Origin: Antedon mediterranea | Lineage: Eukaryota; Echinodermata; Crinoidea; Comatulida; Antedonidae | NCBI RefSeq assembly: GCF_964355755.1 | Contig: NC_092680.1 | Location: forward strand, 3,883,001 to 3,947,000 | Direction of reading: 5' to 3' | DNA: 64,000 nt | Shown: piece after piece, positions 1-64,000 of the stretch | Position numbering within the stretch: the stretch's first letter is position 1 | How the letters are laid out: each line of letters begins with the position of its first letter | Made by a program: the position numbers and the translations under genes | The notes under the pieces: generated by a model | What the model was told of the DNA's origin: nothing | What the model saw: only the letters and a program-made list of their open reading frames with translations | Database searches by the model: none

Positions 1-357
1 AATAATAATTATGAAGCCAATTAGTGGCATACCTTACATTGTGGAGGATGAATGATGACAGCAAATACAAAGAAATACTGAGTGAGAATTTAGTGAGCTT
101 GTAATACTTTCAGTAATCTGGAGATAATGAATACGAGGAAATGAAATTAAACCGCATCAATCGCTTCATGTATCAATCATACGGTATTTGATTTTACGCT
201 TCTGTGCTTTTCAACTTATGAAGCTGTGATTCTTTTAAAATATCTGTCATCGAATCTGTAGAGTAATGGTTGAGTAGCAACCAAAAAAAAGCATGAGCCT
301 TCCTTCCACAAGAGTTAAAAGTAATCTTTCATTTCCACAACATATGTGAATATATAA

Positions 358-552
358 CTCGCTCTTTATAAGCAGAACACAAACATCAAGTATCCCGGAC
401 AATTCAGAACCAAGAAAGACATCAAACAACTTAAACAACTAGCCAATGAAAGATCCGATTGGAAGAAACTGGTAAGAGATATACGGAGCAGCCCAAGCAG
501 AAATGTTGGCAGACTTTTCAGCGGAGAGGCAGTAATCATCATCACTATGTGA
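358..552 (+). mobile_element. LINE reverse-transcriptase C-terminal relic
   Basis: An open frame without its own start, ending in TGA at 550-552, reads like the last residues of a non-LTR retrotransposon polyprotein: a basic helix containing LKQLANERSDWKKLVRDIR, then a short tail. The pattern 'LANERSxWKKLVxDI' is typical of LINE ORF2 C-termini in my knowledge of the family; the assignment is inferred from this short stretch alone. An in-frame stop at 355-357 cuts it off upstream, so it is a dead fragment, and the rest of the element is not recognisable to its left. Confidence 0.4.
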
Positions 553-1397
553 CTATATACAGCTGTTGAGTCAAAAAGTCATATTAGTTCATTGTACGCA
601 TGTGGAGATATTGGGACGATTTCCTCGCTTCTAAGCCTGACACAGGTTTGATGGTTTCTAGGTTCGGGCAAAAACCAATGACACACCGATTGACCTGACC
701 TAGGTTGGTAGTCGTAGCTACCTATTAATAGCTGCATAGTTCTGCAGCAAGTTGCGAAAAAAATGTTGGTAATATGCTTTCGGGTGTTAAGCGACAGTGA
801 CCACCATTCAACTCCTGTATCTATTGCACATTTTGATAGCCTTTAGAGCAGAAAGCATTTCATAACAGTGCATTATTTTGTGTTTGTAAAATAATATTTA
901 CAGTTAATGAACAATTTTTTGTTTGGCAAAGTATGAGTTTAAGGTCCCTGGATTCGCTACACATCAAGGAAATTCAATTACTTTAATTTTCAATTAGGAA
1001 TCAAGTTAGATAATTTTATTAATAATATCAAATGACTGTTGATAATATAAAAACATAATTTAATTATGAAGTACTAGTCGAAGGTTAGAAATCTATTAAA
1101 ATAATACAATCTGTCAATTTGAATCTGTATCACCTAATTAGATAGTTATTTGGTTGTATTAATTATAGTTCATCTCATATTGACAATTATCTAGACTAAT
1201 GTAAATTAATTACCAAGATTAATTTTAGTAATTTATTCTTTAAAAGAAAATTAATAAAATAATGTTTGAAGACTTGACTGTAAAACTCAGTCAATATAAC
1301 ATTTTAAGACACATATTGAAACTAATTCAAACCCAGAACAAATCAATCCGAGATTAGAATCTTTGATAATATGTAGTGTTCTTTTTACTGTATATAG

Positions 1398-1613
1398 CTT
1401 TGGTTCGCATTTGGGATGAATGCAACGATGTAGGAGGAAAGGAAGTGAATTGACCAATCACAAGCGCAATGGCGTAATGGCTATGACCGCTCATTGGCTA
1501 AATCTAGATAAGTCCAATCCAACTCCAGCGTAGGGTTATGATAGTCTTAAAAATTACTTATGGTGAGTTTTTCAGATCCTTGTGTTTGCATCCAAGTGGG
1601 AACCAAGCTTTAG
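1398..1613. mobile_element. diverged MITE, family 1 (TTGGTTCCCACTAG ends)
   Basis: The right end reads AAGTGGGAACCAAGCTTTAG, the same terminus as the clearer copies at 44401-44605 and 32966-33164. The left end (TTTGGTTCGCATTTGGGATG) is a decayed inverted copy. The interior has the family's internal word GACCAATCACAAGCG. It is non-coding and probably mobilised by a transposase encoded elsewhere. Confidence 0.45.
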
Positions 1614-4600
1614 ATTCTAGTTGCCCACATCCATGTTTTGGTCAATTGACCATGTTTCTGGCAGCAGTCCATACATTACATTATTACCTACAATTATGAA
1701 AAATATGCTTTATAATGATTTTCAGCTTAAAGAAAATCTAAAAATACATTCAAAATTGAAAAGTTAAGAATCAACTAATTTATCAAAATGTGGTTAACAA
1801 TTTTTTTTTGCAATTCACGGTTTTTTAACCAGTAATTTACTAAATGGAATACTTGATTGATTCGGTAGAGCATAGCTTGAATTTCCTTTCCTTTGTAGCT
1901 GTCCTACCATTATTCACATCTTTAGTTTAGTTTTGCACTTTAAAATCTACTCACTACTAATTCAAAGTTCCTTCGAGACTTCTACAATGTCTATATTTTA
2001 AGAGTGTTTGTACAGTATGTTTGTTCGTATACATTGGTTTTTGGGGGCGTAGTTGGATATCAAAATGACCAGAATTGTACTGGTTTTGGACTAGGGTGGG
2101 GGAGAGGTACCCACTCCCAATCAATAATCAAAAAAACAATTTTTTCTTTTGTTTTAAATTTAATACGATTACGATAAGATTTTCTTTTTGAGAAAAAAAT
2201 TTTTATATAATGTATAAAATGGTGATTAAATTATATAAAAAAATGAATAAGGCAAAAAACCCAAGAAGTGTAAACAATTTGGTACAAAATTTCTTCTAAT
2301 AAATCAAACATTTACCGTTTAAAATGCAATTTGTTTCAAATAATTACTTGTGTTCATCTTCTGTTAAAATCAAACTATAGTATTCTTTAAACAATTAAAC
2401 TAAAAATATTTTTATACCAGAAAGGTAGGTATCTGTAAATAGTATACACTTTAACTAATTTTTCTCTAGTTATCAATTTAAACTGTACAGTGTTTCCAAT
2501 TGTTGTAGCCAATGTAAGGGATGAACATCTTATCTCAGAAATCTGCTTAAGATAATCTGAAAATAAGAGGGTGGTAATACACTGAAATGACGTCAAGATT
2601 GTTTAGATAGGTTGCCATGGTGAAATTCAAATTAACAAGAAATTATAGGATTTGGCAAATTAGCCAGTTTGGCCTTAGGCTAGTGTGTGCATGAAAATTA
2701 AAATTCAAATGCATTTCAACGACTTTACAAAATTGATTTTTAAGTCAAATATTGAATAGAAACTGAATTGAATAAAAACTTCTTATTTTGAATTGAAAAA
2801 TAGAAGAAACTAAGATGTGATTTTTTAATACAGTATACATTTTCAACTTTTTTAATTAAAAAAATAAAATACAATGAAAAAGAATTCAATTTTCCAGTAA
2901 AACCTAAAAGAGAACATCTGTACATTTGTTATTACTTTTGTTATTGAGTTTAATAAAATAGTAAAACACAGTAGAAACTCCTTGGGACAAACCTTGTATA
3001 ATAGTAAAGGGACATAAACTGTATTCTCATAAAAAGAACGAGGGGGAAATAATTATGTGTGTTATGACTATGGCCAACCCCTATTCAGAGGAAACTCCTT
3101 TTAAGGGGACACTTCCTTGGGGGCTGAGTAGGGGTTTTACTTTAGCAAATCCTGATAAGGCAAAATTTAAAAAGTTATACCTTATAAAGAACTGAACAAA
3201 TTCTACGATTATTTAACTTTTGGTGGTTTGTGGGGAGGCCCATAGTTTATGGACTGTACCATTTGTGGACAGGGGTGTTCAATGAAAATGTTTACTTTGA
3301 GTTATATCTCGCTCTTCGAGGAGAAAGGGCTATTGGCGGTTTATCCAAGTAAGCTAGGCACGAAATAGACTAATGTTTTTCTATAATTTATTCTACATTT
3401 TAAAATATTCAAAATCAATCAAAATAAAGGACAAAGTTATTTAGAAGAAACTTTAACATTGTAGTTTTTTCAGAGAACCTGATTAAGGTCATTGTATTAT
3501 TTTATAGCCCTGGAGATGGGAAAGGTAAACAGGTAAACGATAATAAAAGTGAAATTAATATGACAATAAAACAAAAGTCTCGGGAGAAGTGTACAGTACC
3601 AGACTGTCATGCCAATCTCTGAAGTTGGAAAAGGGGTTTTTTTTTGGGTGAAATATAATACATTAAAATTTTCCATTACAATTTCAGATTATGTACTTTT
3701 TGTAAAAGTGGTTGAGACGATTAAACAGTAAAAGTAAAACCATGTTTACATTATACTAGTACAGGCATGATGATCATTAACACTGGTACACATGATTGAT
3801 ATACTGTAGATAGATAGGAATATCATAACACTGGTTCACACGGTACTACAGTACTACTATAATCATACTGCATTGTTTATTTACATGGAGAGCAAAAATT
3901 CCAAAATTGAATATTATTACTCAGTTTAAGCTAACTTAAAATGTTTACTCTCTGACTGAGTCAAAATATTTGTTTATTGACTATACTGTAAATATTCACG
4001 TTCACACTGAGTGACACTTTGTATTGTACGGACACACATACTGTAATCATTGTTTGTATACTTCATTCACACTTGTTACTATACATTTCACGGAAACATA
4101 TTTGCATTCTTGTTTCATTTATTTAGGCAAAACTGGAATGGAATAAGCTTACCGTAATTGAAAAATAAAATGCTATTTTCATTCACGTACTATGTATGTT
4201 GTTAATCTTGTCATATTTATTATTAATTAATAATATTAATTAGCGTAATTAGCGCTTTTAACAATCACCATATAAATAAAAATTAAAAAAAAGAGGATTT
4301 AAATAAATAACAACAGATTAGAATACTACTATACTACAGTATTTATTGTCAAGCAATATTCATTATCATATGACTAATGAGTTTATTAAAAAACTCCAGT
4401 TTATAACCATTGTTAAATTGACAGAGAACCCTTTATGGGTTAAATTAATTATGCTTAATTCATGATAGGAATGTTGAGTACTATCTGTTTATACTTATTG
4501 ATTTTCAACAGCACTAGATCTCTTCATATTGCCTTGCTAATTAAATAGAATCAATATATGGTAATCCTTGAGTGTGTATTGGGTGACATGTACAATAGAA

Positions 4601-4747
4601 TTCTGACAGGCAAAATGGGACTTTAAAGCCTGACTAGATGGAATACAGTGCTGTGACAGTGGCGTAACACAGGGCAAAAGCTCCTGGTTTAACACTCGTA
4701 AGGGACCCTTAAACTCTGGGTAGTTGCATTGTGAAAAAAGCACATTT

Positions 4748-4908
4748 TAAGCTCTGTCTACACTATCAAACTTTATGTGACAAAGAAATGTATATGGACA
4801 AGATGATGTCATATCACTACCATAATTAGGCGTATCACTATCATATTTGGGCACATCACACTCGTTTTTTGTCAAACTAGTTTGATAGTGTAGTACTACG
4901 GAGCTTTA
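4748..4908. mobile_element. MITE, family 2 (AGCTCTGTCTACACTATCAAA ends)
   Basis: A short non-coding palindromic element of about 160 bp. The left terminus begins AAGCTCTGTCTACACTATCA and the right terminus is its imperfect inverted copy (TTTGATAGTGTAG...GAGCTTTA). The inner part holds ATGTCATATCACTACCATA-like inverted words. Related copies lie at about 28952-29094 and 41660-41795, and a fragment at 9565-9660, which shows that this is a dispersed family. Confidence 0.6.
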
Positions 4909-7900
4909 TACTAACTCCATTGTTAAATAAACAGCACCTTTTATATTAACACCATTATGAAATAAAAATAACCATTTTCCCGAATTTAAATTTATGATTA
5001 TCTATACTGTGTGTAGTGTAGTATGTAATCTCTTTTTTGTTAGGCGTCAATTGTGTTCTCTTCCCATCATCTGTTTTGAGTTGTAGATCTAGTCTTATCT
5101 GTTCTTTTTTGTATTTACATTTAGTATTGAAAACTACTAAACTATAATTTTACAAAGAAAGTTTTCTATAATGTATCAAATTCACTGTGGAACTTCTGAC
5201 ACACAGAATCTTACCATAAAAAGGTAATAAACCATGGAGACAAAACAGTATTGTGAAAAAAAAACAACCAATTTTGTGAATCCAGTTTTTTATCTGTTGT
5301 TATTTAATATTGTTGTTGAAAAGAAACCCTATATTTATTTGGTAGAAAAGCAAAAAGTGCTACTGTAGTCTATGTACCAAAGATACAACAATACAGTAAC
5401 TATATTTAACCAAAGTTGTTTTACAGTATACCTATAGGTGGAACAAATCTAATGGACTGAATTTGGCACCTGCCTAGCCATTCACGTTTTTGACACCTTT
5501 ACACAAAAGAACTAAAACATGTTCATTGTTATCACTTCAGGTGTGTTAATCTAACAGGTAGGTTTACCAATACTTTACAAATCCTAAAAATAATAGAACA
5601 ACATTAACAAAAGGGTTTATTGTTATTGTTAATATAATCAGCAATAAACAATGTGGGGGTCGTTTATAGCTAATTTAAAATAGGAAGCATTAAACAATTG
5701 CATTAAAATGGTATATTATAGTTGGTTTACTAAATATAACTAAAGTACACCTACTGTAATTAGATTTGTACACAATTTGCTATCCTTGACCATAAAGTGA
5801 ACTTTTTATTGTTAAAATATTATAAATTAATCTACCACTAGTACTACAGTAGTGTGATCATTTAGTAGTTTTTTTTACACAATTGCGCAATTGCGCTCCA
5901 TGCACCCTTTCTTCAGACAAATCTTAACTGTAACTGCTCAGGTGAAACTATTCCTATAATTTGAAAACCTCTTAAAAAAGTCAGAAACTAAATTCTCTAA
6001 TTTTCTGTAAAAACTGTTTAAATAAAGTTAGAAAAAAAGTGACCGTGTCTGTCAAAATGTTAAGAACCATCTACAGTATGTGTCCAAGTCTAATTCAAAA
6101 TGACCTCAGACAGCAAACACCGGATAACATACATCCACAATGGCTTAATATTTCAACTATACGAACTTACCACAAAATAATGATATAGAAATAAAGAGTG
6201 GCTGTGTAGTTATTCATGTAAGTATTTGATTAAATATTTCATCTTTTATGTGCTACTTAACATTATTCTACAACTGCAGTTTCTGCAGTAACAACATTCT
6301 TTTACTGCAGTAAACTGTGTATGTATTGCTAAACAATGTAAACAAAATGTGCAGTTAAAATAATTCTGACATTAAAATTATTTAACAGACAAAATTGCTG
6401 CAAAATTACTGTAGTAAAAATACCTGAGTTTTCCTGATACAGTCTTTGCAGAGGTTTTTTTAATTTTATTTAGAAATATTGTCATTTATGATTTAATATA
6501 TGGTAATTGACAAAATATTAATTACCGTAACTTCCTACCAAGTGTCAAGTGTTATCTTGTACAATCTAAGTAGGCTATCACTTTCAAGTTAACAGTCAAC
6601 ACTAGTCTCACAAGTTCAAGTATATTTTAGGAACAACCTGTCAGATTCCTTCCAATATGGCACTATACTAAATTTCATCATGCTGTACCTTTCTGTTTAA
6701 AGGCAAATTTACACTAAGCTGTAAACTGTGTAAGCGGACAACCACACTTGTCCCACGTAGAATCTATATCTATCCTGAGCAAGTGTGAAAGAACCTTTAC
6801 CACATTGATTGTTTCTTTATTTGGGGTTTGTTTGTCTGTCATCAATTAATGGGCCATTAATGCTGAACTTTGTCTCATGAATGCTTATCTGGACTTCCAC
6901 TTCCAGGTACAATAGTAAACTGGTACTACTTTTAAACCTTTAATATTCTGCTTTAAATTATTGAATTAAATTGACCATACTTTCTTTACAGAAACAGCAA
7001 AACATTTGTGTTCAATACAAATACTGTACATCAATCTAACAACATTTCTTGTGTCTATTACCTAAATGGGAATGCAGTGTTTAGCTCTGTCAGAAAAACG
7101 CTTCTAAAAATACTGTATGTTTACTTACCAACTTTGGTTGCTTCCTAAGCTTTTTAAACATGTTGCCTTATCTTGTTGTATGATACAATTGGTGGGGAGA
7201 GTCACTATCAAATTTGGTAGCAATTGACTGACTACATTAGTAATGATCCAATCATCTTCCTTCTGTTATAAATTCTGAAATTTAAGAATAATTCAGTTTG
7301 AGGGTTTATTCTCGACTCAAAAATCGATTATTAATATTGCTAAACAAAATTAAATTTTTCCCTGCAACACCAAAATAATAACTAAGTCTTTGTCTTTAGT
7401 ATTGTATTTTTTGCTACACAATTTTAGAAATGTATAGCAATAAGGTTGCTTTGTATTGTATAGCGTTTTGCTATGCTACACTGGCAAAATTATTCCCTGT
7501 GTTGCACACTAAGAATATCCCTCAGTCTAGTCCTTAGACTTTTTTCAAGTGTGGTCCTTCTGGTTGTGAATTTTGGGCAATACACCAGGAGACGATCCCT
7601 ACTCTATTTGACAGTGTACATTACTGCGTTCTTTAACGTGCACATGAGATATGTTTAACAAAAAATAATCAGTATGAAATCTCATAGTTTAGAGTTGATT
7701 TATTAGCCATATTGAATGATGAGGATTTAGAACTTAGCAAGCACTTAAATGACGATAACAGCTCTTATCTTATCACCATGGATTATGTTTCGTTCTCCTT
7801 GCTGCAATACAGTACGTTCAATGCTAAGTTAACCTTCGCTTTACAATGTAAACGTCAGCAAATCTCTAATGTCCACTATGAGGTCAATCACATTGTAGAA

Positions 7901-10386
7901 TAATCTGACCATTTTAAACCAATTAAAAAGAAATGTACAGTACTGTACTTAGTGTTTTTTTAAATTTAATGTTTAAACCTTATTTTGCTTTGATCTAAAT
8001 TTACAATCATTTCTGTACAGAAACAGCAAACATTTTTACCATTACAATCAGCATTTCTTGTGTCAATGCAGACAAATTCTCTCAACCCATTTACACTACA
8101 ATGATTGGAAAGAGGGAGGGGGGGGGGGGGTAATTAAAGAGACATGTACTGTACAGTTTTGATAAAAAAAACCTAAATCTCTAGTTTATGGTAAAAAATA
8201 TAATTTAATAATAATAATAAGGGTTTTGCTGAACAGGATGAAATAATCAATTGTTCGTATTGCCTGTGTGCAAAAAACTACCGTACAGTACAGTGATGTA
8301 TTACCGCACGGTAAGGTGATTAAGTTCAATGTAAGTTTAATTGGCGCAAGATACGTAATCTACATTAATGAGAATTAATGCAGACACCAAGCACAACTGC
8401 AAGAATGTTTATTCAACCTCCAAGTGTTGTGTCAACAAAGACCTATTAAATCATACACACTGCTTCATGGTTACAACATATACCTCGCCTTTTGGAGTTT
8501 TACAATTATTATTATTTAAAATTCTTTAAAATATAATTATCAAATACTGTATGTAGAATCTTCTATAAATGAATACCGGTTAAGGTAAATTATTTTCCTG
8601 AAAAAAACCATAATTTAAAGAAATAATTTTAGATTAAGATTAAGAAGTAAAAATGATTAATGTTTGTTCTTTTTTTATGAAAGTATATTATAACTTTATT
8701 TATTAACTACAAAATGGCCTAAATTCAAATTTATTTCTTTTGTTAGTTTATTTTAAAGTTAGTACAACATGTCACCGGAGAGTTTAGGGTTCTCTTTTTA
8801 TATATGTAATAATCAGAGGATACCATTGCGAAGTTTCTTAACCTTAAAAATAAATGGCTTATTCAAAGTTTGTTGTACAGACTGACACAGTAAAAAATTT
8901 ATATAACTAAATTTCTATTTGGTGTGGTAACTCTAGGCTGCCTAAGGAAGTTGGTCAGAGTGTCTCTTCCTGAAACTGAATTGACTAATTAAACTGGTTA
9001 ATTCAGAGCTTTTTAAACAAACATTAAGATTAAGAAATAAATGGCTTATTTTATAATAAACCTTGTTAAAGTTTTTATATATTTTACCTCCCAGTGACAA
9101 TACATATAAATTACTATGTACAGTAAGTATTAATTTAAAAACTAAATATAATTTTTTAGTCTGTAATTCCAGAGAAAAATATGCTTTAATCTCAACAAAC
9201 ATACATTAATCAACTTTAAGAGAAAGTCAACTGTAAATTGTGTTCTCCTTCTGTCTGCAGTAATTTGTTAAGTTGAAAGATATTCATATAAAGCAGTATT
9301 TGTATTGTAGAAGATGTTGCTAATGCACTTGTCAATTGTATGACCCACTATACAACTCCCGGGAGAGGTGCGTCATTTACAAATAATTATTGACATTGGG
9401 GTACGTCAAAAAACCTAAATGGTACGTCACATAATGAGCAATGGTGTGTCAATGTCCGTCACTTTACCACCCACAATATCACAGTGGGTCAAAATTGGTG
9501 CATCATGGTCACCTAACTGAAGGTAAGTCACATTTTTTTCGCACAACGCAGACAAAAAAGTGTGTCTAAATATTAATGTGGTAGTGATATGCTCAAATAT
9601 GATAGGATATGAAAGCATCATGTCCATATATGGGCACATCATACATATTTTGTTTGGTCATAAAAATGGTAAAATCATCAAACAAATAGAAAAATAAAAA
9701 TTGCATACCATAAAGTCAATTGGTAACATTCATATCATAAGAAAAGAACAGCAGATAGTGTAGGATCGATCCAAGTGTATAGCTACTGTGCATGCCTAGG
9801 TAAAAGAAGTCGAATATAAGCTAAGCCCACATAGGGTCAACAGTCACCCCTCTTCGACGTCTTTTTCTCGTATTGCCGATCTTATTTTTTGGGGAAACGG
9901 AGTGACTTTCCATACCACCTTTGTGTCAATCAGTTTCTGTTAAAGGATATACATCACTCACTAGTAACTAAAAGACGTGAAATAATAGTTAAGATTGGAA
10001 TGATAATAAACAACAACAATAACGATACTTACAATTACTCGTTGTTTTATCTCCAATTTAACACCTCGTATCTTGTAAACAAAACCACTAAAATACTCAC
10101 AACACCGCCGTGGTTGTTTTTTTGGACCTAAATGATGATAAATGGTCGTTGACAAAAACAAATAGAGGGCGCTATTACAATTTTTTCAGTCGTCGAAAAG
10201 TATTAGATGGGTTTGAAGCAGTCTGGTAGGCCCTCTACTAGGCCTTGGTCCCAGGAAATTGCATTTATTCATTGTAATATGAAATGAAATATTATAAGTT
10301 TCCAGTACTAGCCCACTATGATTGGGGTGGGGCGTAGCTAGCTAAGACAATTATTTTGAGAATATATCTGTATAATATTTCATTCG

Positions 10387-10838
10387 TATGCTAATACACT
10401 GTGCTCAAGTGGACCCAATTTGGAGCTAGTGGACAAGGGGAGCACAGTGGTATATAATATAAATAAAGTCACCAAATTGTAATAAATTTAAGAAAAAACA
10501 ATATTCTTTGTGTTTCCTTAGGCAGAGTCAATGTTCTTAAAAATGGTTACGTCAGTAGATTAAGTTTATATTATAAAATCTGTTTCGTTTCTGAGTTGCT
10601 GTAATTGTCGTTGTATCTGTTAAACCAAGCTGTAAGTGGTGTATTTGTTGCTGCTGTTGCTTCTGGTTTAAACAAATATCTTTTCGTATGTTAATACACT
10701 CATTAAGTGGACCCAATTTGGCACCAGTGGATCACGTTAATATAAAACAGAAATAAGTCACTGAATTTTCCGTCACATCTTGTATGTCCGATACACTGTC
10801 CTCCAGTTGATTACATTTGGCGCCAGTTGAGCACAGCG
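10387..10838. promoter_or_regulatory. three copies of a ~50 bp motif upstream of the His/Tyr-rich gene
   Basis: Three similar blocks lie at about 10387-10440, 10684-10734 and 10780-10838. The first two share TTCGTATGYTAATACACT, followed by AAGTGGACCCAATTTGG and a CAGTGGA-like end. The third is looser (GATACACTG...ACATTTGGCGCCAGTTGAGCACAG). They sit 0.2-0.7 kb upstream of the probable first exon of the gene at 11.06 kb. A regulatory role is only inferred from position; a decayed tandem repeat is equally possible. Confidence 0.3.
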
Positions 10839-11059
10839 AAATAGTCACATTCAAAAACATTGAGAAAAATACTTCTGGAATTCAAAAATATTTTAAAGTA
10901 GATATATATATATATATATACAGTACTAAACCACTAATAAATTAAGTTATACAAAGGAAATCTAACAACAGGAGCTCCAGAGATCAAGGGTTTCATTTGT
11001 GGCTACGACACGAAGTTCCACGCCCTTTGAAATAAAAGGCACTGAGCGTCGGTGGTCTA

Positions 11060-11141
11060 CACAGTAGTAGTAGTATTGGTGGTATTTGTCGCAGCCAGAC
11101 ATTACGTTCAAAGGACAGTTACGAGTTCCTATCTTGGCAAG
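11060..11141 (+). other. probable 5' UTR exon of the His/Tyr-rich secreted protein gene
   Basis: The segment ends in a strong donor, CAAG|GTGAGC, with the GT at 11142-11143. It pairs with the acceptor at 11921-11923, which is preceded by a textbook branch-point word (TACTAAC, 11904-11910) and a pyrimidine run. The 5' boundary is approximate; an AATAAAAG box at about 11031-11038 could serve as a TATA-like element. No transcript evidence is available from sequence alone. Confidence 0.4.
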
Positions 11142-11931
11142 GTGAGCTCAGTGTCCTGTGGTTAGATTGCCTTGCTTTATAACGCATGATATTAGAAGAT
11201 TTTCTTCAACAAGTTTTGTAGGCTACAAAGTCCATATAATAATGTTTTATGAGTGGTCCCTAACTTATAATGTACGATATCGCATTCAGACGGTGAATGA
11301 TCATTGAATGTTTTTCAGAACATTTCATTTTCCTTTAAAATTCCATTATAATATATTCATATCTTTTATAAAATGTCGTTTCCAGACTACCAGCAACGTT
11401 ATTACTTATTAATAGTAGTTTTGACTAAAAAAAAAATACACCGTCTGCCGAGTTTATTTAAAATTTTGAACAACGTTTGTGCAGACACTCATCAAAGTGA
11501 ACACATTTGAGTGAGAGGTCCGGTTGGCGTAGGAGAGGTAAAACGTATTTAAGTATCATAGCTTAAAATTAGCCTTTATTCTATTATTTCGCACATTATT
11601 ATACGCTATCGACTCTTTACGTAACAGTAATTTTTCTTCGTTTGATCCGCTGTTTGTTCTCAGATGGATTTTAAGGGTGCAAAGAGCGAAATGGAATTTC
11701 GTTCTTTAGTCACTATATTTTCCCGCATCTAGCCCCCGGCCGCCCTGAATACTAGATCCTGTGCCTCCTGAGCGGGCCAGTGACTACCTACTGTAGGCCT
11801 ACTCTTTAATAGGAATTATAATTATACTGTACAGTATATACATTCCCAAACTACTGTATTGTAAAAGACGTTTACACTTTTAAAACTGTATAAACAAAAT
11901 ATTCTACTAACTGTTTCTTGTAGAAGAAAAC

Positions 11932-12384
11932 ATGCATCTATTTGCCAGTTGGTTTCTGTTGGTACTCAGTCTTAGTGGAGCATTGCCTCTACAGACTACC
12001 AACCTACCTGATGGCCGTATATCTACTTCTGTAGATATACCACAAATAGCAGAAGGAAGCAACCTAAACGAAGTTACACCAGTTGATGCTATAGCAGAGG
12101 CCGAAGAAGCTGGACCCATATTCAAGAGTGACTCCAGAGTTCAAGAAATTGCTAATGATGTGTCACCTGATCAAGTCAATAAAGGATTTTTCCATTGGTG
12201 CTTCTGGCATCATCGTCGGCACGTGATCATTGTACACCACTACCATCCGTACTATCACCATTACTATTACCATCATTATTATCATCCTTATTATCGTCAC
12301 TATTGTTATCATCATTACTATCATCCATATTATCGTCATTATCACTACCACCATCATTACTGGCGTCGTCGTCACTGGTTTTAG
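11932..12384 (+). CDS. secreted His/Tyr-rich repeat protein
   Basis: A 150-residue ORF, eight bases after a strong splice acceptor. Residues 1-20 form a hydrophobic signal peptide (MHLFASWFLLVLSLSGALPL). Residues 21-87 are non-repetitive and acidic between about 41 and 80. Residues 88-150 contain 22 His and 19 Tyr of 63, with tandem 13-residue units starting at His105, His118 and His131 (consensus HPYY[HR]HYxYHHxY), and the chain ends in RRRHWF. Cys90 and Cys125 are the only cysteines. A poly(A) signal (AATAAA) lies at 12728-12733. The family is not recognised. Composition suggests extracellular zinc or copper binding, tyrosine cross-linking in a matrix or adhesive, or a histatin-like cationic peptide cut from an acidic proprotein; none is proven. 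Low-complexity CAY/TAY DNA opens other frames too, but the signal peptide, the unique N-terminal two thirds and the single stop favour this frame. Confidence 0.75.
   Translation: MHLFASWFLLVLSLSGALPLQTTNLPDGRISTSVDIPQIAEGSNLNEVTPVDAIAEAEEAGPIFKSDSRVQEIANDVSPDQVNKGFFHWCFWHHRRHVIIVHHYHPYYHHYYYHHYYHPYYRHYCYHHYYHPYYRHYHYHHHYWRRRHWF
12244..12360 (+). repeat. three 39-bp in-frame coding repeats (13-residue HPYY units)
   Basis: Units 12244-12282, 12283-12321 and 12322-12360 each encode 13 residues starting HPYY. Units 2 and 3 share HPYYRHY; unit 1 has HPYYHHY. The bases are almost all CAY and TAY codons, so the DNA is also a quasi-microsatellite prone to slippage in multiples of 3. Confidence 0.8.
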
Positions 12385-12727
12385 ACATTTAAATTGTTCT
12401 AAGCCTCTAGGCCTAGTAGTACTACTACTAGATTGATAATGTCAACATTGGATTAAAATTGCTTTAAATGAACATTTTTGTAGGCCTACTCTTTTTGTCT
12501 TTTAATGTTCTACATTTGTTATTTAAAAGAAAAAATAGTTTCGTCCCTTTCGGAATTCTATCCGTGATTAAGATTACGCCGAGCAGAACAAAATGCAACT
12601 TTGACGTGCCATAGGCAATAACGTCAGCAGCAGCAACCAACAACAACTTCCGTTGTGAACGTCGTTATACACGATCAACATGCGAAGTAAAACCACATAA
12701 AAAGTAATTTGAAGGTACTTTTTAAGA

Positions 12728-12733
12728 AATAAA
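12728..12733 (+). terminator. poly(A) signal of the His/Tyr-rich gene
   Basis: AATAAA about 345 bases after the stop codon, the first good signal downstream on the plus strand. Confidence 0.5.
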
Positions 12734-12789
12734 TCTCACTTTAGATCAAGATTAATATTTACTTCACCGTATGGATGTGCAAACCTATA

Positions 12790-13150
12790 TCCTGGGTCTA
12801 TGCTAGCTAGGCCTAGTAAGTAGGCCTAGCTTGTGAGTGTAGTAGGAGGGCCAGGCCCACCAGCTGCCAGGAAAGGCGCTAGGAGCGAACCTGTCTGTCT
12901 GCAGGCTAGAGGCCTAGGCTAGGCCTAGCTACTAGGGTAGAGACTAGTAGGTAGGCCCCAGCCAGTGCAAGCCTGCAAAGAGGAGGAAGTAGGACAGGTA
13001 CTAAAAAAGAATGAATTAGACCTAGCTAGGCCTATCCATTCGTAGGGCCAGGCCTATATAACATTAACAATCATATTCTCCTGTGTGTAAAACATACATA
13101 GTAGCTAGGTCTAGGTCTACTAGGCTACTAGGTAGGCCCTAGACTAGGCC
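12790..13150. repeat. AGGCCT/CTAGGC-rich cluster upstream of the coiled-coil gene
   Basis: A run of overlapping palindromic words (TAGGCCTA, CTAGGCCTAG, GCTAGGCCT and TCTAGGTCTA) occupies the 5' flank of the first coding exon at 13238. Similar words occur around the 5' UTR exon of the myosin light chain gene (about 30905-30935, 31125-31155 and 31373-31386). It may be a promoter-proximal word cluster or a decayed satellite. Confidence 0.5.
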
Positions 13151-13237
13151 TATTTTGCAATCTTCGTTGTATTGTAATATTTTCAAATATATACATTTTT
13201 TACATATTGTTACATGTAGACTTGAATTTAGTGCAAA

Positions 13238-14042
13238 ATGGGGGAGCTTGCTAATCGTTTGGCAGTTTTGCAAGCACTGTTCCAGCAGTATGACACAGAC
13301 AATTCAGGAGAACTTACACCAGTACAGCTGCAGGCATTACATTCAAGCCTACGATTTGGTGGTATTAGCCTTTCACAGGTACAGTAAAAACAGAAGTGGT
13401 GACAATCAACCATGCAAATGGAAATTTCTTTCGGTACAATTGACCATTATTGAACCATATGTTTCATGAGGGTAGCCCACCCAGAAAAGCTGATTATTAG
13501 GGCACTCGAAACACATTATTACCATGTATCTACAGGGCTGTAGCCAGCATGAAGTTTTCAATTTTCACTACCCACCCCAATTCCCCAACAGAGATTGGCA
13601 TAAATATATTAATAATATTATATTTAAAGCATCTTTGCCTCGTCTGTAGCCCTTGATCTAAAGTTCGGCTAGTTCTCAATCTCTGTGCTGATTGACAACA
13701 AAGAGGGAGCATGGTCGAACTTGGTTGGTTGACTGTTCCAGCATGGTCTACCATGCCTCCACACCAAATATTAACTATCAACACGTACCTCTAGCCTAGT
13801 ACTTCCCCCTGGATGTTGTTGGCTGTTGGTTCATTCTTTATTGATTACACATTTCTACCATCACAGGTAAAGGCTGCCATGTGCTACACATGTATGTGCG
13901 ATGATATTTCTTGTGAACTGGATGAACTGTTTGATGCTCTACAAGAGTTGGACAGACGTTATTTCTTGGTTCAAGACTTCCGCTGGGAATTCTCGCTTCT
14001 TGATGGGGACCAAACGGATTTTATACGCGAGGATCAGGCAAA
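13238..14042 (+). other. N-terminal EF-hand-like exons 1-2 of the coiled-coil gene
   Basis: Exon 1 (13238-13378) encodes a helix-loop-helix with DTDNSGELTPVQ, whose positions 1, 3, 5 and 7 are D, D, S and E. Exon 2 (13867-14042) encodes a Cys-containing helix and a second loop, DGDQTDFIREDQ. The position-12 bidentate Glu is Gln in both, so calcium affinity may be low or lost. The 488-bp intron between them holds a non-coding stretch whose minus strand is open by chance (13530-13784). Confidence 0.6.
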
Positions 14043-17000
14043 GTGAGCATAATTAAGCGAACTATAAATCATATATCATTTATTAAATAACATTTTTTTA
14101 TTTGCAGTATTTTATAAGAATATACCAATAGGCATAGATAAAATAGATCTAGATGTCTATACTCTCTACATAATCACAGTTCAAAAAGTGATTTATCATG
14201 GTTAGGAAAAGGTTGTATAACATTGGCCAATCAGATATATATATCCAATCTGCAGACAGTACTGTTTCGATCTTATTAGATCTCGTCAGTGCAGATCAGG
14301 TTTCGAAATGATCTGTACCAAAATATAGGCTGAGCAAGTTACGCAGAACAATATATATAAACACCACAGAACAAGTTCTAAACCGCCCAGTGATATACTG
14401 ACAATTTATATATTGTATTGATATTATTTTGGGTTATTATTTTTTCATACTAAATAACATCTTAAAAAGACACAACAACTGTTTTGCTGTGAGTCTCTAC
14501 CCTGGTGACATCACTTAGCAGTTGCCTAGTTGAACCTCTGATTCTTATAGTATGTCTATGTACTAAAATAGATGTACCAATGTATAGATATGTTAAAATT
14601 ATAATTAAAGGAAAGTGTCTCTTTCACTCAGGTTTTTAATGGAAGCTGTTCATGGTGACCTCTTCTCTAAGCGACAATGGGAGAAGTTCCTTAAGAACCG
14701 AGCTGTCCCTGGTAGTGGTGTCTCTTTTGCGGAAATTGAGGTCGACCTTTGCAATATCCCAAGTAGAGAAGACATAGCTCTTGAACAATTTGAAGAAAAA
14801 CAAGAAAAAGATGGTATGTTTAAAATTTATTTCCAAAAACTGGTATAGTGACTTATTTGTGCTTAGCTTACCTGGATAAATCAAACTTAGTCCTGTCATT
14901 TTTTAAAGAGGAAAGCAGCAATTGGAAAAATACCTAGCACTAATAATAGAACATTCTATTCATAGACAAACATTACTGATTCTGATGTTGTGATGTCTTA
15001 AGTTTTGGTTGGAGGAAAGTTTACTGCAAACTTTTTAATGTACTAATTCCAACTACAATTTTTTATAATGTTTTTAAGAACGTTTAAGAAAACACATTGA
15101 GAAGAAACTGGCAGATGAGAAAGCTAAAGCTGAGATGATGTTGCAACTTGATGAGGATAGTAAAAAGGCTGAAGCAACGGAAAGGCAGAAAAATGCAGAG
15201 GAAGAACGGAGGAAGAAGGATGAAGAGGACCGATTGAAGAGAGAGATGGAAAATAAAATAAAACAGAAGAAAGATGAAGGTAATAGTGGTTTTTTTTATA
15301 TTAATTTAGCTTTTTAATTATACTGTATCAGGTCAGGTGTCCCCTGAATAGAGTTGTCCCCTGAATAGAGTTGTCCTCTGAATAGAGGTGTCCCTGAATA
15401 GAAGTATCCCTGAATAGAGGTGTCTCCTGAATAGAAGTGTCTCCTGAATAGAGGTGTCCCCTGAATAGAGGTGTTCCCTAAATAGAGGTGTTCCCTAAAT
15501 AGAGGTGTCTCCTGAATAGAAGTGTCCCCTGAAATAGAGGTGTTCCCTGAATGGAGGTGTCTCCTGAATAGAAGTGTCCCCTGAATAGAGGTGTCCCCTG
15601 AATAGAGGTGTCCCTTGAATAGAGGTGTCCCTGAATAGAGGTGTCCCCTGAATAGAGGTCTCCCTAAGTAGAGGTGTCTCCTGAATAGAAGTGTCCCCTG
15701 AATAGAGGTGTCCCTTGAATAGAGGTGTCCCTGAATAGAGGTGTCTCCTGAATAGAGGTGTTCCCTGAATGGAGGTGTCTCCTGAATAGAGGTGTCCCAT
15801 AAATATAGGTGTATAGAAAATCAGTCTGTATATGAAGTAATCCACTTACAGAGTCACTACACTCTCCCAAGATTCTACTTAATTACATATTAACTATTAA
15901 AAATGATGGTATTGTTTTTTAAATAATATTTGTAATTACAAATAATCCTTTTGGCCGACTAGCCTGTAAGTTAACCCTGAATTTTATGAATAATTTATGC
16001 ACTCAGAAAAACAATAGGGAAAAGGCCAATTCAATAATTATGTTTACTTAATTTGTTATCACTTATATTGTGTAATTTCTTTTTTTATAAAATAACGATA
16101 AACTTTCATTTAAGTGGACTGTGAATTTTTTATTTTTAGTTGTGGTGATCTTTCACAATAGTTTTTAGCAATATCCTTTAATGACAATTTATTTTTGTAT
16201 AAATAATTCAATAGTAAGCTTAATTCTGGTGCCCTAAATTTTAATTTAGTTTTTGTTTTACTGTCAGGTTTTTCTTTTTATCATAACTACACAAGGTAAG
16301 TGTTGTGGCTTCACAAAAGATAAATGAATATTGCGCATATGTCTAGAAAATAAAAACAAAATATTTCCCTTGTTTTTGAAAATACCTATACAGTGATAAT
16401 ATTAATAGTATTGCAATTAAAAGTCAGTTTGCACACTGCTAAATTAAAATATATAATGTTAAGATGCTTTATGTTAAAACTTGGTAAGTATTTTTGTTCA
16501 AATATTCTGCACATTTTAAATTATTTTGTGTTGATAAAACAATTTTATTTTTTTATTAAATGAAGCCTAATTAAACGTCATGTGACTCCATCTTCTGTAG
16601 CAATAGCATGAGTCTCTTTAGCAGTTATGGATTTAACATATTTTAAATAGGTTAGGGGATGGGGAGAAGGGGTAGTCTAGGTTCTAGACCAAAATTAGTA
16701 AAAGATTTTGGCACATACAGCATTTTATACATATTATATATGAGCTTGTATTTTCTGACAAAAGTCGAAATGCTGACTGGTAAACTAACATAAAAAAACC
16801 AATAAATACAGACTTGGGGCAAGTCTAGGGAAGGGTTGGCTTAGGCCTTCAATTCGCTTGTCAGTATGCAATGCTTTCTGCTCCCATTGTATTTGTTTGT
16901 ATTTTATATTTTACTTCTTTAGACACAAAAACCAGAAATAGAGCACCTCAATTTAATTTTACAATTCCACTTAATTCAAAATGTTTAATAAATTTAGTGT

Positions 17001-20000
17001 TTTTTTATATTTTGTTGTTTTTTTTGTACTCTGTAACCCTGCTTGTCTTTTTTATTTTTTAAAGAAATTTTAATTGTTGTGAAGTTAAATTCAAATTAAG
17101 AATTTCTACCTTTTTAAAAAATGTTTCTGTATTAAATGTCATTTTTTGTGTTTATTTTGTTTAACAAATTTCGAGCTGCGTCAGGATTAGTAGTTGGAGG
17201 TCTAGAAATATCTTGGTGTGGTCAATCACTGGTCAAGATATCCTGGTGGTAGTCCAGATTTTTATCCAGTGGCCATATTCTTCCCACTATGAGAAATACC
17301 CCCGTAGAATTAAAAAAGTAGTAGAGAATTAGAATTTGATAAGAGAAATTCTTATTTAAATAATAAAATATGTATTGACTTAAGTGAATTTACTTAAGTT
17401 CTTACTGTCTGGTAAAGATGATAACAGGATGTAAAACTTTTATAAAATGACAATACTAAGCAAATATTGAGTAGTATTACCTTAATTATTTAAAATACAG
17501 TTAAATGTGTAATCTCCATTCCAGATGACAAAGACAGCCCATACAGCACAATTATTATCTTAATGAAATGTTTATATTTACCAGAGTTAGGAAAAAAAGA
17601 AGCAGAAGAAAGAGAGCGACGTGAAAAAGAGCAGAGAGAAAGAGAAGAGGCAGAACGACAGAGAGAGCTAGAGATCATAGAGGTACAACAAGCATTAGAA
17701 GCTCAAAGGGAACTAGAAAAGAAGGCAAAGGAGTTGGAAGAAAAACAGAAACGAGATTTGGAAGAAGCAAAAGATGATGAAGAACAGGCTAAGGTAAATA
17801 GCAATTAGAATGTCATTTATGCGGTTTATTAATTTTCATTTGTGAAACATCCCCTGCTTGCTGTATTTGTAACAGTGGCGTAACGCAGAAGCCTGAGGCC
17901 CCTGGTTAGGAACCCTTCGTGGCCCTCCAATGCTGAAGGCCTTGGACGTCTTTAGCTTTTTTGACATATTTGAATGTCCCCATAAGCTCCGGGTGCCCAT
18001 AAGCTCAGGGGCCCCTGGGTTTAGCCAGTGAGCGCTCATAGCCGCCACTGATTTGTAATACATTAATTGATAAACCTGGGCAATCATTCATTTTTTCAGT
18101 GGTAGAATTCCTACATTCTTTTTTGTAACTTGATTTGTGTTGTTGAATTGCACAGGAGCATCATTTTCCGATTGACACTGGTACACACATTATTATATGT
18201 TACTATTAAACATCAAAGTCCACTACTAGAAATGAAGTAACTGTGGATCATTTGTTAATTTGTTAGATTTTAGCAGAAAGAGAGAGACTTGCTGAAGAAG
18301 AGGCAGATAAAGCTAAGCAGGCAGCCAAGACTGCTAAAGATGCAAAGACTAGGCAAGAAGCGGAAGAGGCTGAGAAGGCAGCCAGAGAAAAGGCTAAACG
18401 TAGGCTTACAAAAACTAATTTATAAGTGAAATACTAGTTATTAGCCCGGGTAAATTGTAAAGTTTTTTTTCATTTTTTTATGGCTTTTGGTTTTTGGATC
18501 GGCGACAGAATTCTCTTGGCCTCTTTTGCCACTCTTTGGCATAGTCAAACTATTTGTTGTAAATTGTTTACCAAAATAAATTCAAAAACAAAAATAATAA
18601 GATAAAAAAATAATCTTGGGGTATACAACACAATATGAAAGACATTAATAAAACACATTGTACCAATTCCTTTATTATGTTTAATGACATTTACATGACA
18701 TTGTTTATTTGTATTTAGGAGAAAGAAATGAGAAGATTCGCAAAGAACTTAAAGTGGCAATCAAGAAACGTGACAAGAAGATGCTAGTAAAGTCTGTGGG
18801 TGAATTTAAGAAGGCAAAGTTAGCTGACGTTGATGGGGATTTACCAAAAGCCGAGAGAATTCTGAAACTGTCGCAAGCTAAGCAAGGTACAGTATGATAA
18901 AATACAAACTTTAAAAAAAATGTTAGTGCGGAAATCCATGATCAGACTTGTTTCCTTAGAGTTACCAATTTGTTTACTTCAGTCATTATTTGAGGAAGGT
19001 ATTACTTACTTAGTCCGGGACATACCCAAACTTATAATAATGACTAAATTCCTCCTTCCTATCTGCCATTGTGACATCTCTATATGTATGTCTTCCTTGT
19101 TTGGCAAGCCCATGTTTGTCTGCCACATCAGAACATCTGCAATGATTTGTTCTCTATTGCAAAGACAGTGCCCAGCAATGTCAGTCGTCTTCTTATTGTT
19201 TCTGTTATTTTTGGTGTGGCCAATGAACCTTACAGTACTTCTTTGTTGCCAAGGAAGGTATAGTAAAGGTAAATTTCCACAATCTTCTTTCTTTTTATTC
19301 TTTAAGAGTTGGAAGAAGCAATGGAAAACAGAGACTTGGAGGGTTTGGAGAAGGCAATCACGTTCGTCAAGAAGAACACATTTGAAGGAGATCTACCACA
19401 TGAGATGATCCGTGCCAACAAGATGCTCATCAGTCTAAAACGATTAAAACGGTTGCGTGATGAAATCCTCAACTTGAAGCAGAGTACGGTAGCGGAGATT
19501 CGCAGTTACAGCAAGCCCCCACGAGTTGTCCATCAAGTGATGATTGGCACATATCTGTTGCTAGGCAACAAGGAAAAATCTTTAAAGGTACCATATGGCC
19601 TCTATAAAGGTTGAAGGTTATCTCTGTTACTATGATATTATCACTGAGGAGAAATGTTTTAATGTTTATAATATTTTAATGTGATAACTGTTATTAATTC
19701 ACTTACGTTTATTTTAACATGAGTGATAACCTATCTCAATTAACGTTCTTCACTAATATTTCTATTAACTGTATAAGGCGCAAGTAACAATCTTGTGCAC
19801 TCTTCGTCACTGTGTGAATTCTGAAATGTTATGTGGGCTTTATTCATATGTAGTCTCATGGGATACCTGAAATAACATTTGAAAAAGGTTGGAGCGATGA
19901 GGATAATAATAATCAACCGCACTAATTCTCAGTGATGTTTTCGTAAAAGTAACAGGTGCTAACCTTTAACCGAGGTCAAAGGAGAGTTTGTCAGCCACTT

Positions 20001-23000
20001 CTTAACCTAAGCACTACTTCACAGTGTGTACATTAATATCATGTTTCACTCATTTTAAAAGTAATTAAAGGACAAGTAGACCAAGGACCATATTTTTTTT
20101 TCAGAACAATCGCGAGATTAAGGATATCGCCACACGCGCTTACCGTACAGCCGTCACCGTAAATTGCTGTGACGTCACAGGTGCATCGCAAAATCTACTT
20201 AATGAGTCCAGATAAGCAAAAGAAACAATAAAAAAAATCAACATTTATATTTGTTACAATTTATTTAGAAAGTGTTTACTGTAAATTTTGCGATGTACCT
20301 GTACGGCAAGCGCGTGCGGCGATATCCTTAATTTTGCGATGGTTCTGAAATCATATGTATATCCCTAATACGTTGTTAAAATATGGTCCTCGGTCAAGTT
20401 GTCCTTTGATAGTCATATATATCATATTTAGATATTATTCTTCAAAATAATGGAATTGATGAAATCAGATATTTGCCTAATGCATGAATAACTACTATTA
20501 CCTTAGAAATTATAGTAGATATCATAAAATATTAATACAATTCATACACCAAGTGGAATAATTGTAAAAGCGTTTAGAGTTTCGAATGAAAGATCAGAAT
20601 AATGGGGAAGAAAATCAATAAACCAATTAGAACATATTTAGTTACAACATGACACATCCATTTCACACATCAATCATATTTTAGACAGAAACATGATATG
20701 CAGTAGGTTATGAAGAGGTTTAGGTAACTTCTTATTTTAACAAGTGATGGCCTGGGTGAGACTTGGGATGTTGAAGTCAAATTTGCTTTATTTTAAAGAT
20801 GTATTGTCCCCCTGAAAAAATAATTCTTAAAATATTTTGGCTGAATATTTCATTTTAATGCCACAAAATATTATTCACTTTGACCAGAAAAATTGATTTA
20901 AAAAAAATGATTTGGTTGAATTTATTTTGTCATTAATTTATAATTGAAAACATAATTGTTTTTTTTATGGAAGTGACTCACTTTATTAAAACTACAAAAT
21001 GGCCTATTCAAAGTTCGATTTTATTAATTATTTGTTTTATGTTTTTTTGGGTACAATACATCTTTAAAGATATTGTCTACCTGCCTCTACCGCTAACCCC
21101 TGCATCCGCCCCTGCTGTGTTTTTTATTTTATCCTTTTTTTGTGTAAATGATGTACGTAGAAATTTAGACTTCCACATCCAGAGTTAGCCTCAACACCAG
21201 ACTGTCCCTTAGTGCCCAGTCATAGATATGTGCCAATTATGTTCTCTATGAGTAGTAGGATGATCATTTCTTTCCATTTTTTATATCAATTTTTATTCAT
21301 TAATTTCATTCAAACAGGTAAGTTTGTTTTCATTATCTTATTTTTAAGAATTTATTTGCACTTTTGCACAACTTTGTCCTATAATTCTTGTTTTATTATA
21401 TACATTGTATTTTTATATAGATTATTTGCAGTTTTCCATTTTTTTTATGAGATAATAAAATATTTATTTTCTTACTAAAAAAATACCTTTAATAAATGCC
21501 CAAAAAAAACCCGGTTAATTACGCACAATTTGTGGTGTTGCAATTTATTTTTTATTCTGAATATTTTTATTTATATTCACTATGATTTGAAATATATCAC
21601 ATGACACTATTAAAAGCCTCAGTAATCTGAGGATATAACTTAATTATTTTGAATGTCTAATTTGATTTGATTTTATTCCTACCCACACACCTGACACCTG
21701 TTCAATCACATGATTTAGTGCAATTCAAATTACTAATGACTAGACTTTGATTATTGTCACTATAGCGACACTGTTACAATAGTAAATAAATAGACAAATA
21801 ATACAATTAACTGTTCATTATGTTGGCTAGGGTTTTCTTTTTTTAACATGCATGAATTTTTCTAGCATGAATACATATGTACCTATTACCATTATTTATT
21901 AATAGAACTCCTATCAAGGGGACACTCAACATAACTCTACAAGGGTGTCCCAAATGAGGGGTGGTACTGTATTAATATTATACAGGTACAAGATATTATG
22001 ATGGTATGATAGAAAACTCTAAAAAAAAAACATTTTTGTAGTATAGTATTTATAATAGTTATTGATAGGCAATTACTAGGTGAAATAAATATAAAAATGA
22101 ATATATACTGTATAAATCCAAAGGCAAATTACTGAAAAAATGACATGGGTATCAGTGGCTGGATCTCAATGGAGATACAAAAAAAATAGCGAAAGGCTAA
22201 ATCAAAACGATAAATAAAAAGCCAGAAAAGTTAGCAGAGCTTTCGGGCAACACTAGCCCTTCATCAGTGGATCAAAAATGAATATATATATATAATTCAA
22301 TTCAATTCAATTTCAATTCAAGGAACATTTATTCACGTCCAAAAGACAAAAGTAACAAAAACAAAATGGCAAGTGATAAAACAAGAAAATGGACGAAGGC
22401 AAATCCCAAAAAGATTACAATCTTGTGACGGGATTGCCTTTACAAAATATTTAAATTAAGAGAAGAAAAAAAAAAATATAAATAAAGAAAATAAATTAAT
22501 TAAACAATAAAGAAATACAAAATATATATAAAACCAGTAGATAAAAGTTGGAATAAAAAATAAAAAAAGAACAGAAAAATATAATTTATTAAATCAAAAT
22601 CATTATAGTTATATGTATTATGATTGTAATGATGGGTTATTAGTCCAACCTACAGTAGTGTGGCTGACTGGAGTATAAAGCAAATTCCATAATCCCACCC
22701 CTCGCATTAGGCAGTAATCCACTTAATCCACCATAATTTTTTAAAACAATTATTTACAACCTAATTCAGGATTGGAAGGGAATGCAAGCTCTAATCGGAA
22801 AAACTGGAAAAGATGGACTGAAGCGACGAGTCAAAGAGTTTAAGCTGGAAACCAGTATTGCTGCCACTGCCGACAGAAGCAAGACCATTCTGGAGGAGTT
22901 TGATTTGGAGACTGTTAGAGACGTTAGCGCTGGAGCTGCCATCTTCTTTGCTTGGGTGAGTGCAAATTCACTCAGTTCTCCTGGAACACGTATGGAACTG

Positions 23001-23389
23001 CTAGAAGTTTAAAAAAAAGGCTAGCAAGCCAGCCTATAGTCAAGGATTTTTTGTTCTTCCACAAAAAGGGGCAAGTGCGAGCGTAAGCTAGTACTTTGGA
23101 ACATGTAAAAAGATGTGTATGGAATATAGTTTTAGACCTAGAAATTGTGATTCTTTCAAACTCTAAAAACCCACCAGCTTGGCCAGATGGCAGATTTGTT
23201 TATGCTACTGTATATTTTTTTAACTTCTTTTTATGTCACTATTTTCAGGCCACTGCTACCATTGATGAGATAATTGAATACCACAAGCAAAGGGAAGCGG
23301 GTGAAGTGCAGCCTGGACAGACTGGGCCTAAAACAGTCATAAAACACACAACACAGGGTGGTGGTACCCTCACTGTAAATATCAAATAA
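13238..23389 (+). CDS. EF-hand/coiled-coil protein with dynein-stalk-like C-terminus (10 exons, 605 aa)
   Basis: Coding exons: 13238-13378, 13867-14042, 14632-14813, 15079-15279, 17585-17793, 18267-18399, 18719-18886, 19307-19587, 22770-22955, 23249-23389; all junctions are GT/AG and keep frame. The start is the first ATG (MGELANRLAVLQALFQQYDT). Residues 19-30 (DTDNSGELTPVQ) and 93-104 (DGDQTDFIREDQ) look like EF-hand loops, each with Gln instead of Glu at position 12. Residues about 150-350 are a Glu/Lys/Arg-rich single helix or coiled coil. Residues about 355-450 hold two related helical repeats. Residues about 464-575 resemble the dynein heavy chain stalk and microtubule-binding region: IRSYSKPPRVVHQVM, then LLL, then DWKGMQALIG at 498, FDLETV, and S-A-G-A-A...W ending at W559. 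No AAA+ motor is present. A calcium-responsive microtubule-associated role, perhaps in cilia, is inference. The gene symbol is not recognised. Poly(A) signal at 23571-23576. Confidence 0.8.
15334..15815. repeat. 17-bp minisatellite in intron 4 of the coiled-coil gene
   Basis: About 480 bp of tandem, slightly diverged units with consensus GAATAGAGGTGTCCCCT (17 bp); variants have CCC, CCCTT or TCTCC in the C-run. The array begins 55 bp after the exon 4 donor. The minus strand stays open through it, giving a spurious repetitive peptide (TPLFR/GHLYSGDTSIQ). Confidence 0.9.
15816..17584. other. remainder of intron 4, no feature
   Basis: AT-rich intron sequence between the minisatellite and exon 5. 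It holds short hydrophobic chance frames in poly-T tracts (for example 16871-17062) and no recognisable gene or repeat family beyond diverged palindromic words. Confidence 0.5.
18719..19450 (+). other. two homologous helical repeats in exons 7 and 8
   Basis: Exon 7 encodes ELKVAIKKRDKKMLVKSV...DLPKAERILK, and exon 8 starts ELEEAMENRDLEGLEKAI...DLPHEMIRANKML. The shared pattern is E-L-x-x-A-[IM]-x-x-R-D-x-x-x-L-x-K-[SA]-[VI], about 17-20 residues, then D-L-P and a leucine-containing helix. Each repeat starts at an exon boundary after a phase-1 intron, so it probably arose by exon duplication. Similar 'LxxAIxxxDxxxLExAI' helical units are common in ciliary and kinase-linked proteins; that comparison is from memory. 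Confidence 0.6.
20067..20407. mobile_element. foldback MITE in intron 8 of the coiled-coil gene
   Basis: A non-coding palindrome of about 340 bp. The left arm starts AAAGGACAAGTAGACCAAGG and the right arm ends with its inverted copy (CCTCGGTCAAGTTGTCCTTT). Inner arms also pair: GATTAAGGATATCGCC with GGCGATATCCTTAATT, and GCATCGCAAAAT with ATTTTGCGATG. Confidence 0.7.
20793..21070. mobile_element. palindromic AT-rich MITE (TTTAAAGATGTATTGTCCCC ends)
   Basis: The left end TTTAAAGATGTATTGTCCC and the right end GGGTACAATACATCTTTAAA are imperfect inverted repeats around a non-coding centre with CAAAATGGCCTATTCAAAG. Relatives at 59628-59960 and 61310-61520 share the AGATGTATTGTTCCCC and ACATTAAAATGGCATATTCAAC words; a partial copy lies near 44260-44310. 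Confidence 0.6.
22085..22300 (-). mobile_element. repeat with hammerhead-like core, copy 1 (Penelope-like candidate)
   Basis: On the minus strand this contains CTGATGA-AGGGC-TAGTGTT-GCCC-GAAA (22267 down to 22241), followed by GCTCTGC, then GTTTTGATTTAGC, GTATCTCCATTGAGATCC and CAGTAATTTGCCTTT. The same order of blocks occurs on the plus strand at 49040-49240. The CTGATGA, 4-bp stem, GAAA arrangement is the hammerhead ribozyme core, which is known in Penelope-like retroelements; the assignment to that class is inference. Confidence 0.45.
22290..22345 (-). mobile_element. LINE/SINE-type 3' tail with (TTGAA)n
   Basis: Read on the minus strand, GACGTGAATAAATGTTCC is followed by TTGAATTGAAATTGAATTG, the form of a non-LTR retroelement 3' end with a microsatellite tail. 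Comparable tails are at 55865-55905 (TTGA)n and 62885-62925 (AATG)n on the minus strand, and 62665-62700 on the plus strand. Confidence 0.45.
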
Positions 23390-23570
23390 TAATTTGTAAA
23401 GCCTATAGTTACCAACAGCCTCGCATCGTGCAGGACGGTCCCGCATTTCAAAGTGATTTTTAATGAAACATGCATTTTGAACAAACACATGCGTGACCAC
23501 ATATTTGTCACACGTTTAGCAGAAGTATGCATGATTATTTTTTATCACAATTTGAGAGGAAATGCATTCA

Positions 23571-23576
23571 AATAAA
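23571..23576 (+). terminator. poly(A) signal of the coiled-coil gene
   Basis: AATAAA 182 bases after the TAA stop at 23387-23389. It abuts the left end of the transposon-like element at 23580. Confidence 0.6.
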
Positions 23577-23579
23577 TTA

Positions 23580-24815
23580 GTATATACTAGATGGCACGCT
23601 CGCTTCGCTCGCGTACCATCTAGGTCGTGCCCACATATGGTTCTCGAATACATAGTAATTTCAGCGTAAAAAAACTGGCGATTTCAAAATGTAGGCCTAC
23701 GTACCGCATGACTATAAAACATTTATTTATGTATTTATGTAGTCAACCAAAATTAGCACCGTGCGAATTACTTCCAAAAGAGAAACTTCTCACAAAATGA
23801 GTCCAAATGTTTCATTTGGACTCATTTAAACAAACCCAATTTGTATTTTGTATCTAACATTATTGAGGGTTGGGTTTTTTTTTTAATAGGCCTATAAATA
23901 ACATAACACTAAATAGAGTAAAACATTTCCGATTTAATAACTGTTAAAATTGTCACTGTCATAGTCGATTGAAATAGTAAAGTACATGTAACGATACACC
24001 ACCACGACGTTTATATTTTTTGTAATTATTAATCAATACAAACGTTGAGAAGCAACTGTCAGTAATAAAGTATTATATTATTATGTGTTTATAATCTAAA
24101 AGTAGGGGCTACCCACACTCACAGTAATAAAGTTTATTAGTATATTTGTTTATATTATAATAAACAGTAGGCCTACCAACGCACACAATAAGAAATTTGC
24201 GATTCAAATGGCTATCAAAAGTGGTTAATACCTATTTACAGTATTGTATAGGTTTACAATACTATTTATGTTTATTCTCAAAGGGCCCATAAATTGACCT
24301 ACTTGTGTTAAATCATGGAGGTATGCAAGCATGGTTAAACCAAATAATTTGGAATGTTCCATTCATCGCAAATCAATACATTTGTATAAACGTATATTAA
24401 ATCTATCAAAATAGTATTTTTTAAAGAAAATCGGCCTGTCTTCAACATTATGATACTCTACTCGAGCTGTTCAACCGGTTTTCAGCTATTAAAAACAATT
24501 ATCGTAGGAGGAGATAGGAAAATGCGAAGTATCCTCGTATTATTGTGTACAGGTATTTTTCATGAGGACATCCATTAGACAGTGTATACCACGATCGGAA
24601 AACACCCCTATTTGGGGCAAATGGTTGAACCTAAATTCGTTTTAATTGTCAATAACTAATTATCTAACTAAATTTAATTAGTAAACAGGGTTACATCAGG
24701 TGGTTAAAATCAGTACCGAGATTATGACCAACTTTACATACCATCGAGTACACATTCTAGAAATAACGCGCGATTTACAGAATTTTGCCCTTACGTAAAT
24801 TTATATATAGATTAA
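23580..24815. mobile_element. ~1.2 kb non-autonomous transposon with CGCTCGCTTCGCTCGCG hairpin end
   Basis: It begins TATATACTAGATGGCACGCT. Bases 23588-23624 form a hairpin in which CTAGATGG pairs with CCATCTAG around the GC-rich CGCTCGCTTCGCTCGCG core. The right end reads GCGCGATTTACAGAATTTTG then TTTATATATAGAT (to about 24812). From memory, elements with these two ends are dispersed in many marine invertebrate genomes. No ORF of transposase size is present inside. The borders are approximate. Confidence 0.45.
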
Positions 24816-27800
24816 AATGTATAGAACATTATGCGAATATTTATTATTATAACACAACACATATCACAAAAATAAGTAATATCAGGGAAAAAATGTATTT
24901 TTCCGCGGTCGCTAGCCGTCACAAAAGGGGAGGGGTGGGGGAGAGCTGTGGCTAAAATACTTAGTGTCCGAATCAACCGACCTACTCCCCTCCCCCCCCC
25001 CCAATAATCTGTCCTGCATTTCAAATCTCTCTGGTTGGTAACTATGTAAGTCTTGGTTATTAAGAATGTCCAATTATCAGTTTTTATGAATAATCTTCAA
25101 AGTCTTCGCATAAAGAAGCAAGCAGTAATATTGGAAAATGATATTATAATTGCATTGAGCATATAGCTTTAATTTAATAATGACGACATCACACTGTACG
25201 TGGTAAAAAATCTAATATCTATTTATATCAATACCTATTTAGGTTATAACATTATGTAAACAAATTTTTAATAAACATTGTATACATTTATGTTTTATTT
25301 ACCACAAAGTTTATAAATATGTATATTTCAGATAAGAATGTGTATAAAATGAGCATTTATGATATGATTTATATATTTATATAATATCTAGTCAAGGAAT
25401 CAAGTTTTTGATCTATTGTAGTGTGTTTTTAGATTGTTTGGAAATAAAGAAGTTTTTTTTGCCATTGAAAAATATCTAAAATTTAAAATTCCTGGATTAG
25501 CATCTTACGATTGCTTTATAATTTAAATGAAAGAATGGATTTTGTACAATATTTTGAGGGATATTAAAAATAATATAACAAGAAATATTTCTTACAAAAA
25601 ACGCGGCTCATCTCGCAATAACTACTGCCTGCATGCATCTCAATATTTATGATGTTTTCATAGACTCTCTTCCCAGACGTGCTTTGGGGTGTGCGCATGC
25701 TCAGTCCGAGTTTCCATATACCCATTTTTTCAGCCATAGTAAACTATAAGCTATCGCATGGTAACTGTTTCATAATGTTTCTGTTCTGTTGAATATTACT
25801 GCCTGAAGGAGCGGCGCGAAAATATTACCAATTTAAAACGGTTTAAAGACCCAATTGCTTCGTTCTCCAATGCAAACCTGGTCTCAATTTGATCTCGCCG
25901 CACATTTTGTCTATCTCTGTGGATAATGAGGATGTCTTTGCACAACAAACCACCAACAAATGGATTTTAAAACCAAGTAAAAATTAGGCTGAGATTTGTT
26001 AATAAAGACTGCGAAAACTGCGAGTTTTTTTTGCTTTGAGATAGAACCTCACAAGAATATATTACCATAAGTCATATCATAAACTAATCAAATACTACAA
26101 AGAAACTATTTTTTCCATGTTTGTTGTTTTATTGTCATAAGAGGTCACAACCTTTGATTACAGGTCACCAACAAAGGTCGCATCTAATTTGCATATTGTT
26201 AATAGCTTAGTGACAAATTTCATGTATTTTATATAAGTGGAAGCCAATTATGTATTTATGTTCAAACAATGTAATGAACATGTTATTGAAATATTAATTT
26301 GTTTTAAATGTGTAAAGTACACGTTGATAAATTCAAGTACAACTTTTGTGAAATAAAAAACACACAAGCTACAGAAAACGGCATTAACTTATCTTGTTAC
26401 CGAGTACACAAGGAATGATTAAAGATGAAATAAAATGTACAATTTCAAATAATATGGAAAGGCTCACAGTTAATACTCAAACGTATGTGCAAAGATCTAA
26501 ATGTGATTTTTATTTTATTTGGCATAAAAATAAAAGAAAAAATAAGCATTCTACATTTTCTTAATTCCATTTTCCGCATGCAAAGCTATATACACAGAAT
26601 TATACAATACCTGTGATAACTACAATTATATTAATTTTACAAAATTACTTTTATCTACAGTACATAATTTTTCCATAAGATTCCACATTGATTGATTTTG
26701 AATCAAGTAAATTATTATCATTTTTAAATAGGAATTTCGCCGCAAAAATAATGTAAAGATGTTATTTTTACCCTTAGAAGCGTTACGTTTTATGCAAAGT
26801 GGATTTTTAGAAATTTCATTAGGTGAATCTTCTTTTCATTGGATAACAATAGCATGTCAAACCATACAATGTTTCCAATATCTATTCTTAGGATTTAATT
26901 GTTATTATGTTGGACCAATATTAATATCAGTATTGATTTTGTAAAGTATTAATATTTTGGAATGGATGTACCACTTTTTGTGAAGGTATAAGTTCCAAAT
27001 TAATCGATATGTCAACCCCACCTGATGATGCACTGTATGTAAGGTTACATTTTGTTCACACTTGGATGCAACTCAACGATGTAGAAGTAACTCAAGTAAT
27101 TCGACCAATTACAACGAATCGTATGAACTGTTGCTTATGATTGGTTAACTCACTTGAATTGTAGGAACAAGCTTTAGGTAAAACACAATTGAAATACTGT
27201 TTGGTCCTTTTTGGGCATCAGAACACATTTTAATATATCTACAAAATGTATGTATGAACTTCAAGGAATCGAAATTCTAGTAGAAATGTGTAAAACGCCT
27301 TTTGTTAAATATAAAATTTTATAAAAAAACTATTTTCATCACTACTATTTCTGCTCTAAACATTCACATTAGAAAAATAATCTAAAATGAGAAAATCAAA
27401 ATGTAGCACAGCGCGCCCAAATACGCATACTCCCATCACCACGACCAAAAATAAGAAAAAAAGCAATATATAAATAAAAACTTGGATGTACAATAAATAA
27501 AAAATATAAATATATAAATACATATGATTTACTATTTAAAAGAGAATTAAATACATTTATTTAATGGGTGCACTGACTATTGAGGTACTGTAGTTAGTTT
27601 GTGTTCAATACTTTTCCATATCATCTAGATGATGTACAGTAAACCTTTATAAATAAGGTTGTTCCGAACAATTCCAATTTTGTTGACAAGACAACTGCCA
27701 TAATAAACAAAGATAAATTGGTTAGATTATACCATTTTAACGCTGGGTTAGTAATTAAGTCATCATGGTCGTTAATGAACTAAAAAGCAAGGTTAGATTA

Positions 27801-27842
27801 AAAATGCATAAAACTACACTCGTGGACAGTGTGGTAACCCGA
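24816..27842. other. intergenic region, no gene recognised
   Basis: AT-rich DNA between the transposon and the 3' end of the myosin light chain gene. It contains a C homopolymer near 24985-25000, a decayed family 1 MITE at about 27056-27185 (CACTTGGATGCAACTC...GAACAAGCTTTAG) and chance hydrophobic frames such as 26759-26944, which has neither splice context nor recognisable domain. Confidence 0.5.
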
Positions 27843-27848
27843 TTTATT
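27843..27848 (-). terminator. poly(A) signal of the myosin light chain gene
   Basis: TTTATT on the plus strand is AATAAA on the minus strand, about 90 bases after the TAA stop. Confidence 0.6.
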
Positions 27849-27936
27849 TTTATAAGCTTCCTTCAGTCATATTTTTGGAAGTGGCGAGAAGACTCCATGC
27901 ATATTGGGTTGGAATTGATATTTTTCTGTATTATCT

Positions 27937-29358
27937 TTACAAGTCATCTTTATCCTTGGTTCCGTGTTTGAGAATACGTACGAACTCACGGTAGTTGAAC
28001 TTGCCGTCTTTGATCGGTGCTTCCCTGTACATTTCATCAACTTCATCGTCGTTGAAGCGATCACCCATTGTCATGAGCAATTCACGGAGGTTGTCCTCCA
28101 TTATGACACCTGGAGTAAAAAATAAAAAATCATCGATTTCAAACATTTTATAGTTTAGTTTTGCACAAATAATATTGTAAATTTTAACATTGTAATGGTA
28201 AAAATTCCAACAATTAAGTGTTTCTGCTCTTTTTTCTGTTTTCCGATGAGCTCTCATATGGGAGCCTCAAAGTGCTGGAGAACTGCACAGTGTAAATGGT
28301 TCCTCTGCTTATTTCTCATTTTTTGGTTATCTTAGGATATTTTATGGTTCATTTTTGTGTGTAAAGCACTTAGAAACACTGTATTAAGCTCTATAAAAGA
28401 CTACCATTATTATTAATATGATCACATACTGTTCAACATATTAACATTAAATTTGTAAATTAAAGATATGTGTATCTCAAGGAACTAGAAATCGTGGAAA
28501 GGGATTTGGAAAATAATAATATGAGTGCATGCTTATAATTATATACAAAAGCTTTTGACTTGCACAAATGGATTCACTTTTAGTGGAATACAGACTTTAG
28601 GATATTTACAGTAGGAGTTAAATAAATATTTTATAATACTAACCAGTTGCTTCATCATCAAAGCAGCCGAATGCATTTAGAATGACGTCTTCAGGGTCTG
28701 TACCGTTCAGCTTCTCACCAAACAGTGTCAAGAACATGGTGAAGTTAATTGGACCGGGTGCATCTTTCATCATATCATCAAGGTATGCACTAGATGGATC
28801 CTTGCCTAAAATTTCGAAAGAAAATGCAAAATTTATTATAAATCAGGTGTATAGTAAAATTTGGAGCACAGGTATAGAATTACAGTATATTTTATGTCCA
28901 ATCCCTACAGTACTATTGTATTTATTTATTCAAATTTAATTTCTTTTGTCAAAAGCTCTGTCTACACTATCAAACTAGTTATGACACAAAAAGTGTGATG
29001 TGCCTACATATGGTAATGATATGACATCATCATGTCCATACAGTATATGGGCACATGACATTTTTGTATCACATAAAGTGTAGACAGACATTTAGGAATG
29101 TCTTCTGGACATATTCATCATTATTTCTCAATAGAGAAGTGGACAATAATATTGTAATGAATTATTAAACATACCGAGTGATGCCAACATATCATGAAGA
29201 TCTTCTCGATCAATAAATCCGTCCCGATTTTGATCAATCATGTTGAAGGCTTCTTTGAATTCTTGAATTTGCGCTTGATCAAACATCGCGAAGACATTGG
29301 AAGTCGCACGTTGGGCACGCTTCTTAGTAGTCTTTCCTTTCGTCTTTCGGCTCGACAT
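27937..29358 (-). CDS. myosin regulatory light chain, non-muscle/smooth type (3 coding exons, 172 aa)
   Basis: Coding exons in transcript order: 29358-29175, 28805-28644, 28109-27937; all GT/AG, total 519 bases including TAA. The protein binds the neck of myosin II heavy chain and switches motor activity when phosphorylated. The N-terminus has [17 protein letters not shown], the MLCK/ROCK target with Thr19 and Ser20 (Thr18/Ser19 in mature numbering). Residues 30-53 give [10 protein letters not shown] then the EF-hand loop [12 protein letters not shown]. Exon 2 begins [19 protein letters not shown] and includes [19 protein letters not shown]. The C-terminus is [16 protein letters not shown]. 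Length and order match vertebrate MYL9/MYL12-type light chains (171-172 aa). The later EF-hand loops are degenerate, as usual in this family. Confidence 0.95.
28952..29094. mobile_element. MITE, family 2, in the myosin light chain intron
   Basis: Starts AAAGCTCTGTCTACACTATC and ends AAAGTGTAGACAGACATTTA, an imperfect inverted pair. The interior shares GTCATATC/ATGTGCC words with the copies at 4748-4908 and 41660-41795. Confidence 0.55.
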
Positions 29359-29401
29359 GATTACTGTTTTGTTGTTGTTGTTACACTGTAGTTAATATAC
29401 C
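29359..29401 (-). other. 5' UTR part of the first coding exon of the myosin light chain gene
   Basis: Minus-strand acceptor TTTTTTGTAG|G places the exon start at 29401; the following 43 bases contain a CAACAACAACAAAAC stretch before the ATG. Confidence 0.55.
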
Positions 29402-31374
29402 CTACAAAAAAGAAAAAAAAGAAAATAAAAGATCGATATAAATAATTAAATTTGAACTTGAAGAAATAACTAAAAAAATTGTGGGTGGATTGGGATATAG
29501 GCTTAGTCTGCTAATTAGAATCAGTTAAAAAAAGGAAAAGAAGAAATACATACACACTGTCACACTGTGTATAAAAATTTGTTATGAAAGTAGGCTACTG
29601 TATCACATTAAATTCCGAGAGTCAACTCCTCCGCCCCACAAGGGTAACTATTTCTTATGGCTAACTGCTAAAAAAAAGGTAAAAAAAGGTTAAAAAAGGG
29701 GAGTTAATGTCCATAAAAGCCATGAATTCCCATGGCCTTCCCTCCCTGATCCCAGACTTGTGACTCTATGCTCTGGTCCACAAGATTTTAATTACTATTA
29801 TTAAACAAAACTAGAAAACTGAACTCATCATAACATGACCATATGTACTTATAATTTATTATAATAATAATGAAGGTAAAAATTAAATTAAGGAAAAAGA
29901 AACATAGTACTGTATGTACAGGTACAGTAATTACCTGCATTTTCTCAGAAAAAACTACTTACTACTTTACAGTATTGTATATATTTTCCTTAATTAACAA
30001 TATCAATACCACAAGAGGTTTTAATGTGAATTGGTATGTGTAAGTTAAGTACAACAAGTGTGTCCTTTATATATGGATTCAATTCAATTTCTTTTTTAAC
30101 CTCATTGATGGCAGTTTGTTTTCTTTCAAGATTCAATACCTTTTATGTAGCAAGTGCAAAAGACCTTGAAAATAAATTTGATGAGATACCTTAACAAAAC
30201 AAACTCCTTATATGGAAGTAGGCATGATTTTTATGACATAGCTTGAATGATATATTTAAACAGTATACAAATGGGGTACTGTATGATTCAAGAAATACTA
30301 CTGTATTTAAATCCCACAACAAATTTGTATTACTTTCAATAAAATTTATAGTGGAAAACTTTTAGTGGATTTGTGCGCTATATAAATTATAATTACATTA
30401 TTTGGTTCAAACCACTATGCGTGACACGAGAATGAAAAAAAACTCAAACAATTGATTGATTTTTAATTAATCTAGTATATCATAATTTAATGTATTATAA
30501 TCCACTGCAAACATTGTTTTTTGACTAATTAATAATTAATTATTATTTATTAAAACATATTAAACTATAGCATTAATTTATTTTTTAGAATTTGATTGAG
30601 TTGTTGGTTTTTTTTTATTGGATCGGGAAATCAACGTTTCATAATTGAATTGTGTGGGTTGATAAAATAATATAATAAATTTACTCTCTACTAATTATGA
30701 AAGAATGTGTGGAATGTGTGTTTTTTTTTAGTCTCAAATCATATTTAAGGATAATTATACATATAAATTATAAACAATACTATAATACTACAAGCCATTT
30801 GTTTTTTTTAGATTAAAAAAAATATAGAATTGTGGTTGTCTTGTCCTATTCCGTATTCCCATTCTTGTGGTTTACGTAGGAAGGCATGATGTCAGCCAGT
30901 GGTGGTGTAGTCTAGTAGGCTAGGCGGCCTAGCCTAATTTTATTTTTTAGAGTAACATTAAATTAAGAAAGTACACTGACTGTAGACTTACAACAAACTA
31001 CCAAATACAAGATATGTTTAATATGAGAAATTTAAATTTAAACATAGATGACACATTTACAATATTAGGACGACATTATAACACCTGTTGTGTTGACCCA
31101 CCCACAGCCTAGCAAGACACCAAGGTCGAAATTGTAGGCCTACCGTAGCCTAGCAAAGCAGCATTGCTTGGCTGTCGAAACACGGCGCGATCTCTTTTTT
31201 ACTCTCCTCTTCTTTCAAGGTTCTCACTTGTAAACTAACTATTCTACACGCAATATACATGAGAAATGCAATCTTGATCGACACTAATAAATGATTAATG
31301 GATAGATAATATAAATACAATACATTTCTACATGAAATATTGAATTTTAATGAAATACAAACATTGATACTCAC
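29402..31374 (-). other. probable 5' UTR intron of the myosin light chain gene
   Basis: Bounded by the acceptor at 29402-29403 and a strong donor (CTAG|GTGAGT, minus strand) at 31373-31374. The inside is AT-rich and non-coding, with oligo-A/T tracts and several AGGCCT/CTAGGC words close to the 5' end. Confidence 0.5.
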
Positions 31375-31450
31375 CTAGGCTAGGCTACTTCCGTATCGCG
31401 GCTGTGATCTTCGATAATGAATTATTGTTTGTTTGACCAACCCAGTCATC
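31375..31450 (-). other. probable non-coding first exon of the myosin light chain gene
   Basis: The minus-strand sequence ending GTAGCCTAGCCTAG|GTGAGT gives a consensus donor. The upstream limit (transcription start) is not visible and the 31450 boundary is approximate. If correct, this promoter lies about 1.2 kb from, and divergent to, the first receptor gene. Confidence 0.4.
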
Positions 31451-32613
31451 AATACGCATGCGCCATGATACCAGAACGCTGTTTACAGTAAACTAGCTCT
31501 AAAAAGTAAAGATAAGCACAGGTATTTTGTCGCCCACTTTGAAATATTTTATCATTCGAATCTTTCTAAAGAAAGAATAAATAAAGCAGAAATGGCATGG
31601 CTTAAAAGTAAATTTCGATCTCTACCATTGAAACATAAAATGAAAAAAAGGCATTAAAAAGATACAGTATTTAAAACATTCTCACACTAAGTGTCAACTT
31701 TTAATTGAGGCCTTTCATTAATTTTGTTTCTTACATGCAACAAGTAAATAGCTCGCCAATTACAAGGTGTACAAACTATCGTGATTTTTGTCTTGAGGCT
31801 TACGGCCCAGGGATAGAGGGTTGAGCCGGTTGAATGTTTGTTGGCCTAAATCTACAAACAGGCCGATCTCCAATTTATTTAAACCAATGCTAAGTGTGTC
31901 ATCTTTACTCCCTTTCAAGTATTTCCTAAAACCATCTCTCTCAAATTAGTTTTCATCAAATTTTAATTTGAAACACATTTTCAACTTTATAGTATCATTT
32001 TAATCAATTAAAAATAAATTATCCCAAACTTAGGGGAAATTTATTGGTACACAAAAAAGCAAGCACAAGCATAGCAATCATAATAAAATTGTTATTATAT
32101 AATACTTATATTATTCGTTACTTATAATTGAATTATTTTATAAGCTTCGGCTGGATGGACCACCTTCATAAAAATATAGTTGAAATAAATATATAAATAA
32201 ATATTATAACTGAAACTTCCATTAATAATAGGGATCATGATGACATGTTGTCCGTTGAGATACAATTCTAGTCTGTGTTGACGTCATATTGTTTCGAATT
32301 TCTACTGGGAGTACTATTTGGCCACCATTATTGTAATAATAGTAGTTATAATTTAATAAATTCTAAACCTGATATGACAGTTAACACAACGACAATATAG
32401 TCAAAATGATAATGATAGTTATAAGAGAGATTTAGTAACAATCAGAATAGACACCCTTTTCTGATTCAAACCAAGCACACCAGCACCGACCGCTCCTCCG
32501 GCGGCTGCAGCAAACCTTTGTAAAACAAAACAATTATTAATTAATTAATTATTAATAGCAATTCATCAAGACTGTCTCGTTTTTCTTGTGCAAGAAAATC
32601 TTCAACGTCTATA

Positions 32614-32677
32614 ATGGAAATGATATTTTATTTTTCAATATTGGTTCTATTGACAGCATTTTTTCAAGTAACCGACA
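32614..32677 (+). other. signal-peptide exon, SRCR-adhesion GPCR 1
   Basis: Encodes MEMIFYFSILVLLTAFFQVT, a typical secretory leader, and ends in phase 1 at an A|GTAAGA donor. This ATG was chosen because it gives a hydrophobic leader joined in frame to SRCR1. Confidence 0.75.
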
Positions 32678-35301
32678 GTAAGAGTTTCTTTTTAAATTTA
32701 AATTAATCTATTTAGTTAATAATTTTTAAAGAAGAACGTTTGAATATTAATTTTGTCCTAGTGTTTTTGTGTCATTGTATGCTAAAATAATTAATTTTAA
32801 CGAAAAAAAGTTATATTTGTTAATATCACGAACTTGTATAAAATAATCAATGTTGATTGAACGAGTTGCACTGTGCATTTATATACTCCAAAACGTTCAG
32901 AATTTAGGATGAAATAAATATTTATATATAGGACGACGATTAGATACCTGACTATAACGCTAAAGCTTGGTTCCCACTAGAACGTAACGCAAGGACGTTA
33001 ACGCAACGCAAGCGTTTTAACCATGACAAGCGAAGTTATAGACAGTTAGCAATCACAAGCGAATAAGCCATTGCTTGTGATTGGTCAATTCACTTGCGTT
33101 GCGTTACGTCCTTGCGTTGCGTCGCTAGTGGGACAGGACGTCGACAGGAAACCAGCCTTTAGTTTACACTAGGATGCGTAAACCTAGGTAGGGGTCCGGG
33201 ACCGCGACAGAACGAGAACGGATGGGGACCCTCTTTTATCTGTCTTGAGTGGTATGTGCACTATATAAATATTGTTATTAATATTTGTTATTATTAACGT
33301 AAAAGTAATTTGAACAATCACAAGCGATGGATTATTCGACCTTATTTGACCAACTCTCTTGCGTTGCGCTTACGTCGTTGCGTTTGGTCCAAGGTAGAAC
33401 CAAGCTTTTAGGCGGTAAAACACAATTGGAAGACTTTGGTTGGTGAACTTCAGATCTCCTGCAGTACTTTACCCAACTGAATTTTATAAAATCCACCATC
33501 TTTAGCATTTGTATCTTACAGGTCGAACATTAAAATTTTACAACACAACATCCTCATATGGTTATCTCGAATTAACGCATAATGGAACGTGGAGGTATGT
33601 CTACGATCAAGATTGGGATTCTATAGACGCACAAGTTGCCTGTAAAGAATTGGGCTATGCTGGTGTAATAGAGGAAAACAAACCTATGAGAAGTTCTTCT
33701 ACAGACAGTGGAAAAATTGTCAACAATTTCAGGTGCAGTGGAAAAGAAAAATATTTAAGGCAATGTCCATATGACTTTGTAGTGGCATCGGCTATGACGT
33801 GGCATCGTGTTTACCCAATATGTGTTCCGATCCTTACAGGTATGATAGCATAGCTTATTTCAAAATGTTAATTTAAACATAAGTTATAATAATAAATAAA
33901 AAGTAGTTTTAATAGCAACCTAATGTGTTTGTCTTACTCTAAGTCTGGAGACATGTACTGAATACTCAGTACATCTTCGAATACATAAAGACACAGCATT
34001 ACTTTTATTGGAAACTGTTGTTGATATACTAAGCATTAAGTTAACTCTGCCTAATTGATGTAATGATTATACTCAGTACATCTTAAAATACAAAAACACC
34101 GACGTACTTAGGATTTTATTTATTACAAAATGTTCTTGATATAGTAAGCATTAGGCCTAATTTAACTCTGCCTAATCAAAATTAATTTTATCATTAATTG
34201 TGCTCCGGAAAAAGACAATACAAACATATAGAGAATTTACTTCACAGCTGAAAAATACTTGCGATTCCATCCATCTGGATCAGAAATAACAAATAGATAT
34301 TGGGGAACGGTTGAGATTTTATATGACAACAGCTGGAAACCTATTCGGAACACGGGTTGGAATATAACAGAAGATATTGTAATCTGCCGACAACTTGGCT
34401 TCATAGGTGCTATAACCGGTAATCATACAAATAATACGCCTGGAAACCGCCACATAGAACCAGTCTTTGATTCCCTGAGATGTAACAGTACTGAAGACAC
34501 CGTACTGGAATGTCAACATGGAGAATGGTTAAAGAATAGTTCTAACGGAAATGCTGCTAATGTTACTTGTATTCCACTTTATAAATGTAAGATAAACATG
34601 AATTTATTCTTTCTATTCGTTAATCTTAGGATTTGTTTTTAGGGTAGATTTTATGCCAGCATCATGAACATATAGCACGTCCATATTGAAAGATGGTACT
34701 GTTTTACCTTCATAAATTTTATATATTTATTAGGCTAGATGAAAATGGTTTTAATCACGTCAGAATAATAATATTAGTTAATAAATGGACGAAAGTATGT
34801 AGTAAGTATTTTAAAGTGGTGGAAGTTTATTTGATTTCTATCTCTTTCTCCTTCAATGTAATGGGTCATCCACTATTAGATCTAAGTTTTTCTCAAGTTT
34901 GAATTATTGTTAATCAACAGCTGAAGAAAATGTACAGTTTCGATTGCTACCACAAGATTCTAGAATGACGTACGCGGGCCGTCTTGAAGTGAAGTACAGT
35001 GTTGGAGACATTTGGGGCAGCGTGTGTAACACAGAGGTGGACATACAGACGGCAGATATAATCTGTAGTCAGCTAGGCTTCTTTCAGGGACCAGTAGACA
35101 TAACGAATTATGCAGAATACGGACAGGGAACCGGGTACCATGTCTTTCAACAATTGAAATGTACAGGCAATGAGAAGAATCTGAAAGATTGTCAATTCTA
35201 TGAAGTCATAGATAGGTGGTGTCTTCATGACAATGACGTAGCCGTGACGTGTATTCCAATGACTGAAGGTCCAACAATAATTATTATAGATTCATTTTTC
35301 T

Positions 35302-35337
<36 letters not shown>

Positions 35338-38300
35338 GTTAGAATATTTTTGTGCAAATTATTTATACATTTTTATTTTTCTATTTTATCTCCACATTAA
35401 AAACCACAGAAGCAAAGCCAAACATGACTATCAAACTTGATGGTAGTACGCACTTCTACGAGGGATATGTAACAATGAAGTACAGTGACAGTACTGGTTA
35501 TGGCACTATTTGCAGCCGGGGGTTTACCAAGACTACTGCTGATTTAATTTGTAAAGAGTTGGGATTTACTAAAGGTGCCTTCAAATGGTACGTGAAGGGG
35601 AAACCATCATGGGTACCCTCAACTGGTATCATTATGATGAGCAACATTGATTGTGATAACAGTGCAACTAAATTGATTGACTGCAGATACAGTAAGCCCG
35701 GTAATTGCACTCATGCAGAGGATGTAGGCGTCGTTTGCATTCCAATAAAAGAGGGTAAGTTTCTGTGACGACGCTTAAGGTCGAAATTCGGAGGAACTAT
35801 CAGTAGCGCGATAAACATTAATGTATTAAGATCAAACAAAACTGAGCGATACTTGGAAACATAATAAAGATAGCAACACATGTAATTTTATCTGCCACTC
35901 CAGCACACATATAAATAAACCAAATCTAAACTTACGTAAATGGTTCTGAACTGATACAAACTACCAGATTAGCTTATAGCCTTCATAAAGGAAGGAGATA
36001 TTAATATGTCCTTTTATATTCCTGTTGCTTCGTATTATGCAGATTATAAGACAATGTTAAATGACGGCAAACCGGGAGGCTACGAAGGAAAAGTTGCAAT
36101 TGGAAATGCAGACGAAGTTGTTTACCTCTGCCCTGATGACTGGACTAGGTACGAGTCCTCTGTAGTTTGCAGTGAACTGCAATTTGCCGATGTACTGTAC
36201 GAAGAAAAAAACCCTTGGCAGGACAAAGTAAACCTATCATTCCCTGAACTGATTATTACCTTTGACTGTTATGATATGCAGACTAGTCTGTTTGACTGTC
36301 GGCTAATATTAAAAAACAGCACAAATTGTCAGACGAAGAAAGGTGTACGCGTTGAATGCGTACGTCACCTTCCAGCATTTTTTAACGAGTCGGCAAACAC
36401 TACTGACATATTAGAGAATGTTGACGCTTTCTTGAAAGAAACAAGTTTAGCCGGAAACCTGACGTCGGGAAGCTTTGGTTACTTCGGTAATATAACGATT
36501 CATTACCTATTGCATGCCTTAAATAATGTATGAAAGGTAGTAGTAAAGTAGTGTGCTCAGGATACCAATGATGGGATGATTTTAAGACCACAATTCTTAC
36601 TTTGGTAACGTAACCCAATAGTTAAACAATTACTGAAGAGGAGTTCCCACAGGCATAATATACATTTGTTTTGTATTCGCAGATCAAGAGGTTCACATAT
36701 ATCCTCTATGAAGTCACGCTATACTGTTTTTAATTTTATTATATCATTCGTCTTTCGATCAACTTTATTCACAGTATTTGTCAATTTCGCTTAATAGACA
36801 GACCTTCAAACAATGCTGCTAGTGTATAGCACGGGGTCTCTACTTCTTTTAGGTCAAACGCAACAACATGAACAAATATAGACGTGTTTATAATTCTTTA
36901 AGATGACCATCAACAAACTAAAGTAATTTATACAAAATAATAAATCATATAAACTGATTTTTCAGTCGTGGATGCTCCAACAATGAATGATATGAAAACG
37001 CTAGAACTGCCGTTTGGTGATCCACTTCAATATGAATTTGAAGAGAATTTGGAAACACAAATATCCAGTAATGGTTAGTAGGTCTACGCAATTTTCGGCT
37101 TTGTTCTCACTTTGGAGGCAACGGAAATACCTAAACGCAACACAAGTGAGTTGGCCAAACATGACACGATGGATCATTCAAACAGCACTGTCGCTTGTGA
37201 TTAGTCGACTCACTTGCCCTGCGTTGCGTTTATGCGCAAAGACGTAAGTAGCAACGCAAGCAAGCAATCAACAGTTATGGATTATTCGAACTGGTTGGTT
37301 GTGATTGGTCAATTTTCCTGCGTTGACTTACTTTTTTCGAGCGTCCTAGTGAAAACCAAGCTTAAATGGAGACCAAGCTTTATAATCACCTTTCATCATC
37401 TTCATAATCATCTAGAATAACATTATCATAAACATAAATCGTCAACAACGCATCATGTTGTCGACGTCGTCATAATCATTATTGTCATCATTATCAAATT
37501 GAAAACAATCATCGTAAACATTTTACGATTGCAAAGCCTAGTCTTTTTACATTGGCAAATTTTCTCGACTGACTTTGTCATGAAAATGTTTCCAAAAGTT
37601 GCTGTAGTGTAGGCAAGTTGACAAACTTCGCAGAACTACAGAAAGCAAGTTTGCAGAAGTCTACACTAGCAACGAATTAGCAAAAAATCTCGAGCAAACC
37701 CCGATTCTCAACCTGTAATTTTAACCAGTTGACTAATAGTAGGTCTAATTCGTTGACGATTGTAACTCGTAACGTAATGGCGAACGGTTTACGATTATAA
37801 CCCATAACGTTACCGTTTACGGATGTTTGTTGTTGTTTTTTCAGAAGCAATCCAGTCCACTTCGTCCTACCTATTGTCGCTTGAACTTGCTAAATTAAAC
37901 TCTTCGGATCAGGTACCCGTTGCTGAAACTAGCGATAGGTAATATTTAATATTATGATAAACTAAAAATAAATATTTATATTTGGGTGTTTTATAGTATT
38001 CATATTATGGTACCGTATTAGCATTTTTAGCCATTCTTTCAAATAGACTAGAAGTTTTTTTTACAAGTTCAATCAGCCTTCATTTTGATTTCAAGTAGAT
38101 TCCAGCTCCAATATTACATATGACACGCCATGTTTACCAAAATCTGTTTTACGAGGCATTATAGGTTGTCCATGGCATAACAAGAAAAGTATACTATGTG
38201 AATTATAAATAGAAGTAGGTAACGTTGGTAATGTCTCAAAGTTTCGATTTTTGCCAACTATACAAATAACTTTACAATATATTTTTTCTTTAAAATTTAC

Positions 38301-41300
38301 AGTATAAATGTATATGCGTATCCAATTTCACCAATATTTGGCTTGGACCTTTTCACATCAGGCGGAAACAAAACATCAACAAAAACGAGTTTTATTTTTC
38401 CTAAAACTATTGTGAGTAATCACGGTCGAATTTATACTAATAATTATAACAGAGGCAATAGAGGCATCCCCTATAATAGATAGCGAGTACTGTAAATAGA
38501 TAGTGATCATGTTAGTTGACTATGCATTATGTAACTGTAGGAAGATAGCTTACCTATTTTCTAAATTAACTTAACCTCTAAATATATCTCTTAAAATAAA
38601 AGAAAAATAATATTTATTTTCTATTAAAACAAAATCCGAAGAGCTTCGAACCACCAGAGCTAGAGCTAAGAGTACTCAACGAGCATTACCTGTTATGCCA
38701 CAAAGATACTAGTACGTGACTGAATAGTTGGCAATAGTCTATACTTATACGTGCTTTATATTACGTCATTCTAGTCGTTACGTCATAAATATGCATTAGC
38801 CATTGAAGCCGATTTTTAAGTACAGACAAACCCACCTAAAACTTGTAAATCGAATCTGGATAGTTGACATTTTAACAATACCATAATTATCGTAGATGAT
38901 TATTTTAATTGTTTTATGATGTAAAAATATCATCATCGGACAAAAATTGCCAAACTAAACTCAAACGCATGCGCACAATAAATTAACGTCACGTCACATA
39001 GGTCCTAAAAGTCGTCGTAAATTGAAAGCGGTTGATAACCGAACCGAATAAATTGTAACTAGCTACATGTTCTCCTTTTTACATAACATTGTTGGAACAC
39101 TCTTTCAACAACATAGTTTTTGGATGAAAGATATAAATTGATTTATTTTAGATACTGCCGTTTGAGGTGTCAGATAAATCGAAATTGGTCAGTGAGATAA
39201 TGTGCATGTACTTTGACTATTTAAAGAGGTAATAATATATGCATATTGTATATGATCATGATGGTAATCATCATCATCATCATTAGCATTATCAATATCG
39301 CTATATCGTTATTATTATCGTTATTGTTATCGCCGACGTCGTCATCATCATCGACAACATTGTAGACAACATGGAAAAGAACACGTAACGTTGAGTTTTT
39401 ATTTTCAAACTGCGTTCCAAGGCAGCATCTAAAGACAACAATATTTGGAAATTTGGGGCTAAGACAAACCCACCCTGCCCCTGACAGAAGAATGGCATAA
39501 CCAATCATGCCATATGGCTCTGATAGTTAGGTGGTACTATTAAAAACCAACATAGCCATCAATGCACAGAATGTACTAGGCATATTGTATTATGTATTTG
39601 TAGCTCATGGTCAACGGGAGGGATCGTCACTGCTATAGATGTAAACGGTTCAGTAACATGCAAGAGTGAACATACAACAAGCTTCTCAGTGATGATGCGA
39701 GTTACAGAGGTAGGTATTGGAATAGCAGGCGTATGCGTAATAGTGGTATGTTTACGTTATTCCGCCGGTAATACGTAATACCGGTACTGTATACGTATTA
39801 ATATAACATATATATACTTTAAGTAATACCGTATGCATACGTTACGTACCGGTATATATATGTTACGTAACACCGGTAATACATACGTTAAATAATACCG
39901 TATGCATATGTTACGTAATACCGGTATGCATACGTTACGTAACACCTGTAATGCATACAGGTTACTTAATACCGGTATTACATAATTGTGTTAACCATAA
40001 TGTATACGTAATACTGGCATATGATAAACGCAATGCTAGTTTTAACAGGGAATTTGACCCTTCTCTTGTATTAATAATGATCTGGATATTATGACTTAAA
40101 ATTAATTTAATTAACAAAAAATAATGTTCTACAGTAATAAACTTCGTAATAAATGTACCGTTGTAAATGTTTGAATTAATAATATATAATTACTCATCCA
40201 TTCTTTAAATGTTTTTACAAATGGAAACACTGCTTTAATCACAATTTTCTTTTTATAGATAAAGGATACGTTTTTTCAGCAAGTATTAAGCTTTATGTCA
40301 AGTGCATTACTTGCCGTGTCTATTGTGATGTCAATACCAACTTTTGTAGTTTTAATTTACATTAGGTAAGACTGGTACTCAATATTGTTTAGTTGTCAGT
40401 GATGGTCCTAATAATGCATAACAAGTTTTATTTGATAGACTAGAACACACTAGGAAACGTTACCCTTTTTTTGTGTTGCAAAATCGGAGTTTCCCCAAGT
40501 TTGCAAACTGAAGTTTGACTCCTGCACGCTTGTTTTCTGCTGTTTCCCGAAGCTTGTCAACTGGTCACCAGCAAACTTTTATCGGGAAAACTCAAAGTGC
40601 AAACAAAAAGAAAAACTTGCCGGTGTAGTAGAAATTTAACCATAATTCTGTTGGAAAAAGTTGTCGTTGTCTTTCAGAGAACTCAGATTTTCGACACGTT
40701 TCGTCATTGTTCGAAATACGATTTTGTGTGTTTGTATTCGAGACTGTTTGTTCATAGTGTCAAGCATGGTACCGGCAATAGACGTAAGTTAGACGTATCT
40801 TGAATGTGGTCTTACTCTGTGGTCGACCAATACTTCATGCTTGAGGTGATATTGTGTGTTCTTTTTCCTGAAAAGCGGACTCATGTGTATAACAAAGGAC
40901 ATTCGGAAGCAGGGAATAGAGTAGATTTTGTAGGATGGGATGGGGGGGGGGGGGGGGTGGGGGTTGTAGGATGGGGTGGGGAAGATTGGGGAAGGGTTAT
41001 ATGTTCTTAAATGCTATCGATGTTAATACTAAGCAGATTAGTACAATTTTGTCGTTTGTGTAAGTATATTTAAACTAGAAATAAATACATTAGTTTTGCT
41101 CTAATCATTTTAAAATTAGATTATGTGTATTGCAATCGGATCAATTCTTCACTACATGTCCATGTGTTCATTCATGTGGATGGTCATATGGTCAACTGAT
41201 ATTTGGCTAAAAATCACCTATCCTTATCGTAACCACGACGAAAATAAACGCATTTACCGTCCTCTGGCGTACCTTTCACCTGTACTCATAGTAGCAGTTG

Positions 41301-43766
41301 GTTTAGGAATATTCCAAGACGGTTATATAAGTAATGAGTAAGTTATCGCTTCCACAACATTTGTTTATCAGGTTAGTTAAACGTAGATAGATGCGGTATC
41401 ATGCCTTTGTAGTATCGCTTCTCTTTCAGTAACAGGCCTACCATAGCATATAACACTATTAACTTAACTCTAAATAATCTTTCGCTATTTCAAAAATACT
41501 ACTCTTGAGGTTTGAACATTGAGAATATATTAACAGATATATGTTATATTTCATGATCTAAATTATTTACATTGTTAATTTGACGTTGTATTTTTTAAAA
41601 TGTTATCGACTAGAATTGACTAGAATTCTAACTTTTCTTTTGATATAATTATTGAGTAACCAAAAAAAATGTGATTTGCCCATATATGGACATGATTATG
41701 TCATATCACAACCATATTTAAGCATATCGCTAACAAATTTGTGCACATCACACTTTTTTTTGTCAAACTAGTTTGATAGTGTAAACAGAGCTTTACTCTG
41801 TAAAGTTGAAATATTCGTTTTATTTTAGATGTTGGCTTGACATACAGAGTGGTTCTATTTACCTTTTCTTCATACCAGTCATCATTTGTATCATGGTTAG
41901 TATACGGTATATACCCATGGTATATCTTTCATATATTTTTAGACAGGCCTATTGATGAATTGCTTGAAACATTTAATTTGGGTTATAATCTCGACATAAT
42001 GCTTGTTTGCACGATAATGTCCACAATCTTCAAGTTTCCTCTGTCCTAATTGGAAATAGGTATCAACACACTATGTCTCCTGATTTTCAGAAAATTGTTG
42101 TTGACGTCACAAGACTCGAGTTATCTGTATCTTCAATATGGGAAAAAATAATTAAATAGCACGCCCTCTGTCGATCTTTCCCCTTGATTTATTATTTGGA
42201 AGGCCTATTCTTTACATTTGCTTTAATGTCTCTTTATTCTGTTTTTAGGTAATAGCCTTCGAATTAGTCTGTGTGGCATGGAAGACCTACAGAAAGTCAC
42301 AGGGAGCTATTCATCCTGCACATGTGCACACTAAACTGGATAATACACTGTGTGTTACTTAAAACCTTACCCGACATGTTTTATATTTGAAGATATGATT
42401 TGGTCTTTTCTTGTCATAATACTACTTTTCTTTGCGAGTTTTTTTCTAATGTGGTTCACAATTTATATCTTACTATGCATCATTTATGAGGATTTCATAC
42501 CAATCTCTTCTTCCAAAGAAAATTTGCAAACTCTAATCTTAAATATATAGAATACTTCTCCAACGACAATACATTTTTGAGTTATGGAGCATGGTGCATA
42601 GTGCAAACACAAGCAACAAGAATATTACATTATTCAACATACGTTGCATGAAACCATAAATAGATTTCCGTATATACTCAATGAAGGACTACTATTTTAT
42701 ATCATTTTGGTTAATCCCAGAGTTACCTTTTACTCTTACTCCTCGAATGAATTTCACCTATTGTCTTTTGCTAGGAACATAGCCAAGAAATTCCTACCGT
42801 TGTCCGTGGTTCTTGGCGTGACTTGGATCATCGGAGTATTAACCAGTATTCGAGGAACTTTAATATTTGACGTCATTTTCGTGTTGAGCAACAGCACACA
42901 GGGGGCCGTTATTTGTCTTACCCAGTGCCTTTTCAGCAAACAGGTTTGTATTTTTCTCTTCTTGTTCTCACGGAAAATTATTCATGAGCTTTAACAAAGT
43001 GGGCGGAGCTTACCGTGAAATTCCGTCGTCTTAACTTTTTGAGAACGATTATAGTTTCCATTTTTCCGTTTACAGAGAATGACTAAAAATAATGTACATA
43101 TAACCTTAAATATACAGTTCAATCAAATTACACTTAAATAATAAATAAATAATAATTGAAATTCTAATTTAATTGTTTAATGAAATAACATTTTTATTGT
43201 GTTATATTATTTTATTGTTTGGTAAAGTCTCTGTTGACGAGACGACCATGGCCAAGCAGATGATTCACATTTTTAGTTGCGTGGACGCGACTCAATAGTT
43301 CACTATGTCGGTCGGTCGGTCTGTCGGTCTGTCGGTCTGTCTGTCGGTCCGGTATCACTATGCGTTTTATCGCTTTTTTGTACTTTTTGAACTGTTTTGA
43401 TGTACAGAAAAGTTTTAAAGTACATTACTTTTTGAAAGTTCATTTTTTTCTGAGAGCACGCGACTTATGGCTGTTGGCCTTGTTAACACACAAGTTTGAT
43501 TCTGAATTCCCATTAAGCAATCTTTTCTGATCAAAGTTTCAGAATAATAATAAATAGAAACCGAACAAAAAGTAGTAGAAGGGCAACACTTTATAGCATA
43601 GTTTTTAAATTTAAAAATAATTTAAACTAAATCGATATGATTACGTAACAGTCTTGTTTGGTATACAGTACATTAAATTCGTGTTTCGTTTACTGAAAAT
43701 AATTATTATTTAAATTTTCTACAGGTTAGGAAGGCATTCAAAGAGCAGAAAAATCGCCGGAAATAA
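32614..43766 (+). CDS. SRCR-adhesion GPCR 1 (18 exons, 1,053 aa, 5 SRCR domains)
   Basis: Exons: 32614-32677, 33522-33839, 34248-34586, 34921-35268, 35410-35754, 36043-36486, 36966-37073, 37845-37938, 38303-38411, 39152-39228, 39604-39709, 40259-40365, 40678-40783, 41120-41337, 41829-41895, 42249-42349, 42775-42943, 43725-43766. The frame is unbroken over 3,162 bases. Order: signal peptide (1-21), SRCR1-5 (22 to about 590), GAIN-like region (about 590-784) with GPS, seven helices (785-1038), and a short basic tail ending RRK. SRCR domains are extracellular ligand-binding folds; the GAIN/GPS plus 7TM unit defines adhesion GPCRs, which signal through a tethered agonist after self-cleavage. Ligand and G protein are unknown. 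Two donors are weak: GTCCAA after 35268, fixed by the common domain end, and GTGTGT after 42349, fixed by phase and by the paralogue. Confidence 0.85.
32966..33164. mobile_element. MITE, family 1, in receptor 1 intron 1
   Basis: Begins AAGCTTGGTTCCCACTAGAA and ends in the decayed inverted end CTAGTGGGACAGG...AGCCTT, with TA on each side. The interior has TAACGCAACGCAAGCG, GAAGTTATAGACAGTTAGC and TTGTGATTGGTCAATTCACT. A partial right half of the same family is at about 33308-33412. Confidence 0.65.
33522..33839 (+). other. SRCR domain 1, receptor 1
   Basis: Shows the SRCR pattern G-x-W...ACKELGYAG...FRCSGKEKYLRQC...ICVP. Of the six group-A cysteines, C2 (replaced in WRYVYDQDW) and its usual partner C7 are both absent, while C3, C5, C6 and C8 are present. 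Exon phase 1-1. Confidence 0.8.
34248..34586 (+). other. SRCR domain 2, receptor 1
   Basis: GTVEILYDNSWKP...VICRQLGFIGA...LRCNSTEDTVLEC...VTCIPLYK. C2 and C7 are missing, as in the second domain of the paralogue at 46415-46744. Several N-x-S/T sequons (NHT, NNT, NST, NSS, NVT) suggest heavy glycosylation. Confidence 0.85.
34921..35268 (+). other. SRCR domain 3, receptor 1
   Basis: Complete group-A domain with all six cysteines: GSVCN, IICSQLGFFQG, LKCTG, LKDC, RWC and VTCIP. The exon ends at the domain end TEG with a poor donor (GAAG|GTCCAA). The next intron is only 141 bp and holds a (TTTC)n tract at 35297-35338. Confidence 0.85.
35410..35754 (+). other. SRCR domain 4, receptor 1 (single-copy counterpart of the nine-fold array)
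   Basis: Six cysteines: GTICS, LICKELGFTKGA, IDCDN, LIDC, NCTH and VVCIP. The FYEGYVTMKYSDSTGYGTIC segment aligns position for position with the TYEGLVQLSYVDNSGFGTIC segment of the nine repeated exons of receptor 2, so this exon marks the likely ancestral copy number of one. Confidence 0.85.
36043..36486 (+). other. SRCR domain 5 plus start of GAIN region, receptor 1
   Basis: The SRCR part has LCPDDW, VVCSELQF, FDCYD, LFDCR, NCQT and VECVR. It is followed by LPAFFNESANTTDILENVDAF, a helical linker. The exon is 444 bases, exactly the length of its paralogue at 54424-54867, and both end in SFGYFG. Confidence 0.85.
36966..39709 (+). other. GAIN region and GPS motif, receptor 1
   Basis: Five exons (108, 94, 109, 77 and 106 bases) encode a beta-rich GAIN-like region ending in the GPS: IMCMYFDY, W in SSWSTGG, VTCKSEHTTSF, then SVMMRVTE. 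The usual HL|T cleavage triplet is HTT here. Of the four classical GPS cysteines, the first and third are present and the second and fourth are absent. Intron 7 contains a family 1 MITE copy (about 37100-37362). Confidence 0.75.
37100..37362. mobile_element. MITE, family 1, in receptor 1 intron
   Basis: Decayed copy with GTTCTCACTTTGGAGGCAAC on the left, internal TTGTGATTGGTCAATTTTCC and a right end of CCTAGTGAAAACCAAGCTTA. Confidence 0.5.
39757..40025. repeat. ACCGGT/GTTACGTAA palindromic minisatellite in receptor 1 intron
   Basis: Irregular tandem units built from CGTAATACCGGTATGCATAC and TTACGTAACACCGGTAATAC. The words ACCGGT, TACGTA, GCATAC/GTATGC and TTACGTAA are themselves palindromic, so each strand can form repeated hairpins. 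It lies between the GPS exon and the TM1 exon. Confidence 0.8.
40936..41000 (+). repeat. G-run tract in receptor 1 intron between TM2 and TM3 exons
   Basis: GGATGGGATG followed by an uninterrupted run of about 15 G, then TGGGGGTTG, GGATGGGGTGGGG and TTGGGGAAGGG. More than four G-runs within 65 bases fit a G-quadruplex-forming sequence on the coding strand of a pre-mRNA. Confidence 0.6.
41660..41795. mobile_element. MITE, family 2, in receptor 1 intron
   Basis: The right end GTCAAACTAGTTTGATAGTG...AGAGCTTTA matches the right end of the copy at 4748-4908. The interior has CCCATATATGGACATGATTA and ATGTCATATCACAACCATA. The left terminus is eroded. Confidence 0.5.
43304..43353. repeat. (GTCG/GTCT)n microsatellite
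   Basis: Alternating TCGG and TCTG tetramers, about twelve units, in the last intron of receptor 1. Confidence 0.8.
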
Positions 43767-45283
43767 ACTTGTATAGCCAGATTTCACAATACTGCACTTG
43801 TTGTTTATAGAAAGTGATTTTTTTTCCACTCGAAAATGTTTTTCACTAATCGCATGCTTGTGGCATTTTCAGTCCTTCCGTTCTAGTTTTCATATTCATA
43901 TAAAATTTTTCAAAACAAGTATATATGTATATAAATAAGGAGAGAGGTACATAGCAATACAGTAAGTCAGTTAGCAGACGTCACTTTGGTCGTAGTTAGT
44001 TACTTTTCTAGTGACAGCAATCACATATCGTTAATTTTATTAACTACTGTCATTGTATTCTACATTTCAAATGCGTGTCAAAGTTTGATTTTTAACGACC
44101 ATGTCCATTGTATAAAGCTTTTATTCAGCTAATATTAGGCGTTTTACATAAAAGATATATGGTCCCCATAAAAAAAAAATATTTTGTTAAATGTTTTTGT
44201 TGAATACCGTATGCCATTTATGCGAAATGGTCTATTGGAAGTATTTGTTTTTTTTAAATTAATTTTCATTTTCATGGTTTTGGGGAAAATACATCTTTAA
44301 CGCATTTTTTATGCGGGTAGCTCTGTGTTGCGTATACTATTTAAAATCATGTGAATCACATGGTTTTCGGCTGTCGCTCAGTGTGTGAATCAGCCTTAAA
44401 GCTTGGTTCCCACTAGAATGACAAGCGAAGTTATAGACAGTTAGGGACGCAAATGGACGTAACGCAATTCAAGTGAATTGACCAATCACAAGCGATGGCT
44501 TATTCGCTTGTGATTGCTAACTGTCTATAACTTCGCTTGTCATTGGTTAAAACGCTTGCGTTGCGTTTATGTCCTTGCGTTACGTTCTAGTGGGAACCAC
44601 GCTTTAGATTGACACAACGCAACGATGTAGGCGCAACGCAAGAGAGTTGACCAATCATAAGTGACATTAGGATTATTGATCGCGTCGTGATTGGTTGTTA
44701 AAAGTGGACAATCTAAGTATCTTAGGTTCTCTTTGAAAAAAATGCACTGTGAAAAAGGCATGTTAAACAAATAATAAAGAACAACTCGCATGTTGATGTT
44801 AAAGTAGATATATTGATATTATTGTAATATATTTAATTGATGTATATCAGATGTCAATGTGTAATATTCAACGTTCCTTAGCTAAAGAATATTGTCGCTA
44901 TTATAATTATGGTTACCACAATAAACCTGGAATAAAGCATTATTATTATTATATTACATATGAACTTAAAATCAATATTTAGATTTACCAAATAATACGA
45001 ATTCTAGTTTAAATGTCATGAAAAGAAATGAGTAGTAAAAAACAGTAGTTTAAGATAAATCTGGAAAAAAGCACTATTAAATATCATTTAAAGTCAATAT
45101 TTGGATGTACACTACACCGATCAATACGGATTCTAGATTACATTAAATGTCACCAAAATAGAGGACTTTTGAAAGGAGAGACCGTGGTTTAGTTCTTAAT
45201 GAGCTACCGTAACTATGAGCAGATCTCGCAGTTCTTAAGTGGAAGTGTAGTGTATAACATACACAGATCTAGAGGCAATAAAC
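43767..45283. other. intergenic region between receptors 1 and 2
   Basis: Contains the 3' UTR of receptor 1, a complete family 1 MITE (44401-44605) and, at 44920-44936, two AATAAA hexamers followed by an ATT run that look like a retroelement tail or poly(A) region. No coding sequence is seen. Confidence 0.5.
44401..44605. mobile_element. MITE, family 1, best-preserved copy
   Basis: The left terminus AAGCTTGGTTCCCACTAGAA and the right terminus TTCTAGTGGGAACCACGCTT are near-perfect inverted repeats flanked by TA dinucleotides. Inner inverted segments GACAAGCGAAGTTATAGACA and TGTCTATAACTTCGCTTGTC pair as well, so most of the element folds back. A TA target site would fit mobilisation by a Tc1/mariner-like transposase. 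Confidence 0.75.
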
Positions 45284-45356
45284 ATGTTACAAGTACAAGT
45301 ACTTCTCATCATGTTGATGGCTACTGTAACTTCTGGACATCTGTTATCAACAGATA
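45284..45356 (+). other. signal-peptide exon, receptor 2
   Basis: MLQVQVLLIMLMATVTSGHL with a phase 1 donor A|GTAAGT. It is clearly similar to the leader of receptor 3 at 62382 (shared MLMATV and the AATAAACATGTTACA start context). Confidence 0.8.
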
Positions 45357-48300
45357 GTAAGTTAACTAATTATTATTATTATTATTATTTAATCCTTGTT
45401 TTTTTTCTTATTTATAAACGAAAATTGCAACAATTGGTATAGAGTTCAGTTCATTTCGCTCGCAGGGGAGCTGATTTCCATAGGCCCTCTAATACAATTA
45501 AAAATACGAAAATTATAATCGCAAAAAAAGTACAAAACAAAAAGAAATAGACATGTAAAATAGACCATACAATTTGATAAAATATACACTAAATAACCAT
45601 TTATTTTAAGATTTTAAAAACAAAGAATTCGAAAGTTTGAAAAGAATAATTTCTTATTTGAATTACAAATTCATAATCACTGTTCACTGATTTACTGTTA
45701 GAGTACCTAGAAGTACTTGTAGAAATTTGTAAATTCAACTTTAAAAAGCTATTTTGTTTCTGTATGGTGATTATAATTTCTATATATTTATAGATAAGAC
45801 ACGACTATATAACAATGGAAACAACAATTCATACATGGGACGTCTACAAACTTCTGATGACACTGATTGGCTACCCGTATGTTTCACAAGTATTGACAAA
45901 CAATCAGCCAAAGTGGCTTGCAAAAGTTTTGGCTTTATTGACTTCGATAATTTTACAATAGTGCTCGGCGCTCAAACGGTCAATTGGACAGAAGTTTACA
46001 ATTGCACTGGTGCGGAAACTCGGCTCAGTGATTGCCAAACGATAATGCTATACAATGTGGAGTGTGCTGAGATTCAACTTATCTGTACAGCTATCGAATT
46101 AGGTAAAAAGTGCATGTGATGTAACTGATATTTCAATATTGTTTATAATGTCATAATGTGGAGAATTTGTCTTCAATCGAATACACAAAAATATAAGTTA
46201 CTATCATTATTATCAATAACACAAATTCCAAACGATTTCATAGAACGAAGCAGGTATGGTGGCACTAGTAACTTCGATAGTGTTGGTTTGAACTTGTCTG
46301 GTTGTAAAAAATAAACCACAGCAATATATTTGTTTCATTAGTTTAGACTCCTAACAACTCAATAGTATCTGTTATTTTACAATAATTATTTTTATAAGCT
46401 AATTCTCTCTGTAGATTCACAATATTTGCGAATTAACCCAGAAGATGAGCTACACAAAGGACGACTACAGTTGAAGTATAACAATGTGTGGGGGCCAGTT
46501 TTTAACAAAAACTGGGGGTTGAAAGATTCCAAAGTGGCCTGTCGTCAACTTGGATTCATTGGTGTAATTCATCATGAGCAACAACATGTAAAATCAGGTA
46601 CAGGAGTTACTCCTCCCAATGTTGATGATATCAAATGTCAAAGTTCAGAGGATTTTTTACATAAGTGTGAACATGGCGAATGGGGATTATCAGCAAGTAT
46701 GATCTCTACTGATGTCTTCTTAACATGTATGCCTATGTACAAATGTAAGTTTACTTATAAATTATTCATTTTTTTAAAATGCCTGTATTTTCAATTAATG
46801 TCATTTAGGCCTATAGAGGGAAATAATGAGTTGTGTATAGAATCATAATAAACCGCTGGGGCGCTAATTTCCTTTATGAATCATAAATGTTATACTTATA
46901 ATTGCAAACGCCAAGTTGAATTTACGAAAAGTGTTGCTAAATATCCACCTGGAAAATTAGAACATTGAAGAAGGAATACAAGGGAAATCAGTGTAAGAGG
47001 TCAAACTGTTGTAGCCCGGTGTCCGCATATTTGTTAGCTTAGCTACAACGGTGAAAACCGTAGCTCCTCCAGTTTTAAGCCAGTACAGTAGTAGGCCTAC
47101 AAATTTAAATAAAAAGTGTTCACCTGTGCATACACACTGTACATTGTACATACGATATGCTATGCGAGGCGTTGTAGACATGTATGTAGAAATTATACGA
47201 CTCTTTAATTATTTACAGCCGATAGTAATTTTGAGTTCCGTCTTATGGACAACCAAAGCCATGGCTTTCAAGGAAGGCTAGATATAAAGTACAGTACTGA
47301 TGAAAAATGGGGTAGCGTATGCAATGATGACGTCACCATTGAAACTGGACATTTCATCTGTACCAAGTTAGGCTTCTTTCAAGGGGCAGCAAACATTAGC
47401 AGAGACGCAGCATTTGGCGCTGGAATTGAAGACATTGTGCTTAGTAAATTGTTTTGTAGTGGCTCGGAACAAAATCTTATTGATTGTAAATATTCAAAAT
47501 ATGTTAGTAAGGCATGTGATCATACGAGTGACTTGTCAATTCAATGTGTTCCAATTACAGAAGGTAAGTTAACAATGTGTTTTTTAGTTTTTCTTGCTTG
47601 TGTTTTTATACGCCATGATGCCTACTTTTCGGGGAAACTGTAGGCACTAAGAAAATAGCAAAATAGTTAAAATTGAGAGATACATGTAGGCATATTTGAC
47701 GCGAAAATCAAGTTCATGTCTGTTATTTAATTATCGTAATGTTACTAAATTGTAACAAATAAACAAAATGATATTCTTGAATGGGATACGGTTCTATGAT
47801 ATCCAGCTAAATATTTCTTAAATTTTGTTCTCAGAGTCAAAACCACACATAACACTTAAACTAACTGGAGGTGTAACTACTTACGAAGGTTTGGTCCAAT
47901 TAAGCTACGTAGACAATTCTGGATTTGGAACAATCTGTGGCAAAGATTTCGACATTGGAACTGCTCACATTATTTGTAATGAACTCGGCTTCTACCAAGG
48001 AGCTTATTCATTTTCTTTGGGAGACACTGGTATGGACAGCATTATAATGCTTAATAAAATAAGATGTCAGGGAAGTGAATCTAGGCTCATTGACTGCATG
48101 TATGAGTTTGTTGACAATTGTACCCACGAACATGATGTTAGTGTCGTTTGCGTTCCAATTACCATGGGTAAAGTATTGCTTTAGTTTTTTTGGGTTGAAA
48201 TAGTATTTATGGTAATTCATTTTAATGACCTCATTTACATTGGTTAAAATACACACTGTAATGAATATCATTTTACACATAGGATGCAATTTTATGCCAT

Positions 48301-51300
48301 TTTAAATTCCATATCGTCATAATTGTTGTTTTCTTTTGGGTCGTAGAGTCCAAACAAAACATAACACTTAAACTAACTGGAGGTGTAACTACTTACGATG
48401 GTTTGGTTCAATTAAGCTACGTGGACGATTCTGGATTTGGAACAATCTGCGGAAAAGATTTCAACATTGGAACTGCTCACGTAATCTGCAATGAACTCGG
48501 CTTCTACCAAGGAGCGTATTCATTTTCTTTGGGAGAAAGTGGTACTGGAAAAGGCAGCATTATAATGCTTAATCGGATAAGATGTCAGGGAAGTGAATCT
48601 AGGCTTATTGACTGCATGTATGAGTTTGTTGACAATTGTACGCATGGACATGATGTTAGTGTTGTCTGCGTTCCAATTACTATAGGTAAAATATATTACT
48701 TTTAAAATTAACCCATTCGTGTAGGTTAAAAAACATACCATAACGCATATTGTTTTAGCATCGAATTCCTTATAAAGAATTGAAAGAGTAACATTTACTC
48801 TTTGCTTTTACTGAGTTCGCTTTATTTCCTTTATAAGAAATATAAAATAAATGAAAATACATTTTACAATAACATTTAATGACAAAAAACAAGAAGATCG
48901 ACGTTTCGGAACCATCATGGAACCATTTTCCAGATCAAGTGATCGAATTTTCTCTCAAACTTCCTAGTAGATGTTCTCCATCTATTTGATTTGGTTTGCT
49001 GTGGTCCGCTCTAGCAAACGTTGGGGGTAATGCCAGTGTTTTGACAAAGTTATAAATAAATATATATAACAACTTTGCACTGATGAAGGGCTAGTGTTGC
49101 CCGAAAGCTCTGCATATTTTCTGACTGTTTTACTTTATCGTTTTGATTTAGCTTTTTGATTTAGCTTTTTGCTTATTTTACTTTGTATCTCCATTGAGAT
49201 CCACAGTATTTTCATTTTCAGTAATTTGCCTTTCGATTTATATATATATACAACCGTTGATTGGAACAGACACTGATTCTGTACCATTCTCTTAAAGAAG
49301 GTAAACTTTGGTACGGTAGGCTACATTATATAGCACATTACTTATGTAATTGTTTTTAATTAAAAAAAATAAATAAAAACATTAAATATTAGTACAGCTA
49401 GTAGAGTTTGTTCAACCTGATGTGAAAACATTTACCGGTTTCAAGATATTTCTAAAATTGTTTTGTTTCTTTTTGTCATAGAGTCAAAAGAAATTGTAAC
49501 ACTTAAACTAACTGGAAATGTAAATACTTATGAAGGTTTAGTTCAGTTAAGCTACGTAGACAACTCTGGATTTGGAACAATCTGCGGCAACGATTTCGAC
49601 ATTGGAACTGCTCACGTAATCTGTAATGAACTCGGCTTCTACCAAGGAGCTTATTCATTTTCTTTGGGAGACACTGGTATGGATAGCATTATAATGCTTA
49701 ATAAAATAAGATGTCAGGGAAGTGAATCTAGGCTCATTGACTGCATGTATGAGTTTGTTGACAATTGTACCCACGAACATGATGTTAGTGTCGTTTGCGT
49801 TCCAATTACTATGGGTAAAGTATTGCTTTAGTTTTAAATTGTAGTATTAGTTAACTTTGATAACTCGTGTTGGTTAAACTATATAGTCTTAGAGTAATTA
49901 ATACAATGTCACCTATACGGCATAATGCTATGTCATTCTTCAAATACCAGATAGGCTTATGTCTGACATTATTGCTTTTTTCATAGAGTCAAAACAAAAC
50001 ATAACACTTAAACTCTCTGGAGGCGCAACTACTTACGAAGGATTAGTCCAGTTAAGCTACCTAAACGATTCTGGGTTTGGAACAATCTGCGGAAAAGATT
50101 TCGACATTGGAACTGCTCACGTAATTTGTAATGAACTTGGCTTCTACCAAGGAGCTTATTCATTTTCTTTGGGAGACACTGGTATGGACAGCATTATAAT
50201 GCTTAATAAAATAAGATGCCAGGGAAATGAATCTAGGCTTATTGAATGCATGTATGAGTTTGTGGACGATTGTACACATGAACATGATGTTAGTGTCGTC
50301 TGCGTTCCAATTACTTTCGGTAATACTATTGTTTGCATAGTTTTTCTTTCTATTATTACATTAATTAATAATTTTAACAAACTTAATATTTGTGTTGGTT
50401 AACACACACAGTCCTTCCGTAATTAATAATTTGTTTACCTCTATGGCACAATGATATGTCATTATTCAAATTCCAGATCTGCCTAAATTCCTATATCTTT
50501 TTTTATTTTTGCGATAGAGTCAATACAAACCATAACACTGAAACTAACTGGAAGTGAAAATACTTACGAAGGTTTGGTCCAGTTAAGCTATGTAGACAAC
50601 TCTGGATTTGGAACAATCTGCGGCAACGATTTCAACATTGGAACTGCTCACGTAATCTGTAATGAACTCGGCTTCTACCAAGGAGCGTATTTATTTTCTT
50701 TGGGAGACACTGGTATGGACAGCATTATAATGGTCAATAAAATAAGATGCTACGGGAATGAATCTAGGCTCATTGACTGCATGTACGAGTTTGTTGAAGA
50801 TTGTACACATGAACATGATGTTAGTGTCGTTTGCGTTCCAATTACTATAGGTAAGGTATTGCTTTAGTTTTTTATTATTATTAAAGTAGAGTTCATATCA
50901 TTCAAATTTCATAAACTAGCCTGTGTTGGCTGAAAACTGTAACGAATATCTTTATATCTTTCCAAATTGTCCCATGATTAAAATTATTTTTGTTGTAGAG
51001 TCAAAACAGAGCATAACAATGAAACTAACTGGAAGTGTACATACATACGAAGGCCTAGTTCAGTTAAGTTACGTAGATGATTCTGGATTTGGAACAATTT
51101 GCGGCAAAGATTTCGACATTGTAACTGCTCACATAATCTGTAATGAACTCGGCTTCTACCAAGGAGCGTATTCATTTTCGTTGAGAGACACTGGTTTGGA
51201 CAGCATTATAATGCTTAATAAAATAAGATGCTATGGAAGTGAATCTAGGCTCATTGACTGCATGTACGAGTTTGTTGAAGATTGTACACATGAATATGAT

Positions 51301-54300
51301 GTTAGTGTCGTTTGCGTTCCAATTACTATAGGTAAGGTATTGCTTTAGATTTTATTATCATTATTAAAGTAGAGTTCATGTCATTCAAATTTTATAAACT
51401 AGCCTGTGTTGGCTGAAAACTGTAACGAATATCTTTATATCTTACCAAATTGTCCCATGATTAAAATTATTTTTGTTGTAGAGTCAAAACAGAGCATAAC
51501 AATGAAACTAACTGGAAGTGTACATACATACGAAGGCTTAGTTCAGTTAAGTTACGTAGACGATTCTGGATTTGGAACAATTTGCGGCAAAGATTTCGAC
51601 ATTGTAACTGCTCACATAATCTGTAATGAACTCGGCTTCTACCAAGGAGCTTATTCATTTTCTTTGGGAGACACTGGTATGGACAGCATTATAATGATTA
51701 ATAAAATAAGATGTCAGGGAAGTGAATCTAGGCTCATTGACTGCATGTACGAGTTTGTCGACGATTGTATGCACGAACATGATGTTAGTGTCGTTTGCGT
51801 TCCAGTTACTTTGGGTAAAGTATTGAATTTAATATGTTTACTAATTAGGCATTTGTTCCTCTATTTGTATCCGTTTCGTTTTTATAAACCTCCTGTTATT
51901 GGCAAATTTCTTTTTTCTGTTTGTTGAGTTTCGAAATAAAATAAATTAAAATGTTGGTTAAATAAGCATTAATTAATTTTGATGAACTCATTTTTGTTGG
52001 TCGATATATGTATTATAGGTCTACTGTACCGGAAAACACCTTCATGGTACAAATCTATGCGATTATTATGGTTGGTGAACATCCGTGCAAAATAGAATAC
52101 GATTTAGAGAAACATATAAGAATAGTAGGTAGTAACCTCGAGCAAATAGGATCGGGAGACCAATAAAAATGAGCCTATGCGGCAGAAGGCGCGATCAAAA
52201 CCATACAAAGTACGGTATATAGTAGGGTTAGGCCTACTATTTGAACGGTAGATCTGCAGATGGCTATAATTATTACTTTTCTCTTTTGTCATAGAGTCAA
52301 AACAAAGCATACAACTTAAACTAACTGGAGGTGTAAATGTTTTCGAAGGTTTAGTCCAATTAAGCTACGTAGACAATTCTGGATTTGGAACAGTCTGCGG
52401 CAACGACTTCGACATTGGAACTGCTCATGTTATATGTAATGAAGTCGGCTTCTACCAAGGAGCGTATTTATTTTCTTTGGGAGACACTGGTATAGACAGC
52501 ATTATAATGCTTAACAAGATAAGATGCTACGGGAATGAATCTAGGCTCATTGACTGCATGTACGAGTTTGTTGACAATTGTACGCATGGACATGATGTTA
52601 GTGTCGTTTGCGTTCCAATTACTTTGGGTAAAGTATTGCTTTTACACAATACAGTAGTTATTTGGTGACCATATGTTATAATGAATTAATTTGTGTTGCC
52701 TAAAATACACATCGTAGTGAATACCTTTTACAATATAAGGGCACAATTATATGTAATTGTTAATAAAGTAGACTAAGATTGAAATGGAGAAAAATCTCTA
52801 AAATTCTTAGTATAAAGGTTCATGTAGATCTCTGAAAAGTATTAAAATAATTTTTTTGGGATGATGCAAAAGAAACAATTAATTGAATACTTTGCCAATA
52901 AAAATTATAAATTAACAAAATAATATTAGCAGGTGATAATTTCACTTGTCAATTATCCGTGTTCCAAAGTTATTTAATATTTTATCTAATTCATTAATTT
53001 ATTAATTAGGTTTTATACACTTGCTTGTTTGTATCAATAACCTATTTTCAAATATTTATGCCTAATTAATACCTGTATCAATTCGGAAAGAAATACATAC
53101 AAAAACATTGTGTTGCTCAATTCCTTTCAAACAGAATTACTTTCTATCATTTATACTGCGGATGTTGCAAAACCTAAGGTGACCAATGTACACAATATCT
53201 TTCTGAGTTTGCACCGAAAAGTTTTTTTAGGATAGGATTCCAATGCAAAATATCTGTCTAATGGTATACTATTAATTTTGTTTTTTGTCATAGAGTCAAA
53301 GCAAAGCATGACACTTAAACTAACTGGAGGTGTAAATGTTTACGAAGGCTTAGTCCAATTAAGCTACGTAGACAATTCTGGATTTGGAACAGTCTGCGGC
53401 AACGACTTCGACATTGGAACTGCTCACGTAATCTGCAATGAACTCGGCTTTTACCAAGGAGCGTATTTATTTTCCTTGGGAGACACTGGTATGGACAGCA
53501 TTATAATGGTCAATAAAATAAGATGCCAGGGAAATGAATCTAGGCTCATTGACTGCATGTACGAGTTTGTTGACAATTGTACCCACGAACATGATGTTAG
53601 TGTCGTCTGCGTTCCAATTACTTTAGGTAAAGTATTGAATTCAATGATTTGATACTGAAAATTCTGGTAGATAAAAATATTAGAAAGTTTAAACAAGCTT
53701 TCAGCACTAGATGATTTCTTTTGATGTGTTAAATGTTGAAAATTGGTTAAAAATATAATTATTTAGGCTTAACTTTCAGTTATAACAAACATGAACAATT
53801 TTTAGAAATATGCTTATAGAATACGTTTGAAGTATTTAATTTCTTTTTCTTTGTTTTTGTTTTAGAAACGGATCGAGATATTGCAGTTAAATTCACTGAT
53901 GGATGGAGAAGTTATGAAGGCTTAGTTCGTCTTAGCTATTTTGATGGTTCAGGATTTGGTACTATATGCGGTCATGAATTCAGCATTACTGTAGCCAATG
54001 TGATCTGTCGAGAGATTGGTTTCTACAAAGGAGCATATTCATTTTCATTAGGCAATGTTACTGAGGAAGAAAGTATTATCATGCTAAACGAAATACAATG
54101 CACTGGGAATGAAAGTAAACTCATTGACTGTAATTTTATTTACGTGGATGAGTGCACACATGCCGATGATGTCAGTGTCGTCTGTATACCGATTGTTAAG
54201 GGTAATTTATTAATTATTATATTGAAGAGTAACAATCACAACCGTGTAAGGATCAATTGATATTGGTCATTAAAATATCGAGATCTTCAATAAGATCCGA

Positions 54301-57300
54301 AATAATTATAACGTGATACCTGCATTCTTGCAGTTTCTGATCACGTCCTCTAGTTTTACAACAATCAGAATAGTTAATATTTAAAGTTAATTTTTAAATT
54401 AAAGTATTTATTATTTCTTACAGAGTCGTTCGTTACATTTCTGTTTGGGAAATTTGGCTTTTACGAGGGAATAGTCTCCATTTATGATGGCAAAAACTTC
54501 AACCAAATGTGCTTGGATACTTGGGGTCGTTTAGAATCTGAAGTAATCTGCAGAGAACTAGGCCACAAAGCTGTACTATATTACGATAAAAACAAGCCGG
54601 ACCTGCCTGAGCCATATAAAAACCCAATCTTCAACTTCAATTGCAATGGTTCAGAGTCGTCTCTCATTGATTGTGTGACAGCACGTGATGAATCAGGTGG
54701 TACATGCAGACGAAATGACTATGTGGTGCGTGTGGAGTGTATACGTATATTACCGGATTTCTTCAACACCAGTGCTAACACGAGTGAACTGCTGTATAAT
54801 GTAGATTACTTACTTATAGATTCCGAGGAAGCGCAAAACCTGTCATCGGCAAGCTTCGGATATTTTGGTAGTAAACTGTTTATTATAGTACACATTATTT
54901 AATCATTCTCTCATTGCTGCATTTTTTTGTAATGTTGCTCTTGTGGACGGCAATGGTGCTACTTGTTGCTACCTATGCTACTTCTGTTTCCGACGATAGC
55001 GACCTAATCACTATGCGCGACGCGACTACGTAACTTGTAGGGCTATCAATCATAATGCGCATGCTCATAATTCTATTGAAAGTACTACTCGTTATTGTAC
55101 AAATTGTACAACAATGAGACTTATCCCATTTTTTAATATTCGTAGTTCGTTTTAAATATTTCATGTTAAGTTGTATGAATGACTAGCATATTTATATTTT
55201 AGTATACATTTTTTATTCCTTTCTAGTCATTGATTCACCGACCTCAAATGTCACCAATTCACTGGAACTGGTCAATTCAGAGCCGTTTATGTATACCTTC
55301 TATCCTGAACAAAATCAATTTTCAAGTACGTATTAGTCTAATGTAGTTGTAGTTGTATTTGATAGTTTGTGTCATCTAACATTGAACGGTCCAACGAAAT
55401 TAATATTTTAATACGACAGTTAAAACCCCACGAGGTAACACCTTCCATTCGGGACTCAACAAAGAATCCCTTTAAGTGTGTCGCAGGGGTTGGATTTAGG
55501 GTTAAACCATATTACCCTTTGTTTATTTCACGCGGAAAAGTGTCCTCTGAAAATAGGGATGTCCCAAAAGAGAGTTCCAATGTAGTAGAAAATCATGGTT
55601 GACTGATAGATCATTGACTTTTCAACAAGTCATGTCAACATTATTCTTTTTTAAATTACGTAGTACGTATTGTCACAATAACATTGATTAACATCGGAGA
55701 CTTGCCCTTGCTGTCATCGATAACCAATACAATCGAATTTATTGATTTATATTATTATAATAGATTATGAATTGGTTACGTCGTCTTATCTGATGTCAAA
55801 TAGTCTTACAAAAATAAATAAAACCGGTAAAGTTCCATTTTTGGAAGAAAGGTAAACAATAAAATACATCAATCAATCAATCAAAGTAACATTTATTTCT
55901 CTTATAATTTCATAATAAATAAAAAATAACAGTAAATAGGATTAAAATAAGAGGGGCAAAATTTAAAAAAAGCGAAGCTTGTATAGGCAGCCCATAAAAA
56001 GACAAAAAGAAAACAGGACAACATGGAAACCGGAAACATACATAAAATAACAACTTAAGCAACTAACATACTACTATACTTATTCTTGACTAGGATTGCT
56101 AAGTCAAGTTATATAAGCAAAGTAATTATTATTTTGAATATCATAACAATTGTGTATTTTCTTGTTTTGTCAGCTCGAATACACATATCTACGCATATGG
56201 AGGCATCTTTGGTTTAAACGTATACTCGCCACTTGGAGAGATGTTGTCTGCAAAAGCACGTTTCACATATCCCAGAAATTTAGTAAGTAGTATGCATTCG
56301 AGTTATGAAAGAGAAAAATATGTATGCAGAATTATAGTAACTTTAACATTTTTTTTAAATTTACGTTACAGACACTTCCGTTTACCGTTGATGTTCCTAA
56401 GGGTTCAACGTTTGAACCTATATGCACGTATTTTGATCCAATTACGCAGTAAGTAACTCCTATTCTAGTTGTTTTAAAAGTTACTTATTCATTGTATATG
56501 TTGTATAATAATTAATTAGTTAATTTAGTTTTTTGTTTTTTATTTGTAAATACATCGTATAACTATGATCAATAAGTAATGATTCAGTCTTTTAAAAATG
56601 TAAAAATGGTTGATATTGGGTACAGGGCACACCTTTTAATTAAGGAACAAACAGACACAATTTTTTATAATACATAATGTCTTATTAAAGATTAACTTAT
56701 ACATGAATTTACTTTTCAGACTATCATTAATGGGCTACATAGTTTCATCAATCAATTTAACCCCTGTGTTTCAGTATATTGTTTTAAAAGTATGCATTAT
56801 TCAAGCTAATCTCAACGAATTCCTTTGATATTTATTATTTTCCTGTTAGAATTTGGTCTTCGGAAGGTTTAATAACTGAAGAAGTAAATGGAACAATTAG
56901 ATGTGAAAGTGAGCACCTGACAAGCTTCTCAATAATGATGAAAGTTACAACACATCCCCAGGTAGGCATTTTTACCCTCAAGCGTGGCTCCCACTAGAGG
57001 TGCAACGTAACGACGTAGATTTAATGCAAGCGAGTTGACCAATGATTTTATTTTATTTTCAATATTGATGAACATTACAATGCATCCCTTTATTCAATAC
57101 AACATAGCAAAATATACCTAATATTAAATTTGTAACAATCATTTTAATTTCAAAATAATACTTTTTTGAAGAGCTTTTGACGATAAATGATTGATTACAT
57201 TTTCCCCAAATCGCATGGAATTAAAACTTTAAAAATAATCGCATCTAATTTAATGTGCTGTATTTGTAGAAAACATTCTGGGAGACGGTTCTTTCGGTTA

Positions 57301-60300
57301 TGACATATCTCTGTCTTGGATTATCGATATGTGTTTCCATTCCTACGTACATATCATTCATGTATATAAGGTAAGTTTTTGCCAAAGTCACCAATTCAAA
57401 CCAATATTGGCTGTAGTTGTAAAAAAAAAGGTTTGCAAACACGTGTTTGCTAAAGTTAGGTAGTATGTTATACTAGGCTACCAATGTTTAAAATACTTCT
57501 GTTTTATTGACTGAATTCACAAACCTCAGAAAATAAGAAAAGTCCACGACCTAACGTTTGCAAACTAGTTTTCTGGTCTGCTGCAGCAAACTTTGAAAAC
57601 CTTTTCTTGCTCAACTCAGAGTTTGTAAACTAAAGTTTTCAAGTGTAGACTAGGCCTTTATACCTACTGTAGGCTGTACAATAATATTAATGTATTGTTT
57701 GGTGTTTACCAGGAAAGTCCACGTTTTCTGGTCTATTGTAGCAAACTTTGGAAAACTCAGAGTTCGTAAACTAAAGTTTACTAGGCCTGCTTACCTAGAT
57801 TGTACAATAATTTCAATTGCTCAATTTTAGGAAATGATACCTTAGAATTGGTGATAGAATTGGTGAATATGATTGAGTACGTACGATGTAGCATTATTGT
57901 TTGTCCATAATAGATATTTGTAATACTAACTAATTGTCTTATTGTAGGTTAGTATTGGTAAATAAAACCATATCATTATATATTACTGTTTTTTTAATTC
58001 TTCAGAACGCTTCGTTTAAATACAAGATTTATCATCGTACGAAACATTGTACTTTCTGTTTGCTTAAGAGATCTTATGTTTCTTTTTACTGATTTCGTCA
58101 CGAGTTTGGCAAGTAAGGTTAGTTGAAAACATTAAATACTGTATAAAAAAGTGTATCCAAATCAGATTACACTTCAAAAGTAGTACTAATGGTTTTTAAA
58201 AGAATAAACAAAAATGACCACTTTTCGTTATGCGAATGGTCTGATTATATTTATATTGGTCTGTATGTATGACCTCTACAGATTTATATTAAACTATTTC
58301 ATGCCACCACAATTGTAATACGGATTGTTAAATACTTTCACAAATACAGTTCACACAAATTAATTCACATTACACATTGGAGAATAGAAACAAAAATGTT
58401 TGTTCAAATGAAAATACTATTTTGGTGTAATACTAGTCACTAGTTTTACTAGTACTATAATATATTTACAATTGCAGCCATCGTATCTTTGTGAGGTCAC
58501 AGGTGCACTACTCCAATACATGAGCACGTGTGCGTTTCTCTGGATGTTATGCGCATCGACTGACATATGGTTGAAAGTTCACTTTCCATATTTTAACCAC
58601 GCTAACAATATATACTTCTATCGTTCTCTATCATACATATCCCCAATGTTTATTGTCTGTGCGACAATCGGAGGATTTAGAAGTGGATATGTTGATGAAA
58701 ACAGGTAAGTGTGTATAATGTAGTTCATTAAATGTTATTTTTCATAGCATTTTTGTTTATAAGTTTACCTATTTGAATAATATATACCAGTCCAACAATT
58801 ACCTAATATGAAAACCACTTGAACAGATTGTTTTCTTCCATTCCAGTCATTATGCCAATCGTTCTCAACATTTTACCAATCTTTGTGAGAAAATGTTATA
58901 TAATTATTATTTTCTGATTTTACCTTTATTTAGCTGTTGGCTCAGTATCACCAGTCAATCTATGTGGGTTTTTTACTCGACTGCGATAGTTCTGATTGTA
59001 GTAAGTATTATTGAGCTAAACTAACGATTATTTTAACCTAAAGAAATATCGCCAATTATTATTAAAAAAATACTTTTTTCTCCAATCACGTGTAATAGGA
59101 GACTTGGTTTACTAGATAGTGATTAGGTTCGGTTTTTGTTAATAATGTTTCTATCTTCATCGTATTTTTCTGTATCGTTTTGAAATAACTAAATAACAAG
59201 CATCTTTCCCAAAGGCACATACAATATGGCGTAATTAATTCTACAATGCGTATAGTATAACATGACAATCAATTCGATCAATTTCATATATTCATCAACC
59301 AAATATTTTAAAGTTCAAGAAGTTTAACTTTATTTATCTACGGTGGCTCAGAACAACACAGGGAGGTAAAAAACATTTTGATGTTTTTCAGCTTATTTCG
59401 ATAGAGTTAGCTATGGTGGCATGTAAGACGACTCAAGCGCTCAAGAATTCTGTGCAGCCCGCGAACATAGCATCAACGAAGGATCCAAAACAATCCAGGT
59501 ACCTATTTTATCTATTTTATCTATTTAATTTCTTTAAGCACATTGTTCTTATTTTGATTTTTAATTTATATTAGGAGCGCTAATATACAAAGGATATCAT
59601 AGCTTAATTGTGATTGCCTACTCCTTCTTTAAAGATGTATTGTTCCCCAAAAAACATGAAAATGAAGATTAATAAAATTAGACTATGAATAGGTTATTTT
59701 GTAATTTTAATAAAGTTAATCACTTCCGTAGGGAAAAAAACTTTTATTTATAAGATAACATAATAAATGGTTAAATTCAACAAAAAAATAATTGGCTGGC
59801 AGCCAATTTGACCTTTTTTGTTTATTTTTACATTTTCTTAAAGATGGGTCTAAATAAATGTTTGATTAGATCCAATTTTTGGTCAAAGTGGATAACTATT
59901 ATGTGACATTAAAATGGCATATTCAACAACTAAAAAAGTAAAAATTATTTTTCGTAAGTTTTTAAGTACGCTATGCAGTTATATAAAATGAACTGATAAG
60001 ATTAAGTGTTGAAGTAAGCCTAATTGATCCGAGGATCTACCGTTGGGATCAGGGGATCAGGCCATTATCCGCATGTGCATTGCGCTACCTACAAAACTTC
60101 ATAGGTTCTAAAATGATTTTACTACTTTGTAATGACTTGCACCTTTACGTGTGTATACATGTGTCTTTATTAATGTATAATGGCCTCCTCTTTCGTATAG
60201 AAATATGGCCAAGTCTTTCCTACCGTTGCTGGCAGTTTTTGGTATCACTTGGATTCTGGGTATTTTTCTTGTTATCGGCGGCACCATTATATTTGATTTA

Positions 60301-60817
60301 TTATTTGTTATTGTTAATGGTCTCCAAGGTTTCGTTCTTTTCCTTTCTCAATTTCTTTTTAGTAAACAGGTAAATATAAATTAATATTTTTTTTTTAATT
60401 TGACAATGTTATTGCTATTTCAAGCCTATGCTGTTTGTTCTTGAATTCGAGTGTTAATTAAGAGAACCACATTAGGTAAATCTTTTCATAACTGGAACTC
60501 ATAAATACACTATATAATTTCAACTTTAGCATAGACCTACTAAAAACTGTTGAGCCAAGGTAGTACATTACCATTTGTTATTAAACTGAAATTGTCTAAT
60601 TAACCGTCTTATATGAGGTATATAATTACTTATTTTTTGTTTCGGTAATATTTTCAAAAACATTTTCAATGAGATCATGAAGTAAGTCTTTAAACAAAAA
60701 CTAGATTTTTATTTTAAATTTTGAAATAAAAATTAAATGTTTATTTTAAATTTTGATACTAAGGTACATAATGCTTGGACAGAAAGCAAAGAGCGTGCAA
60801 CCACAAGGACATTATAG
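45284..60817 (+). CDS. SRCR-adhesion GPCR 2 (27 exons, 2,053 aa, 14 SRCR domains)
   Basis: Exons: 45284-45356, 45794-46102, 46415-46744, 47219-47563, 47835-48167, 48347-48685, 49482-49814, 49987-50319, 50518-50850, 50999-51331, 51482-51814, 52295-52627, 53294-53626, 53866-54201, 54424-54867, 55227-55325, 55764-55851, 56174-56282, 56372-56448, 56850-56961, 57270-57370, 58006-58117, 58478-58704, 58934-59000, 59392-59498, 60201-60369, 60764-60817. The frame is open over 6,162 bases. Layout: signal peptide (1-24), SRCR1-3, nine near-identical SRCR4-12 (353-1353), SRCR13, SRCR14, GAIN/GPS (to 1775), seven helices, and a 17-residue tail on the last exon. It has the same architecture as receptor 1 with the fourth domain multiplied. 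A surface receptor with a repeated ligand-binding stalk is expected; ligand and signalling are unknown. The last exon has a plausible but less certain acceptor (ACTAAG|GTA). Confidence 0.85.
45794..46102 (+). other. SRCR domain 1, receptor 2
   Basis: Unlike the first domain of receptor 1, it has all six group-A cysteines: LPVCFT, VACKSFGF, YNCTG, LSDC, VECAE and LICTA. It is closest to the receptor 3 exon at 63343-63648 (shared RLQT, DWLPVCFTS, FGFIDFD and LICTAIEL). Confidence 0.85.
46415..46744 (+). other. SRCR domain 2, receptor 2
   Basis: GRLQLKYNNVWGPVFNKNWG...VACRQLGFIGV...IKCQS...LHKCEHGEWG...LTCMPMYK. C2 and C7 are both missing, as in the orthologous domain of receptor 1, and the CEHGEW/CQHGEW block is shared. 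Confidence 0.85.
47219..47563 (+). other. SRCR domain 3, receptor 2
   Basis: GRLDIKYSTDEKWGSVCND, FICTKLGFFQGA, LFCSG, LIDCK, KACDH and IQCVP: six cysteines. It is the counterpart of receptor 1 domain 3. Confidence 0.85.
49040..49240 (+). mobile_element. repeat with hammerhead-like core, copy 2 (Penelope-like candidate)
   Basis: CTGATGA at 49080-49086, stem GGGC/GCCC, GAAA at 49103-49106, then GCTCTGC, GTTTTGATTTAGC, GTATCTCCATTGAGATCC and AGTAATTTGCCTTT. It is the same block order as the minus-strand copy at 22085-22300. It sits in the longest intron of the SRCR array (48686-49481). Confidence 0.5.
50905..51860 (+). repeat. recent 483-bp segmental exon duplication
   Basis: The segment from about 50905 to 51387 is repeated from about 51388. 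The two exons start 483 bases apart (50999 and 51482), and the preceding introns are almost identical, including TAAACTAGCCTGTGTTGGCT and AACGAATATCTTTATATCTT. Differences are scattered single bases and a 1-2 base indel in the T/A run. Confidence 0.9.
53866..54201 (+). other. SRCR domain 13, receptor 2 (diverged array member)
   Basis: Alignable with the array (YEGLVRLSYFDGSGFGTICG, VICREIGFYKGAYSFSLG, LIDC, ECTHADDVSVVCIP) but clearly older: 336 bases, FTDG start and VKG end. It was probably the first duplicate, or the boundary unit that escapes homogenisation. Confidence 0.85.
54424..54867 (+). other. SRCR domain 14 plus start of GAIN region, receptor 2
   Basis: YEGIVSIYDG, MCLDTWGR, VICRELGH, FNCNG, LIDCV, TCRRN and VECIR, followed by LPDFFNTSANTSELLYNVDY and SFGYFG. 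Same length (444) and junctions as 36043-36486. Confidence 0.85.
55227..56961 (+). other. GAIN region and GPS motif, receptor 2
   Basis: Five exons of 99, 88, 109, 77 and 112 bases. The GPS reads PICTYFDP, IWSSEG, TIRCESEHLTSFSIMM, with a canonical H-L|T cleavage triplet. As in receptor 1, the second and fourth GPS cysteines are absent (serine at the fourth). Sequons NVT and NKT occur in the first two exons. Confidence 0.8.
55852..56060 (-). mobile_element. retroelement 3' end in receptor 2 intron
   Basis: (ATCA)n at 55868-55884, then AAAGTAACATTTATTTCTCT. On the minus strand this is a non-LTR type 3' end with a (TTGA)n tail, followed by A-rich non-coding sequence with GAAGCTTGTATAGGCAGCCC. 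Confidence 0.4.
57270..60817 (+). other. seven-transmembrane region and tail, receptor 2
   Basis: TM1 57270-57370; TM2 58006-58117 (TRFIIVRNIVLSVCLRD); TM3-TM4 58478-58704 (YMSTCAFLWMLCASTDIWLK); loop Cys-Trp and TM5 58934-59000 and 59392-59498; TM6-TM7 60201-60369 (KSFLPLLAVFGITWILG; FVIVNGLQGFVLFLSQFLFS). The final exon 60764-60817 gives VHNAWTESKERATTRTL and a stop. TM2 to TM7 exon sizes match or nearly match receptor 1 (112/106, 227/218, 67/67, 107/101, 169/169). Confidence 0.85.
59628..59960. mobile_element. palindromic AT-rich MITE, second copy
   Basis: Starts TTAAAGATGTATTGTTCCCC and includes GTTATTTTGTAATTTTAATA, GGCTGGCAGCCAATTTG and GACATTAAAATGGCATATTC. Related to 20793-21070 and 61310-61520. 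Confidence 0.5.
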
Positions 60818-60960
60818 GGCCCTCATTAAAGAAATACGATGAACTGGAGGACAGAAATCAAAGAGCGTGTAAAAACTAGACACTTTTAGCGGTCTTATTG
60901 AAGAAATACTTTAACTGGCGGACAGAAATCAGAGAGTGTATGGCCACAAGACACCGTAAT
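60777..60960 (+). repeat. 71-72 bp tandem repeat overlapping the receptor 2 stop codon
   Basis: Units start with GGACAGAAA at 60777, 60849 and 60920 (the last is partial) and contain CAAAGAGCGTG and AAGAAATAC. The last 14 codons of receptor 2 are encoded by the first unit, and the remaining units form the 3' UTR. Confidence 0.75.
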
Positions 60961-61050
60961 AGAATAATTTACATTCTTGCAAATAGAAATAATCTATATA
61001 TAAATAAGCAAGTAAAAAATTTACCGAATATCGTATTCGTAGATGGTTAC

Positions 61051-61114
61051 AGCAGGGAAGAGTTAATTTTAACTCTTCCCTGGTTACAGTTACAGTTACA
61101 GTTACAGTTAAAAA
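61051..61114. repeat. perfect hairpin plus (GTTACA)n hexamer tract
   Basis: AGGGAAGAGTTAA pairs perfectly with TTAACTCTTCCCT across a two-base loop (61054-61081), and the copy of GGTTACAG on each side extends the pattern. It is followed by five GTTACA units. It lies 240 bases after the receptor 2 stop. Confidence 0.7.
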
Positions 61115-61309
61115 ACAAACCATCGTTCATTTGAATTAGTAGCTCTCCGACATAAATCAGAATCTATTAGGAGTAGGCGGAATTAGAGAACATACTTTTT
61201 AAAATAAATGGAGAAGTTGTAAGATAAGATTTAAACGATTTAGTGTCTCTGTGACGCATGTGGCGTATCAGTATGGAAAGGGTAAACAAAATGAAACAAA
61301 TATAAAAAT

Positions 61310-61520
61310 GTATAATTTAAAAATGAAGATTAATTAAATCCGACTTTAAATAGGTTATTTTGTAGTTTTAATACAGTTAATCACTCTTGTAGAAAAAAAA
61401 AAGAACAATGTTTTTACTAATAAAATGACAAAGTAAATAACTATTAGTGACATTAAAATAGCATGTTGAACAAAAGAATGTGTTAAGAAGTCTTCTTTCA
61501 GGGGGATAATATATCTTTAA
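61310..61520. mobile_element. palindromic AT-rich MITE, third copy
   Basis: GTTATTTTGTAGTTTTAATACAGTTAATCAC and a right end of AGGGGGATAATATATCTTTAAG match the 59628-59960 copy; the left end is truncated. Confidence 0.45.
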
Positions 61521-62381
61521 GCTACTTTTATTTCTTAGATTCGTATTACTGTAACGTACCTATATTTTCTATTTAATAATTTAGTAAATTGTATTGTAAA
61601 CTTTAGAAAAATACTTTATTTTAGTAATTTACATTTATTCTTAATGAGTAAAACTAAGAATAAAAACATGGACATTATTAAGCTCAACTAACTAGGAGAA
61701 TTGAAAACCTTGCTATAATATGCGCATCCGTATTCATATTTCCATCTATTTTTTGGCAATTTGAAAAATGGACATCAAATTAGGAATGTTGCATTCGTGC
61801 AGATAAGTTAGCCTAGTCGAAAACAAGGTTTAGATTAATGTACTACTATTAATTGTTGACTCAGATCAAGAATTGAAAACAACATCGACAACAAGTCGTC
61901 GTCAGGCTTTTCAATTCAACATAAATTGTATCTTAGACGACAACCACAACGTATTGTACACGTAGCAACGTAAACATTGCAGGTCAACAATTTAAATTTA
62001 TTAATAGTAATTAATTATTAATTATAGTCTATAGCCTAATGATCAGTATCGTATCATATTTCATTTCGTAACGATTGAAGAATCGTACTAAAGACTAATT
62101 GTCTACTATTGTTGATTTGATTTCATTGTCATTAATAAAAACTAAACGATAGCTATTGTTATACTGTAGGCCTATATTAAATTTATAAGCAAGAATTGTA
62201 ATTATCTTATCCAAGATGTAATTTCATCAAAGAATGATAGAGTGCCGACGTGCCCTTTGTCAATTGCAGTATTACTATTTAATACAATAGTTTAGGGTCG
62301 TATATTTTATTTCGCTAGTGACCATTGCCGAAACAGTTGTGGAAAGGTTAGACCTAAGTGGATACCATACATGAAATAAAC

Positions 62382-63648
62382 ATGTTACATATTATACAAA
62401 TTCATCTCGTCATGTTAATGGCTACTGTGATATTTGGAGATCTGTTATCATCAGACAGTAAGTAGTAATAGTAAGGTCTCCCTTATACTAATTTTGAATA
62501 TCAAGAGACGTTTTAATAAGCTTTTACAAATGTTTTACTTGGTGCAATATTTTTTTGTATTTCGATGTTTTTTAAGGGGCAACTGACTTTTTGAGTTATA
62601 GTAATTGTTTTGCTTTAGTTGCCCCTGACCATTGTGCTTTGTTTCTGTTCTGTATCTGTTTATTGGTCGAATAAATAAATGAAATGAAATGAAATGAAAG
62701 TCCAACTATTTGAAAGGTGCTAGTTTCACGAAAGTTACTATAGATTGTGAACATTTAGTTAAAGTTACTTTAAAGACAGACTTACATTTAAACAACTATG
62801 TGTTCTGAAATATAATATTTATTATTTGAAGTCGTTACCAGTTACATTGAACTACTACTAAGAATAAATAATTGTGGTATAGGCCTATTCATTCATTCAT
62901 TTATTTCATTTCGGATAGTACATCCATATACAAATCATACAAAACAGAGAAAACAAATCACCAGGAAATAACAGTGGCAACTTCCACAAAAACAACCTAC
63001 AGTATCCCAAAAATCAATTTGCACCAACGCTGATTGGATTGTTGATTATTATATTAACAACTATAGGCCTATACTATGAACAACTGCCATGAATTCTGTT
63101 CTTAAAAGGTCCTCCAATATTCATAGAATTCAGTGTGGTTCCCACTAGCGACGCAACGTAACATAACCCTACGACGTATTGCGTAATCACAAGTGTGAAC
63201 CGAGGACGCAACAGTGTTGCAAACATCGCAATTTGATTTCACGCAGGCGGGGGCAAACGCAGTTATTGGAAGGGCATTTTCCTACGTTGCGTATGTTGCG
63301 TCGCAAGTGGGAACCAAGCTTAAACTGTATACATGCTTATAGATGAGACCAGGCTTGTCAACGCAGACGATCACCAGTATAGAGGACGTCTACAAACACT
63401 AGTGGATAGTGACTGGTTACCGGTCTGTTTCACAAGCTTAAACGACAAATCTGCCAAAGTTGCGTGCAAGGGGTTTGGTTTTATTGACTTCGACAGTTTT
63501 ACAAAAGTAGAGGTGGCTCAAATAGCGAGTGAGACAGAAGTGTACGATTGTAATGGGTGGGAACGTATGCTCAGCAGATGCAGCACGAAAACTAAACGAA
63601 ATGTTCAGTGTGACAAAATTGAACTTATTTGTACAGCTATCGAATTGG
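62382..63648 (+). CDS. SRCR-adhesion GPCR 3, 5' part (signal peptide and SRCR1; runs off the window)
   Basis: Exon 1, 62382-62457, encodes MLHIIQIHLVMLMATVIFGD and ends in phase 1 (A|GTAAGT). Exon 2, 63343-63648, is a complete group-A SRCR domain: GRLQTLVDSDWLPVCFTSLN, VACKGFGFIDFD, YDCNG, LSRCS, VQCDK and LICTAIEL. The frame joins correctly (76 + 306 bases, ending phase 1 at G|GTAAAG). Both exons are closest to those of receptor 2, so genes 2 and 3 are likely the younger pair. The expected SRCR2 exon is not within the remaining 352 bases. It is inferred to be another receptor of the same architecture; the 7TM part is outside the window. Confidence 0.75.
62560..62700 (+). mobile_element. non-LTR retroelement 3' tail in receptor 3 intron 1
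   Basis: GGGGCAACTGAC...GTTGCCCCTGACCATTGTGC, then GGTCGAATAAATAAATG and a (AAATG)n tail, the form of a SINE or LINE 3' end in the plus orientation. Confidence 0.4.
63125..63325. mobile_element. MITE, family 1, in receptor 3 intron 1
   Basis: The left end GTGGTTCCCACTAGCGACGC and the right end CGTCGCAAGTGGGAACCAAGCTT are inverted repeats. It ends 17 bases before the acceptor of the SRCR1 exon, so the insertion lies against the splice site. Confidence 0.65.
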
Positions 63649-64000
63649 GTAAAGTTATGCTTATATCTAAAATATATTGAGTTATAACAACAATGACTAG
63701 GGGCTTCACTAGAAGCGACGAAGACATGTTTGTTTTCGTTATTTGAAAAGAAAAACAAACTAATTTGAAATTTATTTCGGTTATTTTTATTATGTTACTT
63801 TCAGCCAGGTATGGCCCAGTGGCTTTATAAGTTCAAACTCCGTTGCAACAGTCTAAAAATTAAATAAATAGAGAAGAAAAGTTTGTAACAATGGTTTAAC
63901 GAATTACACTTATCTTTTTAGATTATTATTATTATATAGATATTTGTAAAATTACTAGGCGATCAAAGGTGGTTCAGTGATGTTGATGAGATGGTTCTAT

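Follow-up and report, generated by a model that had tools for sequence, protein, structure and literature searches.

Probable adhesion GPCRs with multi-SRCR ectodomains form a tandem family in the crinoid Antedon mediterranea

The locus described here raises the question of whether exons for SRCR domains and exons for a GPS motif and seven transmembrane helices, found one after another on the same strand, encode single receptors and, if so, what such receptors might bind. The window, by which we mean the whole stretch of DNA that was analysed, comprises 64,000 nucleotides with ~33% GC (C11:3883001-3947000, in a genome of 354 Mb with 11 large contigs). In a six-frame reading, SRCR exons were detected at 33.5-36.4 kb, 45.8-54.8 kb and 63.3 kb; within the window, GPS and seven-helix exons come after the first two of these sets.

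For the three genes, termed G1, G2 and G3, exon cores were delimited by comparing the proteins of G1 and G2 and the conserved nucleotides of G2 and G3; a small dynamic programme picked GT/AG sites whose phases agree. Individual splice sites are predictions that may be off by a few codons. Three exon ends in G3 were fixed by homology to G2, signal-peptide exons were called by eye, and tail exons were located by conservation, that of G1 being tentative. The features are as follows, in window positions:

32614..43766, + strand: G1, complete gene; 18 coding exons, 1053 aa, 5 SRCR domains, GAIN/GPS, 7TM (gene model and Pfam)
32614..32677, +: G1 signal-peptide exon (MEMIFYFSILVLLTAFFQVTD); gene model, by eye
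33522..35754, +: G1 SRCR 1-4, single exons 33522-33839, 34248-34586, 34921-35268 and 35410-35754, phase 1-1 (model and Pfam)
36043..36486, +: G1 exon with SRCR5 and the conserved segment into the GAIN region (LPAFFNESANTTDILENVDAFLKE...); gene model
36966..39709, +: G1 GAIN/GPS exons 36966-37073, 37845-37938, 38303-38411, 39152-39228 and 39604-39709 (model and Pfam)
inside 39668-39688, +: G1 cleavage motif HT↓T (arrow, cleavage point)
from 40259, +: G1 seven-helix exons 40259-40365, 40678-40783, 41120-41337, 41829-41895, 42249-42349 and 42775-42943 (7tm_2, 5.8e-23)
43725-43766, +: G1 tail exon (VRKAFKEQKNRRK), tentative, by conservation
45284..60817, +: G2, complete gene; 27 coding exons, 2053 aa, 14 SRCR domains, GAIN/GPS, 7TM (model and Pfam)
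45284..45356, +: G2 signal-peptide exon; gene model, 82% identical to the G3 exon
45794..47563, +: G2 SRCR 1-3, exons 45794-46102, 46415-46744 and 47219-47563 (model and Pfam)
47835..53626, +: G2 SRCR 4-12, nine near-identical single-exon domains, 81-94% aa identity
53866..54201, +: G2 SRCR 13; model, 96% nt identity with G3 SRCR5
54424..54867, +: G2 exon with SRCR14 and the conserved segment into the GAIN region; gene model, G2/G3 comparison
55227..56961, +: G2 GAIN/GPS exons 55227-55325, 55764-55851, 56174-56282, 56372-56448 and 56850-56961 (model, conservation, Pfam)
56911-56931, +: G2 GPS, EHL↓TSFS
57270..60369, +: G2 seven-helix exons 57270-57370, 58006-58117, 58478-58704, 58934-59000, 59392-59498 and 60201-60369 (7tm_2, 3.3e-27)
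60764..60817, +: G2 C-terminal tail exon (VHNAWTESKERATTRTL, stop), conserved with G3 72752-72805
62382 to window position 72805 (C11:3955805), +: G3, whole gene; 19 exons, 1165 aa, 6 SRCR domains, GPS with HL↓T, 7TM
62382-62457 and 63343-63648, +: G3 exons inside the window, for the signal peptide and SRCR1; gene model

A preliminary description of this DNA had reported three same-strand paralogues that begin with a signal peptide and SRCR exons, and the models bear this out, with three unbroken frames in tandem on the plus strand. Two of the genes, G1 and G2, are complete with GPS and seven helices, as had been stated; G3 is complete too, in DNA that extends ~8.8 kb beyond the window. The bounds previously given to the cluster turn out to be the initiator ATG of G1 (32614) and the splice donor that ends the SRCR1 exon of G3 (63648). 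All three genes share one layout, made of signal peptide, SRCR array, GAIN region with GPS, seven helices and short tail in a single open spliced frame. Their SRCR exons are of phase 1-1 throughout, and the intron phases from GAIN to TM7 follow an identical series (1,1,2,0,2,0...). No fourth copy was seen in the 31 kb downstream of G3, and a genome search found no close copy outside the cluster.

Domain content was examined with Pfam, and calls were judged against the curated cut-offs. SRCR stretches are present in the three proteins (5 in G1, E = 5e-80; 14 in G2, 2.3e-228; 6 in G3, 1e-93), together with a GPS (PF01825) directly before TM1 (25.7, 26.0 and 24.2 bits in G1, G2 and G3; cut-off 22.5) and a near full-length 7tm_2 domain (PF00002; 81.9, 95.8 and 97.6 bits; cut-off 20.6). 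These three domains are as reported in the preliminary description. GAIN subdomain A (PF16489), a search for which was proposed there, had no Pfam match in the G1-G3 proteins; the region from SRCR to GPS is conserved across the three genes. Chance is excluded by the E-values and because the same order of exons and the same phases recur in all three genes. The SRCR superfamily pattern has 6 or 8 cysteines, and the PF00530 domains found here have 6 in 21 of 25 cases and 4 in the other 4. An AlphaFold prediction of the last SRCR exon, made from two sequences, gave a pLDDT of 36. The nearest solved structures are ADGRD1 (E 4.2e-28, with G2), ADGRL3 and ADGRE5, and the best of these alignments spans the GPS, the tethered agonist and all helices; TM6/TM7 and the TM3-ECL2 cysteines are kept.

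The continuity of the SRCR and 7TM parts was examined at their boundary. In each of the three genes, a single exon encodes the final SRCR domain as well as the segment that leads to GAIN, and the 45 residues that follow the SRCR domain in frame are identical at 41/45 positions between G2 and G3 and at 27/45 between G1 and G2. In a nucleotide comparison of G2 and G3, the sole conserved blocks from the last SRCR exon to TM1 are the five GAIN/GPS exons; from that exon to TM7, the conserved blocks are exactly the model exons, with no further block detected that might supply an independent stop or another signal peptide. For the G2/G3 comparison, dN/dS lies at 0.16-0.31 in all parts (SRCR1-3, 0.26; last SRCR domain and following segment, 0.16; GAIN/GPS, 0.26; 7TM, 0.26), and the pair is under purifying selection. 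These ratios and the shared exon fit one functional protein, and the three genes look real and functional. Altogether, the fusion of an SRCR array to a GPS/7TM adhesion GPCR, proposed in the preliminary description, is well supported at the genome level by spliced frames, phases and Pfam matches, and we consider it very probable that G1, G2 and G3 are a family of adhesion GPCR genes in tandem, each with an ectodomain of several SRCR domains.

Four cysteines are common in the GPS of adhesion GPCRs, which make up family B2, and they are not strictly defining. In G1, G2 and G3 only two of the four are found: C1 and C3 are kept, while C2 and C4, which would be disulfide partners, are missing (WSSEGLI...CESEHLT). 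An adhesion GPCR with C-type lectin and HYR domains, at C1:33.04 Mb, has a two-cysteine GPS as well. The cleavage site and tethered agonist read HL↓TSFSIMM in G2 and G3; G1 deviates with HT↓TSFSVMM, and HT↓T occurs in further GPS motifs of the same genome. Self-cleavage, as previously suggested, is thus plausible for G2 and G3 but doubtful for G1. From the loss of GPS cysteines in all three genes, HT↓T in G1, the very short tail and the absence of the cation-site aspartate pair from every SRCR domain (see below), one might argue that the fusion is real but yields an uncleaved adhesion or decoy protein with little signalling, a degenerate GPS and an SRCR array that serves as structural glue. 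This explanation seems, however, unlikely: HL↓T and the tethered-agonist sequence TSFSIMM are kept in G2 and G3, purifying selection acts on the 7TM exons (dN/dS 0.26), and TM6/TM7 and the TM3-ECL2 cysteines are conserved.

If the genes encode signalling receptors, the nature of the ligand can be approached through the SRCR aspartate pair, a common functional feature that is not required for membership of the family. From the SRCR consensus CDDxWD, we take this pair (D1019-D1020 in SALSA/DMBT1) to lie directly after the first cysteine of our alignment, and both aspartates were found at that position in 0/25 SRCR domains of G1-G3. In SRCR8 of SALSA/DMBT1, D1019 and D1020 help to hold the cations that bridge to the ligand, and mutating either one is enough to abolish binding; in CD6, the same SRCR surface binds protein without calcium (PMC7043408). 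Given the absence of the pair and the CD6 precedent, a protein ligand would be more likely than a polyanion for the G1-G3 arrays, and the polyanion sensing suggested in the preliminary description loses weight. A role in pattern recognition, in which the canonical SRCR cation site would engage polyanions of microbes, would agree with the binding of anionic ligands by SRCR domains in general (PMC7043408), and also with the response of sponge SRCR genes to microbes and the expansion of SRCR genes in echinoderms (PMC6208332). We find such a role quite doubtful here, as none of the 25 domains has the pair, yet SRCRb of a second SRCR-7TM locus, on C7 of the same genome, keeps it.

A tentative mechanism for signalling receptors with a protein ligand would be as follows. 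The GAIN domain would cleave itself at HL↓T in G2 and G3, and less certainly in G1, after which non-covalent contacts would keep the SRCR array on a 7TM part whose first residues are the tethered agonist TSFSIMM. The array might bind a cell-surface, matrix or microbial protein, and a pull or conformational change upon binding would free the TSFSIMM peptide, which would enter the helix bundle and lead to activation of a G protein. The SRCR array would thereby be the fast-changing recognition part (5, 14 and 6 copies) and the 7TM region the constant signalling part.

Two neighbouring units of the G2 array are 95% identical, intron included, and the nine-domain array is the product of tandem exon duplication; G3 has one unit of the G2 SRCR 4-12 type. 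Mean dS within the G2 array is 0.31, versus 0.30 for the 7TM exons between G2 and G3, which places the growth of the array at about the time of the G2/G3 duplication or later, unless the copies are homogenised by gene conversion. A speculative extension, to which we give little credence, is that these genes represent a subclass of SRCR adhesion GPCRs with a two-cysteine GPS and no cation site, whose arrays grow and shrink by exon duplication; array length would tune a Ca-independent recognition or force sensor and would possibly vary between individuals.

The SRCR-GPS-7TM exon order recurs at C7:23.83-23.84 Mb and C3:33.42-33.43 Mb. At the former (C7:23826001-23846000, minus strand), tandem repeats of paired SRCR exons precede a canonical GPS and 7TM, and at the latter one SRCR domain precedes GPS and 7TM. 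Unlike G1-G3, these loci have 1 or 2 SRCR domains and canonical GPS cysteines, and they belong to separate 7TM lineages. At C3:7686001-7706000 (minus strand), CUB domains, a long Thr/Asn/Pro-rich repeat, GPS and 7TM were found; this is apparently a CUB adhesion GPCR with several tandem copies within a set at C3:7.59-7.72 Mb. The gene at C1:33028001-33058000 (minus strand) has, in order, a C-type lectin domain, several HYR repeats, the two-cysteine GPS and adhesion-GPCR helices; interspersed with its exons is a non-LTR retrotransposon-like open frame of >1000 aa. No SRCR domain was found in the stretches read at C1:33.04 Mb and C3:7.69 Mb. In a tree of ~130 columns, the window family and the C3:7.6, C7 and C10 genes form a clade (bootstrap 100) whose inner relations are weak, the placement of C7 having a bootstrap of 63. 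The presence of CUB in the C3:7.69 Mb gene and SRCR in C7 suggests ectodomain swapping on related 7TM modules. The recurrence of the exon order at two further loci bears as well on the least probable alternative, which invokes secreted multi-SRCR proteins interleaved with SRCR-less adhesion GPCRs and misjoined by our models: SRCR genes are plentiful in the genome (at least 150 exon matches), but this reading is most improbable and we reject it, since the conserved G2/G3 blocks are model exons only, with neither a second signal-peptide exon nor a conserved stop exon between the SRCR and 7TM parts, the in-frame segment after the last SRCR exon is conserved in all three genes, and intron phases agree among the paralogues.

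Other features were observed in and near the window. An open frame at 11935-12381 (+) has a signal peptide and an extremely His/Tyr-rich tail (HHYYHPYYRHY...), with no Pfam match. Exons of a coiled-coil protein lie at 13795-23386 (+), one with a dynein heavy-chain stalk-like stretch (KPPRVVHQVMIGTYLLLGNKEK); their pieces, joined by hand, gave no Pfam match. A short tandem repeat array at 15317-15882 (-) is open in several frames (GHPYYG / ITGDIH / SILRGT) and apparently occurs again 84 kb away, at 99476-100650 in extended window numbering. Exons at 27943-29391 (-) resemble myosin regulatory light chain and have EF-hand matches in Pfam. Elsewhere in the genome, at C7:2285068-2320980 (minus strand), 11 near-identical tandem GPS exons in 36 kb mark a recent expansion of another GPS gene.

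In SRCR adhesion GPCRs, G-protein signalling is coupled to a recognition module that many invertebrates have in greatly expanded numbers. With complete structures for tandem genes whose arrays comprise 5, 14 and 6 domains, and with SRCR-7TM genes at three loci of the same genome, ectodomain shuffling on an adhesion-GPCR chassis can be followed exon by exon. The genes also offer constructs for testing HL↓T versus HT↓T, and SRCR domains with versus without the cation site.

The best solved relative of the GPS and 7TM part is human ADGRD1 (GPR133), whose GPS segment is CRCTHLT, compared with CESEHLT in G2; to our knowledge, ADGRD1 has no SRCR ectodomain. The preliminary description knew of no adhesion GPCR with an SRCR array, a statement that fails for animals as a whole. 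In the sponge Amphimedon queenslandica, Aq712029 and Aq715659 are adhesion GPCRs that, like G1-G3, have multiple SRCR repeats; they were reported in 2014 and are known from domain diagrams (PMC4302439). An adhesion GPCR of a chordate, the amphioxus Branchiostoma floridae, was reported in 2008 to have SRCR in its N-terminus, as G1-G3 do, and the passages on it describe no array (PMC2246102). In the starfish Acanthaster planci, 7tm_2 is among the commonest partner domains of SRCR (Table 1 of a 2024 study, PMC10855680); the combination is that of G1-G3, listed as a domain type in a text without mention of GPS. SRCR adhesion GPCRs are hence a kind already known. Possible novelty lies in how many SRCR copies the genes have, in the record at the level of exons, in a two-cysteine GPS combined with a lost cation site, and in the existence of several SRCR-7TM lineages in one genome.
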